Assembly (NCBI GenBank): GCA_951799425.1
Contig: OX637391.1
Coordinates: 48,889,069-48,953,068, forward strand
Direction: 5' to 3'
Source: Ilex aquifolium
Lineage: Eukaryota > Streptophyta > Magnoliopsida > Aquifoliales > Aquifoliaceae
DNA: 64,000 nucleotides
Shown here: positions 1-64,000 of the stretch, piece after piece
Numbering within the stretch: the stretch's first letter is position 1
Layout: the number at the start of each line of letters is the position of its first letter
Notes under the pieces: model-generated
Told to the model about the DNA's origin: nothing
Databases searched by the model: none
What the model saw: the letters and a program-made list of their open reading frames with translations, nothing else
Program-made: the position numbers and the translations under genes

Positions 1-1870
1 TCGATATGGGTTATTCTTGGGAACACCACATCTGCCATCTACAAAGCAAATTAGCGTATAATTCATTCAGCTTCACACTCACCTGAAAATACATGTTGAT
101 TTTTTAATAAACCATATCAATATAGCATACTTCATATGGTTGGTCTCCCTCTACAGCATCTGGATCATCAAAATCAACCTAAAATATAAAGTTCGCAATT
201 GTCAGTTCACGTCAACAAGTAAGCAGTAATGGATGTCGTTAAACAATGAACAACACATTTTAAGGTTGCACCAGTACAACGGAGTTAATACACACCTTCG
301 TCAGATCAATTTCATCTTCTTCTTTATTTCCCCCCATTTCATGTATGACATCCTTCGCATTCCCCGATTTATCAAGAAATTTTGACATCAGCTGTCCTAT
401 ATCACCCAGTCATTTATCCATCACAGACAAAGTAGTTGTGCAGTTTGATGCAAAAGTATCAAACTTTTTTTCCATGCGCTCTGCAAGAACCTCAAGTCTT
501 CCAACTCTTATCCGCAAATCCTAAAAAAAACATACGTAATAATTCACAGTACAGTCAAAGATTTGCAGATAAATATTATGTTTATTATGAAAATTTATAG
601 ATTAGACATGGTATATGTACATACGTCAGCAACTGCTTGCTGGGATGCAGAACCAAGTGTATCATCAATGATCTCCTCCTCCACAAAAACATCCAACTAC
701 AACAAGTAAAACGAATGTAATCACATGCTTGTCAAATACTATGTAAGACTATACCATACAACAGTGCATATGGAAAAATTGTCTTGTATGGAGAAAATTT
801 ATACCTCCTCCAGATGAAACCCGCCACAAGTGAAGATATCATTCATTCTTTTATTGACCTCGCTGTCACCCCACTCTACAATCCGGGGTACCTCACGAAA
901 AACCATAGGAATGATGGTTTGCCCTCTCGGTGTAACTCGTTCAAGATAAAAGACCTGCATACAAAAGAAACTGAAGACAATAAAACACTATTTACCATTG
1001 GTATACAACATACACATTAACAAACACGTCCTGTATAAGTGCTTTACCATCAGAACAACAAGACAACCACCCAGTGATCCCCGCCCGGATGCTTGAAATT
1101 TTGTAATGCCTTCAAGGACTCCATCAAATACGAACTTGCACCAATTTGTATGTCGTAATGAAGGCACATCAACAACAGAGTGTAATGAAGCAACACTTAG
1201 CGTTAGTCTCATTGTTGGACGAAGCATACAAGCAATAATATATAAAACAGACAGCCTTATAAAATCGTCAGAGGCATCTGTGATTGAACTAAGGCGCTCC
1301 AACAAATGTTTCACAGATACCTCCGGTTGTCCGTTAAATATAGACGTACAAAGGTCCTGAATCCTGTCCTTTGTACCCGTGGTGACCACATTTGTCCCAG
1401 AAAATTGCAAACCTAGTATGTAGGTTACATCTTGTGGGCTGAACTTCGCCCATTTGCCATACAAATTGAAAGCACAACGCTGGGGATCAAATCGTCCAGC
1501 CAACCATGCACACAAATCATGCCTGATATATGTGCATGCTATGTTCAGCAATCCTCCCAAGCCAATTTCGATGATGGCTTGTTTTTGTGCGGCATTTATA
1601 TTTGATGCGAATTTTTTGAGTCTTTTTTGTGAACATCTGGTCCCCACATAATGCTGTACACATTAAGTAATTGAACAATTAATACGGAACGGCACATGTG
1701 AAGTTGAATAAACTAATGATGCATATGCTTAATTTTCTCCATAACTAACTGTAAGGATGTATAACATACTTCTACATCTGTATGGCCTAAACTATCCGCA
1801 CGTCGTCTTCTTTGTCTCTTCCCGGACGTGGATGTATCAACCACTTGTTTTTTCTTTGGCCTGGTGCAAT
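1..1870 (-). pseudogene. Ulp1-family accessory gene, copy Y (partial at window edge)
   Basis: This is the 5' half of a minus-strand gene paralogous to 29505-32440. Exons visible in transcription order: a basic stretch rich in Lys/Arg (about 1780-1860), a helical domain exon (1048-1653, conserved GTRCS at the start, HSVVDVPSLRHTNW near the end), a short exon reading FYLERVTP (about 800-958), then exons ending in a heptad-like region (about 430-525). The helical domain resembles the plant-mobile/DUF1985-type domains that accompany Ulp1 proteases in plant transposons. An in-frame TGA occurs in the coiled-coil exon where copy X reads CAA for Gln, so this copy is probably not functional. The Ulp1 catalytic part is outside the window. 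Family naming is inference from homology to the complete gene at 22493-26382. Confidence 0.6.
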
Positions 1871-2048
1871 TTTTTTGTCATATAATAAGAATACTGAAAA
1901 ATACCATTAACAAATATTCTAAGCCCAATCAAATGTGTTTACATTGTGTTTGATGCAGAGTTAATTACAGCTGTTTAACAACAATCTGGCTAATAATACG
2001 AATCACCGGTACCTACAAAACACCAAAAATTTGATTAGATTTGATTAT

Positions 2049-4500
2049 AAAAGTCATTTGGGTTATGTGGAGCATGGAGGGAATCATGACAGTTGTTAAT
2101 CTTGTTTTTCATTTTCTACTTTCGCTTAGTGATGGCTTATCCATGAACTTCAAAATAATGATGTCAGACCAATCTAAACTTCTAGAGCTTCAAAACTCTT
2201 TGACCTTCTTTTGTTAAGGTATTAATTTGGTTGAAATAAAATTAAGATGACCATTATCATGTGTGTTTGACGTTTACCAAATGGAATAATGACTCACATC
2301 CTTCAACCGACAATACAAAGGAAAAAAATATATTATTAGCCAATTTCCTGTTAAAGCAATATGCACTCGTATTCATATAAAATTATTTGAACCAACACAC
2401 AATTATACGAATAGATATACACAACACAAGGAATTGTGAACACCTTACAAGTATTTCGATTCCATATCTTGCTTCTCCCCATTGTGCACAGATGTACAGG
2501 ATGAAAACATTAAAAAGCACAATATAATATTCATACTTTTAGAAAACTGATTTCATTTCCCATAGATGAATTTTTCAGATGAAGAAGTACTTTCTGAAAA
2601 TAATTTTGGGCTGCTTATTCACCTAATATCTAAGTCTGGTTTCTCATAAGATATGAAATTTTTATTAATAGGAAGAGAAGTAAAACAATGGCGGACAATG
2701 AATCCAACTATTTAACAATAAAGAATAAATAAAAAAGTTACAATATTCCTCAATGAAGTCACTGCAAAGCAACATTCCTCCACCGTCTACACAAAAGGGC
2801 AGACTAAACAGAAGAAACAAAAGACCCTGTTGAGCACTGTTTTTTTTCTTTTTCACAATGAAAATATTGCAACAGAGTAAGAACTTAATGGTTACTGCAC
2901 ATAGGAAGATTAGATTGAAGGACTCTGAATAAAAATCACCAATAAAGTTTAAAGTTGTGCTCATTTGGAAAAGAACAATGACATAAGCACAGCACCTCTG
3001 ATGTCACGATTTCGAAAATAAACCTTAATAACTATTTGACAAGATTTAGGAATTCTGTAGACCTAACGAATTATGCTATTTGGATTCCTGGAAAGGAAAA
3101 AAAAACAATGTATAACAAATAAAAAAGAAACTACCAATATGGAAAATACACTGATCCCATTAAAGAATTGAATTTCAAGTCAACATCTATCATTACCATC
3201 TTCCCTAAGAATCCGTCACAACAAACCAACTCTAAGATTGTGTTAGAAATGTAGCAATGAGAAGGAAACTCTGCTAAGTCTTTATATTTTGCATTTTTTT
3301 CATCTTACTATTTCATAGAATTGAATAAGATCCCATACCTCAAAAGTAGATTTTGGTACCAACTACAAACTCTAAAAACAAGGAAAATAAAAACAAGTGC
3401 GTCAAATAATCTTATCAAGTAGATCAGCCTAACATCCTCCCCCCCCCCCCCCCCCCCACAAGAGACAAAAAAAAAACTATGTTTTTGACAGCACAGAATC
3501 ATTGAAATTAAAGCTGAAGACAATGTTACTTCAAACTTTGCGAGTTATTTTCTCCAATGCCACTTCCTAACATGGATTTTGAACTCCCTAGTGCAATATA
3601 GCACAAGTCACAAGAATTGTCATGTAGAAGCAAGCAACCAAATCTTAATCACTCAATCTAATATAAACCCATGGGTAGGGAGGCGTGCCCATGAATTTAT
3701 ATCTAACCCATGCTTTGATGGGTAACATCCGAAACACCTACACCACAAGACAATTCTTGTGAAACATGATTCAGGCAAACAAATACTCAAAAGGGGAAAA
3801 CAAACGCCAAAATCAATTACCCTTTTTTTTTTTGGGAGGTGCAACAGCAATTTACCTTGATACGAGCATTTACACAAAAGCATCAGAACATCCTCTGAAC
3901 TCTTCGCATCATTGTCGCACAGCAGAAAAAACCTTTAAATCAAATCTTGAAGCTCTCTGAAACAAGAAATATAGAAACCCAACTAAAATTAGACTGTAAA
4001 ATGCAGAATACCCAAAATATTATGTCAAAAAACCTTGTCGATACCTTTGGCAATAGATCAGATTCACTGCAACTCAATCACTGACTAACTTCAGTATAAT
4101 ATCATATGTGCATATTCATCAGAATGTATGCAAGCAATTCAAAAAGAATCAAAGATGGGTTCGTTGGGAGATCGCCGTTGCCGGATTGGGGAAGCTACCG
4201 TCGAACTGATGCGCAGAGAGAGAGATGACACTTATGAAGAGAGATAGAAGGAAAGAGAGAAGGGGTTTTGAAAGGAGTAAGAGAAAGAGAGAGAGAAAAT
4301 AAGGGCAAATAATGGGAGGTTAACGATTGGGGGATTTGGGCGGGCAAATGGGCGGTTAATTTTTTTGTTTTCAATTTCAATTTTGAATATGACATTATTT
4401 TTTCATATTCTGTTTTTTAAAATTTCATACATGGGGTTAAAAATCGAGCAATGGGATAAAAAAAAAAACATTTATAATTTAAAAATAAAAAAAGTTTTTT
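2049..4500. other. Variable segment of copy Y (no gene recognised)
   Basis: Copies Y and X match on either side of this 2.45-kb stretch but not inside it. It is AT-rich, has a poly-C run near 3439-3457 and a GA-rich tract at 4205-4300, and ends in a G-rich patch (4315-4355) before homology resumes at an ACTATATTCCAAC sequence. Short open frames occur but none shows a recognisable domain. The GA/CT tract resembles a plant 5' untranslated region read on the minus strand, so a captured promoter fragment is possible; this is inference. Confidence 0.5.
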
Positions 4501-5486
4501 TACTATATTCCAACTAACATAACATGTAATATAATGCATCCAAAAAAAATTATAATTTGAATTTAATTTAGCATAGTAATTGAGTATAATAGTAAAAAAA
4601 AATTGGAAGCAGAGAAAATTTTTTTTTACAATTTTTCACAATCCAATCCAATCCAATGGGTACAATCCCCGTATCTAATTTGGTAACGGAATTACAATGA
4701 TGTGCAACACATGTACGACACGATTAAACGACAAAAATCATAAAAAATTAAATACATTTTCGTATGATAACAGTTCTCATTCGTGTGATAAACGGGTTAA
4801 CCCGTCATACACGTTTATTAATTAATATATTTTCAGGTGATTCCTGTCAACCCTTTTAATACTCGTCTATCAATTTAATAGCATTAATACAATATATCGT
4901 AATAATACCTATACAAATTTTATCCATAAATTTTATTTTTTAAATGTAAAAAAAATTAAATATATATTGTATTTAGGTACACCCATAGGATTTACAAATG
5001 TTCTGCGTATATTTGAACTCAATTGTAGTAAAAGGCTTACAGTTTGTATGAAAAGTCATGCAATCTTAATTGTAATTTATTATTATATAACATTAACACC
5101 TTCCAGCCAGAGACAAGACTCCCATTTACTCATCCTCAACTACCAGTAATTACCATTTGGCTTGGCAAAAGGTATTGTAATACCCGTGAACCAACTCCAT
5201 CAAAACAACCTTCCTTCAATATCTACATCTCTTCAGGGGGAGGAAGAGAGGAAATCAAACAGGTATGTCATCCAACCCAAATTATTTTGAATGTATTTTT
5301 TTTTGAATACATAAGAATAATGTTTGATTTTCTGTTCCTTACTATGATTCAATTATTTTCATAAATATATGTCAACACTGGATTTTTTTTCATTTACTTT
5401 TCCAATAATTATCAATTTTTGGAAATGTATTTGTATAATAATAATAATAAATACAAAAAATTGTCATTTTAGGTTTGCAGCATAAA
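4501..5486 (+). promoter_or_regulatory. 5' region of the copy Y transposase with a leader intron
   Basis: This non-coding block is shared with 37351-38329. A probable leader intron runs from the GTATGT donor at about 5263 to an acceptor at about 5472 or 5480, directly before the ATG at 5487. The same arrangement is found in copy X (donor about 38108, acceptor about 38315), which supports it. No clear TATA box can be singled out in the AT-rich sequence. Confidence 0.45.
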
Positions 5487-7856
5487 ATGGCTCGTACTAG
5501 CTTAGAAAAGGGAAAACATGTCGTTATAGACTTGAATGAAACACCTGATGGTAGTGAAATATATGAGTTTGACACATGTAATGGTGAATATGGGCATCGT
5601 CACGGGAAATCACATTCGGCCATGGCACAACCACTTGAACTGGAAAAATCTTTACAAGACTTATCGGCTGAGGAAGTCTGTCAGATGAAGTTTAACTCGG
5701 AAGATGAAGCAGGAAAATTTTATAACACCTACGCTAAGTTTGTAGGTTTCAGTGTCAGGAAAGATGACTTAAAATATGACAAAAATCACGTCCCGGTGTC
5801 AAGGAAGTGGGTATGTTCGCGACAAGGGTTTCGAGCTGCAAAATACTTGGACCGAGATGACAGGGCACGGGAACCAAGGGGAATAACGCGAGTTGGTTGT
5901 TTGGCGGGATTTCGCGTTAAGTATGACAGAAAGTCTGAAACTTGGGTAGTAAAGGAGTTCGTGAATGATCATAATCATCCGTTGGTTCCACCGACTGGAG
6001 TGCCGTTCCTTCGGTCCCACCGCCGCGTGAAAAGCCCAGACATAGAGCAAGCAACAGCACTTCGCAGTGTTGGAATACGCACTGCTCAAATACGAGATTT
6101 TATGTTGTATCAAGCTGGAGGCTACCAAAATGTTGGTTTTACGCGAAAGGATTTGTACAACGCAGTTGCAAGCCAAAGAAGAGAGGAAATGATCGATGGG
6201 GATGTTGAAGGTGCACTAGCATACTTGACGGCAAAACAGGAGTTAGACCCATTATTTTACTTCAGGTACAGCGTTGAAGATGATAATTCATTGAATTGCC
6301 TCTTTTGGGCGGATTCAACTTCCCGTCTAGACTATTCATGTTTCGGTGATGTTTTGGTATTCGATACAACATACCGCACCAATGCGTACAAAAAACCATT
6401 TGTCATACTTGCAGGTGTAAACAACCACAATGCTACTTGCATTTTTGGATGTGCATTGCTTTCAAATGAGACAGTGGACACTTATGTGTGGGTGTTGCAG
6501 ACATTTCTGGATGCAATGGATAATCAAAAGCCTATATCAGTTGTCACCGATGGGGACAAGGCCATGGCCGCCGCAATCGAAACAACTTTTCCAGATGCAA
6601 AGCACAGACTATGCAGCTGGCATTTGGAGAGAAATGCGCTTCAAAATATTCATGCTGAAAATTTCCTTCGCGAGTTCAAGAACTGTATGTGCTGCCGATG
6701 TACACCTGAGGAATTTGACGTTATGTGGGAATCAATGGTACATTCATTTGGCCTAGAGGATAACAACTGGATAGCAGAAGTGTACACAAAGCGTTGTAAA
6801 TGGGCTTAAGCATTCTTGCGGGGTCATTTCTTTGGCGGCATCAAAAGCACGCAACGCTCAGAAAGCTTGAATGGTTACTTGAATCGTTTCTTGAAAACAA
6901 GGCTACGTTTGTATGAATTTGTTAGACAGTATGATAGAGGTGTATCAAGAATCAGAGAGACCGAAGCCTATGACACCCATTTTTCTGAGAACAGTACACC
7001 AGTGTTGACCACTGCCCGTCGCTGCTTAGAGGAGCACGCTGCATCGCTGTATACCAGGTCAATTTTTTTTAAAGTGCGGGATCAGATAAAGGCCGAAGGA
7101 CTCTTCTTCGTGGTCCAAAAAATACAGCACAGTAGTCATTGCAGTTATTATCTGTCGAAATACACAAAACCAACATCCAGTTGGAATGTGATTTATGATT
7201 ATCAGAATCACACCATCCAATGCAATTGCCTGAAATTAGAATCTATTGGAATTCCTTGCTCACACATCATTACAGTTTTGAAAACTGAACAAATAACAGC
7301 GTTCCCTCCTAGTACTATTGTAAAGCGATGGACAATTACTGCAAAATCAGCTTTCCCACCGACCTCTGTGCCTCAAACATCAAGAACCATTTCAATTTCT
7401 TGCCGATATGCTGGATTAATGTCAATGTGTAGCCGGATGTGTTACTACGCATCCCATTTGCATGAGGACACACAGGAGCTTCAAACAACGATAACTGCAG
7501 TAACCACCCGCATGAAACAACGTCATGACACACGGGATGCAAGACAGTTGTCATCGTCACATCAAGATTATAATGAGAATGTGTCGAACATTAAATTTGG
7601 TGTCGTCGATCCCAAGACAGTCACAACTAAAGGGAATCCGGGCCGTGTAAGGAAGAACCTACCAATAACTCCGCGACGATGTAGTAAATGTCGTGGCACT
7701 GGACATACTATTCGTAAGTGTCCGCAGCTTACGTGCAATGCGGACGACCCACACGATGACATGCCCTTCTCACAACCTGGTGGCTCCCAACAGCCCATGG
7801 CATCAACTCAAGAAGACATCCATTGGAATCCAACTTACAATTACAATGTCCTCTGA
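5487..7856 (+). pseudogene. FAR1-type MULE transposase, copy Y, interrupted by a nonsense codon
   Basis: This intronless frame is closely similar to the intact 787-aa protein at 38330-40693. It keeps the FAR1 zinc-finger domain, the first two catalytic Asp regions (FDTTYR and TDGDKAM), the SWIM motif and the C-terminal CCHC knuckle. A TAA at 6807-6809 stands where copy X has GAA (Glu441), and the Trp four codons earlier is Cys. The stop falls before the third catalytic residue (RSESLN), so the 440-aa product would be inactive. The rest of the frame (to the TGA at 7854-7856) is still open, so the mutation looks recent. The ATG at 5487 is chosen because it aligns with the X start; a TTG at 5475 is in frame upstream. 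Confidence 0.85.
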
Positions 7857-8059
7857 TATAAGGTTTCATACATTATCACCTTTTACTTACTTTGGGAAAT
7901 TCTGTACATACCAACAAGGTTTTGATTTCCATTTGTTAATTTTTTAAACATCAATTTATATACTGCATTTTTGCAGATATATGTGCATTATGCAATGAAT
8001 TGAAACTTGTTTTCGCATATTGTTTGACTGATTGCAGGTTTGAAATTTAATGTGCTTCA

Positions 8060-8993
8060 TTGATTTTGGTGAATGCTGTTCTGGGTATTTTTGACTGTCC
8101 TTGGACATGTTTGAGCTATTTGAGACAGATCAGTGGCTTCTTGAGGGGTCTGGCTTATATATTGGTGCATTTTTTTCGTGACGCAAATGCTGTGGCTTAT
8201 AGTCTTCATGGGCATGCAGTAAAGAGTAGGAATTCGGTTTATTTTCCAATGGGTTTGACATTGCCTTGTGATGTTACATTGGATCTGTCATCTGATCAAC
8301 AGAGTCTACCTGTGTTGCAAAAAAGAAAGAGTGTGGTCTTCGATGATAAGGGGTAATAAGATCTGCTGATGGGGAGCTTTTTGTCTTGAATGATTAAGTG
8401 TTGATTTGTTTGAAACAAGGGAAAAATATAAAAAGCCTTGTGATGTTACATTGGATCTGTCATCTGATCAACAGAGTCTCCCTGTGTTGCAAAAAAGAAA
8501 GAGTCTGGTCTTCGATGATAAGGGGTAATAAGATCTGCTGATGGGGAGCTTTTTGTCTTGAATGATTAAGTGTTGATTTGTTTGAAACAAGGGAAAAATA
8601 TAAAAAGCCTCGTGATGTTACATTGGATCTGTCATCTGATCAACAGAGTCTCCCTGTGTTGCAAAAAAGAAAGAGTCTAGTCTTCGATGATAAGGGGTAA
8701 TAAGATCTGCTGATGGGGAGCTTTTTGTCTTGAATGATTAAGTGTTGATTTGTTTGAAACAAGGGAAAAATATAAAAAGCTCTTTATTGTTGATATGTGC
8801 TTATTGATTTGGACTGTGCTGGGGAGTTTTGCTGAAACTTTAGACTTTGCTGTTGTGTATTTTTGGCTTTGCATTGTTAGTTTTGGCTTATACTGCTTAT
8901 GTATGGGCGTCTGTGCCTTTTCCTTTGTTTCTTGTAAATATTTTTGCATTATGAATAAATATAATTCCCTTTTGATAAAAAAAAAAAAAAAGA
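8060..8993 (+). mobile_element. LINE 3' end (RNase H remnant plus poly-A)
   Basis: A short frame reads LRQISGFLRGLAYILVHFFRDANAVAYSL, of which the FRxANAVAxSL block resembles the end of the RNase H domain of plant L1-type LINEs. It is followed by an AATAAA (8953-8958) and a poly-A run at about 8979-8991, the expected structure of a LINE 3' end. The same fragment lies at 40897-41480 in copy X, so it joined the element before the copies separated. It may now act as the transposase gene's 3' untranslated region; that is inference. Confidence 0.55.
8264..8780 (+). repeat. Triplicated ~172-bp unit within the LINE tail
   Basis: Three adjacent near-identical units begin at CCTTGTGATG (8264), CCTTGTGATG (8436) and CCTCGTGATG (8609), each running to GAAAAATATAAAAAGC. 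Copy X has a single unit at about 41101-41275, so this is an expansion specific to copy Y. Confidence 0.9.
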
Positions 8994-9265
8994 TCCCTGC
9001 TTTTGATTCATTTGTGCACGGGCAGTAGAGTACTACTTCTGTAAACATTTTTTAGGTGAGCACGACTACATGTGATTGTCTCATTCCCTTCAGTTATTTG
9101 CTACACACTATTCCACGATTTCATATTTTGTGCACTGAATACTTTTTGCACTGTTTAACGTGTACACATATGTCCACTGAAATATTGTGGGACAATCACC
9201 CTATTGCTCTACGGCAGCTGACGCCACAATGCATCTTTCTTAAAGTTGCATGGAAGGTTCAACTT

Positions 9266-9620
9266 CTTTTTTTTTTTTTAAAATAGTGTAACTATTATTG
9301 ATCGAATAAGTAAATTACAAGAAGCAAAGAACAAACAGTTCCTACAAATTTAAAAAAATGGCTTTAATCCTTCAACAATATTAAAACCATTGTAAGCTAC
9401 AAAATTGTGTCTTCTGATCTTCACTCCAGCTCCTGAACTTCCACACAACTCCTCATGCAGAATCCCCAGATCAGAAACAAACCAGTACAGCACCCATGCA
9501 GTCCCACCTACTTTGCTATGTACCCAAACTAAGCTTCTGCACCTTTGTTCACAGCCCATGTCACAGCAGACCAGCAGTCTATAAGAATATCATACAGCTA
9601 CTGAAACAAAGCAATACAGC
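9266..9620 (-). mobile_element. Poly-A-tailed retroposon 3' end (probable LINE)
   Basis: A T-run at about 9268-9279 on the plus strand, followed by a sequence whose complement contains a polyadenylation-like region and the motif TTGAAGGATTAAAGCCA, marks a retroposon 3' end on the minus strand. The same end occurs at 41755-42080, and a diverged one at 27030-27140. A minus-strand frame (9350-9559) is open here but is not recognised. Confidence 0.4.
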
Positions 9621-9888
9621 AAACCAGTCCACCAGCCAAGCATAAAGACCAACTGCCCAGACATAAAAGTTGCCCAGACAGTCTGGCATAATATAGATCA
9701 TGCCAAAAGTTGGCTTTAATCCTTCAACAGCAAAAGAGGCCAAAATATCAGCTACAACATGTCAACATTTCTAACAACAACCCAATATATTTAACAACCA
9801 TCCACCCAACATCTACAACAACCTTTTCCAAAATGCCAAATATTACTATAAAACAAAAGATTCACCAAAACCCCCCAAAACCAACGTG

Positions 9889-11028
9889 TCATTTGTTGAT
9901 ATACTCTTTAAAATCCTTATAAAAACAATCTAATTTTGACTCCAGACGTTGTAACGACCCCTTCGTTTCATCCTCGAACTTTTCAAATCGGGCCTCCAAC
10001 TTTTCAACCATTTGCTGAAGTGTTTGTTGCACCTCAGTAGTACCAACATCAGAACCACCTTGACTAGGCCCAGCTTCACTGCCCACAACCTCAGACACCG
10101 CACGTGGCTGCTTCACACGCTTCCCCCTTTTCCCTTTACCCAAAATCGCTCCCACACTTTTATTAAGTGTACCAATACCCATTGAATTCATGGGGTACAT
10201 AAAACTGTCATTATGCATAAATTCAACCCCATTATGCTTCAAAATCTTGGTAATTAATATTGGAAATGGAAGACATGGCCTGCAATCCTCGACGGTAGAT
10301 GATTCGCGAACATGGTTGAATATGTAAAGGGGTAGATCAATAATAACCCGATTATCACCAATAGCATGTAATAGTTGGGCCGTATCGTATCCAATCTCAG
10401 CAGTATGCCCCCTTGGATGAATATTACAAGCAACAATTCGGTTTATCATCCTAAACGTTAGATTAAGGTCAATGTGAGCAATTTTGCTTTTCTCATTCAC
10501 CCAATTGACACTCCCAATACAAATATGTCGAATAACCGTCGACATTTCAGGAACTTGCTCCTTACTTGAGTATGGAAAGACAATGGAATTCTCAGGAATG
10601 ACTGGTCTATCAATTTTTATTATTTTTGAGATAACATCAGGCGAAACAGTTATGACTTTCTTCCTAACCATTGTCTTAAATGTCAGCTCATTCTCTTTGT
10701 AGTCATGAATATTTGCATAAAAATACCTAACAAGATCAACAAATGCTTTATTTTGCACATTCACTTCAAACAAAGGATCCCATTTTCGTTCCCGGAGTAT
10801 TTCTGGGCAATCCACACTTCCTATTAGCTCATCAAGGTGAACACCACGCTCAAGTATAAAAGGACGTTTAACAATTAATGTATCATACCTCTTCTTCGCA
10901 TCATTATCCACAAACTGTTTCGCATTGCCAGCACTGCCCCCCGTAGCCACCTTCTTCCGTTTCTTCGTCTGTCCACCCGACATCAGCAAAGCTCCAAAGG
11001 GATTCACAACGAACAATGCAAGATTCAC
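9889..11028 (-). CDS. Coiled-coil 'plant transposon protein' of the giant MULE, copy Y
   Basis: An intact single-exon frame of 379 codons. The second Met (MSGGQTKKRKK, ATG at about 10981-10983) is the likelier start, since the first 15 codons lie in short direct repeats; it would give about 364 aa. A basic KKRKK signal is followed by a domain of roughly residues 40-260 whose layout (ERGV...LDELIG, W-DPLFEV, LVRYFYANIH, VR-K-ITVSPDVI, FPILITKILKHNGVEF) resembles the 'putative plant transposon protein' domain known from plant retrotransposon and MULE-associated proteins. Next come a basic patch (KGKRGKRVKQP) and a C-terminal coiled coil (about 325-379). I count 23 amino-acid differences and no length change against 42375-43514, which suggests selection on the protein. 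It may bind DNA as an oligomer; the function is not known. Confidence 0.75.
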   Translation of the reverse strand: MNLALFVVNPFGALLMSGGQTKKRKKVATGGSAGNAKQFVDNDAKKRYDTLIVKRPFILERGVHLDELIGSVDCPEILRERKWDPLFEVNVQNKAFVDLVRYFYANIHDYKENELTFKTMVRKKVITVSPDVISKIIKIDRPVIPENSIVFPYSSKEQVPEMSTVIRHICIGSVNWVNEKSKIAHIDLNLTFRMINRIVACNIHPRGHTAEIGYDTAQLLHAIGDNRVIIDLPLYIFNHVRESSTVEDCRPCLPFPILITKILKHNGVEFMHNDSFMYPMNSMGIGTLNKSVGAILGKGKRGKRVKQPRAVSEVVGSEAGPSQGGSDVGTTEVQQTLQQMVEKLEARFEKFEDETKGSLQRLESKLDCFYKDFKEYINK

Positions 11029-11029
11029 A

Positions 11030-11290
11030 ATGGCAGATTCACAATGGAAGATTCAAAACGAACAATGGAAGATTCACAATGGAAGTAGTGTGTGTAGGCA
11101 TCGCATTTCTGTACCCGATCTCATGAAAGGTATTTCGGGTGGTTGGCGATTTTGGGTTTATGGAATTCGGAGATTTTGATTGGGTTTTGTAGGATTTGGA
11201 ATTGGTTTTTCAGTATTTGGAATGGATTTGGAATGGGTTTTTCTTGGTGTACAGGATTTGGAAGGGATTTTTGAATGGCTTCGGTTGGCG
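11030..11290 (-). repeat. Short direct repeats upstream of the coiled-coil protein gene
   Basis: Two kinds of short direct repeat lie in the presumed promoter. One is based on ACAATGGAAGATTCACAA (about 11010-11090), the other on GGATTTGGAATGG (about 11187-11270). Both recur in copy X at 43495-43780, where the first kind has one more unit. They may be regulatory or simply replication-slippage products. Confidence 0.6.
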
Positions 11291-11440
11291 CGAGTTGATT
11301 AGGGCTTATTTCCTACGATTTGGGGATTTATTTGTGGATACTGCGAGTTAATTTACTACAATACCCCCATTACAACGCTTCAATCAATTCCTCTTTGAGG
11401 GCATTTACGTAAATACATAATACCTGATCGGTCATATTTA

Positions 11441-12215
11441 CTTTCGATCGATCAAAATTCCACTTCCCATTCAACTTCTACCTCAGTAACTCAAATGATC
11501 GATCAGGCATCCCTTGTATGATAGATCAGATGTCCCCAGTCAATATGAATTCTGATCTGTAACATTTTTGATCGATCAATATAAATATTTGATCGATCAT
11601 ATATCACAGTATTAAGATCTGCAACCTACTGATCGATCAAATACATATATCTGATCGATCAGATGTCCCCAGTTCTTCAGAGTTCTGATCTTCAACAACT
11701 GCAACTATTTGATCGATCATAATAAATATATGATCGATCAGATGTCCCCAGTACTTATGAGTTATGGTCTGTAACATTTTGATCGATCAATATAAATATT
11801 TGATCGATCATATATCACAGTATTAAGATCTGCAACCAACTGATCGATCAAATACATATATCTGATCGATCAGATGTCCCCAGTTCTTCAGAGTTCTTAT
11901 CTTCAACAACTGCAACTATTTGATCGATCATAATAAATATATGATCGATCAGATGTCCCTAGTACTTATGAGTTATGGTCTGTAACATTTTGATCGATCT
12001 ATATAAATATTTGATCGATCGTTTTCAAAAAATGATAGATCAAATAAGTATTCTGTGATGGATCAAATTCGAGTTTTGTACATATTTGATCAATCATGTT
12101 TTTATACGATCGATCAGACCGCCACAGTACTTTTAATCTCTGATTGAAACAACTGTGACATTCTGATCGATCAGACTTTATGTTTGATTGATCTAATTCA
12201 TGTAAATCGATTTTG
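11441..12215. repeat. Palindromic TGATCGATCA array (right subterminal, copy Y, short-period part)
   Basis: About 18 copies of the 10-bp palindrome TGATCGATCA or close variants. Most are paired, with an AT-only spacer of 11-12 bp, so the centres are 21-22 bp apart. Between pairs lie recurring phrases such as CAGATGTCCCCAGT and TTCTGATCT. Related variants (TGATAGATCA, TGATTGATCT) occur. In 11560-12010 the CpG dinucleotides are essentially confined to the palindromes. Arrays of this kind next to transposon ends usually hold binding sites for element-encoded proteins, which is inferred here. Confidence 0.9.
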
Positions 12216-12229
12216 CTCCTTCACAGAAA

Positions 12230-13440
12230 GTATATTGATCGATCGAACATATAATATGATCGATCATGGACCATCAAAAATTGTAAAAAAATACCATTCC
12301 TTTAGTAAATGCTTCCCCCCATTAGTTGTAAATATTCCCATAAAAGTGGTAAACGATCCATTAAAGTTGTATATATTATTGGATATCCATTACTTACGAA
12401 CACCCATGAGTGCCATGATCGATCGAACATCTTATGTGATCGATCATGGACCATTAAAACTTGTAAAAAAATACCATTCCTTTAGTAAATGCTTCCCCCA
12501 TTAGTTATAAATATTCCCATAAAAGTGGTAAAAGATCAATTAAAGTTGTATATATTATTGGATATCCATAATTAGTTACGAACACACATGAGTGCCATGA
12601 TCGATCGAACATCTTATATGATCGATCATGGACCATTAAAACTTGTAAAAAAATACCATTCCTTTAGTAAATACTTCCCCCCATTAGTTTTAAATATTCC
12701 CATAAAAGTGGTAAACGATCCATTAAAGTTGTATATATTATTGGATATCCATTACTTACGAACACCCATGAGTGCCATGATCGATCGAACATCTTATGTG
12801 ATCGATCATGGACCATTAAAACTTGTAAAAAAATATCATTCCTTTAGTAAATGCTTCCCCCCATTAGTTGTAAATATTCCCATCAAAGTGGTAAACGATC
12901 CATTAAAGTTGTATATATTATTGGATATCCATTAATTACGAACACACATGAGTGCCATGATCGATCGAACATCTTATGTGATCGATCATGGACCATTAAA
13001 ACTTGTAAAAAAATACCATTCCTTTAGTAAATGCTTCCCCCATTAGTTGTAAATATTCTCATAAAAGTGGTAAAGGATCCATTAAGGTTGTATATATTAT
13101 TGGATATCCATTAGTTACGATCACACCTTAGTGCCATGATCGATCGAACATATAATATGATCGATCATGGACCATTAAAACTTGTAAAAAAATATCATTC
13201 CTTTAGTAAATGATTCCCCCATTAGTTGTAAATATTCCCATCAAAGTGGTAAATGATCCATTAAACTTGTATATATTATTGGATATCCATTACTTACGAA
13301 CACACATGAGTGCCATGATCGATCGAACATATTCAATGATCGATCATGGACCATTAAAACTTGTAAAAAAATACCATTGCTTTAGTAAATACTACTCCCT
13401 GTTAGTCGTAAATATTCCCATAAAGTGGTAAATGATCCAT
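12230..13440. repeat. 180-bp tandem repeat carrying the paired palindrome (copy Y)
   Basis: Six to seven tandem units of 179-181 bp; the palindrome pair recurs near 12238, 12417, 12598, 12778, 12958, 13137 and 13317. Each unit holds one pair (TGATCGATCG, 11-bp spacer, TGATCGATCA) followed by an AT-rich stretch with TTAAAACTTGTAAAAAAATA and TTGTATATATTATTGG. Open reading frames through the units exist only because the unit length is near a multiple of three; I do not regard them as genes. The same unit, inverted, forms the left array of copy X at 18980-21010. Confidence 0.95.
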
Positions 13441-13610
13441 TGAAATTGTAAATTTTTCTATAAAAGCGGTAAATGATCCATTCCCGTGGTAAATGATCCA
13501 TTGAAATTGTAAATATTCCTATAAAAGTGGTAAATGATCCATTGACGTTGCAAATATTCCCTTAAAAGTGGTAAATGATCCATTGAAGTTGTATATCCTC
13601 TTGGGTTACT
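13430..13610. repeat. Short tandem repeats next to the copy Y right end
   Basis: Four units of about 40-60 bp based on GTAAATGATCCATTGAAATTG and TATTCCTATAAAAGTG without the palindrome. Their inverted counterparts lie at 18360-18640 and 18715-18930 beside the left end of copy X. Confidence 0.8.
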
Positions 13611-13735
13611 CATATCTTACGTTAGAATCTGGCAGAAGGCTACAGGTCACTCCGGTTGCCTTTGCTCTACCTTTACACGTGTCCCTTTTTGCATCATGCT
13701 GCAGAGTTTTATTCAGCTTTTAGCCTGCACAGTGG

Positions 13736-13777
13736 ATTTCGGTACCATACCGAAAAGTGAAATGGATGTACCGTAGT
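13736..13777 (-). repeat. Right terminal inverted repeat of copy Y
   Basis: Forty-two bases ending ATGTACCGTAGT, homologous to 45496-45536 and, in inverse orientation, to 18129-18170. The preceding 100 bp (TCACTCCGGTTGCCTTTGCT and following) also match copy X. The flank begins CGGCTCCGTG and is unrelated to the flank of X. Confidence 0.75.
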
Positions 13778-15407
13778 CGGCTCCGTGTAAGATAAGTGCC
13801 AAGTCAGCGAAATAAACTCATTTCTTAACCTCCGTTTCTTCTTCCGTTTTCTCTCTCTACTGAGATAAGTCATGTCAGTTCAGTTTTTTTTTTTTTTTTA
13901 GTTTTTCCATTTCATCATTAATAATGAAAATTTCAAATTTTGAACCAACGCCACTAATTTGAATTTTGAATTTTGAATTGTCTCTATAAATCCCATTCTT
14001 TTGTTTGTTTCTTGTGCGTGCAATTTGGCCATTAGTTTGCAGCTTCTCTCAATAAATTATTTTCCTCACTTGCAAGTATTATGGTTCATTCTTAGATCTA
14101 TATTGGCCCAAGTTTTGAGTTGGCAGTGCTCAAAGTTTCAGTGGCATGAACAAGAAAGAAGACTTGTTTGCCAACAACTGTTTTTTTTTTTGGAGAAAGC
14201 TGTTTGGATTTCATGAGTTGATGGGTTTGTTCTTCCTCACCTCACGCACCACGGTTGGTCTCTTCGTCACCATGTTCTATTTTTTTGGGTCACATTCACA
14301 CCACCAACCTTCTTTCCTTCGCTTTCTTTTTCGCTGTCGTCCTCTCATTTAACAGTGAGCTAGGCAAAATATTCTTTGAAGATGAAGCTCCCACAGAAGT
14401 TTTTTATGGGTTTTGATATCTCCTTTGTGTGCTGGGGCTTTGGTTCTAGATGATTAAACGGAGAAATCGCCGGCCACAAGATTGCGAGACGTGATGGAGT
14501 GCGCGTGTGCATCACAGCTGACAGCTTGTCCAGATGCATGGGTTTTACTGAATGGAATGATTGTACTTAATCTAACTAAAGACAATTTCTGTTAAAAAAA
14601 AAAAAAAAACACTAGAGAGGATTTATTGTATTGCAAACACATGTAAAAGACTGACCAATGCTATGAGATTTATAATTTCATTACATCCAATATTTTTAAA
14701 AAAAAAAATACAAGCAAATCAACATTGGCCAAATCAAATTGAAATATCTTTGTTCATACTTAACCCAACAAAAATATCTCCTTTGTGTGCTGGGGCTTTG
14801 GATCGAGCAATTATTCAATATTGTTCTATGAGCCTATTAAGGCATGTTTTGAGTTTTATTGTAATATTTTTATTTTTTTGGAATAAAATTTATTTACTTA
14901 TAAAAAAAAAATTGTGTCTCATTCTTATTGGTCTTTAACTTTTTGCAATTATTAGTAAACCTGGTAGAAATGGAGGAAGACGGATGGTGCAACTGTGTGA
15001 GAGAGAGAGAGAGGGGTAGGTGAGTAAAGCTTGTAAAGTTGTAAATAAATTCAAAGAAGAAATCTTCATGGCAGACCTGTCATTTGGTTGAAGTCGGCTG
15101 AAATGATAGAATGTAGTGGAGAGAGAAAAGTTGAAGGAGAGAGAAAATAAAAAATGTTACCTCCGTTGGGTATTCTTAAAAAAAAAAAAAAAATTCAAAT
15201 TCAAAGTCCTTTCAAAAATTTAATTTATTGCTAAAGCTAAACTATCTTTCTAAAATCATGTTCCTTCCTAAAATAAAATTTATTACTAAAAATAATAATG
15301 AAATAGATATTTATTCATATATTAGATTACCAACGACACCAAACACTAAATAAAAGATTATTACGATTATTAAAATCCAGGCATCATTTTATTAGAAAAG
15401 AGATATT
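13778..15407. other. Host intergenic DNA with retroposon-like scraps
   Basis: No gene is supported. The phrase ATATCTCCTTTGTGTGCTGG occurs twice, at about 14417 and 14771. The second copy continues into an AATAAAATTTATTTAC region and an A-run at about 14902-14910, as in a LINE 3' end; another A-run stands at about 14594-14609. GA and T tracts (13890-13901, 15001-15014, 15180-15193) are simple repeats. Confidence 0.4.
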
Positions 15408-15424
15408 TATTCCTCGTTAAGATT

Positions 15425-15615
15425 TTTTTTTTTTTTGTCAGACCATCCGGTATCCGAAAGTCACTTTGGGCTCCGACTAATCCGGATTCGAGCCGGGAAG
15501 GACCACAAGGGCGGCAAAGCTCTCCCTACCGAACGCAGCTGCGTTCCCAATACTCGAACTCGAGACCTTGGTTAAGCTAGAACAGTCTCTTACCAACTGA
15601 TTTAACGCTTGGTGG
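15425..15615 (-). mobile_element. tRNA-derived SINE with target-site duplication
   Basis: Read on the minus strand, the element starts ACCACCAAGCG, has an A-box-like segment (ATCAGTTGGTAAGAGACTG) and a B-box-like segment (GTCTCGAGTTCGAGTAT), and ends with ACCGGATGGTCTGAC plus a poly-A run. It is flanked by TATTCCTCGTTAAGATT (15408-15424) and TATTCCCCGTGAAGATT (15616-15632), a 17-bp target-site duplication with two differences. Those differences suggest an insertion that is not very recent. Confidence 0.85.
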
Positions 15616-15757
15616 TATTCCCCGTGAAGATTACAGTCATCCAATTGAGCACATAAGAGAATGAAAGCAAAATCAACACAACTTAACCCTACAGATCATT
15701 GTTTGGACATAGAAGTTGTACCACTAAACCAAACGTGGAGATATGATGGTATGACCA

Positions 15758-17104
15758 TTACTGCGCCTTACTCTTCTGACAAAGTTGTGATATCGCCTCC
15801 ACAGCTGCATCCATCTCTTCCTCTCCTTTCAATCTCATCTTCTCTCCCAATTCTTTTGTTTTTCTCCTCATATCTTCTCCTCTTTTGTCAACTATCACCT
15901 CCCTTATTACTTTTGCTATCTCTTCTCTATGAAGCTTCCCACTATCATCCCTCCAAACCTCCATCCCTACACCAAGTTCAACCATCAACCTAGCATTCAA
16001 AGGCTGATCAAACTGCATGGGTATAGCTATGATTGGAACGCCAACCTCCATGCTTTCCAATACTGAACTCCATCCACAATGACTCACAAACCCACCAATA
16101 CTTGAATGCCTTAGAATTTTGTCTTGTGGGGCCCAACCCTTTATTACAATTCCTCTGTCTCCCACTCTCTCAAGGAACCCTTTAGGCAGTGCATCTTCAA
16201 CCATAGTTTCATCTCCCAATGGAAACCTAACAACCCAAATGAAGTTAACATTGCTGAGCTCTAAGCCATTTGCTATTTCCTCCATCTCTTCCTCGGACAA
16301 AAAACACTCACTCCCAAAGGACACAAACACGCTTGAACAGTGATGCTTCTTCTCGAGCCATTCGATGACCTCCAAATTTTCTTCTTTGCTAACAGGGTCT
16401 TGAATGAGAGGGCCAACAGGCATGACCTTCCTCTTCATTATAGAGGAGGCATAATCGAAGTGTTTTCCTTCAATTTCGTTAGAGCTTTTAATCAACAAAA
16501 TGATTGAACTATCTTCTCGCTCGTGATCACTCCCTGGGCCTTTGCTTGTTGAAGCTTCAAGGGCATGACGAATCTTAACTAACTCGAAATCTCGAAGATA
16601 AACGGTGGGGAAAGGGTATTCAACATCCGGAGTCCTCAGTAAATGACTGAAATAGGAAACTGTGGCTGCACTGGCAATCTGAAATTGAATAACCGGAATA
16701 TTATGCGATAAAGCTACTGCTGAAGGCCATTGATAGACGACATCGTTTAAAAACAAGTCGGGGTTTAGTGTCTTGAGGATGTTGGAGAGGCTCGGGCTTG
16801 CCATTTCAAAGGCTTTTCTTAGGGTGGGTTGGAGGTGGATTGGAAGACCATTGGTTGTGTGGTAATGAGGAGGAAGTTCAGGAGAGGAGGGTAGATGGAG
16901 TTCCACAATTTCTATTGAGAGAGATTGATTCTCCAACTCAACAATTCTTTTCTTGATAGAACTGAGATTGATAGGTGTAGAACACAGGTATACATGGACG
17001 TTTCTCTTTGCGAGTTGTTTGGCTAACTCTAGGAAGGGAGAGATGTGACCATAAGCCAACCATGGAAGCATAAGAACACTGAAACTGGTTTCTTGGGTAT
17101 CCAT
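15758..17104 (-). CDS. UDP-glycosyltransferase, UGT91/94-like
   Basis: A complete intronless frame of 448 aa, the usual length for plant family-1 glycosyltransferases. These cytosolic enzymes move a sugar from a UDP-sugar to a small molecule; UGT94-type members usually extend the sugar chain of an existing glucoside. The N-terminus (SVLMLPWLAYGHISPFLELA) contains the catalytic His20, and Asp121 in FLNDVVYQW is the probable partner. The UDP-sugar-binding PSPG box spans residues 324-367, from WAPQ to the final DQ, with HCGWSS instead of the common HCGWNS, as is usual in UGT91/94 proteins. The start is preceded by a CT-rich leader and a TATA box. It is the only intact host gene in the window and lies between the two giant elements. 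The acceptor substrate cannot be read from the sequence. Confidence 0.92.
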   Translation of the reverse strand: MDTQETSFSVLMLPWLAYGHISPFLELAKQLAKRNVHVYLCSTPINLSSIKKRIVELENQSLSIEIVELHLPSSPELPPHYHTTNGLPIHLQPTLRKAFEMASPSLSNILKTLNPDLFLNDVVYQWPSAVALSHNIPVIQFQIASAATVSYFSHLLRTPDVEYPFPTVYLRDFELVKIRHALEASTSKGPGSDHEREDSSIILLIKSSNEIEGKHFDYASSIMKRKVMPVGPLIQDPVSKEENLEVIEWLEKKHHCSSVFVSFGSECFLSEEEMEEIANGLELSNVNFIWVVRFPLGDETMVEDALPKGFLERVGDRGIVIKGWAPQDKILRHSSIGGFVSHCGWSSVLESMEVGVPIIAIPMQFDQPLNARLMVELGVGMEVWRDDSGKLHREEIAKVIREVIVDKRGEDMRRKTKELGEKMRLKGEEEMDAAVEAISQLCQKSKAQ

Positions 17105-17193
17105 AAATCTCTCTCTCTCTCCCCCTCTCTCTCCTGTGTGTTTGTCTGGATGGAGGCTCTTCGTGTTGATTTAATGTAGGGTTATTTAATGTG

Positions 17194-17202
17194 TATATAT
17201 AA
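17194..17202 (-). promoter_or_regulatory. TATA box of the UGT gene
   Basis: TTATATATA on the minus strand, about 90 bp before the ATG at 17104. A CT-rich leader (about 17107-17133), common in plant 5' untranslated regions, lies between. Confidence 0.6.
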
Positions 17203-17311
17203 TGGACGTGGACTACAATAATGATATGGGGAAGATAGAAGGGCTGAAAATTCAGTGGCAGGACTTAAAAAAGGAAAATACTATGTAACAAAACATTTGC
17301 CGTACATTTAA

Positions 17312-17938
17312 AGCTAGGGGACCACACCAACAGACAGAAGTTCCAACGACCTCCATTGGGAGGGGACTTCTCAACAACCGTTCAACTCCCCCTGTTTACA
17401 AAACAAATCACTCATCAAAAGCTCAAGATTTTCCCCCAAAGGCCATGAGATCATCTAGTGTGCAGTCTCCAAGAAAGTATCTTAGTGCTTAACAAGTCGC
17501 GGTAGAGTAGTCTAAAAGAAGTTTTTGCGACGAAATATTAAATTCATCGTCAAAAGTTTTTTTCAACGATAAAAAATATTTGTTGTGCAAGATTATCCTT
17601 TAGACAATAAGTAATTCATCTTCAAAAATGTAAATATTCATTGCAATAAAGTTAGGGTTATCACAAAAAAATCTAAAAAAATTTTGCTTCAGACTTTTAG
17701 CCACGAAACATATTCATCGCCAAAAATGCTTTTTATAATTTTGTTTTTATGAAGATACTTTCTTGGAGACTGCACACTAGATGATCTCATGGCCTTTGGA
17801 TTTGGGGGAAAATCTTGAGCTTTTGATGAGTGGTTTGTTTTGTAAACAGGGGGAGTTGAACGCTTGTTGAGAAATCCCCTCTCAATGGATGTTGTTGGAG
17901 TAATAATGAACTTGTGGTGGCTGATGTGGTCCCTAGCT
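17312..17938. repeat. Foldback (inverted repeat) element beside the UGT promoter
   Basis: Two arms of about 170-185 bp, at 17312-17481 and 17753-17938, are near-perfect reverse complements around a 270-bp loop rich in CGACGAA/CATCG-type words. Each arm contains the same open frame. On the plus strand it ends at a TAA at 17490-17492; on the minus strand it lies inside 17689-18027. Both read STPPVYKTNHSSKAQDFPP, and they differ by a 6-bp in-frame indel. A transcript across the region would form a long hairpin. It may be a foldback transposon or an inverted duplication of a small gene; I cannot decide. Confidence 0.7.
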
Positions 17939-18118
17939 TTATTGGCATGGTATGTGTTTGTCTCTTTTAAATAATAATATATCTTAAAGTAGGTGACAAA
18001 TCTTACCCAAAATGATGTGGGAAGCACATGTGGCCGACAACCCTATTTCAAGTAAATTTTCCTCAAAAACAACCCATATCTCGATATCTGTGCAAGAGGA
18101 AACCAAAAGTGGTCGTCT

Positions 18119-18127
18119 TTCACTTTA
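18119..18127 (+). repeat. Candidate left target-site duplication of copy X
   Basis: TTCACTTTA here matches TTCACTTTA at 45544-45552 exactly. Nine bases is the usual MULE duplication length (8-11 bp). The match sits 1 nt outside the left ACTACGG and 7 nt outside the right CCGTAGT. A longer but imperfect match (14 of 16) also exists, so the exact termini are uncertain. Confidence 0.5.
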
Positions 18128-18128
18128 G

Positions 18129-18170
18129 ACTACGGTACAGCCAAATGAATTTTGGGTGTGATACCGAAAT
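18129..18170 (+). repeat. Left terminal inverted repeat of copy X
   Basis: It starts ACTACGGTACAGCC and ends GATACCGAAAT, matching the reverse complement of 45496-45536 at about 36 of 42 positions with one gap. Confidence 0.75.
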
Positions 18171-18359
18171 TCAATGTCCAACGTAGATCTGTCTAACAAG
18201 AAAATTGAGCCGTTGATTAATGTGTCCTTTCAATGTTATTTAATTTTTTTATTTTTTCAAAGAGTTACCGGTTACCGGTTGGATACCGGTTGCTAGACAT
18301 GTCAGATAGTACATATGAGGACTAGGAATTTTGTAACATAATGAAAGGAATATTTACAA

Positions 18360-18990
18360 ATTGAATGGATTGTATACCAAATTTTTGGGTATATTTACAA
18401 CTTCAATGGATCATTTACCACTTTTATGGGAATATTTACAACTTCAATAGATCATTTACCACTTTTATGAGAATATTTACAACTTCAATGAATCATTTAC
18501 CACTTGAATGGATCATTTACCACTTTTATAAGAAAATTTACAACTTCAATGGATCATTTACCACTGTAATGGATTTTTTACCAAATTTAAGGCAATACTT
18601 AAAACTGAAATGGATCATTTATCACTGTATTTTTACGATATTTAATACTCCATGATCGATCATTAAATATGATCGATCGATCATATTTTAACGTAATATA
18701 TGAGTAACCCAAGAAGATATACAACTTCAATGGATCATTTTACCACTTTTAAAGGAATATTTACAACTTTCATGGATCATTGACCACTTTTAAGGGAATA
18801 TTTACAACTTGAATGGATCATTTACCACTTTTATAAGAATATTTACAACTTCAATTGATCATTTACTACTTTTATAGGAAAATTTACAACTTCAATGGAT
18901 CATTTACCACTTTTATGAGAATATTTACGACTAGTAGAGAGTAGCATTTACTAAAGCAATGGTATTTTTTACAAAAGTTAATAGTCCATG
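18360..18990. repeat. Short tandem repeats next to the left end of copy X
   Basis: Units of about 40-45 bp based on ATTTACAACTTCAATGGATC and ATTTACCACTTTTATGGGAA, repeated about a dozen times, with two palindrome sites near 18652-18680. This is the inverted counterpart of 13430-13610. Confidence 0.85.
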
Positions 18991-21010
18991 ATCGATCATT
19001 GAATATGTTTGATCGATCATGACACTCAGGTGAGTTCGTAAGTAATGGCTAATCCAATAATATATACAACTTGAATGGATCATTTACCACTTTTATGGGA
19101 ATATTTACAACTAGTGGGGAGAAGCATTTACTAAAGCAATGGTATTTTTTACAATATTTAATCGTCCATGATCGATAATTTAATATGTTTGATCGATCAT
19201 GCCACTCAGGTGTGTTCGTAAGTAATGGCTAATCCAATAATATATACAATTTTAATTGATCATTACCACTTTTATAAGAATATTTACAACTAGTGGGGAG
19301 AAGCATTTACTAAAGTAATGGTATTTTTTACAATATTTAATGGTCCATGATCGATCATCGAATATGTTCGATCGATCATGGCACTCAAGTGTGTTCGTAA
19401 GTAATGGATAATCCAATAATATATACAATTTGAATGTATCATTTACCACTTTTATGAGAATATTTACAACTATTGGGAAGAAGCATTTACTAAAGTAATG
19501 GTATTTTTTACAATATTTAATGGTCTATGATCGATCATCGAATATGTTCGATCGATCATGGCACTCAGGTGAGTTCGTAATTAATGGATAATCCAATAAT
19601 ATATACAATTTGAATAGATCATTTACCACTTTTATGAGAATATTTACAACTATTGGGGAGAAGTATTTACTAAAGCAATGATATTTTTTACAATATTTAA
19701 TGGTCCATGATCGATCATCGAATATGTTCGATCGATCATGGCACTCAGGTGTGTTCGTAAGTAATGGATAATCCAATAATATATACAATTTGAATGGATC
19801 ATTTACCACTTTTATGGGAATATTTACAACTATTGGGGAGAAGCATTTACGAAAGCAATAGTATTTTTTACAATATTTAATGGTCCATGATCGATCATTG
19901 AATATGTTCGATCGATCATGACACTCAGGTGAGTTCGTAAGTAATGGATAATCCAATAATATATACAATTTGAATGGATCATTTACCAATTTTATGAGAA
20001 TATTTACAACTATTGGGGAGAAGCATTTACTAAAGCAATGATATTTTTTACAATATTTACTAGTCCATGATCGATCATGGAATATGTTCGATCGATCATG
20101 GCACTCAGGTGTGTTCGTAAGTAATGCATAATCCAATAATATAATACAATTTGAATGGATCATTTACCACTTTTATTGGAATATTTACAACTATTGGGGA
20201 GAAACATTTACTAAAGCAATTGTATTTTTTACAATATTTAATGGTCCATGATCGATCATGGAATATGTTCGATCGATAATGGCACTCAGGTGAGTTCGTA
20301 AGTAATGGATAATCCAATAATATATACAATTTGAATGGATCATTTACCACTTTTATGAGAATATTTACAACTATTGGGGAGAAACATTTACTAACGCAAT
20401 GGTATTTTTTACAATAGTTAATGGTCGATGATTGATCATGGAATATGTTCGATCGATCATGGCACTCAGGTGAGTTCGTAATTAATGGATAATCCAATAA
20501 TATATACAATTTGAATGAATCATTTACCACTTTTATGTGAATATTTACAACTATTGGGGAGAAGCATTTACTAAAGCAATGGTATTTTTTACAATATTTA
20601 CTAGTCCATGATCAATCATTGAATATGTTCGATCGATCATGGCACTCAGGTGTGTTCGTAAGTAATGGATAATCCAATAATATATACAATTTGAATGAAT
20701 CATTTACTACTTTTATGGGAATATTTACAACTAGTGGGAAGAAGCATTTACTAAAGCAATGGTATTTTTTACAATAGTGAATAGTCCATGATCGATCATT
20801 GAATATGTTCGATCGATCATGGCACTCAGGTGAGTTCATATGTAATGGATAATCCAATAATATATACAATTTTAATGGATCATTTATCACTTTAATGGGA
20901 ATATTTAAAACTAGTGGGGAGAAGGATTTACTAACGCAATGGTATTTTTTACAATAGTTAATGGTCCATGATTGATCTTGGAATATGTTCGATCGATCAA
21001 TATGTATTAT
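18980..21010. repeat. 180-bp tandem repeat with paired palindromes, left array of copy X
   Basis: Eleven to twelve units in regular 180-bp steps. The pair near GATCGATCATGGCACTCAGG recurs at about 19011, 19191, 19371, 19551, 19731, 19911, 20091, 20272, 20452, 20632 and 20812. The units are inverted relative to 12230-13440 of copy Y. Several palindromes carry single changes (GATAATT, GATTGATC), showing independent decay of units. Long minus-strand frames through the array are repeat artefacts. Confidence 0.95.
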
Positions 21011-21330
21011 GTGATGGAGCAAATTCGAATTACATGAATTAGATCGATCACACATAAATTCTGATCGATCATACTGTCACAGTTGTTTCAATCAGAGTAT
21101 GAAAAGTACTGTGGCGGTCTGATCGATCGTATAAAAAAATGATAGATCAAATATGTACAAAACTCGAATTTGATCCATCACAGAATACTTATTTGATCTA
21201 TTATTTTTGTACACGATCGATCAGACCGCCACAGTACTTTTAAAACTCTGATTGAAACAACTGTGACAATATGATCGATCATAATTTATGTTTGATCGAT
21301 CTAATTCATGTAATTTAATTTTTTAATTAA
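21010..21330. repeat. Large inverted repeat at the inner edge of the left array
   Basis: Two arms of about 150-160 bp meet near 21172. Each arm contains the sequence around CAGACCGCCACAGTACTTTT, TCTGATTGAAACAACTGTGAC and several palindrome sites. A single, non-inverted version is at about 12035-12215 in copy Y. The arms would form a strong hairpin in single-stranded DNA or RNA. Confidence 0.75.
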
Positions 21331-21735
21331 TTCATGTAATTTAATTTAATTAAAATATTAAATATAATTTAATTTAATATTTGATCGATCATAAATTTAT
21401 TAGATCGATCAAATATTGTAATGGATTATTCGATCACTGAATAATGATCGATCGTGTACATATCAACAAGTTAACGATCAATCAAATTGTAGTGATCGAT
21501 CAGTTAGATAGATCTAAATTGGTCACATTCTGAAAGTTAGTGATCGATCACTTAGTTATTCGATCTATCATTAACATTTTGCCACTTCATAATCGATCAT
21601 TTATTTTGCGATAGATCAAGGTAGATGTGTTGTTGTACCAGAAGAATGGTTTTTCAGTCCCTCATATTAGCGGGTTAAATGTGGTAGGATGAAACTATTC
21701 GATCGATCGTATATTAGTTTGATCGATCGGAAGTT
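21331..21735. repeat. Scattered palindrome sites before the HMG-Ulp1 gene
   Basis: About ten further GATCGATC-type sites in AT-rich DNA, ending with a pair at 21700-21730. Beyond these, about 21740-22490, lies the presumed promoter and 5' leader of the next gene; the first exon and start codon could not be placed. Confidence 0.75.
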
Positions 21736-22492
21736 ATTTTTTTTCCCAGGCTGAACGACGTTGTTTAGTGTTTATTTCCATACCAACCAATCAGGTTGTG
21801 ACAACTAGCTACAACAGTTCCTTCCTATTTCCTCTATAATCCCGCCAAAAACCACTACCCAGCTCCCTCCATCCTCTAAACATTGAGCTCACTGGTCTCC
21901 TCTTTCTATCTTCCAAAAAATCACCACTCCCCTATTCATCCAACTCCATCTTCTTTGTTCCGAATTCTGTGCCTCCCTCTGCATCACAATCTTTTTATTC
22001 CTTGCAATATGGGTTTGAGGTCATAAGTATCCCCTTTCAGTATTCCAAAAAAGGTTTGTATTGGTCTACGTAGAAGTGTGTACACTCCTCCTCATTTGTC
22101 TTAGTTTCGGCTTGTTGTGATTAACGACCAAGAGGAGATACATAATAAGATATCATCAAATTAGTAGTGAATCTATGAAATGTTATTTTTTATAAATGGT
22201 ATGTTTTCAGTGTTTGACATCTCTGTGTGTGTCATAATTGGAAACATTTACGTACTGGTAATGATGTTATAGTTGTGAATGAATGTGTTGGTGAGTGAGT
22301 GTGTATGAGAAGGATTTCTGACTGGTTTAGAGAAGTGTATGTGTAGCATATACTTATTTATATGACCTATATACCATGTGTTATTTGCAGGGTAGTAGCA
22401 AGGCAATAGACTTGGGAAGTCCAATTTGGCGATTTTTGTAATATAAGATATGATTATATTGTTGAATATATTTCAGATTCATCACATTTCAG

Positions 22493-25400
22493 ACTTCATA
22501 TTATGGTAGATATTCCAGGGGGAAGAAGAGGTCACAGGAGTCAAAGGCCGAAGGCTTGAAAGCACAACGTCCACCTACTGCATGGCTATTTTTCTAGTAT
22601 GAAAAATTTGTGTATTGTAGTGTAAAATTATTTTGTGGTTAATGTATATTTGATAATGTACGCATTTGTTGTACTTCCATTACAGTAAGGAACAAATGCA
22701 GAATATCAAAGGAAACGCTGATCAAAAAGTGACACGCGAGGTATAATTTGTGTTACAAAGAGCGAGTATTGTTTGGAATAGTGAAATTAATAATGTCTTC
22801 CAATTGAACTTGTACTCATAAGGTGATTAAACAACTGGCTGACCAATGGAGGAAGATGGCAGATTGTGAGAAACAGAAATACAAAGAAATGTCTATACAT
22901 GCGAAGAGTGAATATGATCGTGTGAAAGATAATTCTGGGAAAATAACAGTACGGGTAATTATATTATTTCGATGCTAATTTTCACAATTCATCGTTTACA
23001 TTTACTGCACCTCTCCAACTGACATTTCTGTCTATGTTTTGACAAATTATCAAAGGGGACGCTTGGTACAAGGTGTTCGCCTGGGAAAATTGTAAAAATG
23101 ATACGACTTTTATGTGATGAGCAGAAAACTGCAATAAAAGAACTTGGTTTTGGAGGGATCTTGAGCCTCAAATGTGGGGAACTGAAGCGGGGTTTATGTG
23201 CATGGTTGATTGAACGGTTTGACACTGTGTCATTGACATTAAATGTGTACGGTGAAGCTATTCAGTTATCAGCCCTGGATGTTGAATGTGTCATGGGTTT
23301 GAGAAACGAAGGCTTGGACGTGGAGACTATTGGGCCCAGTGAAAGAATTAATGGCATTTGGAATTCATTATTCAATGGCGTTAAGGATATCCCGTTGAGA
23401 CATGTGAGTGAGAGACTTTGTGTACTTAAAGTGGCTTCGGATGAGTTTAGGATATATTTTGTGCTATTTCTTATTGGACATCTTCTATACCCAACCATGC
23501 GTACTTCAATCAGCAGCGGGTATCTTCACAGTGTTGTAGACGTTCCTTCTATAGGAAAGAGAAATTGGGCGAAATTTGTATTTGATGGTATGGTTGAAGG
23601 GGTACGAAAATATCAAACACGTGATCAAAAAAATGTTAGTGGATGTTTACTTGTTCTTATGGTAAGGCATCATTTTATTTTTTTAGTATTTTTATGTTGT
23701 GCTTGTTTCACAAAACTTTTACTAAATGACCTCGTTTATTTTTTTAATGTAGATAGTATATCTAGAGCGGGTCACACCCAAAACGGTGTTTGTTAAACAA
23801 CCGCCATGTAGGAGCAACCATCGAATTGCTGCATGGGGGGATGAGGAAATTAAGAAACATGTAAGCATGTTGAATAAGTCCAAATGACTAGCATGTCAAG
23901 AAGTTACTTGCAAAGTTTTGGACGACACCATGAATAAACCCCAACCAGTCGCTACAATAAAGCTTAGTAAATGATCCACCCATGAAGTGAAGCAACCTAT
24001 TTTGACATCAGATGAAAAACCACCGGTACGTATATACCATGATACTGAAATCACATTGATTTATAATAAGTTAAGGACACGTGATTAATTGTGTAAATGT
24101 GTAGGAATGGGAGACCAGAATGGTTAAGATGGAGAATGCGATTGTTAACCTTACTGGCATGGTGGGGTCAATGGTTAACATGATGCAAATGTTCATGGGT
24201 GGATCGTTTCCTAAACCATCAAATTACCAAGACATAGAGAATGATGCTGCTATCGGAGAAGTTGATGAGAAAAAAAATAAAATTGACTTGAATGAAGGCG
24301 TAAATGCCAATTCCCGGAATGAAGTGGATGTGGACTACCGGATTTGGACACCCATTGCCGCTATCCACACCCCACCACCAAAACCATTCCAGGAGGCACG
24401 ACGACGGCCAGTGAATACTGACAATGACGGTTACAAACAGAATGACGTTGGTGACATGCAAGAGGCTTCTTACTCATGCACCCAAACATCGTTCCCACCA
24501 ATGCAGCTAAGAAGAGATTCTAAACGGAGGCCAAGCAAATATGTGATTTCACCATATGAACAACCAAAGGTATAACATACATCAAACTTACTGTATTAAT
24601 TAATTACATTATACGTTATCCTCACTTATATTTTACTCCCTTTAACCACAGAATCGTTGGGTGAAGAAGGATGATAACAAAGAGGGCAAGGGGGAGGTGA
24701 ATAATCCCTCGGATCACATTCAAGAAATGGACAATTCCATGCATAAACAATTAATGCCTAAGGTTCTGACATCAGTTATTATTATTATCCAAGGTTTTGT
24801 ACATGTTTATGTTCAAATTATCTATGCACAGGGCGGTTACAACATGAATTGTTATGACAACAAGGCATCGATCGATGTGTACAAGACTCCGTACAAATCT
24901 GCTAACAAACTGAAATTGTCTTGTACAAGTGCATCAGTTGCTGAAATTCATAAGGTATGTTTTTTTCCATTATTGATTATGTGACAAACTTGAATGGTAG
25001 TTTAATGACACAGATTGGGGAAACAGATTTCAGATTCTACTTTGGGTATTCCACAGCACGTTGAGGAATATGCAAATGTAGACATACTGTATCCTGAAGA
25101 TAAGCAATTGATTCTGAATTACATATTTGACAAGAATCTTGACATGAGGTATCTTTATTTTTAATGTACCAATTGATACAATTTAAAAAATTAATTACTA
25201 TGTGAGCGAAAGTATTTGTATGCTTACCGGATTTGTGTGTAATATTAATTTTTTTTTTCAAACAGAGAGGATTTGATTAGGTTTGAACATGACCATGCTG
25301 GACGCCACTGTCTCATGACACTATTACCAAAGCAGTGGTTACTTGATTCTGTTGGAATATTAGGAACAATTTTTTATTTTTTTCAAGTTTTATCCATACG

Positions 25401-26382
25401 TCGGTACCATAACTTAAACCACTGGCAATTTACTTTTGTATTTTTCCAATGACTGTCACAGGTTGTGGATTTGGCGCACAATTTGTTATCTAATGAAGAT
25501 AAGACAAATCCAAAAACTGGGTTAGAGAGGTGGTATCTACCCACATGGTTCTCGGTAATAAAATTGTGTTTATTTGTAGGACCTAATTATTTTATTTAAA
25601 AAAAAAAAAATACATACAATATGTTGATTATAAATTTGTTTGTTGTATTCAGCAACAGGCATTGGCTCGTGCTGGAACGGCTGACAGTGCAAGTAAAAAA
25701 GCTTTGCTTCAATCTATGTGTGCTGCGAATGGGAAGTACATAAAAGATTTTACATACTGTGACAAGGTCTGTATTAACCATATAATTAATCCTTTTTTAT
25801 TTCAAATGTCTAACATTAGTTACATTGATCCACGCTTATTAACAATGTTTTGCTGTGTAAACAAATTTAGATATACATCCCGATCAACGAGAACAACTCC
25901 CATTGGTATCTATGCGTCATTGACGTAACTGAACAGAAAGCTCTTTTGTTGGACCCGCTTCCTGGTGACGATATTTCAACTCGGCTGAATGTTGTGCATA
26001 ATGTGGTCTTTGAATTAGATGATGTCCTTGAAGCTACACATCATAACTACCAACCTTATTTGGGAACATTCACTTTGTCCGCACCGTCTTGGGCCCCACG
26101 TCAGGGGAATGCATATGATTGTGGAATGTTTGTTGTCAAGATGATCCTGGCTCCAGTGCTTTGTCTAGGCTTTAGCATTAAGGTGAAATATATAACATAG
26201 GCAACCTACGACATGTCGCGATTGTAATTCTATAATTTGTTTATATCCCTCCTGTAAGCGCATTTTGTTAACAAGGTGGTATCATGTTATCGCAGGAAGA
26301 TTCGAATGAAATGCGGATGAACTTTGCGTTTTCATTAGCTACTCACGCTGACAACAAAGTTCGCAACAAACTCATACATTAG
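22493..26382 (+). CDS. HMG-box / plant-mobile-type domain / Ulp1 (C48) SUMO-protease protein
   Basis: Fourteen exons with GT-AG borders join in one frame to 838 codons: 22493-22596, 22686-22740, 22823-22954, 23056-23661, 23753-23860, 24105-24569, 24652-24762, 24832-24954, 25027-25148, 25266-25350, 25462-25554, 25653-25766, 25871-26182, 26296-26382 (stop TAG). The N-terminus is open; an upstream start exon is not identified. Exons 1-3 encode an HMG box (PPTAWLFFYKEQ, then LADQWRKMADCEKQKY, then AKSEYDRVK). Exon 4 is a helical domain starting GTRCSPGK, homologous to that of 29505-32440. The C-terminal C48 domain has NSHWYLCVID (His 25901-25903), LLLDPLP (Asp 25952-25954) and RQGNAYDCGMF (Gln 26102-26104, Cys 26120-26122), a complete Ulp1 catalytic set. 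It probably cleaves SUMO or a like protein in the nucleus and binds AT-rich or bent DNA; function is inferred. Ulp1 cargo is known in MULEs such as Kaonashi. Confidence 0.8.
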
Positions 26383-28490
26383 GCGCGAGAACGAGGGATA
26401 GAAACGGGGAAATGTAGAAGTATATTAGCAGGAATGTGAGAATGGGTTCGGTATGTATATAGTGGAATACAATGTGCTTTGTTAGACGGGATGTATATAT
26501 TGGAATACAAAGTTGCCTGAGAGCTGGAATGTGCTTTGATAGGCATGATATATTTATTGGAATACAATGTTTATTGGTGAATGAAATGTGCTTATGTATT
26601 CGGTATTTATATACTGGAATACAATGTGGACAGTTTTAAGGAAAAGATACATGTTATTGAGTAGAACCAAAATACCAAGAAACAACACTTGTTAACAAGA
26701 AATAGCTTAGCCAAGATGATGGCTTTAATCCTTCAAGAAAATATAATATGTCAAAAAATCATTCTTGAATCACTTTTACTTTTTCATATGTGTGAAGTCA
26801 AAAGCTACTACATATGGGTAATAACCGTGAATATAGCTATAATGAACAGAATATTTAATCAATGTTACTTTTTAAGATCTGTGCAGTCAAAAGCTAGTAT
26901 ATCTGTCGGTAATGAAAAGTTTGCAGTGGGTTTGATGTGAGTCAAGTCATTCCGTGTGAATACTTGATACGCGTCTCATTGGATGCGGAGAAACACGTGT
27001 TGTTAAATTTTAGTTGACGTAAATATATAAATTTTTTTTTTTTGTAAAAGAGGAAATTTATTCCAAAAAATTGAAGACTTTACAAGAAGCAAAGAACAAA
27101 AATGTTCTAAAGTGTGGGAGTTGGCTTTAATCCTTCAATGGATTAACCCAATCCTAATTACGGTATGAGTATCCAAAATTAAACCAAAATCTGCCAAAAA
27201 AATCAGACAAAACAAGCAGAAATTAATGACCTATATCTAATAAATGTGCTCCAGTGAAAATCATTGGCAGCTGAAAACACCCATTGTAGGAAGCAGCTGT
27301 AATCCACTTCATCAGCTTTCTGAAGCTGGGAGACACATAATTCAACTGAGCTGAGACGTCAGCTGAGAGCTCAGCTGATAATTATTGAGCAGCGAGCAAG
27401 TCTGATAAAGAAACATGAAAAGTCAGCAGATAAGGCATTCTCCTTATCAATATGAAGCCCTGCCTCTTTAATAGACTGTTGATCTTTCGTTAAAAAATCA
27501 ACGAAGAGACTCTGGTTCAGAAGTCGAAGAGAAAACCGGCTGGGCAGCTGTTAAGTCCCTAAAGAGAGAGCTTGACACCGATGCTCCGCTGCCCAACCAG
27601 TGGCATATGCATTACCCTGCACAATTGCATCATGCGAACATTCACACCACCAGTATGCCATAAATTGGTTACTAGCTAAAGAGAAATGCATTGATTTGCG
27701 GGATATCATCAACCATGTCTGACACATGAATTTATCCTATTGATCTACCTTACCATTGTCATAATATACCGTCTATAAATATGTGCAAATTATAGACATA
27801 TTTTATTAATTAACCTCCCAAATTACAAGAATCAAAAAAATCCCCTACCTATTACAACAGAAAACAGTTACAGCTTCACTGTACACATTAGCAAACTTTT
27901 ACAATCAAAGACGTTAAAAAATTCATGTTCAGCTGTTGCAGTCCATATCATCAGCATACCAGCACCCACATTCTGTACAGCAGACCATGATACATGCTGA
28001 ATCCACAGAAAACACATGCCGGTCAATTAACACAACCTCCTAATGTTTACAGTAGGCCTGAGGTGTATCTTGCTGCAAAAGCATGTATCAAGCCAATGGC
28101 AGAATACCTGCAGCTGGAAAAACACTAAAGCCACCAGACTTAACGGGGATCAATAAGCCAAAATAAGGCAGCTACAACATTAGCCTCCCTGTACACATGT
28201 CTACACTTTACCTGCAGTAATTACAAACAAACTCCCCAATCTCATCCATAACTCCTTTCAACCTCCAAAACACTTTAGCATGCCCTCACATCTTCATATC
28301 TTCTCCTACACCTTTCTTTACAAAGGGCCCAAACAAATCAACATGCAAACCCCAAAAATTAAAAACAGGTATACATTAAATGAATCGTAAGTATAGCACA
28401 AAGTGCAAACTGAATTGAGGCCCAAAAACTAAAGACCACATGCAAAATAATTTACTGCAACCAACAAAGAAGGGAGAATCACAGCACTGT
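26383..28490. other. Non-coding stretch after the HMG-Ulp1 gene
   Basis: The first 250 bp hold about four irregular repeats of a TATATA-TGGAATACAATGTG word (26455-26630), probably in the 3' untranslated region. A second region, 27030-27140, is a minus-strand retroposon 3' end. Copies of TGGCTTTAATCCTTCAA stand at 26720-26736 and 27122-27138. The rest, to 28490, shows no recognisable gene. Confidence 0.45.
27030..27140 (-). mobile_element. Retroposon 3' end (probable LINE) with poly-A
   Basis: A T-run at 27032-27043, then on the complement an AATAAATTTCC polyadenylation-like segment, TTTGCTTCTTGTAAAGTC, and TTGAAGGATTAAAGCCA. It is homologous to the ends at 9266 and 41755 but more diverged. 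Confidence 0.45.
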
Positions 28491-28499
28491 TTAAAAATT

Positions 28500-29090
28500 T
28501 TAATTTCACTTCGATTAGAAACCATGAATGCGTTGTTTTGGCACACCACCATAACTTGCAGGTGTAACATTGCCACTTCCATAATCTGGAGGAACATTAC
28601 TACAATGACAATATGTCATGTCAACGGCCAAATATATTGCATTTAAATCACTCACCAGCTGCACCACAACTACCACCTCCCTTCCAGTACACCCAGTCAT
28701 ATGAAGCTACATCCATATGACTGTCCCTAACCATTCATTAATGGTCTGGGGCAATGCGTACAGCTATGGCCAGGACCACCGCAACTGATACATGTCCACA
28801 TACATGCCAGCACAACTATTCACCAAATCTAGAAGAAACCTAGTCTCGGACGATAAATTTACTATCTATGCTTTGACTACATTCGACTTTACACGTTCTT
28901 CATCAGTAAATGTCTCCTCCTTCACTTTCATTTTGAATAAATAGTTCATAAGTCCACGTTGACACCTATCACATCGCCACTGAAAATCTCCATTATTTGT
29001 AACCTTCTTGTTGCACAATCTGGTTGTATAATTGGTCAGCCATATCATTAAAACTGCTTCCTTATGTTTTGCCCTGTAAACAACCAAGCC
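28500..29090 (-). pseudogene. RPA70-like C-terminal fragments (zinc ribbon and CCHC knuckle)
   Basis: On the minus strand an exon-like frame (28866-29087) reads LCNKKVTNNGDFQWRCDRCQ followed by LFKMKVKEE. This resembles the zinc-ribbon OB fold at the C-terminus of the large RPA subunit, where CNKKV and a second CxxC are conserved. About 100 bp downstream (about 28760-28800) a frame reads CISCGGPGHSCTHCP, a CX2CX4HX4C knuckle as found at the end of some plant RPA1 proteins. The first CxxC of the ribbon is incomplete (TTRLC) and no continuous gene can be assembled, so this is probably a decayed or captured RPA-like gene. Helitrons are another known carrier of RPA-like genes; no Helitron end was recognised here. 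Confidence 0.45.
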
Positions 29091-29504
29091 AAAAAACTCA
29101 CATCAGCACCACTACTACCCAGGGACATCAACAATGTTTGCAGCAACTATACCTGATTATTTATCAGCAAAACAAACAATCACATGCTTCACCTAATTTG
29201 AGGCAGACAGTTGCTACGCTGCAATCATAGATAGATGTTCATATGAGCACGTTGTCAAACTCTTAAATAATGTGATTTCTGCAAGTCAAAATATAGTATA
29301 ATTGATTTGTTTGTATGCATCTGCCTAAATACAGATCCACCGTTACAAATTCAATTCAATATTGATTAAAATGTGCAGAACCGTATATACATCTGTCTAA
29401 AACTGTAACTGTACATATGAAAGAAAACAAAGAATGTAATCAGTTTGTCCACCACCATCAGATACAGGTGTCTTCCTCGACTCTCAAATGAACCAATACA
29501 CACG

Positions 29505-32440
29505 TCAAGGTGTGTGTAGTGCCATATGTATGATTCTATCTCTGAAATTGTTCTCCTCAGCGGTGACCAAGTTAATAGCCACCTCTGTTCGAATGTCTTT
29601 ACTCCTACCCTGCATTTAACAAATTAAATACACAAATTTGTTGACAAGTATCATATGCTAAATGAAAACAATAAGTATCTTACAACTCTATTCGCATTTG
29701 TGCGTCGAACATTGTTTCTTTTTGGATTTGGCAGAGGGTCGAGTATGAATGTTTGTTTCTCCTCTATATCCACCAAAAGTAGATACCAATGTGATTTTTC
29801 ATCGTTCATTGGGATATAAATCTACATACAAACAAACAATTACAAACTAATATAGACTAACATAAAAACAATTAGAAAACGAATTAAACCAATATAGACT
29901 ACCTATGTAGTTGCTGTAAAATCAGGGAGTGGAAGGCGAGTAAACTTCTTTTTTTTCTTAGTTACCCTTGCACCTTGACTGCGGGGTGCTGCGGCGTGAC
30001 ATTGGTTGTTCCTGCATTCCCATGGCTTGTTGCTGCATACAGTCACGAGCAAACACACATTAATTTGTTTGTCACACGACCCGAACCCCTTGAAATTGCA
30101 TAATGCAACTAAAAATTGTGCATAAATGATGAAAACAAATACTTACAGAGAAGACTGTAGGTAAGTACCATCGTCCCGTTTGCGGAGCGATGCAGGCACA
30201 CATATCAATTACCTAATAATATTGTTTACACGATATTTTAGTTTCATTCTCATAACGTAACAACAATAACAGTCAAAAAATTAACTTTCACAAACAATTC
30301 CACTCAGCCATTGGTTCGGGGCAAGGGTCTGTAACACCTCCCTTGTGCTTGCAGCATGGTCACCAACTGATACCAGACACTCACTATACGTAAACAAAAC
30401 TGCATTAATTTTATGCACAGGTTGTATTGGAAAACGATAAAACTAGCACACACGTTAAGCATAATGGGCTGGGCCAAAATAAAAATTAAAACGACACATA
30501 CTCAGATGGCAAGTGTTTGTCAAATATGTAAAGGTAGATTGCGCGTTCCACATCATCATCGATATGGGTTATTCTTGGGAACACCACATCTGCCATCTAC
30601 AACGCAATTTAGCGTATAATTCATTCAAAATGACACTCACCTGAAAATACATGTTGAATTTTTAATAAAACAAATCAATATATCATACTTCATATGGTTG
30701 GTGTTCCTCTACAGCATCTGGATCATCCAAATCAACCTAAAATATAAAGTTCGCAATTGTCAGTTCACGTCAACAACTCAGCAGTAATGGATGTCGTTAA
30801 ACATTGAACAACACATTTAAGGTTGCACTAGTACAACAGATGATATACACACCTTCGTCAGATCAATTTCATCTTCTTCGTTATTTCCCCCCATTTCATG
30901 TCTGACATCCTTCGCATTCCCCGATTTATCAAGAAATTTTGACATCAGCTGTCCTATCTCACCCAGTTGTTTGTCCATCACAGACAACGTAGTTGTGCAG
31001 TGTGATGCAAAAGTATCAAACTTTTTTTCCATGCGCTCTGCAAGAATCTCAAGTCTTCCAACTCTTATCCGCAAATCCTAAAAACAATATACGTAATAAT
31101 TCATAGTACAATCAAATATTTGCAGACAAATATTAGGCTTATTTGGGAAATATATACATTATACATGGTTTATGTACATACGTCAGACACTGCTTGCTAG
31201 GATGCAGTACCAAGTGCATCATCAATGATCTACTCCTCCACAAAAACATCCAACTACATACATAAAACGAATGTAATCACATGCTTGTCAAATACTATGT
31301 AAGACTATACCATACAACAGTGCATATGCAAAAATTCATGTAATTAGAAAATGTATACCTCGTCCAGATTGAACCCACCACAATGGAAGATATCATTCAT
31401 TCTTTTATTGACATCGCTGTCACCCTACTCTCCAATCCAGGGGACCTCATGAAAAACCATAGGAATGATGGTTTGACCTCTCGGTGTAACTCGTTCAAGA
31501 TAGAAAACCTGCATACAAAAGAAACTGAAGACCATAACACACTATTTACCATTAGTATACAACATACACATTAACAAACACGTCATGCATAAGTGCTTTA
31601 CCATCAGAACAACAAGACAGCCACCCAATGATCCCCGACCGGATGCTTGAAATTTTGTAATGCCTTCGAGGACTCCATCAAATACGAACTTGCACCAATT
31701 TGTATGTCGTAATGAAGGCACATCAACAACAGAGTGTAATGCAGCAACATTTATCGTTATTCTCATTGTTGGACGAAGCATACAAGCAATAATATATAAA
31801 ACAGACAGCCTTATAAAATCGTCAGAGGCATCTGTGATTGAACTAAGGCGCTCCGATTGTCCGTTAAATACCTCCGGTTGTCCGTTAAATATAGACGTAC
31901 AAAGGTCCTTAATGCTGTCCTTTGTACCCGTGGTGACCACATTTGTCCCAGAAAATTGCAAACCTAGTATGTAGGTTACATCTTGGGGGCTGAACTTCGC
32001 CCATTTGCCATACAAGTTGAAAGCACACCGCTGGGGATCAAATCGTCCAGCCAACCATGCACACAAATCATGCCTGATATATGTGCATGCTATGTTGAGC
32101 AATCCTCCCAAGCCAATTTCGATGATGGCTTGTTTTTGTGCGGCATTTAGATTTGATGCGAATTTTTTGAGTCTTTTAGGTGAACATCTGGTCCCCACAT
32201 AATGTTGTACACATTAAGTAATTGAACAATTAATACGGAACGACACATGTCAAGTTGAATAAACTAATGATGCATATGCATAATTTTCTCCATAACTAAA
32301 TGTAAGGATGTATAACATACTTCTACATCTGTATGGCCTATACTATCCGCCCGTCGTCTTCTTTGTCTCTTCCCGGACGTGGCAGTATCAACCACTTGTT
32401 TTCTCTTTCCCCTAGTGCAATTTTGTTGTCATATAATAAG
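29505..32440 (-). pseudogene. Ulp1-family accessory gene, copy X, lacking the catalytic-Cys segment
   Basis: A multi-exon minus-strand gene. In order: a basic exon (KRQRRRRADSLG, about 32340-32400), the helical-domain exon (about 31602-32204), FYLERVTP exon, LDVFVEEEIIDD exon, a coiled-coil exon (about 30850-31078), IDDDVERAIYLYIFDKHLP (about 30540-30600), WYLPTVFS (about 30170-30220), then IYIPMNDEKSHWYLLLVDI and FILDPLP (about 29710-29825) and a C-terminal tail ending at the TGA at 29505-29507. The His and Asp of a C48 protease are kept. The exon that should carry RQ..DCG is absent: only about 70 bp of intron-like sequence separates the DPLP exon from the tail. An upstream exon (about 29930-30050) also appears shifted in frame. 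It is probably inactive as a protease. The N-terminal half could still encode a nuclear coiled-coil protein. Confidence 0.65.
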
Positions 32441-33090
32441 AACTTTGAAAAATACCATATAAAAATATTGTAAGCCCAATCAAATGTCTTTACATTGTGT
32501 TTGATGCAGAGTTAATTACAGCTGTTTAACAACAATCTGCCTAATAATACGAATCACCGGTACCTACAAAACACAAATTATTGGATTAGATTTGATTATA
32601 AATGGAATGTACACAGCAACCAAAATATCACAGCACATCGAGCACCCAAAAGAATCGAGTCCACTATATCTAATTACAAATATTAGGCTTAAGAATCAAT
32701 TTATTTGTAATTTTTAATTTTTTTGTTTGGTAATATTACACATTTTATAAGAGAGGGTATGATGAAGCTCGAATCCGCAACATATCAGTATAATGACGGG
32801 CTCCAAAGGTATTAGGCCACCGGTAACTTCATTTTTATCTTTTCTTAGTTATGCCATTTTGAATCAATCTAAACCCATAATGAATATATAAAAATATATG
32901 ATAAAGTTTACTTAAATAACATGAATTAAAAAAATATCGACTTTTACACAAATCTGCTTATTAGTGAGAAACACATGAGAAACAAATATAAATTTTGTTT
33001 TTCTCAAATAAAAATCAATTAGATACAACCCCAAGCATGCTACCACACACACACACGCTGCTATTTAGTGACTTGCATATTCAATGTGTT

Positions 33091-33210
33091 TGAGTTTTTG
33101 TGTCTATGGGTGTTTGTGTTTGAGTGTTTGTGTCTGTGGGTGTTTGTGTTTGAGTGTTTGTGTCTGTGTGTGTTTGTGTTTGAGTGTTTGTGTCTGTAAG
33201 TGTTTGTGTA
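33091..33210 (+). repeat. 30-bp minisatellite, four units
   Basis: Four consecutive 30-bp units of the type TGAGTGTTTGTGTCTGTGGG followed by TGTTTGTGTT. Confidence 0.95.
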
Positions 33211-36013
33211 CGCGCTAATTAAAAAAATAGCAATAAATCTTAAATCTTAAATGTAATAATGCAAAATGCAACTTCAATACAATGTATAAAATGATACAAT
33301 GATATCTATCAATTAATTAGGATTTTATAACCACACAGAGAGCTTGAGAAAATAGCCCAAGCTTCGTGCTAAATTTTACTCTACACAACTTCCACATTCA
33401 TAATTCTAACCCATAAACTTCCACATTTATAAATGCAGTCCAAGGCCACTCCTGTGACCCCGAATTGGGCATTACTAACCGCATAAAAAAGCGCAAATCG
33501 TTGAAACATCGCATTTGGAATACTTCATCCACGCCAGAAAAAATCACAACATCATCACAAATGCACAGTACAACGCCACAGTTCAAAATTCAAATGATTT
33601 CAAGTTGTTACTTGTATCTATTTCCCAACAAAATCATAATTCATTCACTTATAGCTAAAAGACTACCACACTCACTAACACATTCCTTAAATTCTTGTAA
33701 TGCCATTGCATTTCACATAAAACTCAATCCTCTAAACACAAAAATGAATACCAATTTATCAATATCAATTAAAGAATGATAGTGCTATTTGGCTAAACAA
33801 ATGACCACACTATTAAACAAGGGGGGCCGTTGATTTGTCAATTGGGGGATCATGATAACATCCATACATGCACAAAATGCTCAAACACGTCCTGAAGTAG
33901 GCAATCAAAGAATATTCAGACCTTAAATAAATTACCCCTAAACTGATGAGATACAGAAGGAAGAAAATGGCTGTGAAGTTCAGAAAGCATGATGGATGGG
34001 TACACTCAAAACTGCACAATCCCACCTCACTTTACCATTACAAATAGGGATAACAATGCAGCAAGAAATTTGATACAAAACATGGGAAAAAGAAGAAGGG
34101 AAACCAAGCTACTATGCGGCTTAATTGGGAGGGAGAGCTACATATCAAGTCTCGGTTCCAAGTTTGATTTAATGAGTTTTTATTCAATTTTTTTTTTTTT
34201 GGGTGTCTGTCTCTGTGTGTGGGGTGGGGGGTTCAATTTGCAGTTAGCCTTATTTAGAAATTGAGAATATTATGGAAATTGCAAGATGTGTCGCACATTG
34301 ACTGCAGTCATGGCAATTTTTTGGATCAAGTTATGTCATCGAGGTGGCTTTATGTGGTCTGTTTATGTAACTAATAAGGCCTAGCTCAGTCCTCATTAGA
34401 ATTACAAGAAGAAATTTGTTCAATCCAATAGAAAGAGTTGAGCCTTTGAAAATATCTCAGAAAGATATTAATTGACATGGTCCCTCTGTTTTTTTCTTGG
34501 AACTTTGTCACTCTGGGACTTTAAATGTCCTCTAGGTAAGTTTGCATCACACGTGACATGAAACATCGAGTAAGGATGCCGTAAGAAGAAGGAAAACGTC
34601 CTAGACAATGTAGGCTCACCATTTGGCAGCTTGACACCCAACAGTTAGGTTTATCCTATCGTTCTGACACAAATACTGCATTTTGGTTTTGCTGCACCCC
34701 ATATTTGGCATTGCATGGTACTAAGATGAAACATGTTTGGCAGTGACAAAATAAGCTAGACAAGGACTGGCTATGATGCTATGCAGGTGTGGACCCAAAA
34801 ATCAAAACAAACTGATGAGTGATGACACTCAAAACCAGGTTAATGAGCAGATAGAAAATGCCATGGACAAACATAATGTTCTAAGAAACTGATAATTATC
34901 ACTAAAGACTTAGACAATAAGGTGATGCTAACTCTGCTAGCCAAATGATCAAGAAGAAACCAAGATCCAACTGATGATAAACCCCAAATTTCACAACACA
35001 TTTAGAGGCTTGGCACTCACAGCTTGGCAGATTTTTTAAATGCTTGGATAACAACCAATAGGGACATAAAATAACAATTATGTATAACTATGATTTGATA
35101 TGGATCAACAAAATTACTAATTAGGGTTTATAATCAGTGACGTAAAATATGAGAAGAAACTGTCATTAAAATTTTCTAAATCAAACTGACCTGTTCCAAT
35201 GCCTGACGAAATTGTTCTACAGGGGAGGTAGTTTTTGATATTTGGCGAGCAGAAGTCTTCTTCAATAGCTACAAATGTGGTACAGAGAAACCTTATATCG
35301 ATAAGCTGCATGTTCAAGTTTATCATTTCAAGATGCAAACCATACGGAAATCAGACAATCAGAGATACTACAAACTAGACAAAAAATTATAAATACCTTC
35401 TTTAACAGTCAGCAGCTAATATCAAATCAAAGATACCAATAAAAGTAACAAGGAATGCTAATGTTCAAGCTAATAAGATAAAGCTCAATCACAGGGTAGC
35501 TAAACTTTATGAATCACAAATGAGCATGCTTCCCCTCAGCAAACTTCAGGATTTCATTTGTAGCACAGACTAACCAAGGAGAGACATATTCAAAATTTGA
35601 CAACCTCCGCCAGAAACACCTTTATCCCCATCCAGTGTCATCCACACACTGACACAGGTTGTGAATAAGGGGCATTGTACTTGCTAATTAGATCCAATTT
35701 ACAGATAAATACCTGACATACAGTATCATAGCACATTATAAATGTAATGTAAATCAAAATCCAAGCTCTCCCTTATAAAATTACAGTGTTATACTTGACA
35801 ACTCTTTCTTTAAAAACATAAAAAACTTTAATTTTTCCGTCGACCAGTTTATGTTGTTTTGGTATTTCTTTCATTCATTTTACAAACTCATCGCAAGCAC
35901 CAAATACCTCTTCTCCTGCATGTTCTTTCCTTTTTTTTATTTTGATTAATTATCATAATAAGCACATGAATTAGTCTGAACTAGTACTGGATGTTCAGGT
36001 CCTTTTTTGAACG

Positions 36014-36018
<5 letters not shown>

Positions 36019-36067
<49 letters not shown>
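36019..36067. repeat. (TA)n microsatellite
   Basis: About 24 uninterrupted TA units. Confidence 0.95.
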
Positions 36068-36069
<2 letters not shown>

Positions 36070-36887
36070 AAATTCCAATTCGCTCATGTGCATAATTTTT
36101 AAGCTATCTTTTTTAGAACAATGTAAGTCAATCAAATGTTCCATCGAAAGGAAGCAAGAAACGAACCTTATCGAGGAGGAAATTAGGGAAGAGCTGGTTG
36201 GTGGTGAGCTGTGTGTGTGTTTGGGTGAGGTCTGTGTGTGTGTTTGCGACTGGTTGTCGTGAAAGAGAGAGAGGGAGAGAGTGAGTGAGAGAGGAGGGTG
36301 TACACAAATATAAACACCCATTGTAAAGACATCTCAATTAAAAATACCCAAATATAAAAAAAGCCAAATTTAAAACACCCAAATTAAACACAAACATTGA
36401 AAAACCCAAATTGAATGTTGTTGCGTTGTGTTAATATGTTTGCTGCTGTGTGTATGTGTGTGTGTTTGTGTTTTCCCAAATGAATTAACACCCATTCCAA
36501 TCAAAATAACCCTAACATTAACTTTTAAAGATCCAACGGTCAATTGCAAACCTAAATTCCAAGTCCATGTTATAAAATTAACATCAAATTTGAAAATAAT
36601 GAAATCAACATCACAAACCTTAACATCCAATTTCATACAAAATTGAAAAAAATGAAATTAAAGCCCAATCGTAATCAAATAAACTTAACAACATTAAATC
36701 AAATACCATTAACAACTACAAAACCCTAACTATGAAAAATCTTACAATCCTATCATTTAAAACTCATCAAACCATTATGAGAAAACACCCAAATTAACAC
36801 CCAATATGAGAAAATTCATTGAAAAGTTACAAAATTCCCAAAAATATCAAACCAATACAAAACACCCAATGTTGTGTGTGATGCTGT

Positions 36888-36938
36888 GTTTGTGTGTGTG
36901 TTGTTGCTGCTACTGCTGTGTGTGTGTGTGTGTGTGTG

Positions 36939-36983
<45 letters not shown>
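36888..36983. repeat. (TG)n-(GA)n compound microsatellite
   Basis: TG-rich sequence running directly into about 21 GA units. Translated frames here are low-complexity artefacts. Confidence 0.95.
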
Positions 36984-36986
<3 letters not shown>

Positions 36987-37350
36987 CCTGAAGAGGGAGG
37001 GGCCTGAGTCTGGTCTTCTTCCGCAGAGGAGCGAGAGGTGAGAGATTGAGAGAGAGAAAAGGAGAGTGTTTGAATTGGGTTGCTTGGGGGTGCCGTGTGG
37101 GTGTAGCTTTAATGGGCGGGAATTTTTTTTCGGTTGAGATGCATTGCAAGCCATTGGATTGAAATAGAAGAAGTGAGATGAAATGTGGGCCTTTGAATTA
37201 AAAGTGGATTTAATCTGAGCCATCCTTGTGCTTTCCCAAATAAATTAAAATTGAGTTAAATTTTAAAGTGGAAAAAAATTCAAATTGGGTTCTATCTTAT
37301 TAGTATAGATAGATAACTTAATTCGATTTTAATAATTAAAATAAAATATT

Positions 37351-38329
37351 ACTATATTCCAACTAACATAACATGTAATATAATTCATCCAAATAAATTT
37401 ATAATTGGAATTAAATTAAGCATAATAATTGATTAAAATAATAAACAAAATTGGAACCAAATATAAAAAAGTGTAAACTAATCCAATCAAATGCGTATAT
37501 ATATTAAAACTAATTTGTTAACGGAATTACAATAATGTGAAACACATATACGCCACGATTAAACGACAACAATCATAAAGAATTAAGCAGCTTTTCATAT
37601 GATAAAATTTCTCAGTCATGTGGTAAACAGGTTAACCCGTCATACACGTTTATTAAGTAGTTAATTTTTAGGTGATTCCTGTCAACCCTTTTCATACTCG
37701 CCTATCCATTTAATAACATTAATATAATAATATCGTAATAATTACTATTAAAATGTTATCCACAAATTTGTTTTTTTAAATGCCAAAAAAATAAATAAAT
37801 ATATATATTGTATTTAGTTACACCCGTAGAATTTACAACTGTTATGAGTGTATTTGAACTCAATTGTGGTAAATGGGTTACAATTTTGATGAAAAGTCAT
37901 GCAACCTTAATTGTAATTTATTACATAACATTAACAGCTTCCAACCACATACAAGACTGAATTTACTGACCCTCACCTACCTGTAATTACCATTTAGGCA
38001 TTTGGGAAGGCAAAAAGATTTGTAATAGCCGTGAACTAACTTCCAACAACACATATCCTTGCTTAACTATCTACATCTGCCTGAGAGGAGGAGAGGAAAT
38101 CCCACAGGTATGTCATACATGATACCAATTATTTTGAATGTCATTTATTTTGAATACATTAGATTAATGTTTGATTATGTGTTCCTTACAGTAATTGAAT
38201 TATTTTAATAAATATATGTCCATCAACAATTTTTTTTTTTCATTTACTTTCCCATAATTTTCACTTTTTGTAAATAATTATAATAATAATAATAAATAAT
38301 AAATATGTATTTTAGGTTTCACGCATAAA
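37351..38329 (+). promoter_or_regulatory. 5' region of the copy X transposase with leader intron
   Basis: Homologous to 4501-5486. The leader intron probably runs from the GTATGT donor at about 38108 to the TTTTAG acceptor at about 38315, just ahead of the ATG at 38330. Copy-specific changes are mostly substitutions and short indels. Confidence 0.5.
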
Positions 38330-40693
38330 ATGGCTCATACTGGCTTAGAAAAGGGAAAGAATGTCGTTATAGACTTGAATGAAACACCTGATGATAGAGA
38401 AATTTATGAGGTTGACACATGGAATGGTGAATATGAACATCGTCACGGTAAATCAACTTCGGCTACGTTACAACCCCTTGAAATGGAAAAAACTTTACAA
38501 GACTTATCGGCTGCGGAAGTCAGTGAAATGAAGTTTAACTCGGAAGATGAAGCAGGTAATTTTTATAACACATACGCAAAGTTTGTAGGTTTCAGCGTCA
38601 GGAAAGACGACTTAAAATATAACAAAAACCACGTACCGGTATCAAGGAAGTGGGTATGTTCGCGACAAGGGTTTCGAGCTGCAAAATACTTAGACAGAGA
38701 TGAAAGGGCACGGGAACCAAGGGGAATAACTCGAGTTGGTTGTTTGGCGGTATTCCGCATTAAGTATGACAGAAAGTCGGAAACTTGGGTAGTAAAAGAG
38801 TTTGTGAATGATCATAATCATCCGTTGGTTCCACCGAGTGGAGTGCCGTTCCTTCGGTCCCACCGCCGTGTTCAAAGCCTAGACATAGAGCAAGCAACAA
38901 CACTTCACAGTGTTGGAATACGCACTAGCCAAATACGAGATTTTATGTTGCATCAAGCTGGCGGCTACCAAAATGTTGGCTTTACGCGAAAGGATTTGTA
39001 CAACGCTGTTGCAAGCCAAAGAAGAGAGGAAATGATCGATGGGGATGCTGAAGGTGCACTAGCATACTTGAGCGCAAAAGAGGAGTTAGACCCATTATTT
39101 TATTTCAGGTACAGTGTTGAAGATGATAATTCATTGAATTGCCTCTTTTGGGCGGATTCAACTTCTCGTGTTGACTATTCATGTTTCGGTGATGTATTGG
39201 TATTCGATACAACATACCGCACCAATGCGTACAAAAAGCCATTTGTCATACTTGCAGGTATAAACAACCACAATGCTACTTGCATTTTTGGATGTGCATT
39301 ACTTTCATATGAGACTGTGGACACATATGTGTGGGTGTCGGACACATTTCTTGATGCAATGGAAAATAAAAAGCCTATATCAGTTGTCACTGATGGGGAC
39401 AAGGCCATGGCCGCCGCAATCGAAAGAATTTTTCTAGATGCAAAACACAGACTATGCATCTGGCATTTGGAGAGAAATGCGCTTCAAAATATTCATGCTG
39501 AAAATTTTCTTCGCGAGTTCAAGAACTGTATGTGCTGCCGATGTACACCTGAGGAATTTGACGTTATGTGGGAATCAATGGTACATTCATTTGGCCTAGA
39601 GGATAACAACTGGATATCAGAAGTGTACACAAAGCGTTGGAAATGGGCTGAAGCATTCTTGCGGGGTCATTTCTTTGGCGGCATCAAAAGCACGCAACGC
39701 TCAGAAAGCTTGAATGGTTACTTGAATCGTTTCTTGAAAACAAGGCTACGTTTGTATGAGTTTGTTAGACAGTATGATAGGGGTGTCTCAAGAATCCGAG
39801 AGACTGAAGCCTATGACACCCATTATTCTGAAAACATTACACCAGTGTTGACCACTTCACTATGCTGCTTAGAGCAGCACGCTGCATCACTGTATACCAG
39901 GTCAATATTTTTTAAAGTGCGGGATCATATAAAGGCCGAAGGACTCTTCTTCGTGGTCCAAAAAATTCAGCACAGTAGTCATTCCAGTTATTATCTGTCG
40001 AAGTACACAAAACCAACATCCAGTTGGAATGTGATATATGATTATCAGAATCACACCATCCTCTGCAATTGCCAGAAATTACAATCTATTGGAATTCCTT
40101 GCTCACACATCATAACAGTTTTGAAAACTGAACACATAACAGAGTTCCCTCCTAGTACTATTGTAAAGCGATGGACAATTATTGCAAAATCAGCTTGCCC
40201 ACCGACCTTTGTGCCTCAAACATCAAGAACCATTTCAATTTCTTGCCGATATGCTGGATTAATGTCAATGTGTAGCCGGATGTGTTACTACGCATCCCAT
40301 TTGCATGAGGACACACAGGAGCTTCGAACAACAATAACTGTAGTAACCAACCGCATGAAACAACGTCATGATACACGGGAGGCAAGACAGTTGTCATCAT
40401 CACATCAAGATTATAATGTGTCGAACATAAAATTTGGTGTCGTCGATCCCAAGACAGTGACAACTAAAGGGAATCCGGGCCGTGTAAGGAAGAACCTACC
40501 AATAGCTCTGGGACGATGTAGTAAATGTCGTGGCACTGGACATACTATTCGTAAGTGTCCGCAGCTTACGTGCAATGCGAACGACCCACATGATGACATG
40601 CCCTTCTCACAACCTGGTGGCTCCCAACATCCCATGGCATCAACTCAAGAAGACGACCATTGGAATCCAACTTACAATTACAATGTCCTCTGA
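38330..40693 (+). CDS. FAR1-type MULE transposase, intact
   Basis: A single uninterrupted frame of 787 aa. Domains in order: FAR1 DNA-binding zinc finger (about 67-167; Cys110, Cys138, His162, His164), MULE transposase core with a DDE-like set (Asp293 in FDTTYR, Asp355 in TDGDKAM, Glu459 in RSESLN; HRLCIWHL at 373-380), SWIM zinc finger (Cys579, Cys581, Cys591, His593) and a C-terminal CCHC knuckle (Cys730, Cys733, His738, Cys743). The family cuts and pastes DNA; domesticated relatives are the light-signalling regulators FHY3 and FAR1. Association with terminal repeats, a second copy and accessory genes favours a transposase over a host FRS gene. The ATG at 38330 opens directly after the leader-intron acceptor. 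The frame is intact and all metal-binding residues are present, so it could be active. Confidence 0.93.
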   Translation: MAHTGLEKGKNVVIDLNETPDDREIYEVDTWNGEYEHRHGKSTSATLQPLEMEKTLQDLSAAEVSEMKFNSEDEAGNFYNTYAKFVGFSVRKDDLKYNKNHVPVSRKWVCSRQGFRAAKYLDRDERAREPRGITRVGCLAVFRIKYDRKSETWVVKEFVNDHNHPLVPPSGVPFLRSHRRVQSLDIEQATTLHSVGIRTSQIRDFMLHQAGGYQNVGFTRKDLYNAVASQRREEMIDGDAEGALAYLSAKEELDPLFYFRYSVEDDNSLNCLFWADSTSRVDYSCFGDVLVFDTTYRTNAYKKPFVILAGINNHNATCIFGCALLSYETVDTYVWVSDTFLDAMENKKPISVVTDGDKAMAAAIERIFLDAKHRLCIWHLERNALQNIHAENFLREFKNCMCCRCTPEEFDVMWESMVHSFGLEDNNWISEVYTKRWKWAEAFLRGHFFGGIKSTQRSESLNGYLNRFLKTRLRLYEFVRQYDRGVSRIRETEAYDTHYSENITPVLTTSLCCLEQHAASLYTRSIFFKVRDHIKAEGLFFVVQKIQHSSHSSYYLSKYTKPTSSWNVIYDYQNHTILCNCQKLQSIGIPCSHIITVLKTEHITEFPPSTIVKRWTIIAKSACPPTFVPQTSRTISISCRYAGLMSMCSRMCYYASHLHEDTQELRTTITVVTNRMKQRHDTREARQLSSSHQDYNVSNIKFGVVDPKTVTTKGNPGRVRKNLPIALGRCSKCRGTGHTIRKCPQLTCNANDPHDDMPFSQPGGSQHPMASTQEDDHWNPTYNYNVL

Positions 40694-40896
40694 TATAAGG
40701 TTTCATACATTATCACCTTTTACTTACTTTTGGAAATTCTGTACATACCAACAAGGTTTTGATTTCCATTTTTTAATTTTTTTAATAGCAATTGATATAC
40801 TGCATTTTGGCGGATATATGTGCATTGTGCAATGGATTGAAACTTGTTTTGGCATATGGTTTGACTGGTTGCAGGTTTGAAATTTAATGTGATTCA

Positions 40897-41480
40897 TTGA
40901 TTTTGGTGAATGCTGTTCTAGGTATTTGTGACTGTCCTTGGACATGTTTGAGCTATTTGAGACAGATCAGTGGCTTCTTGAGGGGTCTGGCTTATATATT
41001 GGTGCATATTTTTCGTGAGGCAAATGCTGTGGCTGATAGTCTTCATGGGCATGCAGTAAAGAGTAGGAATTCGGTTGATTTTCCAATGGGTTTGACATTG
41101 CCTTGTGATGTTACATTGGATCTGTCATCTGATCAACAGAGTCTCCCTGTGTTGCAAAAAAGAAGGAAGAAAACCTACGATGATAAGGGGTAATAAGAGC
41201 TGCTGATGGGGAGCTTTTTGTCTTGGATGATTAAGTGTTGATTTGTTTGAAACAAGGGAAAAAGATAAAAAACTCTTTATTGTTGATATGTGCTTATGGA
41301 TTTGGACTATGATGAGGAGTTTTGCTGAAAATTTAGACTTTGCTATTGTGTATTTTTGGCTTTGCATTGTTAGTTTTGGCTTATACTGCTTATGGATGGG
41401 CGTCTGTGCCTTTTCCTTTGTTTCTTGTAAATATTTTGCATTATGAATAAATATAATTCCCTTTTGATTAAAAAAAAAAA
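40897..41480 (+). mobile_element. LINE 3' end (RNase H remnant plus poly-A), copy X
   Basis: The counterpart of 8060-8993 with a single copy of the 172-bp unit. The frame keeps FREANAVADSL, with the Asp expected at the end of a LINE RNase H domain, and is followed by AATAAA and a poly-A run (about 41470-41479). Confidence 0.55.
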
Positions 41481-41754
41481 GATCCCTGCTTTTGATTCAA
41501 TTGTGCACGGGCAGTAGATTAATACTTCTTTAAACATTTTTTAGGTGAGCACGACTACATGTGATTGTCTCATTGCCTTCAGTTATTTGCTACACACTAT
41601 TCCACGATTTTATTATCATACTGCACTGAATACTTTTTGCACTGTTTAACGTGTACACATATGGCCACTGAAATATTCTGGGATAATCACCCTATTGCTC
41701 TACGGCAGCTGACGCCATAATACAGCTTTCTTAAAGTTGCATGGAAGGTTCAAC

Positions 41755-42080
41755 TTCTTTTTTTTTTCAAAAAGTGGAAATTTTATTGATCGAATAAGTA
41801 ATTACAAGAAGCAAAGAACAAACAGTTCCTACAAAATTCAAAAATGGCTTTAATCCTTCAAGATTATTAAAACCATTGCAAGCTACAAAATTGTGTCTTC
41901 TGATCTTCACTCCAGCTCCTGAACTTCCACACAACTCCTCATGCAGAATCCCCAGATCAGAAACAAACCAGTACAGCACCCATGCAGTCCCAGCTAGTTT
42001 GCTATGTACCCAAACTAAGCTCCTGCACCTTTGCTCACAGCCCATGTCACAGCAGACCAGCAGTCTATAAGAATATCATA
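41755..42080 (-). mobile_element. Poly-A-tailed retroposon 3' end, copy X
   Basis: The counterpart of 9266-9620: a T-run at about 41758-41768 followed by the same sequence, including TGGCTTTAATCCTTCAA at 41845-41861. Between it and the next gene, 42081-42374, the sequence is shared with copy Y and has no gene. Confidence 0.4.
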
Positions 42081-42374
42081 CAACTACTGAAACAAAGCAA
42101 TACAACAAACCAGTCCAGCAGCCAAGCATAAAGACCAACTGCCCAGACATAAAAGTTGCCCAGACAGTCTGCTATAATATAGATCATCACAAAAGTTGGC
42201 TTTAATCCTTGAACAGCAAAAGAGGCCAAAAAATCAGCTACAACATGTCAACATTTCTAACAACAACCCAATATATTTAACAACCATCCACCCAACATCT
42301 ACAACAACCTTTTCCAAAATGCCAAATATTACTATAAAACAAAAGATTCACCAAAAACCCCCAAAACCAACGTG

Positions 42375-43514
42375 TCATTTGTTGATGTACTCTTTAAAGT
42401 CCTTATAAAAACAATCTAATTTTGACTCCAGACGTTGTAACGACCCCTTCGTTTCATCCTCGAACTTTTCAAATCGGGCCTCCAACTTTTCAACCATTTG
42501 CTGAAGTGTTTGTTGAACCTCAGTAGTACCAACATCAGAACCACCTTGACTAGGCCCAGCTTCACTGCCCACAACCTCAGACACCGCAGGTGGCTGCTTC
42601 ACACGCTTCCCCCTTTTCCCTTTACCCAAAATCGCTCCCACACTTTTATTAAGTGTACCCATACCCATTGCATTCATGGGGTACATAAAACTGTCAATAT
42701 GCTGAAATTCAACCCCATTATGCTTCAAAATCTTGGTAATTAATATTGGAAATGGAAGACATGGCCTGCAATCCTCGACGGTAGATGATTCGCGAACATG
42801 GTTGAATATGTAAAGGGGTAGATCAATAATAACCCCATGTTCACCAATAGCATATAATAGTTGGGCCGTATCATATCCAATCTCAGCAGTATGCCCCCTT
42901 GGATGAATATTACAAGCAACAATTCGGTTTATCATCCTAAACGTTGGAGTAAGGTCAATGTGAGCAATTTTGCTTTTCTCATTCACCCAATTGACACTCC
43001 CAATACAAATATGTCGAATAACCGTCGACATTTCGGGAACCTGCTCCTTACTTGAGTATGGAAAGACAATGGAATTCTCAGGAATGACTGGTCTATCAAT
43101 TTTTATTATTTTTGAGATAAGATCAGGCGATACAGTTATGGCTTTCTTCCTAACCATTGTCTTAAATGTCAGCTCATTCTCTTTGTAGTCATGAATATTT
43201 GCATAAAAAAACCTAACAAGATCAGCATATGCTTTATTTTCCACATTCACTTCAAACAAAGGATCCCATTTTCGAGCCCGAAGTATTTCAGGACAGTCCA
43301 CACTTCCTATTAGCTCATCAAGGTAAACACCACGCTCAAGTATAAGAGGACGTTTAACAATTAATGTATCATACCTCTTCTTCGCATCATTATCCACAAA
43401 CAGTTTCGCATTGCCAGCACTGCCCCCCGTAGCCACCTTCTTCCGTTTCTTCGTCTCTCCACCCGACATTAGCAAAGCTCCAAAGGGATTCACAACGAAC
43501 AATGGAAGATTCAC
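42375..43514 (-). CDS. Coiled-coil 'plant transposon protein' of the giant MULE, copy X
   Basis: An intact 379-codon frame with the same length and layout as 9889-11028. The likelier start is the internal ATG at about 43467-43469 (MSGGETKKRKK), giving about 364 aa. The conserved domain (ERGVYLDELIG, LVRFFYANIH, FPILITKILKHNGVEF) is followed by a basic patch and a heptad-rich C-terminus (QQTLQQMVEKLEARFEKFED). It runs convergently with the transposase and its 5' end faces the palindrome array about 450 bp away, so it is placed to be expressed from, or to act on, that end. This resembles the position of accessory genes in other two- and three-gene MULEs. Its biochemical function is not known. 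Confidence 0.75.
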   Translation of the reverse strand: MNLPLFVVNPFGALLMSGGETKKRKKVATGGSAGNAKLFVDNDAKKRYDTLIVKRPLILERGVYLDELIGSVDCPEILRARKWDPLFEVNVENKAYADLVRFFYANIHDYKENELTFKTMVRKKAITVSPDLISKIIKIDRPVIPENSIVFPYSSKEQVPEMSTVIRHICIGSVNWVNEKSKIAHIDLTPTFRMINRIVACNIHPRGHTAEIGYDTAQLLYAIGEHGVIIDLPLYIFNHVRESSTVEDCRPCLPFPILITKILKHNGVEFQHIDSFMYPMNAMGMGTLNKSVGAILGKGKRGKRVKQPPAVSEVVGSEAGPSQGGSDVGTTEVQQTLQQMVEKLEARFEKFEDETKGSLQRLESKLDCFYKDFKEYINK

Positions 43515-43780
43515 AATGAGAGATTCACAATGGAAGATTCAAAACGAACAATGGAAGATTCACAACGAACAATGGAAGATTCACAATGGAAGTAGTGTGT
43601 ATAGGCATCGCATTTGTGTACCCGATCTCATGAAATGTATTTCGGGTGGTTGGCGATTTTTGGTTTATGGAATTCGGAGATTTTGATTGGGTTTTGTAGG
43701 ATTTGGAATTGGTTTTTCAGTATTTGGAATGGATTTGGAATGGATTTTTCTTGGTGTACAGGATTTGGAATGGATTTTTG
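43495..43780 (-). repeat. Short direct repeats upstream of the coiled-coil protein gene, copy X
   Basis: Four to five units based on AACAATGGAAGATTCACAA (43495-43590), one more than in copy Y, and then GGATTTGGAATGG repeats (about 43698-43780). Confidence 0.6.
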
Positions 43781-43939
43781 AATGGCTTCGGTTGGCGTGA
43801 GTTGATTAGGGCTTATTTCGTGCGATTTGGGGATTTATTTGTGGATACTGCGATGTTAATTTAGTACAATACCCCCATTACAACGCTTCAATCAATTCCT
43901 CTTTGAGGGCATTTACGTAAATACATAATACCTGATCGG

Positions 43940-44954
43940 TCATATTTACTTTCGATCGATCAAAATTCCACTTGCCCATTCAACTTCTACCTCAATAACT
44001 CAATGATCGATCAATATACATGTATGATCGATCAGATGTCCCCAGTCAATATGAATTCTGATCTGGAACATTTTGATCGATCAATATAAATATTTTATCG
44101 ATCATATGTCACAGTACTTAAGATCTGCAACAAATTGATCGATCAAATACATATATCTGATCGATCAGATGTCCCCAGTTCTTCAAAGTTCTGATCTTGA
44201 ACAATTTGATCGATCAATATATATATTTGATCGATCATATGTCCAGTACTTAACATCTGCAACAATTTGATTGATCATAATAAATATATGATCGATCAGA
44301 TGTCCCCAGTACTTATGAGTTATGGTCTGAAACAATTTGATCGATCAATATAAATATTTGATCGATCAGATGTCCCCAGTACTTATGATCTTCAACAATT
44401 TGATCGATCATTATAAATATATGATCGATCAAATTAACTGATTACATACTGATCTATCATATTTTTTAAACGATCGATCAAATATCCCCAGTATTTCTTT
44501 TACTTCTGATTCACGTTAGAAATCTGGAACAATTTGATCGATCAATATATCATTCTGATCGATCGATTACAATTACAACTGACTGACCTATCCAATTTTT
44601 TTACCGATCGATCGGATATCTACAGTGATTATTTACTGGGCAAATCTGCGATGATCGATCAATATATAATTTTTATCGATCAAATTCAATTACTAAAAAG
44701 ATCGATCAAATTTTTAAACGATCGATCATTTCGTCCCAGTACTTTATTAATTCTGATTCACTTTCAAATCTGCAACAATATGATCAATCAATATGTTTTA
44801 TTTGATCGATCAAATTTACTTACTACTTACTGATCTATCATTTTTTGTACACGATCGATCAAATTTATAATTTTGTTAACTTCCCAATAATTTTGCAAAA
44901 CCACCTTATTGAGCAAATATGATCGATCATTCATATTTGTGATCTGTCAAATTA

Positions 44955-44994
<40 letters not shown>

Positions 44995-45115
44995 GCCCCA
45001 AAATTCCTTTTTCTTAACCCACAGTCCTTAACACATAATGATCGATCATATTTTTATTGGATCGATCAATATGTAATGATCGATCTAATATCACATTGAT
45101 CGATCCATTCAGGTG
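43940..45115. repeat. Palindromic TGATCGATCA array (right subterminal, copy X)
   Basis: About 25 palindrome sites, many paired at 21-22 bp centre-to-centre with AT-only spacers. The 180-bp tandem units of copy Y and of the left end are absent here. A (TA)n-T run interrupts the array at about 44952-44993. The remaining 45116-45400 holds degenerate TTGTAAATATT and TTCGTAA words without palindromes. Confidence 0.9.
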
Positions 45116-45495
45116 CCTATAGGTATATTATCCTCGTAAATTTATCCACTATGGTTGTAAATATTTCTTTAATTTTGTATCCATCCCAACTACTATTGTA
45201 CATTTTTTACTAATGTAGTAAATACTCCATTGTCTTTGTAGTTGGTTCCACTGACTTCGTAAGAATATCATTATCTTTGTTATTATACCCATTGTTCTTG
45301 TAAATCTTGCAAGTAATATTGTAAATATTCCATAAACTTCGTAACTCACTCATTGTTATGCTACAACCTTCATCCATTATTGTTGTACGGTTTAAGTCCC
45401 AACAGGTCACTCCGGTTGCCTTTGCTTTACCTTTACACGTGTCCTTTTTTTGCATCATTCTGCAGAGTTTTATTCAACTTTTAACCACCAAAGCC

Positions 45496-45536
45496 ATTTC
45501 GGTACCATACCGAAAAGTCAATGGCTGTACCGTAGT
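45496..45536 (-). repeat. Right terminal inverted repeat of copy X
   Basis: It ends GGCTGTACCGTAGT. It contains a small internal dyad, TTTCGGTA-CCA-TACCGAAA, also present in copy Y. Confidence 0.75.
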
Positions 45537-45543
45537 GTTGTCC

Positions 45544-45552
45544 TTCACTTTA
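45544..45552 (+). repeat. Candidate right target-site duplication of copy X
   Basis: TTCACTTTA, identical to 18119-18127. Confidence 0.5.
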
Positions 45553-47989
45553 ATATAGTTTGACGAGTTGGTGTGAACGTGAAATACAAAATCTTGTAAG
45601 ATGTTGATTGATTAGCAGTTTTTAAAAATAAATTTTAAAAAAAAAGTGAGAATTGAGAATAAAAAATTAGAGAACATCTAAAATAAGCTCCCTGAATTTT
45701 TAAGCAAAAATGAAAAATAAGAGAAACAACTCATAAACTCTTTAATGAGCTCTCTCCTTTCGAATCCCTTTAGCAGTAAAATTAGTCATAATATAAAAGT
45801 TTTTTTTTTCTTCCTTTCTCTACACTTTGCCTTTCAAATGGAACGAGCACACACGCAACCAACGTCTTCTCCAGTGATTGGAGGTTTGGGTTCAAGATTT
45901 GTCTTTGTCTTCTTCGGCGATTGGAGGTCTGGGTCCAAGATTTGTCTTCGTATTCTCCGACGAAGGATTCAAGATCTACCTTCTCTGACGATCTGTCTTC
46001 TCCTTCACAATTTAGGTTCAAAATCTGTCTTCGTCTTCAAGATCTGGGTGATGTGGGCATGTGTGCAAGATCTGTCTTCTCCTTCTTCGGTGTTATTTGT
46101 GTTCTCCGGTGTGTGGGTGTGTGTCGTTATATATATATACTAGTCAGGGACGGAGCCAACATTTCACATTAGAGGGGGCAAACTATGATCGAAAAAAATT
46201 TCAGCCCATTCATTGGTTTACCGAAAGCACCATTAAATTTTTAACTTAAGCAAAATATAAATAACTTAAGCAAAATATAAATAAAAAAGCATAAAATAAC
46301 CTATGTTTAGTATATTTCAACTCAATCATATACTAAAATAGAAGACGATGTTATTTCAAATCTTAAAATTTGTACATAATGAATTGATGATAAACTAAAA
46401 TTTTAGTAATTTTTTTCAATGTACAAAACTACATTATCCATGATAAAATTATTATTTATTTTATGTTGAGAAATCTAGTTGAAATCATCATTTACTTTGT
46501 TGGTGTACTCGATCCATAAACTAAAACATTGATTTTTTTTGGAGGGGGTAATGGGTCACTAACTTATCAAAAATTAAAAAAAAAACTAGGACTATTGTAA
46601 ACATTTCCAAAAATTAAGGGGGCAAATGTATTAAAATAACCAAAACTATCATCCTTAACAATAGGATTCAAAAAGTGGTGGGGGGGGGGGGGGGGGGCAA
46701 GTGCGCCCAAAAAAATCTATCCCACTATATTAAATAATAATTTTTATTTTCTTTATTTCTTTGATTGCATCATTTAAAATTTATGTCTATCCATTATTTT
46801 CTTAAAAATATCGACAATTTTTTCTCAAAATATGTAATTTGACAAATATTTCTCAATGTATGGATAATGTATGAAATAAAAAAAATATATTAAACTATAA
46901 ATTAATCAAATATTAAAATAATTGGGCATGTGATAAAAATGAGTGATGTGATATTTTAGGAGAGAAAATGTATTGGGGATAAAATTTAACTTGTGAGCTA
47001 TATATATGTGTGTGTATATAATTTGATATTTATATTGATATTGATATTAAAATTGAAATTGATGTTAATATAAATTGAAGTACTGTCCAAACATATATTT
47101 AAGCTATCCAAATATGTTTTATTGTTTTCTATTCTATAAAATTATTTTTGAAATCATCTAACCAAACAAATTTTTCAGAAAACATCAAAACAACTTTTCT
47201 AAAATTCTTCTCAAAAATTATTTTCGAATATTTTTTTTGAAATACAAATCAAACATGCCCCAAATTTTGCCTTTTGGAAACAGTAAGGGCGTTAAAGCCT
47301 TTTGACGTTGGTATTCAGTGTGAAATTAATGGATTGGTGTTTATAAAGCTGTGCCCCTCGCCCCCCCACGTCATTTAGTGTAAATTTTTGCAATCTATAA
47401 ATGTCAAGTAAAACTTAAATGTCAAGTAAAGATTCAAGGTCTTTTGAAAAAAATATATTTCGCATAATCCAACTGCTTTAAATCCTCCTCACCCACAATT
47501 TTCAAAGAGATCAATCACTGTAGATATTATTCCAAAGAGACTTATACACAACAAATCAATTAGCCATTGTACAATTCAAATTCAAATAATTAAAGTTCCA
47601 TCTCTACTATTAGCAAAAAAAATTAAATGGATAGTAATAATTGAAACCATATTAATTGTTCTAAAAAATTAGAAAAATAATACAAACTATCGAAAGAGAT
47701 AAAAGAGAGTGGGAGATGCCTTCATTGCCCCCACAAAGAAAGAGAGGAATGGATTAAGAGTGGGAGACATGTATTCTCAAGTTTTGTATGAAAGAGACCC
47801 ACGTGTTATTCAAAATATAAAACTATATTGCTACGTTACATAGAATTTGCATGCATAACAGATCGATGCACAAGGAGAGCACCATGATCTTTGTTGCGGG
47901 ACTTCCTATTTTGAGAACAATAGATTTCTAGAACACTTTGAGGGGTTCTGACATCCTTAGGTGGGAAATTTGAGTTTTCCTGAAACTCC
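45553..47989. other. Intergenic DNA with a dispersed repeat
   Basis: No gene is supported. From about 46143 the sequence reads GGGACGGAGCCAACATTTCA and contains GGGGGCAAA words up to a poly-G run at about 46679-46697 and GCAAGTGCGCCC. This is a common dispersed plant repeat pattern whose class I cannot assign. The rest is AT-rich. Confidence 0.35.
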
Positions 47990-48900
47990 TAAAACAATTG
48001 ACGTTGAAGGAAGAATAATTGTTTGATTGGAAAGATGCCTAGATCTACAACATCAAATATTTTCTCATAGCCATTGTAGATTTGCACATTCCCTTCACAT
48101 CTGGTGCTGAATTGAAGTCTTTTTCAGTGAACTCCCTCACTATTTCATCCAATGGGATTGATTCTGGTTTGACTATCTCTTTAGCACATTTGAAGCACAT
48201 AACTAGTAGCTCTTCCTCTTTCTGGACAAGGCTGTTATGGACTAGAATCCTCATCTTGGGAACAATCCTCTCTTTGCCAGCCACATAATTGGCAGCCTTC
48301 CTATTTTCTTGCAAATTAACAGAAACCACATTAACATTTACTTCCTTGAGAAAAATGATTTTTATCCACTTTCATGGTTTTTTCCTCTTTTGTGGCATAT
48401 TTAAGTATCCCCTTTTGTATTAAGTCTTGTACCCGATTTCTAAAGGTAATGCAATTTTTGGTTGAGTGCCTAAATGAGTTATGCCATTTACAGTATTTTT
48501 TTCTTTTCCTTTATTTTTTTGGTGGAATACTATGTGCTGGAGACAAGACTATGAACTTTTGGTTGATCATCTCATCAAAGAGAGCATAATCTATCGATAG
48601 GTCAAATGAATACTATCTAGAGGTTTGGGGTGCATCTTTTTTAAAGGAATGATTAGATGACATGTCTATAAGGTCTTCAATATTTTTCAAGGTATTACAC
48701 ATCATTGGTAATTTTCCAATGATCTATGTTGCATCTATTTCAATTTCTCCATCGAAGTCTTAGAAATAAGTTCCAAATGAATTTTTTTTCCTTTGTTGCT
48801 CCTCTCTAAGTAACATTTCATATCTAGTAGCCCTGACTGAGAACTCAAACAGATCTTTGAACTCAATTCCTTCAAATTTCTTCCGTAATTCAAAGTCGAA
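47990..48900 (-). mobile_element. Fossil gag fragment of a Ty3/gypsy retrotransposon
   Basis: On the minus strand the sequence reads CKWHNS followed by a FRNRVQDLIQKGILKY block, a signature of gag from the Tat/Ogre side of plant Ty3 elements. It is an old, broken fragment with several interruptions. No long terminal repeats were found around it. Confidence 0.6.
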
Positions 48901-49689
48901 GAGTTGAGAAGAAACAATTTCTCTTTATTCTCTCCAATGCTAGTACAACAGAAATCAAATGGAAGTTTAAATTTATCACATGAATCAATTTCTCTTCCTC
49001 TTTTGAAGGACCTCTCTCTCTTTCTCTGCGAAGGACCACCCATGACCAAGAGCTACTGCTGCTAGCCTCACTCCTCATATCTTTTATCCTTTACGTACCA
49101 TCGACTTCTGCCAACACTGCCAACGACCCCTCCTACCAACGACTCATTTGCCATTGACAAGCCACCACGCCAGCCATCACTGCCAACAACGGCTACTGGT
49201 GACAACTATAAGCGAAGAAAAAATGCAGCACAACACGAAGGATTTGTTGAAGCAAATGATTTTTTGATTCAATTTGAATTTTTTTTATGATCCTACCAAC
49301 GGGAAGCCTGTACGTATACAAATTCAGGTGATTGCTTACTTGACCGGTTCACTTTTTGGTTTGTTTTGATTTATTGTGCTATGCTCATGAAGTGTTCGAT
49401 GAAATGTGTAGCCAATTTATTTAGGTATATTTCATTGTTCCTCTCAAAATTCTTTTTGCCTTTATTGCCATGTATTGATACTTTTGATAGGTATTTTTTG
49501 AATTTTTTGTATTTATGAAAACTTCGGCTATTATGCACTTGTAAAGATTTTTTTTTTCTTTTTATGGATATTGAAATAATTTTATCCATAGTTATGAATG
49601 GTCCATGTTTATAATTTTTAGTTTTTTATTTATATTTTCTTCTGCGACTCTTCAGAAAATGTGTATAATTACAAATTAAAAAAATGTTT
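48901..49689. other. Intergenic DNA, nothing recognised
   Basis: AT-rich sequence with a short CCAACGAC/GCCAAC-rich patch (49100-49205). No supported gene or repeat family. Confidence 0.3.
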
Positions 49690-50147
49690 AAGGGGAGTAT
49701 TTGCATCCGGCAAATAGCTGAATCAAAAGATGAATATTTACAATGACAAAAATTATATAGAAAAGTATTTTCATTGGTAAATTGCCGATGCAAAAAAAAA
49801 ATGACTATTTGCATTGGCAACCTATTGACGCAAAAAAAATATTATTTGCATCGACACTTTGCTGATGCAAAAATATATATTTTTTTGCCTCAGCAATAGC
49901 TACCGACGCAAAAACCTAATACCATCCAATCTTTGGCTTCAGTTTTTTTTTTTTTACGTCGGCTATTTCCCGACGCTAATACTTTTTTGCAACTTTTTGC
50001 ATCACCCATTATTTGCATCCCCCCCCCCCCCCCTTTTATGGACTCAAATAGTATGATTGCTAATGCAAAAACTTTTTGTGTCGGCATGCAAACTATTTGC
50101 GTCGGCAAATTACCGACTCAAAAACTAGTTTTTCTTGTAGTCAGGAT
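49690..50147. mobile_element. CACTA (En/Spm) transposon end with subterminal repeats
   Basis: The right boundary reads TTTTTCTTGTAGT, the complement of the ACTACAAGAAAAA start usual for CACTA elements. Inward are about ten copies of TTTGC(A/G)TCGGCAA-type words in both orientations, typical CACTA subterminal repeats, and a poly-C run at about 50020-50033. No matching left end is seen, so it is a fragment or heavily decayed. Confidence 0.6.
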
Positions 50148-50159
50148 TCTTCCTTTGAT

Positions 50160-50956
50160 GTGAAAAGCATGGATCGATTTAGCCCATAAGTTTACCTATC
50201 ATTAAAGAGTTGCCACATGCCTCAAGTACTGCTCTATTCCAATCCTTCAACCTTTAATACCAAGCCCTCATTTTTTAGGTCTGCACACCTTCTGCCATTA
50301 AGCTTTAACTCCTATATGACCAAGTTTTGTGCCTTTCTATGGAAGACTCAAATGAGATGCCCATAAGATGTGCAAGTTGCTTAGAACTGAGATGATCAAT
50401 TAGATTCTTCCTGCATAAGACAATGGTCGATTTACCCAAGACTTAACTCTTGATTCTACCTTTCCAATAAAATTGGAGCACTGTTGAGGCTTCAGTCCAG
50501 ACAAAATGAGAGGCACTCCTAAATATCTAATAGGCAGGTTTTCTTCCTCAACTCTGAATAGCTCTTTGATTTGGTTAGCAGTTTCTTCATATACTACACT
50601 CAGGAATATATTACTCTTATTTGCATTAACTTGAAGACCTAAAGCAACATTGAATTGGTCTAATGATTTCTTAATAACTAAACATGGCAGTACAACATCA
50701 AGTCATCAACAAATGGAAGTTGGGAAATTTTGAGGTTTTTGCATCTCCAATGGAATCTGAAGCTAGGATTTGATCCGATGTTAAACTGAATGAGTAGGGA
50801 TAAACACTCCATTGCGATAACAAACAAGTAAGAGGATATAGGGTCTCCTTGCCTTAAGTCCCTCTTATTAGGGAAGCATCCAGCTAGCCCACCATTGACA
50901 TTCACAAAGAATTTAGTTGATGTCACACATGCTTGGATCCATCTCCTCATGGTAAG
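50160..50956 (-). mobile_element. LINE reverse-transcriptase fragment
   Basis: The minus-strand frame 50678-50950 reads LRQGDPISSYLFVIAMECLS and FVDDLMLYC, the core of a plant L1-type LINE reverse transcriptase with the catalytic Asp pair. Broken continuation (VNANKSNIF, LPIRYLGVPL) is visible down to about 50280. The upstream part is cut off by the Athila-type insertion at about 50957. Confidence 0.85.
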
Positions 50957-52768
50957 TGATTCGCACTATTTTGTGATCTGAATTATATTATACACCCAAA
51001 TATAAGTGGTCGAATTGTAATTTTTTCGGTTTTAAGTCCAAGTATCGATCCCACGAAGAGTTTGAGTAACTTAGAATTTAAAAGAAAAACAGTAAAATTG
51101 TTTAAAGCATTATAACAGTTGATAGCTTGTGATGTGAGCTTAGATTGATAACTAGTCTAATTAAGCTTTTGTTTGCAGATAGATTGTTTAAAAATGATGA
51201 CAATAATATAAAAAGTATCCTTCAGTTTAAGGATCTCATAGGCTTTATATTGGTCAAGTACTAGAAATGTTACCATACATCAATTAACTTCCATGTTACT
51301 GACAAGTTAACCGGTAGGTCTGATGTATATAAACCATCACACAACAACTTCTTAGGTTAGCTGGTGGTATTCATGACAATTGATTAATCCAAGCAAACCA
51401 GAAGAACAAGTCATTCATGAGGAATACTTGAATTACTCAATTGATTTCTTGATAGTAAGTGCATACATAATAACCCATAACACAACAACTTCTTAGGTTA
51501 GCTGGTGGTATTAAGTCATAACACAGCAACTTCTTAGGTTAGCTGGTTATAGATGTGTCAATTGACTAATTCGAGTGAACCAGAAGGACAAGTCATTCAT
51601 GAGGAATACTTGAATTACTCAATAGGTCATATGTGATATATATATATATATATACCAGTTAAACATCCTCAGTGTTCCAGTGGAGGACAAGTCATACCGA
51701 TAGGAATACCGTAGATATTCGACTGACAATATAGTTATATATAGTAATTAAACAACCCTAATAACCCAGAAGAACAAGCCATTCATGAGGATCATTTAGG
51801 TTTTGTACCATGCATCAGTAGAACATCCTCAGCGTTCTGGTGGAGGACTAGCCATACCGATAGGAACACCATAGATATTTAACTGGCAGGTTGATGATGC
51901 ACTGATGACATAATTCCAGGCACAACACCGGTATTACGTACATCACTGTATCATGCATGAAACATATATTACATATATAAATAAATATATGAATAAAACA
52001 TCAGCATTTTCGGAAGTTAACCAATATTATACATATGTTTACCTCTCATTGGAGGATATAAGTAACTACTCACGCCCCATTGCTACAGACAAGCAAGGAG
52101 TGCGGGCAGTTGTCATTACAACTAAAATTAAAATACAGCCTCTACAACTTCTTTTACAAGGAACAATTGAAACACAACCACCTTTATTATTAATCAAAAC
52201 AACAAAGTGGCGGCAGTTCAACTATTCGAATAGAAAGACTAAACAGAAATATAGAAATACAGAGTATCAGTTGGAGTGTATCACGGACCGGATTGGGTTT
52301 GATTTTCTCTTTTTCTTTTTCTCTCTTTTTCTTCCCTTGAAATTCTCTCATGAGCTCTCTTCTTTTCCTCTTCAAGTCCAGCCGTTTGAAATGAAGAAGA
52401 CTTCCCCTATTTATAGGCAAACATCAAGCATGAGGTGGAAGATAAGGTTGCACCGTTTGGGCTGGCCGTCCGGACGCCACCACCACCGTCCGGACGGTGG
52501 TGCCTTGCAGGATATTCCATGTGTCGTATGCTGGCTCTCCCTTTGTTTATATTAAACTTTGCTCCTTTGTTGTTCCAAGCTTTGCAATATCCTTCCTCGT
52601 ATTCTCTGATAATTCTGAATTAAACCCTGAAATTTTGAACATAAAATATTTAAAACTTGTATTTACGCACAAACCCTAATTGACCCTAATTGATAATTTT
52701 TAATTGTTTTATCTTACAAAGTTTGATTGCTCAATCATTTTAATTTACATATTAGTTAGGGTTAATCA
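50957..52768 (-). repeat. 3' long terminal repeat of the Athila-type fossil
   Basis: The boundary at about 52768 lies next to a purine-rich tract (AAGTTGGGGG on the minus strand) and starts TGATTAACCC; the far end reads GCGAATCA. It contains two pairs of internal direct repeats: around TTCTTAGGTTAGCTGGT (51341-51440, 51480-51630) and around CATACCGATAGGAA (51664-51723, 51822-51882). A (TA)n run is at 51636-51653. Confidence 0.6.
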
Positions 52769-55700
52769 CACCCCCAACTTAAGCTTTACTAGTCCCTAGT
52801 AAATAAAAAACTATTAACAAAATGAAAATACAATAAAAATAGAGGTAAAATCATTTTCGTAGATTTTTCACGATTGCATTTAGCATATGCAACAAGCCTT
52901 TAAACCCCTAGGTAATCCCTAGTGGACAAGTTTTGTCTCGTGAATGTTTTTAGTTAAGCTACCTACAGACTTCAGTGATTAGGAGTTTATAACTCATATT
53001 TTTCACAACTAAAATTAAATCAGTATTCATGTGCATTGTTACAATACTTCATTTTTCTGATCACTACAAGAGTAACACACGTTAGTTGTGGCATTATCTA
53101 TATATTTTTATAAAAACGTGTGTGTGTGTGTAATGATTTCTTTTGTTTCAAAAATTACTTAAGAAATATTACCATCTTTCATGGTAGTCTTGATGTCAAT
53201 CCTTTCCTGAAATACACTCAACAAAGAATACACATACGTTATAGTGACTATTCTCTTAATAGTTACATGTGATTTGGAATATTGTTAACAAAGCAATTAA
53301 TATCACATGTAGTATATCTGAAGAACGGGTATCTGAATAAAATTGAATTTTGACATAATCTCATGACTGGATATTAACACTATATTAGACATATTATCAA
53401 CATTCTCCCGTTTATGGATAGATAGGATTAATACAGATGCATGATTTCTAGAATCGAAAAAGGATTTTATTTGGGTTGTAATGTGGCCATTGGTTTAGGG
53501 TTTAAGAAACGATGTCTATGGGATTCAAAAGCTACCTTTTCTATTATGGCACACCTCTTTCTAGCCTTTTTAGACTTTGCATGTTCATCATTTCCATTTT
53601 TCACTTTCTTGGCTCTTTTCTTTCTGTTTTTCTCTTTACATTTTTTTCCACGGGTTTTTCTTTTCTTTGAATAGCCAATACTCTTTTCTTTTCTTTTCTT
53701 TTTTCTATCCCCTTTTTTTTTCTGTTTTATTTTTCTGTACCATACTGATTTAGAAGAGGGTGCAAGAAAATTATGTAGTAAAGGTAGGTTTAATATATTT
53801 TCATGTGGCTTGGGTATTTTTCGGGTGTCATGAAAAGAATTTATACTCTTTCAGACTCAATTATGGTTGACTAAGAATATAATTTTGTAAAAGAAATGGT
53901 CAAGGCTCAAGTTAATCAAAAATGGCCTAAGATCATTTTCCAGAAATTATTCATCTGTATTAATCCTACATAAAAGAATATCACGGATAATGCTAATAAT
54001 ATAATCTAACAAGTGCTAATCAAGACAAAATTAATGAGATTATTCAAAGAAAGTTTACCGTAGAATCGAAGATGTTTATTTGAGTAGATGTAGAATATCT
54101 CTCCAAGAAAGATTGACTCAAATTCTTCAATTGGTTATACATCTCCACTATATATGCAAAGAGTGTAATATTTCACAAGGTTTCTAAAATAAAGAAATCT
54201 ATTTGTGCTTTATCAGAGTAAGTTTAAACAAAAATATTAAGATAATATACAACTAAAATATGAAAATCCCGCGTGATCAGATTAAGGCTATTTTCACAAA
54301 GCATAGGAATATTAATCTAATTCAACTGTAAATTATATGAAATAACCCTCCTAACTTAAAAACATAAGTTTCATCATAACTAAGAAAAAAACTTAACATA
54401 AACAAGTTCAAAATCAACATAGATTCAAAACATAAGTAATTTAAAGTTCAAGTGCATAATGTAAAAGATGAGTGAAAGATAGTAAATTGTTTTGTAGAAT
54501 CTCTAGTCTGTTTAGGAAGTAGAAGGTCCTTCTCCGAAACGATCTCTAAATAACTTCAAAAGCTCAGCTTGATTCTACTCATATTCATCCATGCGTTTGT
54601 TGATCTGAGTAATATTGGTCTCCATCCCTAGTAAGATCTGTCTATCAGTTCTGTCATCTACTAGTATGTATGGCTGATCCTCTTGTGGCTGTGGGAAGAA
54701 TTCTTCAGTAGGTTGAAATGGCTCCTCTTGTGGTGGAGGTGGTGTTTCAGGTTGGTCTTCCGGTTGTCCTCCATGACTCTTTTTCAATGAAATTTTATCC
54801 AACGCTCCAAAATGGTCCACTATCTTCCATATCGGATCAATGATCACACCCTCGTTCCTGCATAGCTGAGAAACTAACATAGCATATGGGAGTGATGGTT
54901 TCTTTCTATCCACAACAAGTATCATTGGTCCATGATTAAGTTCGGCAGGTCAATTGTGTGTCCCAACCCAAATGCATATAAGAAATAAGTCTGCTCAGTA
55001 TAAATTTGATTCTTTTGGGCTCGGGGTAGCAAACTGTACACTGTTATCAAATTCAAAATGCGGTATTTTTCTGTTAAATCCCCTTGCTTTATATATTTGT
55101 TTGGTCTACCCCAAACAAATTCTGGATTACCCGTCACTTCTCTTCCTATGACATTCAAATCAGGTAATTCAGTATAAGGATATTGTGGGTTCTCTTGTCT
55201 TTGCATGAGTTGAAAAAATCAGCTATAGTAGCCGGTGTAACTTGAAAAACAATACCCCGTACGAACACACGTAATTGTCTTTCCCCAATTATATCAGCAT
55301 TACTATAAAATTCACGAACTAAAAAGTCATAGGCAGGAGCAGTCAATCTAACATAATGCAACCATCCTATTTCAGTAAGAATTTTTCATATTCCAATATT
55401 CTCAAATCTTCATAAATAACTGGTCGTTCAGAAATGATAGTTTTAGTCAGAAAATTAGTATCATACCAGGCCTGTTGTTCAAAATTCTCAAACATCACCT
55501 CATTGAAGATATTTCCCGGTCCAGGTTGTTGTGGAGGTGGTTGGGGTGGTGGAGGTTGCTCCCTTTGTGCCCGACTTGAAGATCCTCTTGTTCTTCGTCT
55601 CGAATCTATGTTTTTCTTGATTTCTCTTCAAATACTCCGTTTCAACTGATTTCAATTGGTAGATATCTTCAAAATGTGATGGGTAAGTAAATAATCGGAG

Positions 55701-58700
55701 AAAATTTGAAGAAAAATGGTTGAGTGTAGCAGATTTGAGGGCTATTCTTTGTAGAATTTCGCTAATTTCGTATTTGGCTTGCGAGGGAAACTGAACTGAT
55801 TGGTTTTCTGCATGGAGAAGGTATATATAGGGGCACTACCATCCGGACGCTAGTCCCACCGTCCGGACGGTGCTATTTGACTGGTTTTTGGTTTGCAACT
55901 GCAGACTGTTTCTCTAATTTTTTTGCAATTATGCTCTTTTTCCTTTAAATTGCTGCAGTTCACAAAATTAGATACAATTTTATATATTATACAAAACTTT
56001 GCTAACCACTCTTTTTCTTTTCAAAAAATTGGGTTTTATTATTTATTATTTGTTATTTATTATTTACTAATTTCCTTATTTATTCTATAGTTATTTACAT
56101 TTATTTACAACTATGTACACTTATTTCCAAAACTATATATCTTGTTGATCATATCTAGTCAGTATCAGAACTATCTGGATCAATAACACCAGTGACACGG
56201 TTAACTTCACTTCTCACGTATCTTGTTAACATTGGGGTAGAATAGGATGGTGCCTCAGGATAATCCTTACTCTGCCCATACCTAATCCACCGTAAACGAT
56301 CTGACGCTCGACCTGAAATTGGTTCCGCACACTGATTATATTGTCTCAAATGTTTTGTACGACCACATCTTACACAACCACCAAGACAATTTGTTTGTCG
56401 GTGTTTAGCATATGTACTTTTTCCACACAGGGGTCTTGTCTGGCTTTCAAAAATTTCTAAATTTCTAATATACCTAGCTTTTTGCATGATCAACGCATGT
56501 ATATCTTTTGGAAAGAGACGTGGTAAAATTAAACTCAACCAAAATAACTTTTAGTCCATTTTTCAACTTTTAAGAAAGAAAGAAAGAAACGAATTTTTTT
56601 TTTTTAGATTGACTCAAAAAATTATTGAAAATTGATTCACTATCTGGTTCTTTAACGTCTGCCAGTTACAAAGACAAACAAAATTTTTAAATCAAAATTA
56701 CTATGCTAAAAATAAAAAGTAAATTCACACCCATACTCTCCCAACTTAAATTAAACCTTATCTGTAATGTAAAAACAGTAATAACCAGCTTTGATAATAA
56801 AAATCAGCAATTTGTTGTCTTTCAGCGATTAGGATATCTGGCTTTCACTCAGGAGATTTAATCTGTCAAACAAATTACAAGTAATTAGGAATATTACTTA
56901 TAATCAAACAATATATTTTTTTAGCATACATAGACTAGATTAAAAAGTTGCACAGAAGTTACATTTTGAGTGAATCTATTATAATAGGGTTTAAGCCTTT
57001 GTCCATTTACTTTGAAGATATTTCCAGTTACTGGATTTTCAATTTCAATTGCTCCATAGTCAAAAACTTGCTTGACTATATAAGGTCCTATCCACCTAGA
57101 TCTTAATTTTCCAGGGAATAAACGAAGTTTTGCATTGTACAACATAACTTTTTGAGATGGTTCGAAAGATTTTCTCATGATATTTTTATCATGAAAAACT
57201 TTTGTTCTTGATTTAGCAATCTTTGCGTTTTCATAAGCTTCGTTTCTTAATTCCTCTAATTCATTAATTTGCAATTTACAACACCCTCTAGCTTTATCTA
57301 TATCAAAATTCATCATTTTGATTGCCCAATATGCTCTATGTTCTAATTCTACATGCAAATGACATGGTTTACTATAAACTAACCGATAAGGAGACATTCC
57401 TAGAATAGTCTTATACGCAGTACGGTAATCCCAAAGCGCATCAGTTAATCTTAAAGACCAATCCTTACGATCTGGATTTATTGTTTTTTCTAAAATATAT
57501 TTTATCTCCCTATTAGCTAATTCAGCTTGTCCAGTTGTCTGAGGATGATATGGAGGGAATATTTAATGAGAAATCAAGTATTTTTTCATCAGGTTTTCAA
57601 AAATTTTATTACAAAAATGTAATCCACCATCACTGATTATTGTTCGAGGAATCCCAAATCTGGATAAAATATTTTCTTTTAAAAACTTGATCACAGTTCT
57701 GTGATCATTATTTCTACATGGAATTGCCTCTACCCATTTATAAAAACATAGTCGACTGCAACCAAAATATACAGATATCCAAAGGATGGGGGAAATGAAC
57801 CCATAAAATAAATACCCCAACAATCAAATATTTCAATAATTAAAATAGGGTTTAAAGGCATTATATTTCTTTTTGTAATATTTCTCATTCTTTGACATCT
57901 GTCACAATTTAAACATAAACTATGAGCATCTTTAAAAAGAGTTGGCCAATAAAATGCACACTGCAAAATTTTAGTAGTGGTTTTCTTTGAAGCAAAATGA
58001 CCTCCGCAAGCTTCAGAGTGACAAAACTGAATTATCTGACTGATTTCATGATTAGGTACATAACGTCTTATTATTTGATCTTTACATTATTTAAACAAAT
58101 AAGGATCTTCCCAGAAAAAATTACGTACCTCACTTAGGAACTTGTTTTTATCAGTCCAAGTATAATTAGAAGGAATAGTACCGGTAGCTAAATAATTAGT
58201 TATATCTGCATACCATGGTACTTCGGTTATTGCTAAAAGTTGTTCATCTGGAAATGTTTTTCTAATTGGAATTGGTTCTTCCTTTCTATTGTAATTTAAT
58301 CTTGACAAGTGATCTGCTACCACATTTTCAACTCTTTTCTTATCTTTAATTATAAGATCAAATTCTTGAAGTAATAAAATTCAACGCAGGAGACGTGGCT
58401 TCGCATCTTTTTTAGTAAGTAAGTATTTTAGAGCTGCATGATCTATAAATACAACAATTGACAATCCAACCAGATATGATCGAAATTTATCTAATGTGAA
58501 CACGACAGCAAGTAATTCTTTTTATGTGGTTGAATAGTTCATTTGTGCATCATTTTAGAGTTTTGCTTGCATAATAAATAACATATGGTTTTTTATCTTT
58601 TCTTTGCCCTAATACAGCTCTTACTGCATAATCACTTGCATCACACATTAATTCAAAAGGTAAGGACCAGTCAGGAGGTTGCATGATAGGTGCAGAAATA

Positions 58701-61465
58701 AACATATTTTTTAATTTATCAAATGCTAATTGAAATGCATCATTCCATTCAAATATTATATCCGGACATAAAAGATTACAGATTGGTTTAGATATTGAAC
58801 TAAATTTTTAATAAATCTTCTATAAAATCCAGCGTGACCTAAAAAAGATCGAACATCTTTTACAATTTTCGATGAAGGAAGATTAGCTATTAAGTCAATT
58901 TTGGATTTATCAACTTCAATTCCTCTTTCAGAGACTATGTGACCTAAAACAATACATTGTGTAATCATAAAATGACATTTTTTCCAATTCAAAACAAGGT
59001 TTGTTTCTTCACATCGAATATGTACTCTTTCAAGATTTTCTAAACATAAGTGAAATGAATCACTATATACTAAAAAATCGTCCATAAAAACTTTTAGATG
59101 TTGTTCTACCATATCACTGAATATACTTAACATACAACGCTGATAAGTAGCTGGGGCGTTACATAACCCAAAAGACATCATTTTATAAGCAAAAGTACTA
59201 AAAAGACATATAAATGTAGTTTTCTCTTGATCATTTATTGTAATTTCAATCTGATTATAACCAGAATATCCATCTAGAAAACAATAATATGCATGATCAA
59301 CTATTCTTTCAAGTACTTGATCTAGGAATGGTAACGGAAAGTGATCCTTTCTGGTGAGGGAGTTTAGCTTTCGATAGTCAATACATACACGCCAACCTAT
59401 GACTGTACGCATTGGGACTAATTCATTTTTTTGATTTTTTATTACAGTAACACCAGATTTTTTTGGAACTACTTGTGTATGACTAACCCATTTACTATCA
59501 GATATAGGATAAATAATATTCGCATCTAATAATTTAAGTACTTCAGCGCGAACTACTTCTTTTAAGTGTGGATTCAATCTTCTTTGCATTTGACGAGATG
59601 GTTTAGCATCTTCTTCTAAATAGATACAATGAGTACATAGAAGTGGACTTATACCTTTTATATATGTTATAGTCCATCCAATAACACTTTGATGATTTTT
59701 CAAGACTTTTGTCAATTCTTTTTCCTGAATTTCAGATAATTTTGATGATATTATTACTGGATATATTTCATTTTCTAATAAAAAAAACATATTTTAAATT
59801 GGTTGGAAGATGTTTTAATTCAGGCTTAAAAACCTTGACATTAGATTCTGCAAGCTTTGGTAACAATTTTTCACATTGTAGATTTTTTGCTGATATATTT
59901 TCAGATTCAGTATCAGAGATAGATTCCAATGCAAATAACTCTTTTTTCAGAAAGTTCTCTTCAAAAAAAATTTGAGTTAATATTTCCACACAATTTACTT
60001 CATATATCTCTTCCTCTTCTCTAGGTTGTTTTGTACTGTTAAAAATATCTATTTCCAAAGTCATATTTCCAAATGAAAGTTTCATAACTCCATTCCTACA
60101 ATTAATAAATGCATTTGATGTAGCTAGGAATGGTCGACCTAAAATTAGAGGTATGGATGCACATGCATGACAAATTGGTTCCATGTCTATAACGATAAAA
60201 TCTGTTGAAAAATAGAATTGATCAACCTGGATAATAACATCTTCCACAACTCGTGAAATTTTTATTGCACGGTTTGCTAGTTGTAGTGTAATATTGGAAG
60301 ATTTTAGCTCACTTAATCCTAATTGTGTATATACTGAATATGACATTAAATTACAACTGGATCCAATATCTAATAGAGCTTGTTCAATTCAAAAATTTCC
60401 AATGAGGCATGAGACTGTAGGACTACCTGGATCTTTGTACTTAAGAAGCGTGTCATGCTGTATTATAGTATTAACTTGTTCAGTTAAAAATGTTTTTTTT
60501 GGTACATTAGTTCTTCTTTTTATTGTGCAAAGATCTTTTAAGAATTTAGCATAAATTGGAACTTTTTTTATTGCATCCAAAAAAAGGAATATTAATCTTT
60601 ACTTGTTTAAATAGTTCGAGAATATCAGATTGATCTTTTTTGGATGAAAGTTTCTTGACCCTTTGAGGAAAAGGTAAAGGAATAGGATATGGAAGATCTT
60701 TTTCACTTTGTACTTCTAATTGCTTTTTGACTAAAGGTTCAAGTTCAAGTGGTTCATTTACAGGAATTAACTTACGTATTTTTTTTGGAATCTTGGGTTT
60801 AATTGTTTTATCAATTACCTTACCACTTCTTAGTGTTGTAATTGCTTGTACTTGACTTGGCGAGGCTTCAGATGACACAGAAGTAGCTTGACTCTGACTT
60901 TGTGGAGGTTTAGGTTGAGATGAAAACTTTCATTTTTCTGACATACATAAAGATTGGGTCAACTTAGCTAGATGACTCTTAATATTTTCAATACTCTGAG
61001 AAGTTTGAGTTTTAAAATCATTAAAAACTGAAGTTGTTTGAGTATTAAAACTCATTTGACTTTGAATAAATTGATTCATAGTATTTTCCAGAGTTCTTCT
61101 CTGAGGAGGTTGATACGGTTGATATTGTTGTTGATTTTGTAGCTGTGGTGGACCTTGTGTTTGATTTGTAGGTTGTGTATTTCTCCAACTAAAATTTGGA
61201 TGATTTCTCTATCCTGGATTATAAGTTTCAAAATATGGATTTGAATACGGTTTAGTATAAGTTGGAATAACATTAGATTGTTCAATTAAAACTTCTTTAA
61301 AAGCAGGTATAGTTGGACATTCTCCAACAGGATGTCCTGACAACGCACAAATTTCATATACTTGATCAGTAGAAGAAACAATAGCTACTTGCTTAATTTT
61401 TTTCATTTCCAAAGCTTCTAATTTTCGAGATAAATTAGTCATTTTAGCTCTTAAATCATCATCTG
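50957..61465 (-). mobile_element. Athila-type Ty3/gypsy retrotransposon fossil
   Basis: Read on the minus strand the visible parts are gag remains (about 60546-61465), a retropepsin-like protease region (about 59770-60350), reverse transcriptase (58756-59790), RNase H region, integrase remains (56921-57966), a zinc-finger-like open frame (56155-56538), the 'plant transposon protein' open frames usual downstream of Athila pol (54575-55361), and a 3' LTR (50957-52768). The 5' LTR is not in the window because another element interrupts gag. The coding part is broken, with roughly half a dozen or more interruptions. It cannot be dated by LTR comparison here; the decay suggests moderate age. It is inserted in a LINE. 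Confidence 0.8.
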
Positions 61466-64000
61466 TGACACCCCAAAACCCGGGGGTCCGTTGATTACCC
61501 ATCAACCCGCGGAATACCTTTAGATACCTAGTATCTCGATATCACACTGTTATGCCCCATTTATCGGGGTCCATAACTTAACGAAATTTGGGCAGAGTCT
61601 CCTTTGTATGGGGAGCTCTACCCAATACCCAACCTATGCAATACACAATTACCAGACCCATCCGAGGTCAAATATAAAGCAATGGCCGCACCGGGTCCAT
61701 GTATAAGTAAACATTGGCCACACTGGGTCCAATTAACCATACTTAAATCAAAACATGAAAGGCTAATCTAACAATAGTCTTTATAAGTTCTATTACAATT
61801 ATTTTACGCATTACATGCCCCAAAATATAGTTTCTAACATGTAATTACACAAAACATTAAGTAAAGCCACATGCGGCTTTCTTCAACCATGAGGGCCCAA
61901 CCTTGAGCCGTGCGTCGGTGAACCTCCCGCACCTGAAATTGTTCCCGTATAGGGTGAGCCAACGCCCAGTAGAGAAATTCCTACAGAGGCTACTCCTCAA
62001 CCTATATGCACATGAAATGTTCACATGCAACATCCATAATTTCCATAACCATTCCAATCAAGAATGCAATTCAATGATGGAATGCCATTAAGCCATGCCG
62101 TGAATGAGATGAAATCCACTCATGTACATCCAACCCGAGTCCACCCCGACTCTCTTTACATGCCAATGCCATGTATGTTAAACCGGGCTACCTAAGCCCC
62201 ATGAATGAGATGAGACTCATGTACTCAACCCGAGCCCTCCCTGGCTCCTCAACACAATGCTAATGCCAACGTGTTTGATGTATCATGAAATGAGATGTGA
62301 CTCATTTATGCACTCACCCCGAGCCCTTCCCGGCTCGGCAACACAATGCAAATGCCAAAGTGTTTCATTTTATCATTTATGTTTACATCAATGATATTTT
62401 AAAAAATAGGGTCTTTCTTGGGATTGGACATTTTATGGGCTCATACCAAGGGTCTTCCACACTCGTACACTTTATGGGCTCTATACCAAGGGAGTGCACC
62501 TCCCCTTCACACCGGGCCTTGCACCCGAGAGGTCGCCATGCCTCTTCTTACTAATCCCAACCCAATTTATCATGCAATGCAACCATGCGACTCAAAAAAG
62601 ATCGTCGATCCACTTGTCTCCCGAGTCCACATATCAAGCACCAAACAAGGTGTTGATTAACCATGCACCACCTACACATGCCTCCACTAATGACTAATGT
62701 CCATGAATGGAGTTACCAATGTCATGCTCTATATGCAATAATGCCAATGAGCAATTTCCATGACCATATGCATTTAATACCACATAGATTGTGGTATAAA
62801 CACCCATGCACAACATCCTTATGACATAATGTCCATGTATGTGATGTTCCCGTACATATGCAATGTAATGACCCATTGCTTCTCTCATGCAAGGTTCATA
62901 TGTAATGTATGCCATATGAACTGTCTCTACCACATTCCAACATATGGTATTAACAACAACCATGCACACACACACACCACTCATGATGTGAATTCCCCGT
63001 GCATATGCAATGCGATGTATCATTGCAATAACATTATGTCACATATGTAATGCATGCCATATGGACTAAATTAACATAATCAATTCCATTCCATGGCAAT
63101 TTACATTATAAACGTATAAATTACATGCTTCATCACAACAATTGATATATCAAAATATATATATCTGACATTCACAATTTCAACATAAATCATATCGTAC
63201 ACATATGATTTTCATTTACCACATAAGGCATAACATGTTATTTATCATATAGCAATTTCAATCCATTTAGGTATTTTGTCAAACACCTTCAAGGCAAACA
63301 ACATGGTAACACATATCATGCCCAATTTCCACTTAATTCAAGAAATTCCAATAGGCAATTTCTACATACCAATTTAGGATAAAATTATTTTACCTAAATT
63401 CCACCAATAGGCAAGTGTAATTTTTCTAACAACCTACCCATTTTCTCCATTATTCCACAACTATATCCATATAAATATGTACACATATCCATATATATAC
63501 CAAGCCATAATCATAGGCATTCTAGGTAAGAAATCAACCCAAGTAGGAGAACCCCTACCTCTTGTAGCGTGAGAATCCCGTAGGAAGCTCCCAAGACTCG
63601 AAAACCCAACTCGAAGCTTGATTTTTCCAAATCCCGATTTTTCACCTTCGGTGAAAATCTTCATTTTTGGTACCCACGCGTAGCCCTCGTCGACGTGATC
63701 ACTTCTCCCTTCTAGCTCGACGGAATCCGAACAAAGAAATACAACTCGAATCTTGATTTTCGTACACCCCCACCCGTTCACCTTCGGTGAAACTTGTTAT
63801 TTTTGGTACCCACGCGTAGCCCTCATCGCGTAGATGAACTTTGCCTTTTGAATCGATGAATTCCGACGGACGGAACTCCCGGAATCGGCGAAAGAAAGCT
63901 TGAAAAACCCACTTTTTCTCTCTTCTCTCTCCAAAAACGTCCACACTGGTTTTTGCACTGATATTTTGTGTAAAAATCTGATTTAAGCCCATATTTATAG
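61466..64000. mobile_element. Probable LTR of a second retrotransposon, inserted in the Athila-type gag
   Basis: The gag homology stops at about 61465, and a sequence starting TGTGACACCCCAAAACCCGG, typical of plant LTR starts, begins. It runs to the window edge without coding potential. It has two GAGATG-ACTCATGTACTCAACC-like repeats (about 62100-62350) and a pair of related segments around TTCACCTTCGGTGAAA (63600-63690, 63740-63830). Family and orientation are uncertain, and the element is not complete in the window. Confidence 0.4.

Follow-up and report, generated by a model that had tools for sequence, protein, structure and literature searches.

A 27.4-kb Mutator-like element of Ilex aquifolium with Ulp1-type genes, subterminal palindrome arrays and a possible anti-silencing module

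Organization of the locus

The DNA analysed here, a stretch of 64,000 nucleotides from Ilex aquifolium (the window), carries at positions 18128-45543 a 27.4-kb element, B, with inverted termini at both limits (Table 1). The inverted termini and common flanking 9-mer reported by an earlier reading of the sequence alone (the sequence-only reading) are both borne out. ACTACGGTACAGCC is the same at 18129 (+) and 45536 (-), and 36 of the 42 columns of the terminal inverted repeat (TIR) match, with five mismatches and one gap, a score reached by none of 20,000 random 44-mers drawn from the window; the outer 12-mer alone is unremarkable (four sites at ≤2 mismatches vs 1.84 expected; 8 of 100 shuffles reach four). 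In the whole window the 9-mer, TTCACTTTA, has just two occurrences, 18119-18127 and 45544-45552, one outside each end, and the chance of a common 9-mer in such a placement is 0.0004-0.0017. Its left copy directly adjoins G-ACTACGG, and 7 bp separate the right terminus from the right copy; judged by the 8-11 bp target-site duplication of Mutator-like elements (MULEs), a 9-bp repeat is present but stands 7 bp off the right TIR core.

Table 1. Features of element B, copy A and their flanks (positions in the window)
Feature	Position	Strand	Basis
Copy A, same family as B; left end beyond window edge	1..13778	+	Self-comparison of window
Copy A transposase, single in-frame stop at 6807-6809	5451..7853	+	Comparison with B
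Copy A counterpart of PF20167 gene, open frame	9892..11052	-	Comparison with B
Copy A right arrays, a palindrome array followed by 179-bp and 41-bp arrays that mirror B left end	11420..13600	.	Repeat and self-comparison
Copy A right TIR	13736..13778	-	Comparison of termini
Putative target-site duplication, left 9-bp copy TTCACTTTA	18119..18127	+	Other window copy only at 45544
Left TIR (G)ACTACGGTACAGCC...ACCGAAAT	18128..18170	+	36/42 columns match right end
41-bp tandem array, 14.4 copies	18347..18932	+	Tandem-repeat listing
180-bp tandem array, 11.8 copies; two GATCGATC per consensus unit	18885..20999	+	Tandem-repeat listing
Left palindrome array, inner part beyond 180-bp repeats; inverted repeat 21021-21157/21186-21322	20985..21760	+	Motif and self-comparison
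HMG-box piece: second half 22808-22975, possible first half 22466-22594	22466..22975	+	Pfam E 4.8e-6 (second half); first half by eye
Gene A exon, DUF1985/plant-mobile-domain-like	23023..23793	+	E 0.0024 and 0.0026, under Pfam cut-off
Gene A possible middle exon	24105..24572	+	No Pfam match
Gene A Ulp1 (Peptidase_C48) catalytic stretch with HWYL, LDPLPG, RQGNAYDCG	25871..26197	+	Pfam E 6.3e-14
RPA large-subunit C-terminal zinc-ribbon fragment	28869..29102	-	PF08646, E 1e-9
Gene B Ulp1 catalytic stretch with H and D; no cysteine part recognized by eye	29654..29821	-	Pfam E 9.2e-10
Gene B possible coiled-coil exon	30820..31077	-	By eye; no Pfam match
Gene B exon, DUF1985/plant-mobile-domain-like; counterpart of copy A 991-1662	31545..32213	-	Gene A paralogue, 44% aa identity
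Spacer separating the divergently oriented gene B and transposase	32603..37327	.	Copy A 2052-4477 not clearly homologous
Transposase frame of 787 codons and a stop, with FAR1 and MULE (DDE) domains; patterns of SWIM and zinc knuckle	38330..40693	+	Pfam, motif patterns
PF20167 ('putative plant transposon protein') gene; open frame in copies A and B	42378..43538	-	Pfam E 1.3e-28
Right palindrome array, 27 GATCGATC	43930..45110	.	Motif count
Right TIR of B	45496..45536	-	Comparison of termini
Right 9-bp copy TTCACTTTA	45544..45552	+	Same 9-mer as left flank

The transposase is intact and of FAR1 type, as the sequence-only reading had held, and is encoded by one uninterrupted frame. Its N-terminal FAR1 domain (PF03101; E 1.9e-22, 80.2 bits vs a cut-off of 28.1) is accompanied by a MULE domain (PF10551; E 1.3e-24, 86.9 bits vs 27.6), while the SWIM (19.5 bits; cut-off 19.6) and CCHC (13.5 bits; cut-off 20.8) models score under their cut-offs with the ligand patterns present. 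The motifs VFDTTY at 39200, VTDGDKAM at 39386 and RSESLN at 39698 are what we take to be the sites of the DDE residues; the DDE and the zinc ligands are present. A MuDR-type DNA-binding model is absent from the seven Pfam families listed for B ORFs, a PDB sequence search with the transposase at E up to 0.1 gave no match, and no relatives were confirmed in viral_contigs and genome_contigs. B is best explained as an autonomous-looking Mutator-like transposon whose domain make-up is that of the Jittery (FAR1) group.

Two mirror-placed genes, A and B, combine DUF1985/PMD-like and Ulp1 parts. At E up to 0.1, three of three exons match DUF1985 (best E 0.0005), and likewise PMD; these matches, of 14-18 bits against cut-offs of about 35 (18.3 and 14.4 bits vs 35.1 for the DUF1985 matches with scores), lie below Pfam's threshold. 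An AlphaFold model of the gene A DUF1985-like exon (three sequences; mean pLDDT 36.1) was unusable, as was that of the PF20167 protein (two sequences; 32.5). The claim of two Ulp1-family genes holds insofar as two catalytic stretches exist, but the full H-D-Q-C set was recognized, by eye, only in that of gene A. Similarly, the proposed 'RPA-like pieces' come down to one fragment with an RPA match in the ORFs scanned. Three features are absent from the sequence-only reading: copy A (see below), the piece of an HMG box and the similarity of the gene at 42378-43538 to PF20167.

Pfam scans of B covered 28 selected ORFs rather than every ORF, and no Helitron Rep/helicase match was found among them. 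Ten B ORFs, including spacer ORFs and the possible first half of the HMG box, gave no match save one at E 0.076, and this first half scanned alone gave none. Rfam at gathering scores returned nothing over 13000-46000, nor did ARAGORN (bacterial code) over the window. In the right flank, two of ten ORFs have a Pfam match at E up to 0.01, to a reverse transcriptase and an aspartyl protease.

A second copy and the extent of the element

Copy A is collinear with B 30559-45536, except for a spacer of 2.4 kb in A and 4.7 kb in B, with 92-96% identity over three aligned interior blocks (in the self-comparison, matches under 60 columns and 89 array-to-array matches were omitted, long ones excepted). 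The homology ends precisely at the right terminus (13777/45536), which locates the right end exactly and leaves little likelihood of two unrelated insertions. Copies ending elsewhere had been named as the observation that would speak against a single element; copy A stops at the same base on the right, its left end being beyond the window. Between the copies, dN/dS, computed without gapped codons and the codon pair holding a stop, is 0.33 (bootstrap 0.23-0.45) for the transposase and 0.58 (0.32-1.22, a range that includes neutrality) for the PF20167 gene; the transition count used 232 isolated of 508 substitutions. The TIRs, the 9-bp repeat, the FAR1-MULE transposase and the right-hand end base shared with copy A give good support to a single large MULE, and B very probably represents one MULE insertion.

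The left 12.4 kb of B, with gene A and the HMG and RPA pieces, is single copy within the window, so nested insertions there are possible. B could accordingly be a smaller MULE, consisting of the transposase, the PF20167 gene and gene B, in which nested insertion or fragment capture produced the left part and the 4.7-kb spacer, an account that we regard as rather unlikely. It would fit the single occurrence of the left part, the spacer without clear homology to its counterpart in copy A, and the partial appearance of the RPA and gene B Ulp1 pieces. Gene A, however, is a mirror-placed paralogue of gene B that has kept the Ulp1 catalytic residues (by eye), and the homology of B's left array to the right-hand array in copy A places the left end within the family.

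Subterminal arrays

The window contains 94 copies of the palindrome GATCGATC, 92 of which lie inside three subterminal arrays, the remaining two (21701 and 21721) adjoining one of these. The arrays hold 32, 33 and 27 copies, against first-order model means of 0.08-0.26. Successive palindromes are spaced by 20-22 bp in 34 of 91 cases, and pairs with different spacers keep the same spacing. The mirror-image arrays described by the sequence-only reading are real as arrays, but the right end of B has palindromes without a 180-bp array: the 180-bp unit is present in 11.8 copies at the left of B and 6.8 at the right of A, with none listed at the right of B. Simple mirror symmetry of every array inside B was therefore rejected; the mirrored counterpart of B's left 180-bp array stands at the right of copy A.

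The motif is better conserved than its surroundings. Between the right arrays of A and B, motif columns differ at 2/112 and 1/104 positions vs 40/379 and 41/387 elsewhere (p 0.0018 and 0.0006), and gaps, counted separately, number 0 within motifs vs 40 and 17 elsewhere. Among 16 tandem units (ten of B and six of A, one overlong, with the last incomplete unit per array left out), the mismatches are 4/256 vs 161/2613 (p 0.001); it should be noted in reading these values that repeat alignments may anchor on the motif and that tandem units are related by descent. Two smaller tests point in the same direction without significance (1/32 vs 23/231, p 0.33; 0/24 vs 10/112, p 0.21). CpG observed/expected ratios outside the motif are 0.40, 0.59 and 0.44 in the three arrays; because CpG is thus depleted there, general hypomethylation is not supported as the source of the high CpG of the arrays. 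In the tandem units, CpG changes number 2/32 inside motifs and 2/32 elsewhere.

Relation to described elements

Among the Jittery-type MULEs of grapevine are Jitvine-1 (11.9 kb) and Jitvine-2 (14.4 kb); MULEs of up to 17.7 kb are tabulated for this species, and Ulp1-like regions are reported in Jittery-like MULEs of grapevine and melon (PMC2528002). The dicot/monocot Jittery group (group 36) is tabulated with one ORF (PMC6446971). Like these elements, B has a FAR1 N-terminal domain and a MULE core, with a putative SWIM/CCHC C-terminus, but it is set apart by its size, its pair of Ulp1-type genes, the exons resembling PMD/DUF1985, the HMG-box and RPA pieces, the PF20167 gene and palindrome arrays.

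The VANC proteins, which contain DUF1985, bind to short motifs located in non-coding tandem repeats (PMC5735166). B shares with VANDAL21/VANDAL6 and their VANC a candidate accessory protein with a putative DUF1985(-like) domain and a short motif concentrated in fast-changing non-coding tandem repeats; the motif, however, is a paired palindrome in B and YAGTATTAY or AGTTGTCC/AGTTGTAC in VANDALs (PMC5735166, PMC10398659). Unlike these VANDALs as portrayed there, B has clear TIRs and a FAR1-type transposase, and its anti-silencing is a prediction. KAONASHI (KI) MULEs are described as non-TIR elements with Ulp1 reverse to mudrA (PMC2528002), and Ulp1-bearing VANC genes (KIU) have been reviewed (PMC13317346). 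An Ulp1 gene within a MULE is common to these and B, whose gene B is opposite to the transposase, but B has TIRs, a FAR1-type rather than mudrA-type transposase, and gene A in the transposase direction. An Athila-type retrotransposon has a protein with a Transposase_32/PF20167 domain as an extra ORF (PMC11728184); B shares such an extra ORF of a mobile element, here inside a DNA transposon and at the same place in both copies. Since Ulp1 in Jittery-like MULEs and MULEs of up to 17.7 kb are in print, as is KIU, the 'undescribed lineage' of the sequence-only reading is only partly earned; the combination of size, double Ulp1 set, HMG/RPA pieces and palindrome arrays was not found in the literature searched, most subscription journals being outside it.

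Proposed mechanism and alternatives

The best overall explanation, to which we assign even chances of being right or wrong, takes B for a MULE of the Jittery type equipped with an anti-silencing module like that of VANC/KIU. As the structure of the element suggests, its FAR1-MULE-SWIM transposase would excise it at the 42-bp inverted termini, and reinsertion would create a 9-bp target duplication. The two DUF1985/PMD-like Ulp1 genes may be B's counterpart of the VANDAL VANC/KIU proteins. The dimeric or tetrameric product of one or both of them would bind the GATCGATC pairs, about two helical turns apart, in the subterminal arrays; the bound protein would then remove silencing marks from the ends, allowing the transposase to be expressed and to reach the termini. 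The Ulp1 (de-SUMOylation), HMG (DNA bending), RPA and PF20167 products are putative auxiliaries or passengers. The predicted anti-silencing role of the arrays, taken by itself, falls slightly short of an even chance. More speculatively, and with clearly less confidence, a Jittery-type MULE may have built a full anti-silencing cassette separately from VANDALs, in which paired DUF1985-like Ulp1 proteins recognize GATCGATC doublets, phased at about two helical turns, as a palindrome code within terminal arrays that can expand, protein and array together defining the copies that escape silencing.

In CACTA elements, subterminal repeats are used in pairing the two ends. The arrays of the same MULE could likewise be binding sites through which the transposase or a TnpA-like helper, such as the PF20167 protein, pairs both ends; we consider this doubtful. 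Their location near both ends and the conserved palindromes, often 20-22 bp apart, are consistent with such pairing, as is the PF20167 protein, with its open frame in both copies and a long C-terminal helix predicted in a low-confidence model. But the first palindromes lie some 0.5 kb from the left end and 0.4 kb from the right end, the palindromes extend over kilobases, and the variable 180-bp copy number is nearer to VANC target dynamics than to a compact synapsis site. It is improbable that the palindromes are neutral satellite repeats grown by unequal crossing-over and devoid of a binding function: tandem arrays of several periods exist, recent amplification by itself keeps copies alike, and tandem-unit CpG has changed equally often in and out of motifs, yet motif columns outdo their neighbours in conservation, both within units and from copy to copy, albeit with CpG depletion outside motifs, and spacing is kept in pairs with different spacers. 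That the termini of B come from two different insertions, as the 7-bp offset at the right end and the presence within the window of one copy alone spanning both ends might suggest, is highly improbable against the matching 9-bp repeat and TIRs.

Sequence-specific anti-silencing by transposons has been described, in the literature covered, for Arabidopsis VANDALs. If the anti-silencing reading of B is true, VANC-like genes and a conserved motif array in a FAR1-type MULE would extend this strategy beyond VANDALs, and the palindromic motif with its recurrent spacing would provide a protein-DNA pair open to direct testing and might serve as a tool for epigenome editing. Lastly, a glycosyltransferase gene lies between copies A and B, the interiors of which are >90% identical, and the two flanking copies show how giant elements sit beside host genes.

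Termini and second copy

Element B, a probable Mutator-like transposon (MULE) of 27.4 kb, is bounded by terminal inverted repeats (TIRs), its termini aligning over 42 columns with 36 matches, 5 mismatches and 1 gap, a score reached by 0 of 20,000 random 44-mers from the window. The 9-mer TTCACTTTA, the putative TSD, occurs only twice in the window, immediately left of 18128 and at 45544-45552; the chance frequency for a common 9-mer in such positions is 0.0004-0.0017. On the right it lies 7 bp away from 45536, the last TIR base common to all three ends, an offset that may represent junction filler or a longer right end.

Self-comparison of the window revealed a second family member, copy A, reaching from the left window edge to 13778. 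Positions 1-2051 and 4478-12200 of copy A align with 30559-32602 and 37328-44688 of B, and identity is 94.2, 92.4 and 96.2% in three aligned interior blocks. At the right end (13315-13777 versus 45076-45536) identity is 66%, and homology does not extend past the TIR, which fixes this end independently. Because the left end of copy A falls outside the window, B 18128-30558 is without a second copy there, except for the B-left terminal array, which aligns, inverted, with the right end of copy A. Gene B and the transposase are divergently arranged around a spacer (A 2052-4477, B 32603-37327) that has no clear homology between the copies and is flanked on both sides by sequence more than 90% identical; a promoter swap and captured DNA are candidate readings. 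Isolated interior substitutions (n=232) comprise 94 transitions and 138 transversions, with no transition excess, which is unusual for plant transposons.

Transposase and accessory genes

The transposase of B is a DDE enzyme of FAR1 type, matching Pfam FAR1 (E 1.9e-22) and MULE (E 1.3e-24); SWIM falls 0.1 bit short of its Pfam threshold, and a zinc knuckle is matched weakly. The enzyme holds the expected catalytic and zinc residues. The copy A transposase has one in-frame stop, at 6807, and dN/dS between the copies is 0.33 (0.23-0.45), indicating past purifying selection. Near the N-terminus, both copies carry DLNETP, which fits the plant EAR repression motif DLNxxP. A 172-bp unit is present three times in tandem downstream of the copy A transposase; for the corresponding position of B (41100-41271) the repeat listing shows no array of this kind.

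The Pfam scan covered 28 selected ORFs of B. Genes A (+) and B (-), named independently of the copies, are mirror-placed paralogues whose DUF1985/plant mobile domain (PMD)-like exons are 44% identical, DUF1985 and PMD giving weak matches in 3/3 exons. In both, a Ulp1 stretch follows this exon (E 6.3e-14 and 9.2e-10, respectively); by eye, gene A retains H, D, Q and C, and the cysteine part was not found in gene B. Between copies, dN/dS is 0.37 (0.17-0.76) for the gene B DUF1985-like exon, indicating past purifying selection; the PF20167 gene gives 0.58 (0.32-1.22), a range compatible with neutrality. By eye, a REAN.VA-type peptide at two places resembles LINE RNase H tails.

Features in and around element B
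Feature	Position	Strand	Remark
Copy A	1-13778		left end beyond window edge
172-bp unit, x3	8263-8780
Glycosyltransferase	15761-17170	-	open frame
Inverted repeat	17291-17959
Element B	18128-45543
HMG-box half	22808-22975		Pfam
RPA C-terminal fragment (one)	28869-29102		Pfam
B transposase	38330-40693		single open frame
DLNETP	38372-38389
REAN.VA-type peptide	40888-41190		no Pfam match
REAN.VA-type peptide	near 28150	-
Short repeat, ~110 nt	9268-9375; 27034-27145; 41758-41866
Short repeat, 56 nt	14856-14911
Retrotransposon	58759-60388	-	right flank

Palindrome arrays

Arrays near both ends of the element are conserved. The window holds 94 occurrences of the palindromic motif GATCGATC: 32 in the array of the copy A right end (A-right), 33 in B-left, 27 in B-right, and two (21701 and 21721) bordering B-left on its inward side; a first-order model gives means of 0.08-0.26 per array and a maximum of 3. 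Successive motifs lie 20-22 bp apart in 34/91 cases (14/31, 11/34 and 9/26 in A-right, B-left and B-right), and many pairs have a common spacer through tandem duplication, yet in B-right, counting exact motifs only, the nine pair spacers all differ and the spacing is maintained. A 180-bp unit is present in 11.8 copies in B-left and 6.8 in A-right, with none listed in B-right; thus, the arrays expand and contract.

Sequence comparison suggests, with moderate confidence, that the motif is under selection. Between the aligned right arrays, motif columns carry 2/112 (A's motifs) and 1/104 (B's motifs) mismatches and the remaining columns 40/379 and 41/387; gaps number 0 within motifs versus 40 and 17 outside. 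In 16 tandem units the mismatch counts are 4/256 versus 161/2613, although tandem relatedness and alignment anchoring reduce the statistical weight of these tests. Two smaller comparisons point the same way non-significantly (1/32 versus 23/231; 0/24 versus 10/112). CpG is depleted in the arrays outside motifs (o/e 0.40, 0.59 and 0.44), similar to the flanks (0.50, 0.55) and below the element's coding parts (0.67-0.84). Counting against motif selection, CpG changes in the tandem units are equally frequent within motifs (2/32) and outside them (2/32).

Possible mechanism and precedents

B would move by cut and paste, and a DUF1985-like Ulp1 protein may bind the paired palindromes, after which silencing marks would be removed. 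This proposal draws on analogy: VANC proteins carry DUF1985, and the motif bound by VANC21, 9 bases long, lies within tandem repeats (PMC5735166); VANC genes with Ulp1 (KIU) are stated in a review to act on related VANDALs (PMC13317346). The main alternative to such anti-silencing binding is that the arrays serve end pairing, by the transposase or the PF20167 protein.

Most parts of B already have precedent. In PMC6446971, the table entry for plant Jittery-group MULEs is one ORF and FAR1; PMD/DUF extras appear under VANDAL, MDR and other groups. An anti-silencing role for MULE-captured PMD is offered as speculation in PMC5418596. Ulp1 is reported within Jittery-like MULEs in PMC2528002, which gives 11.9 kb for Jitvine-1, 14.4 kb for Jitvine-2 and 17.7 kb for the largest MULE; PF20167 is described as an extra ORF in an Athila retrotransposon (PMC11728184). 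The literature searched yielded no match for B's combination of parts, its size or its paired palindrome arrays.

Surroundings

The 4.35-kb gap between the copy A right end and the B left end holds a plant-type UDP-glycosyltransferase of 470 aa, for which 9imi_A is the best match among PDB sequences (E 1.3e-168). Together with PF20167, this gene marks the window as plant DNA. Near the glycosyltransferase gene lies an inverted repeat with 99-nt arms at 94%, possibly a small hairpin transposon. The right-flank retrotransposon encodes reverse transcriptase and aspartyl protease and appears gypsy/Athila-like by eye. The short repeat (71-73%) occurs at four places, both within and outside the two elements.
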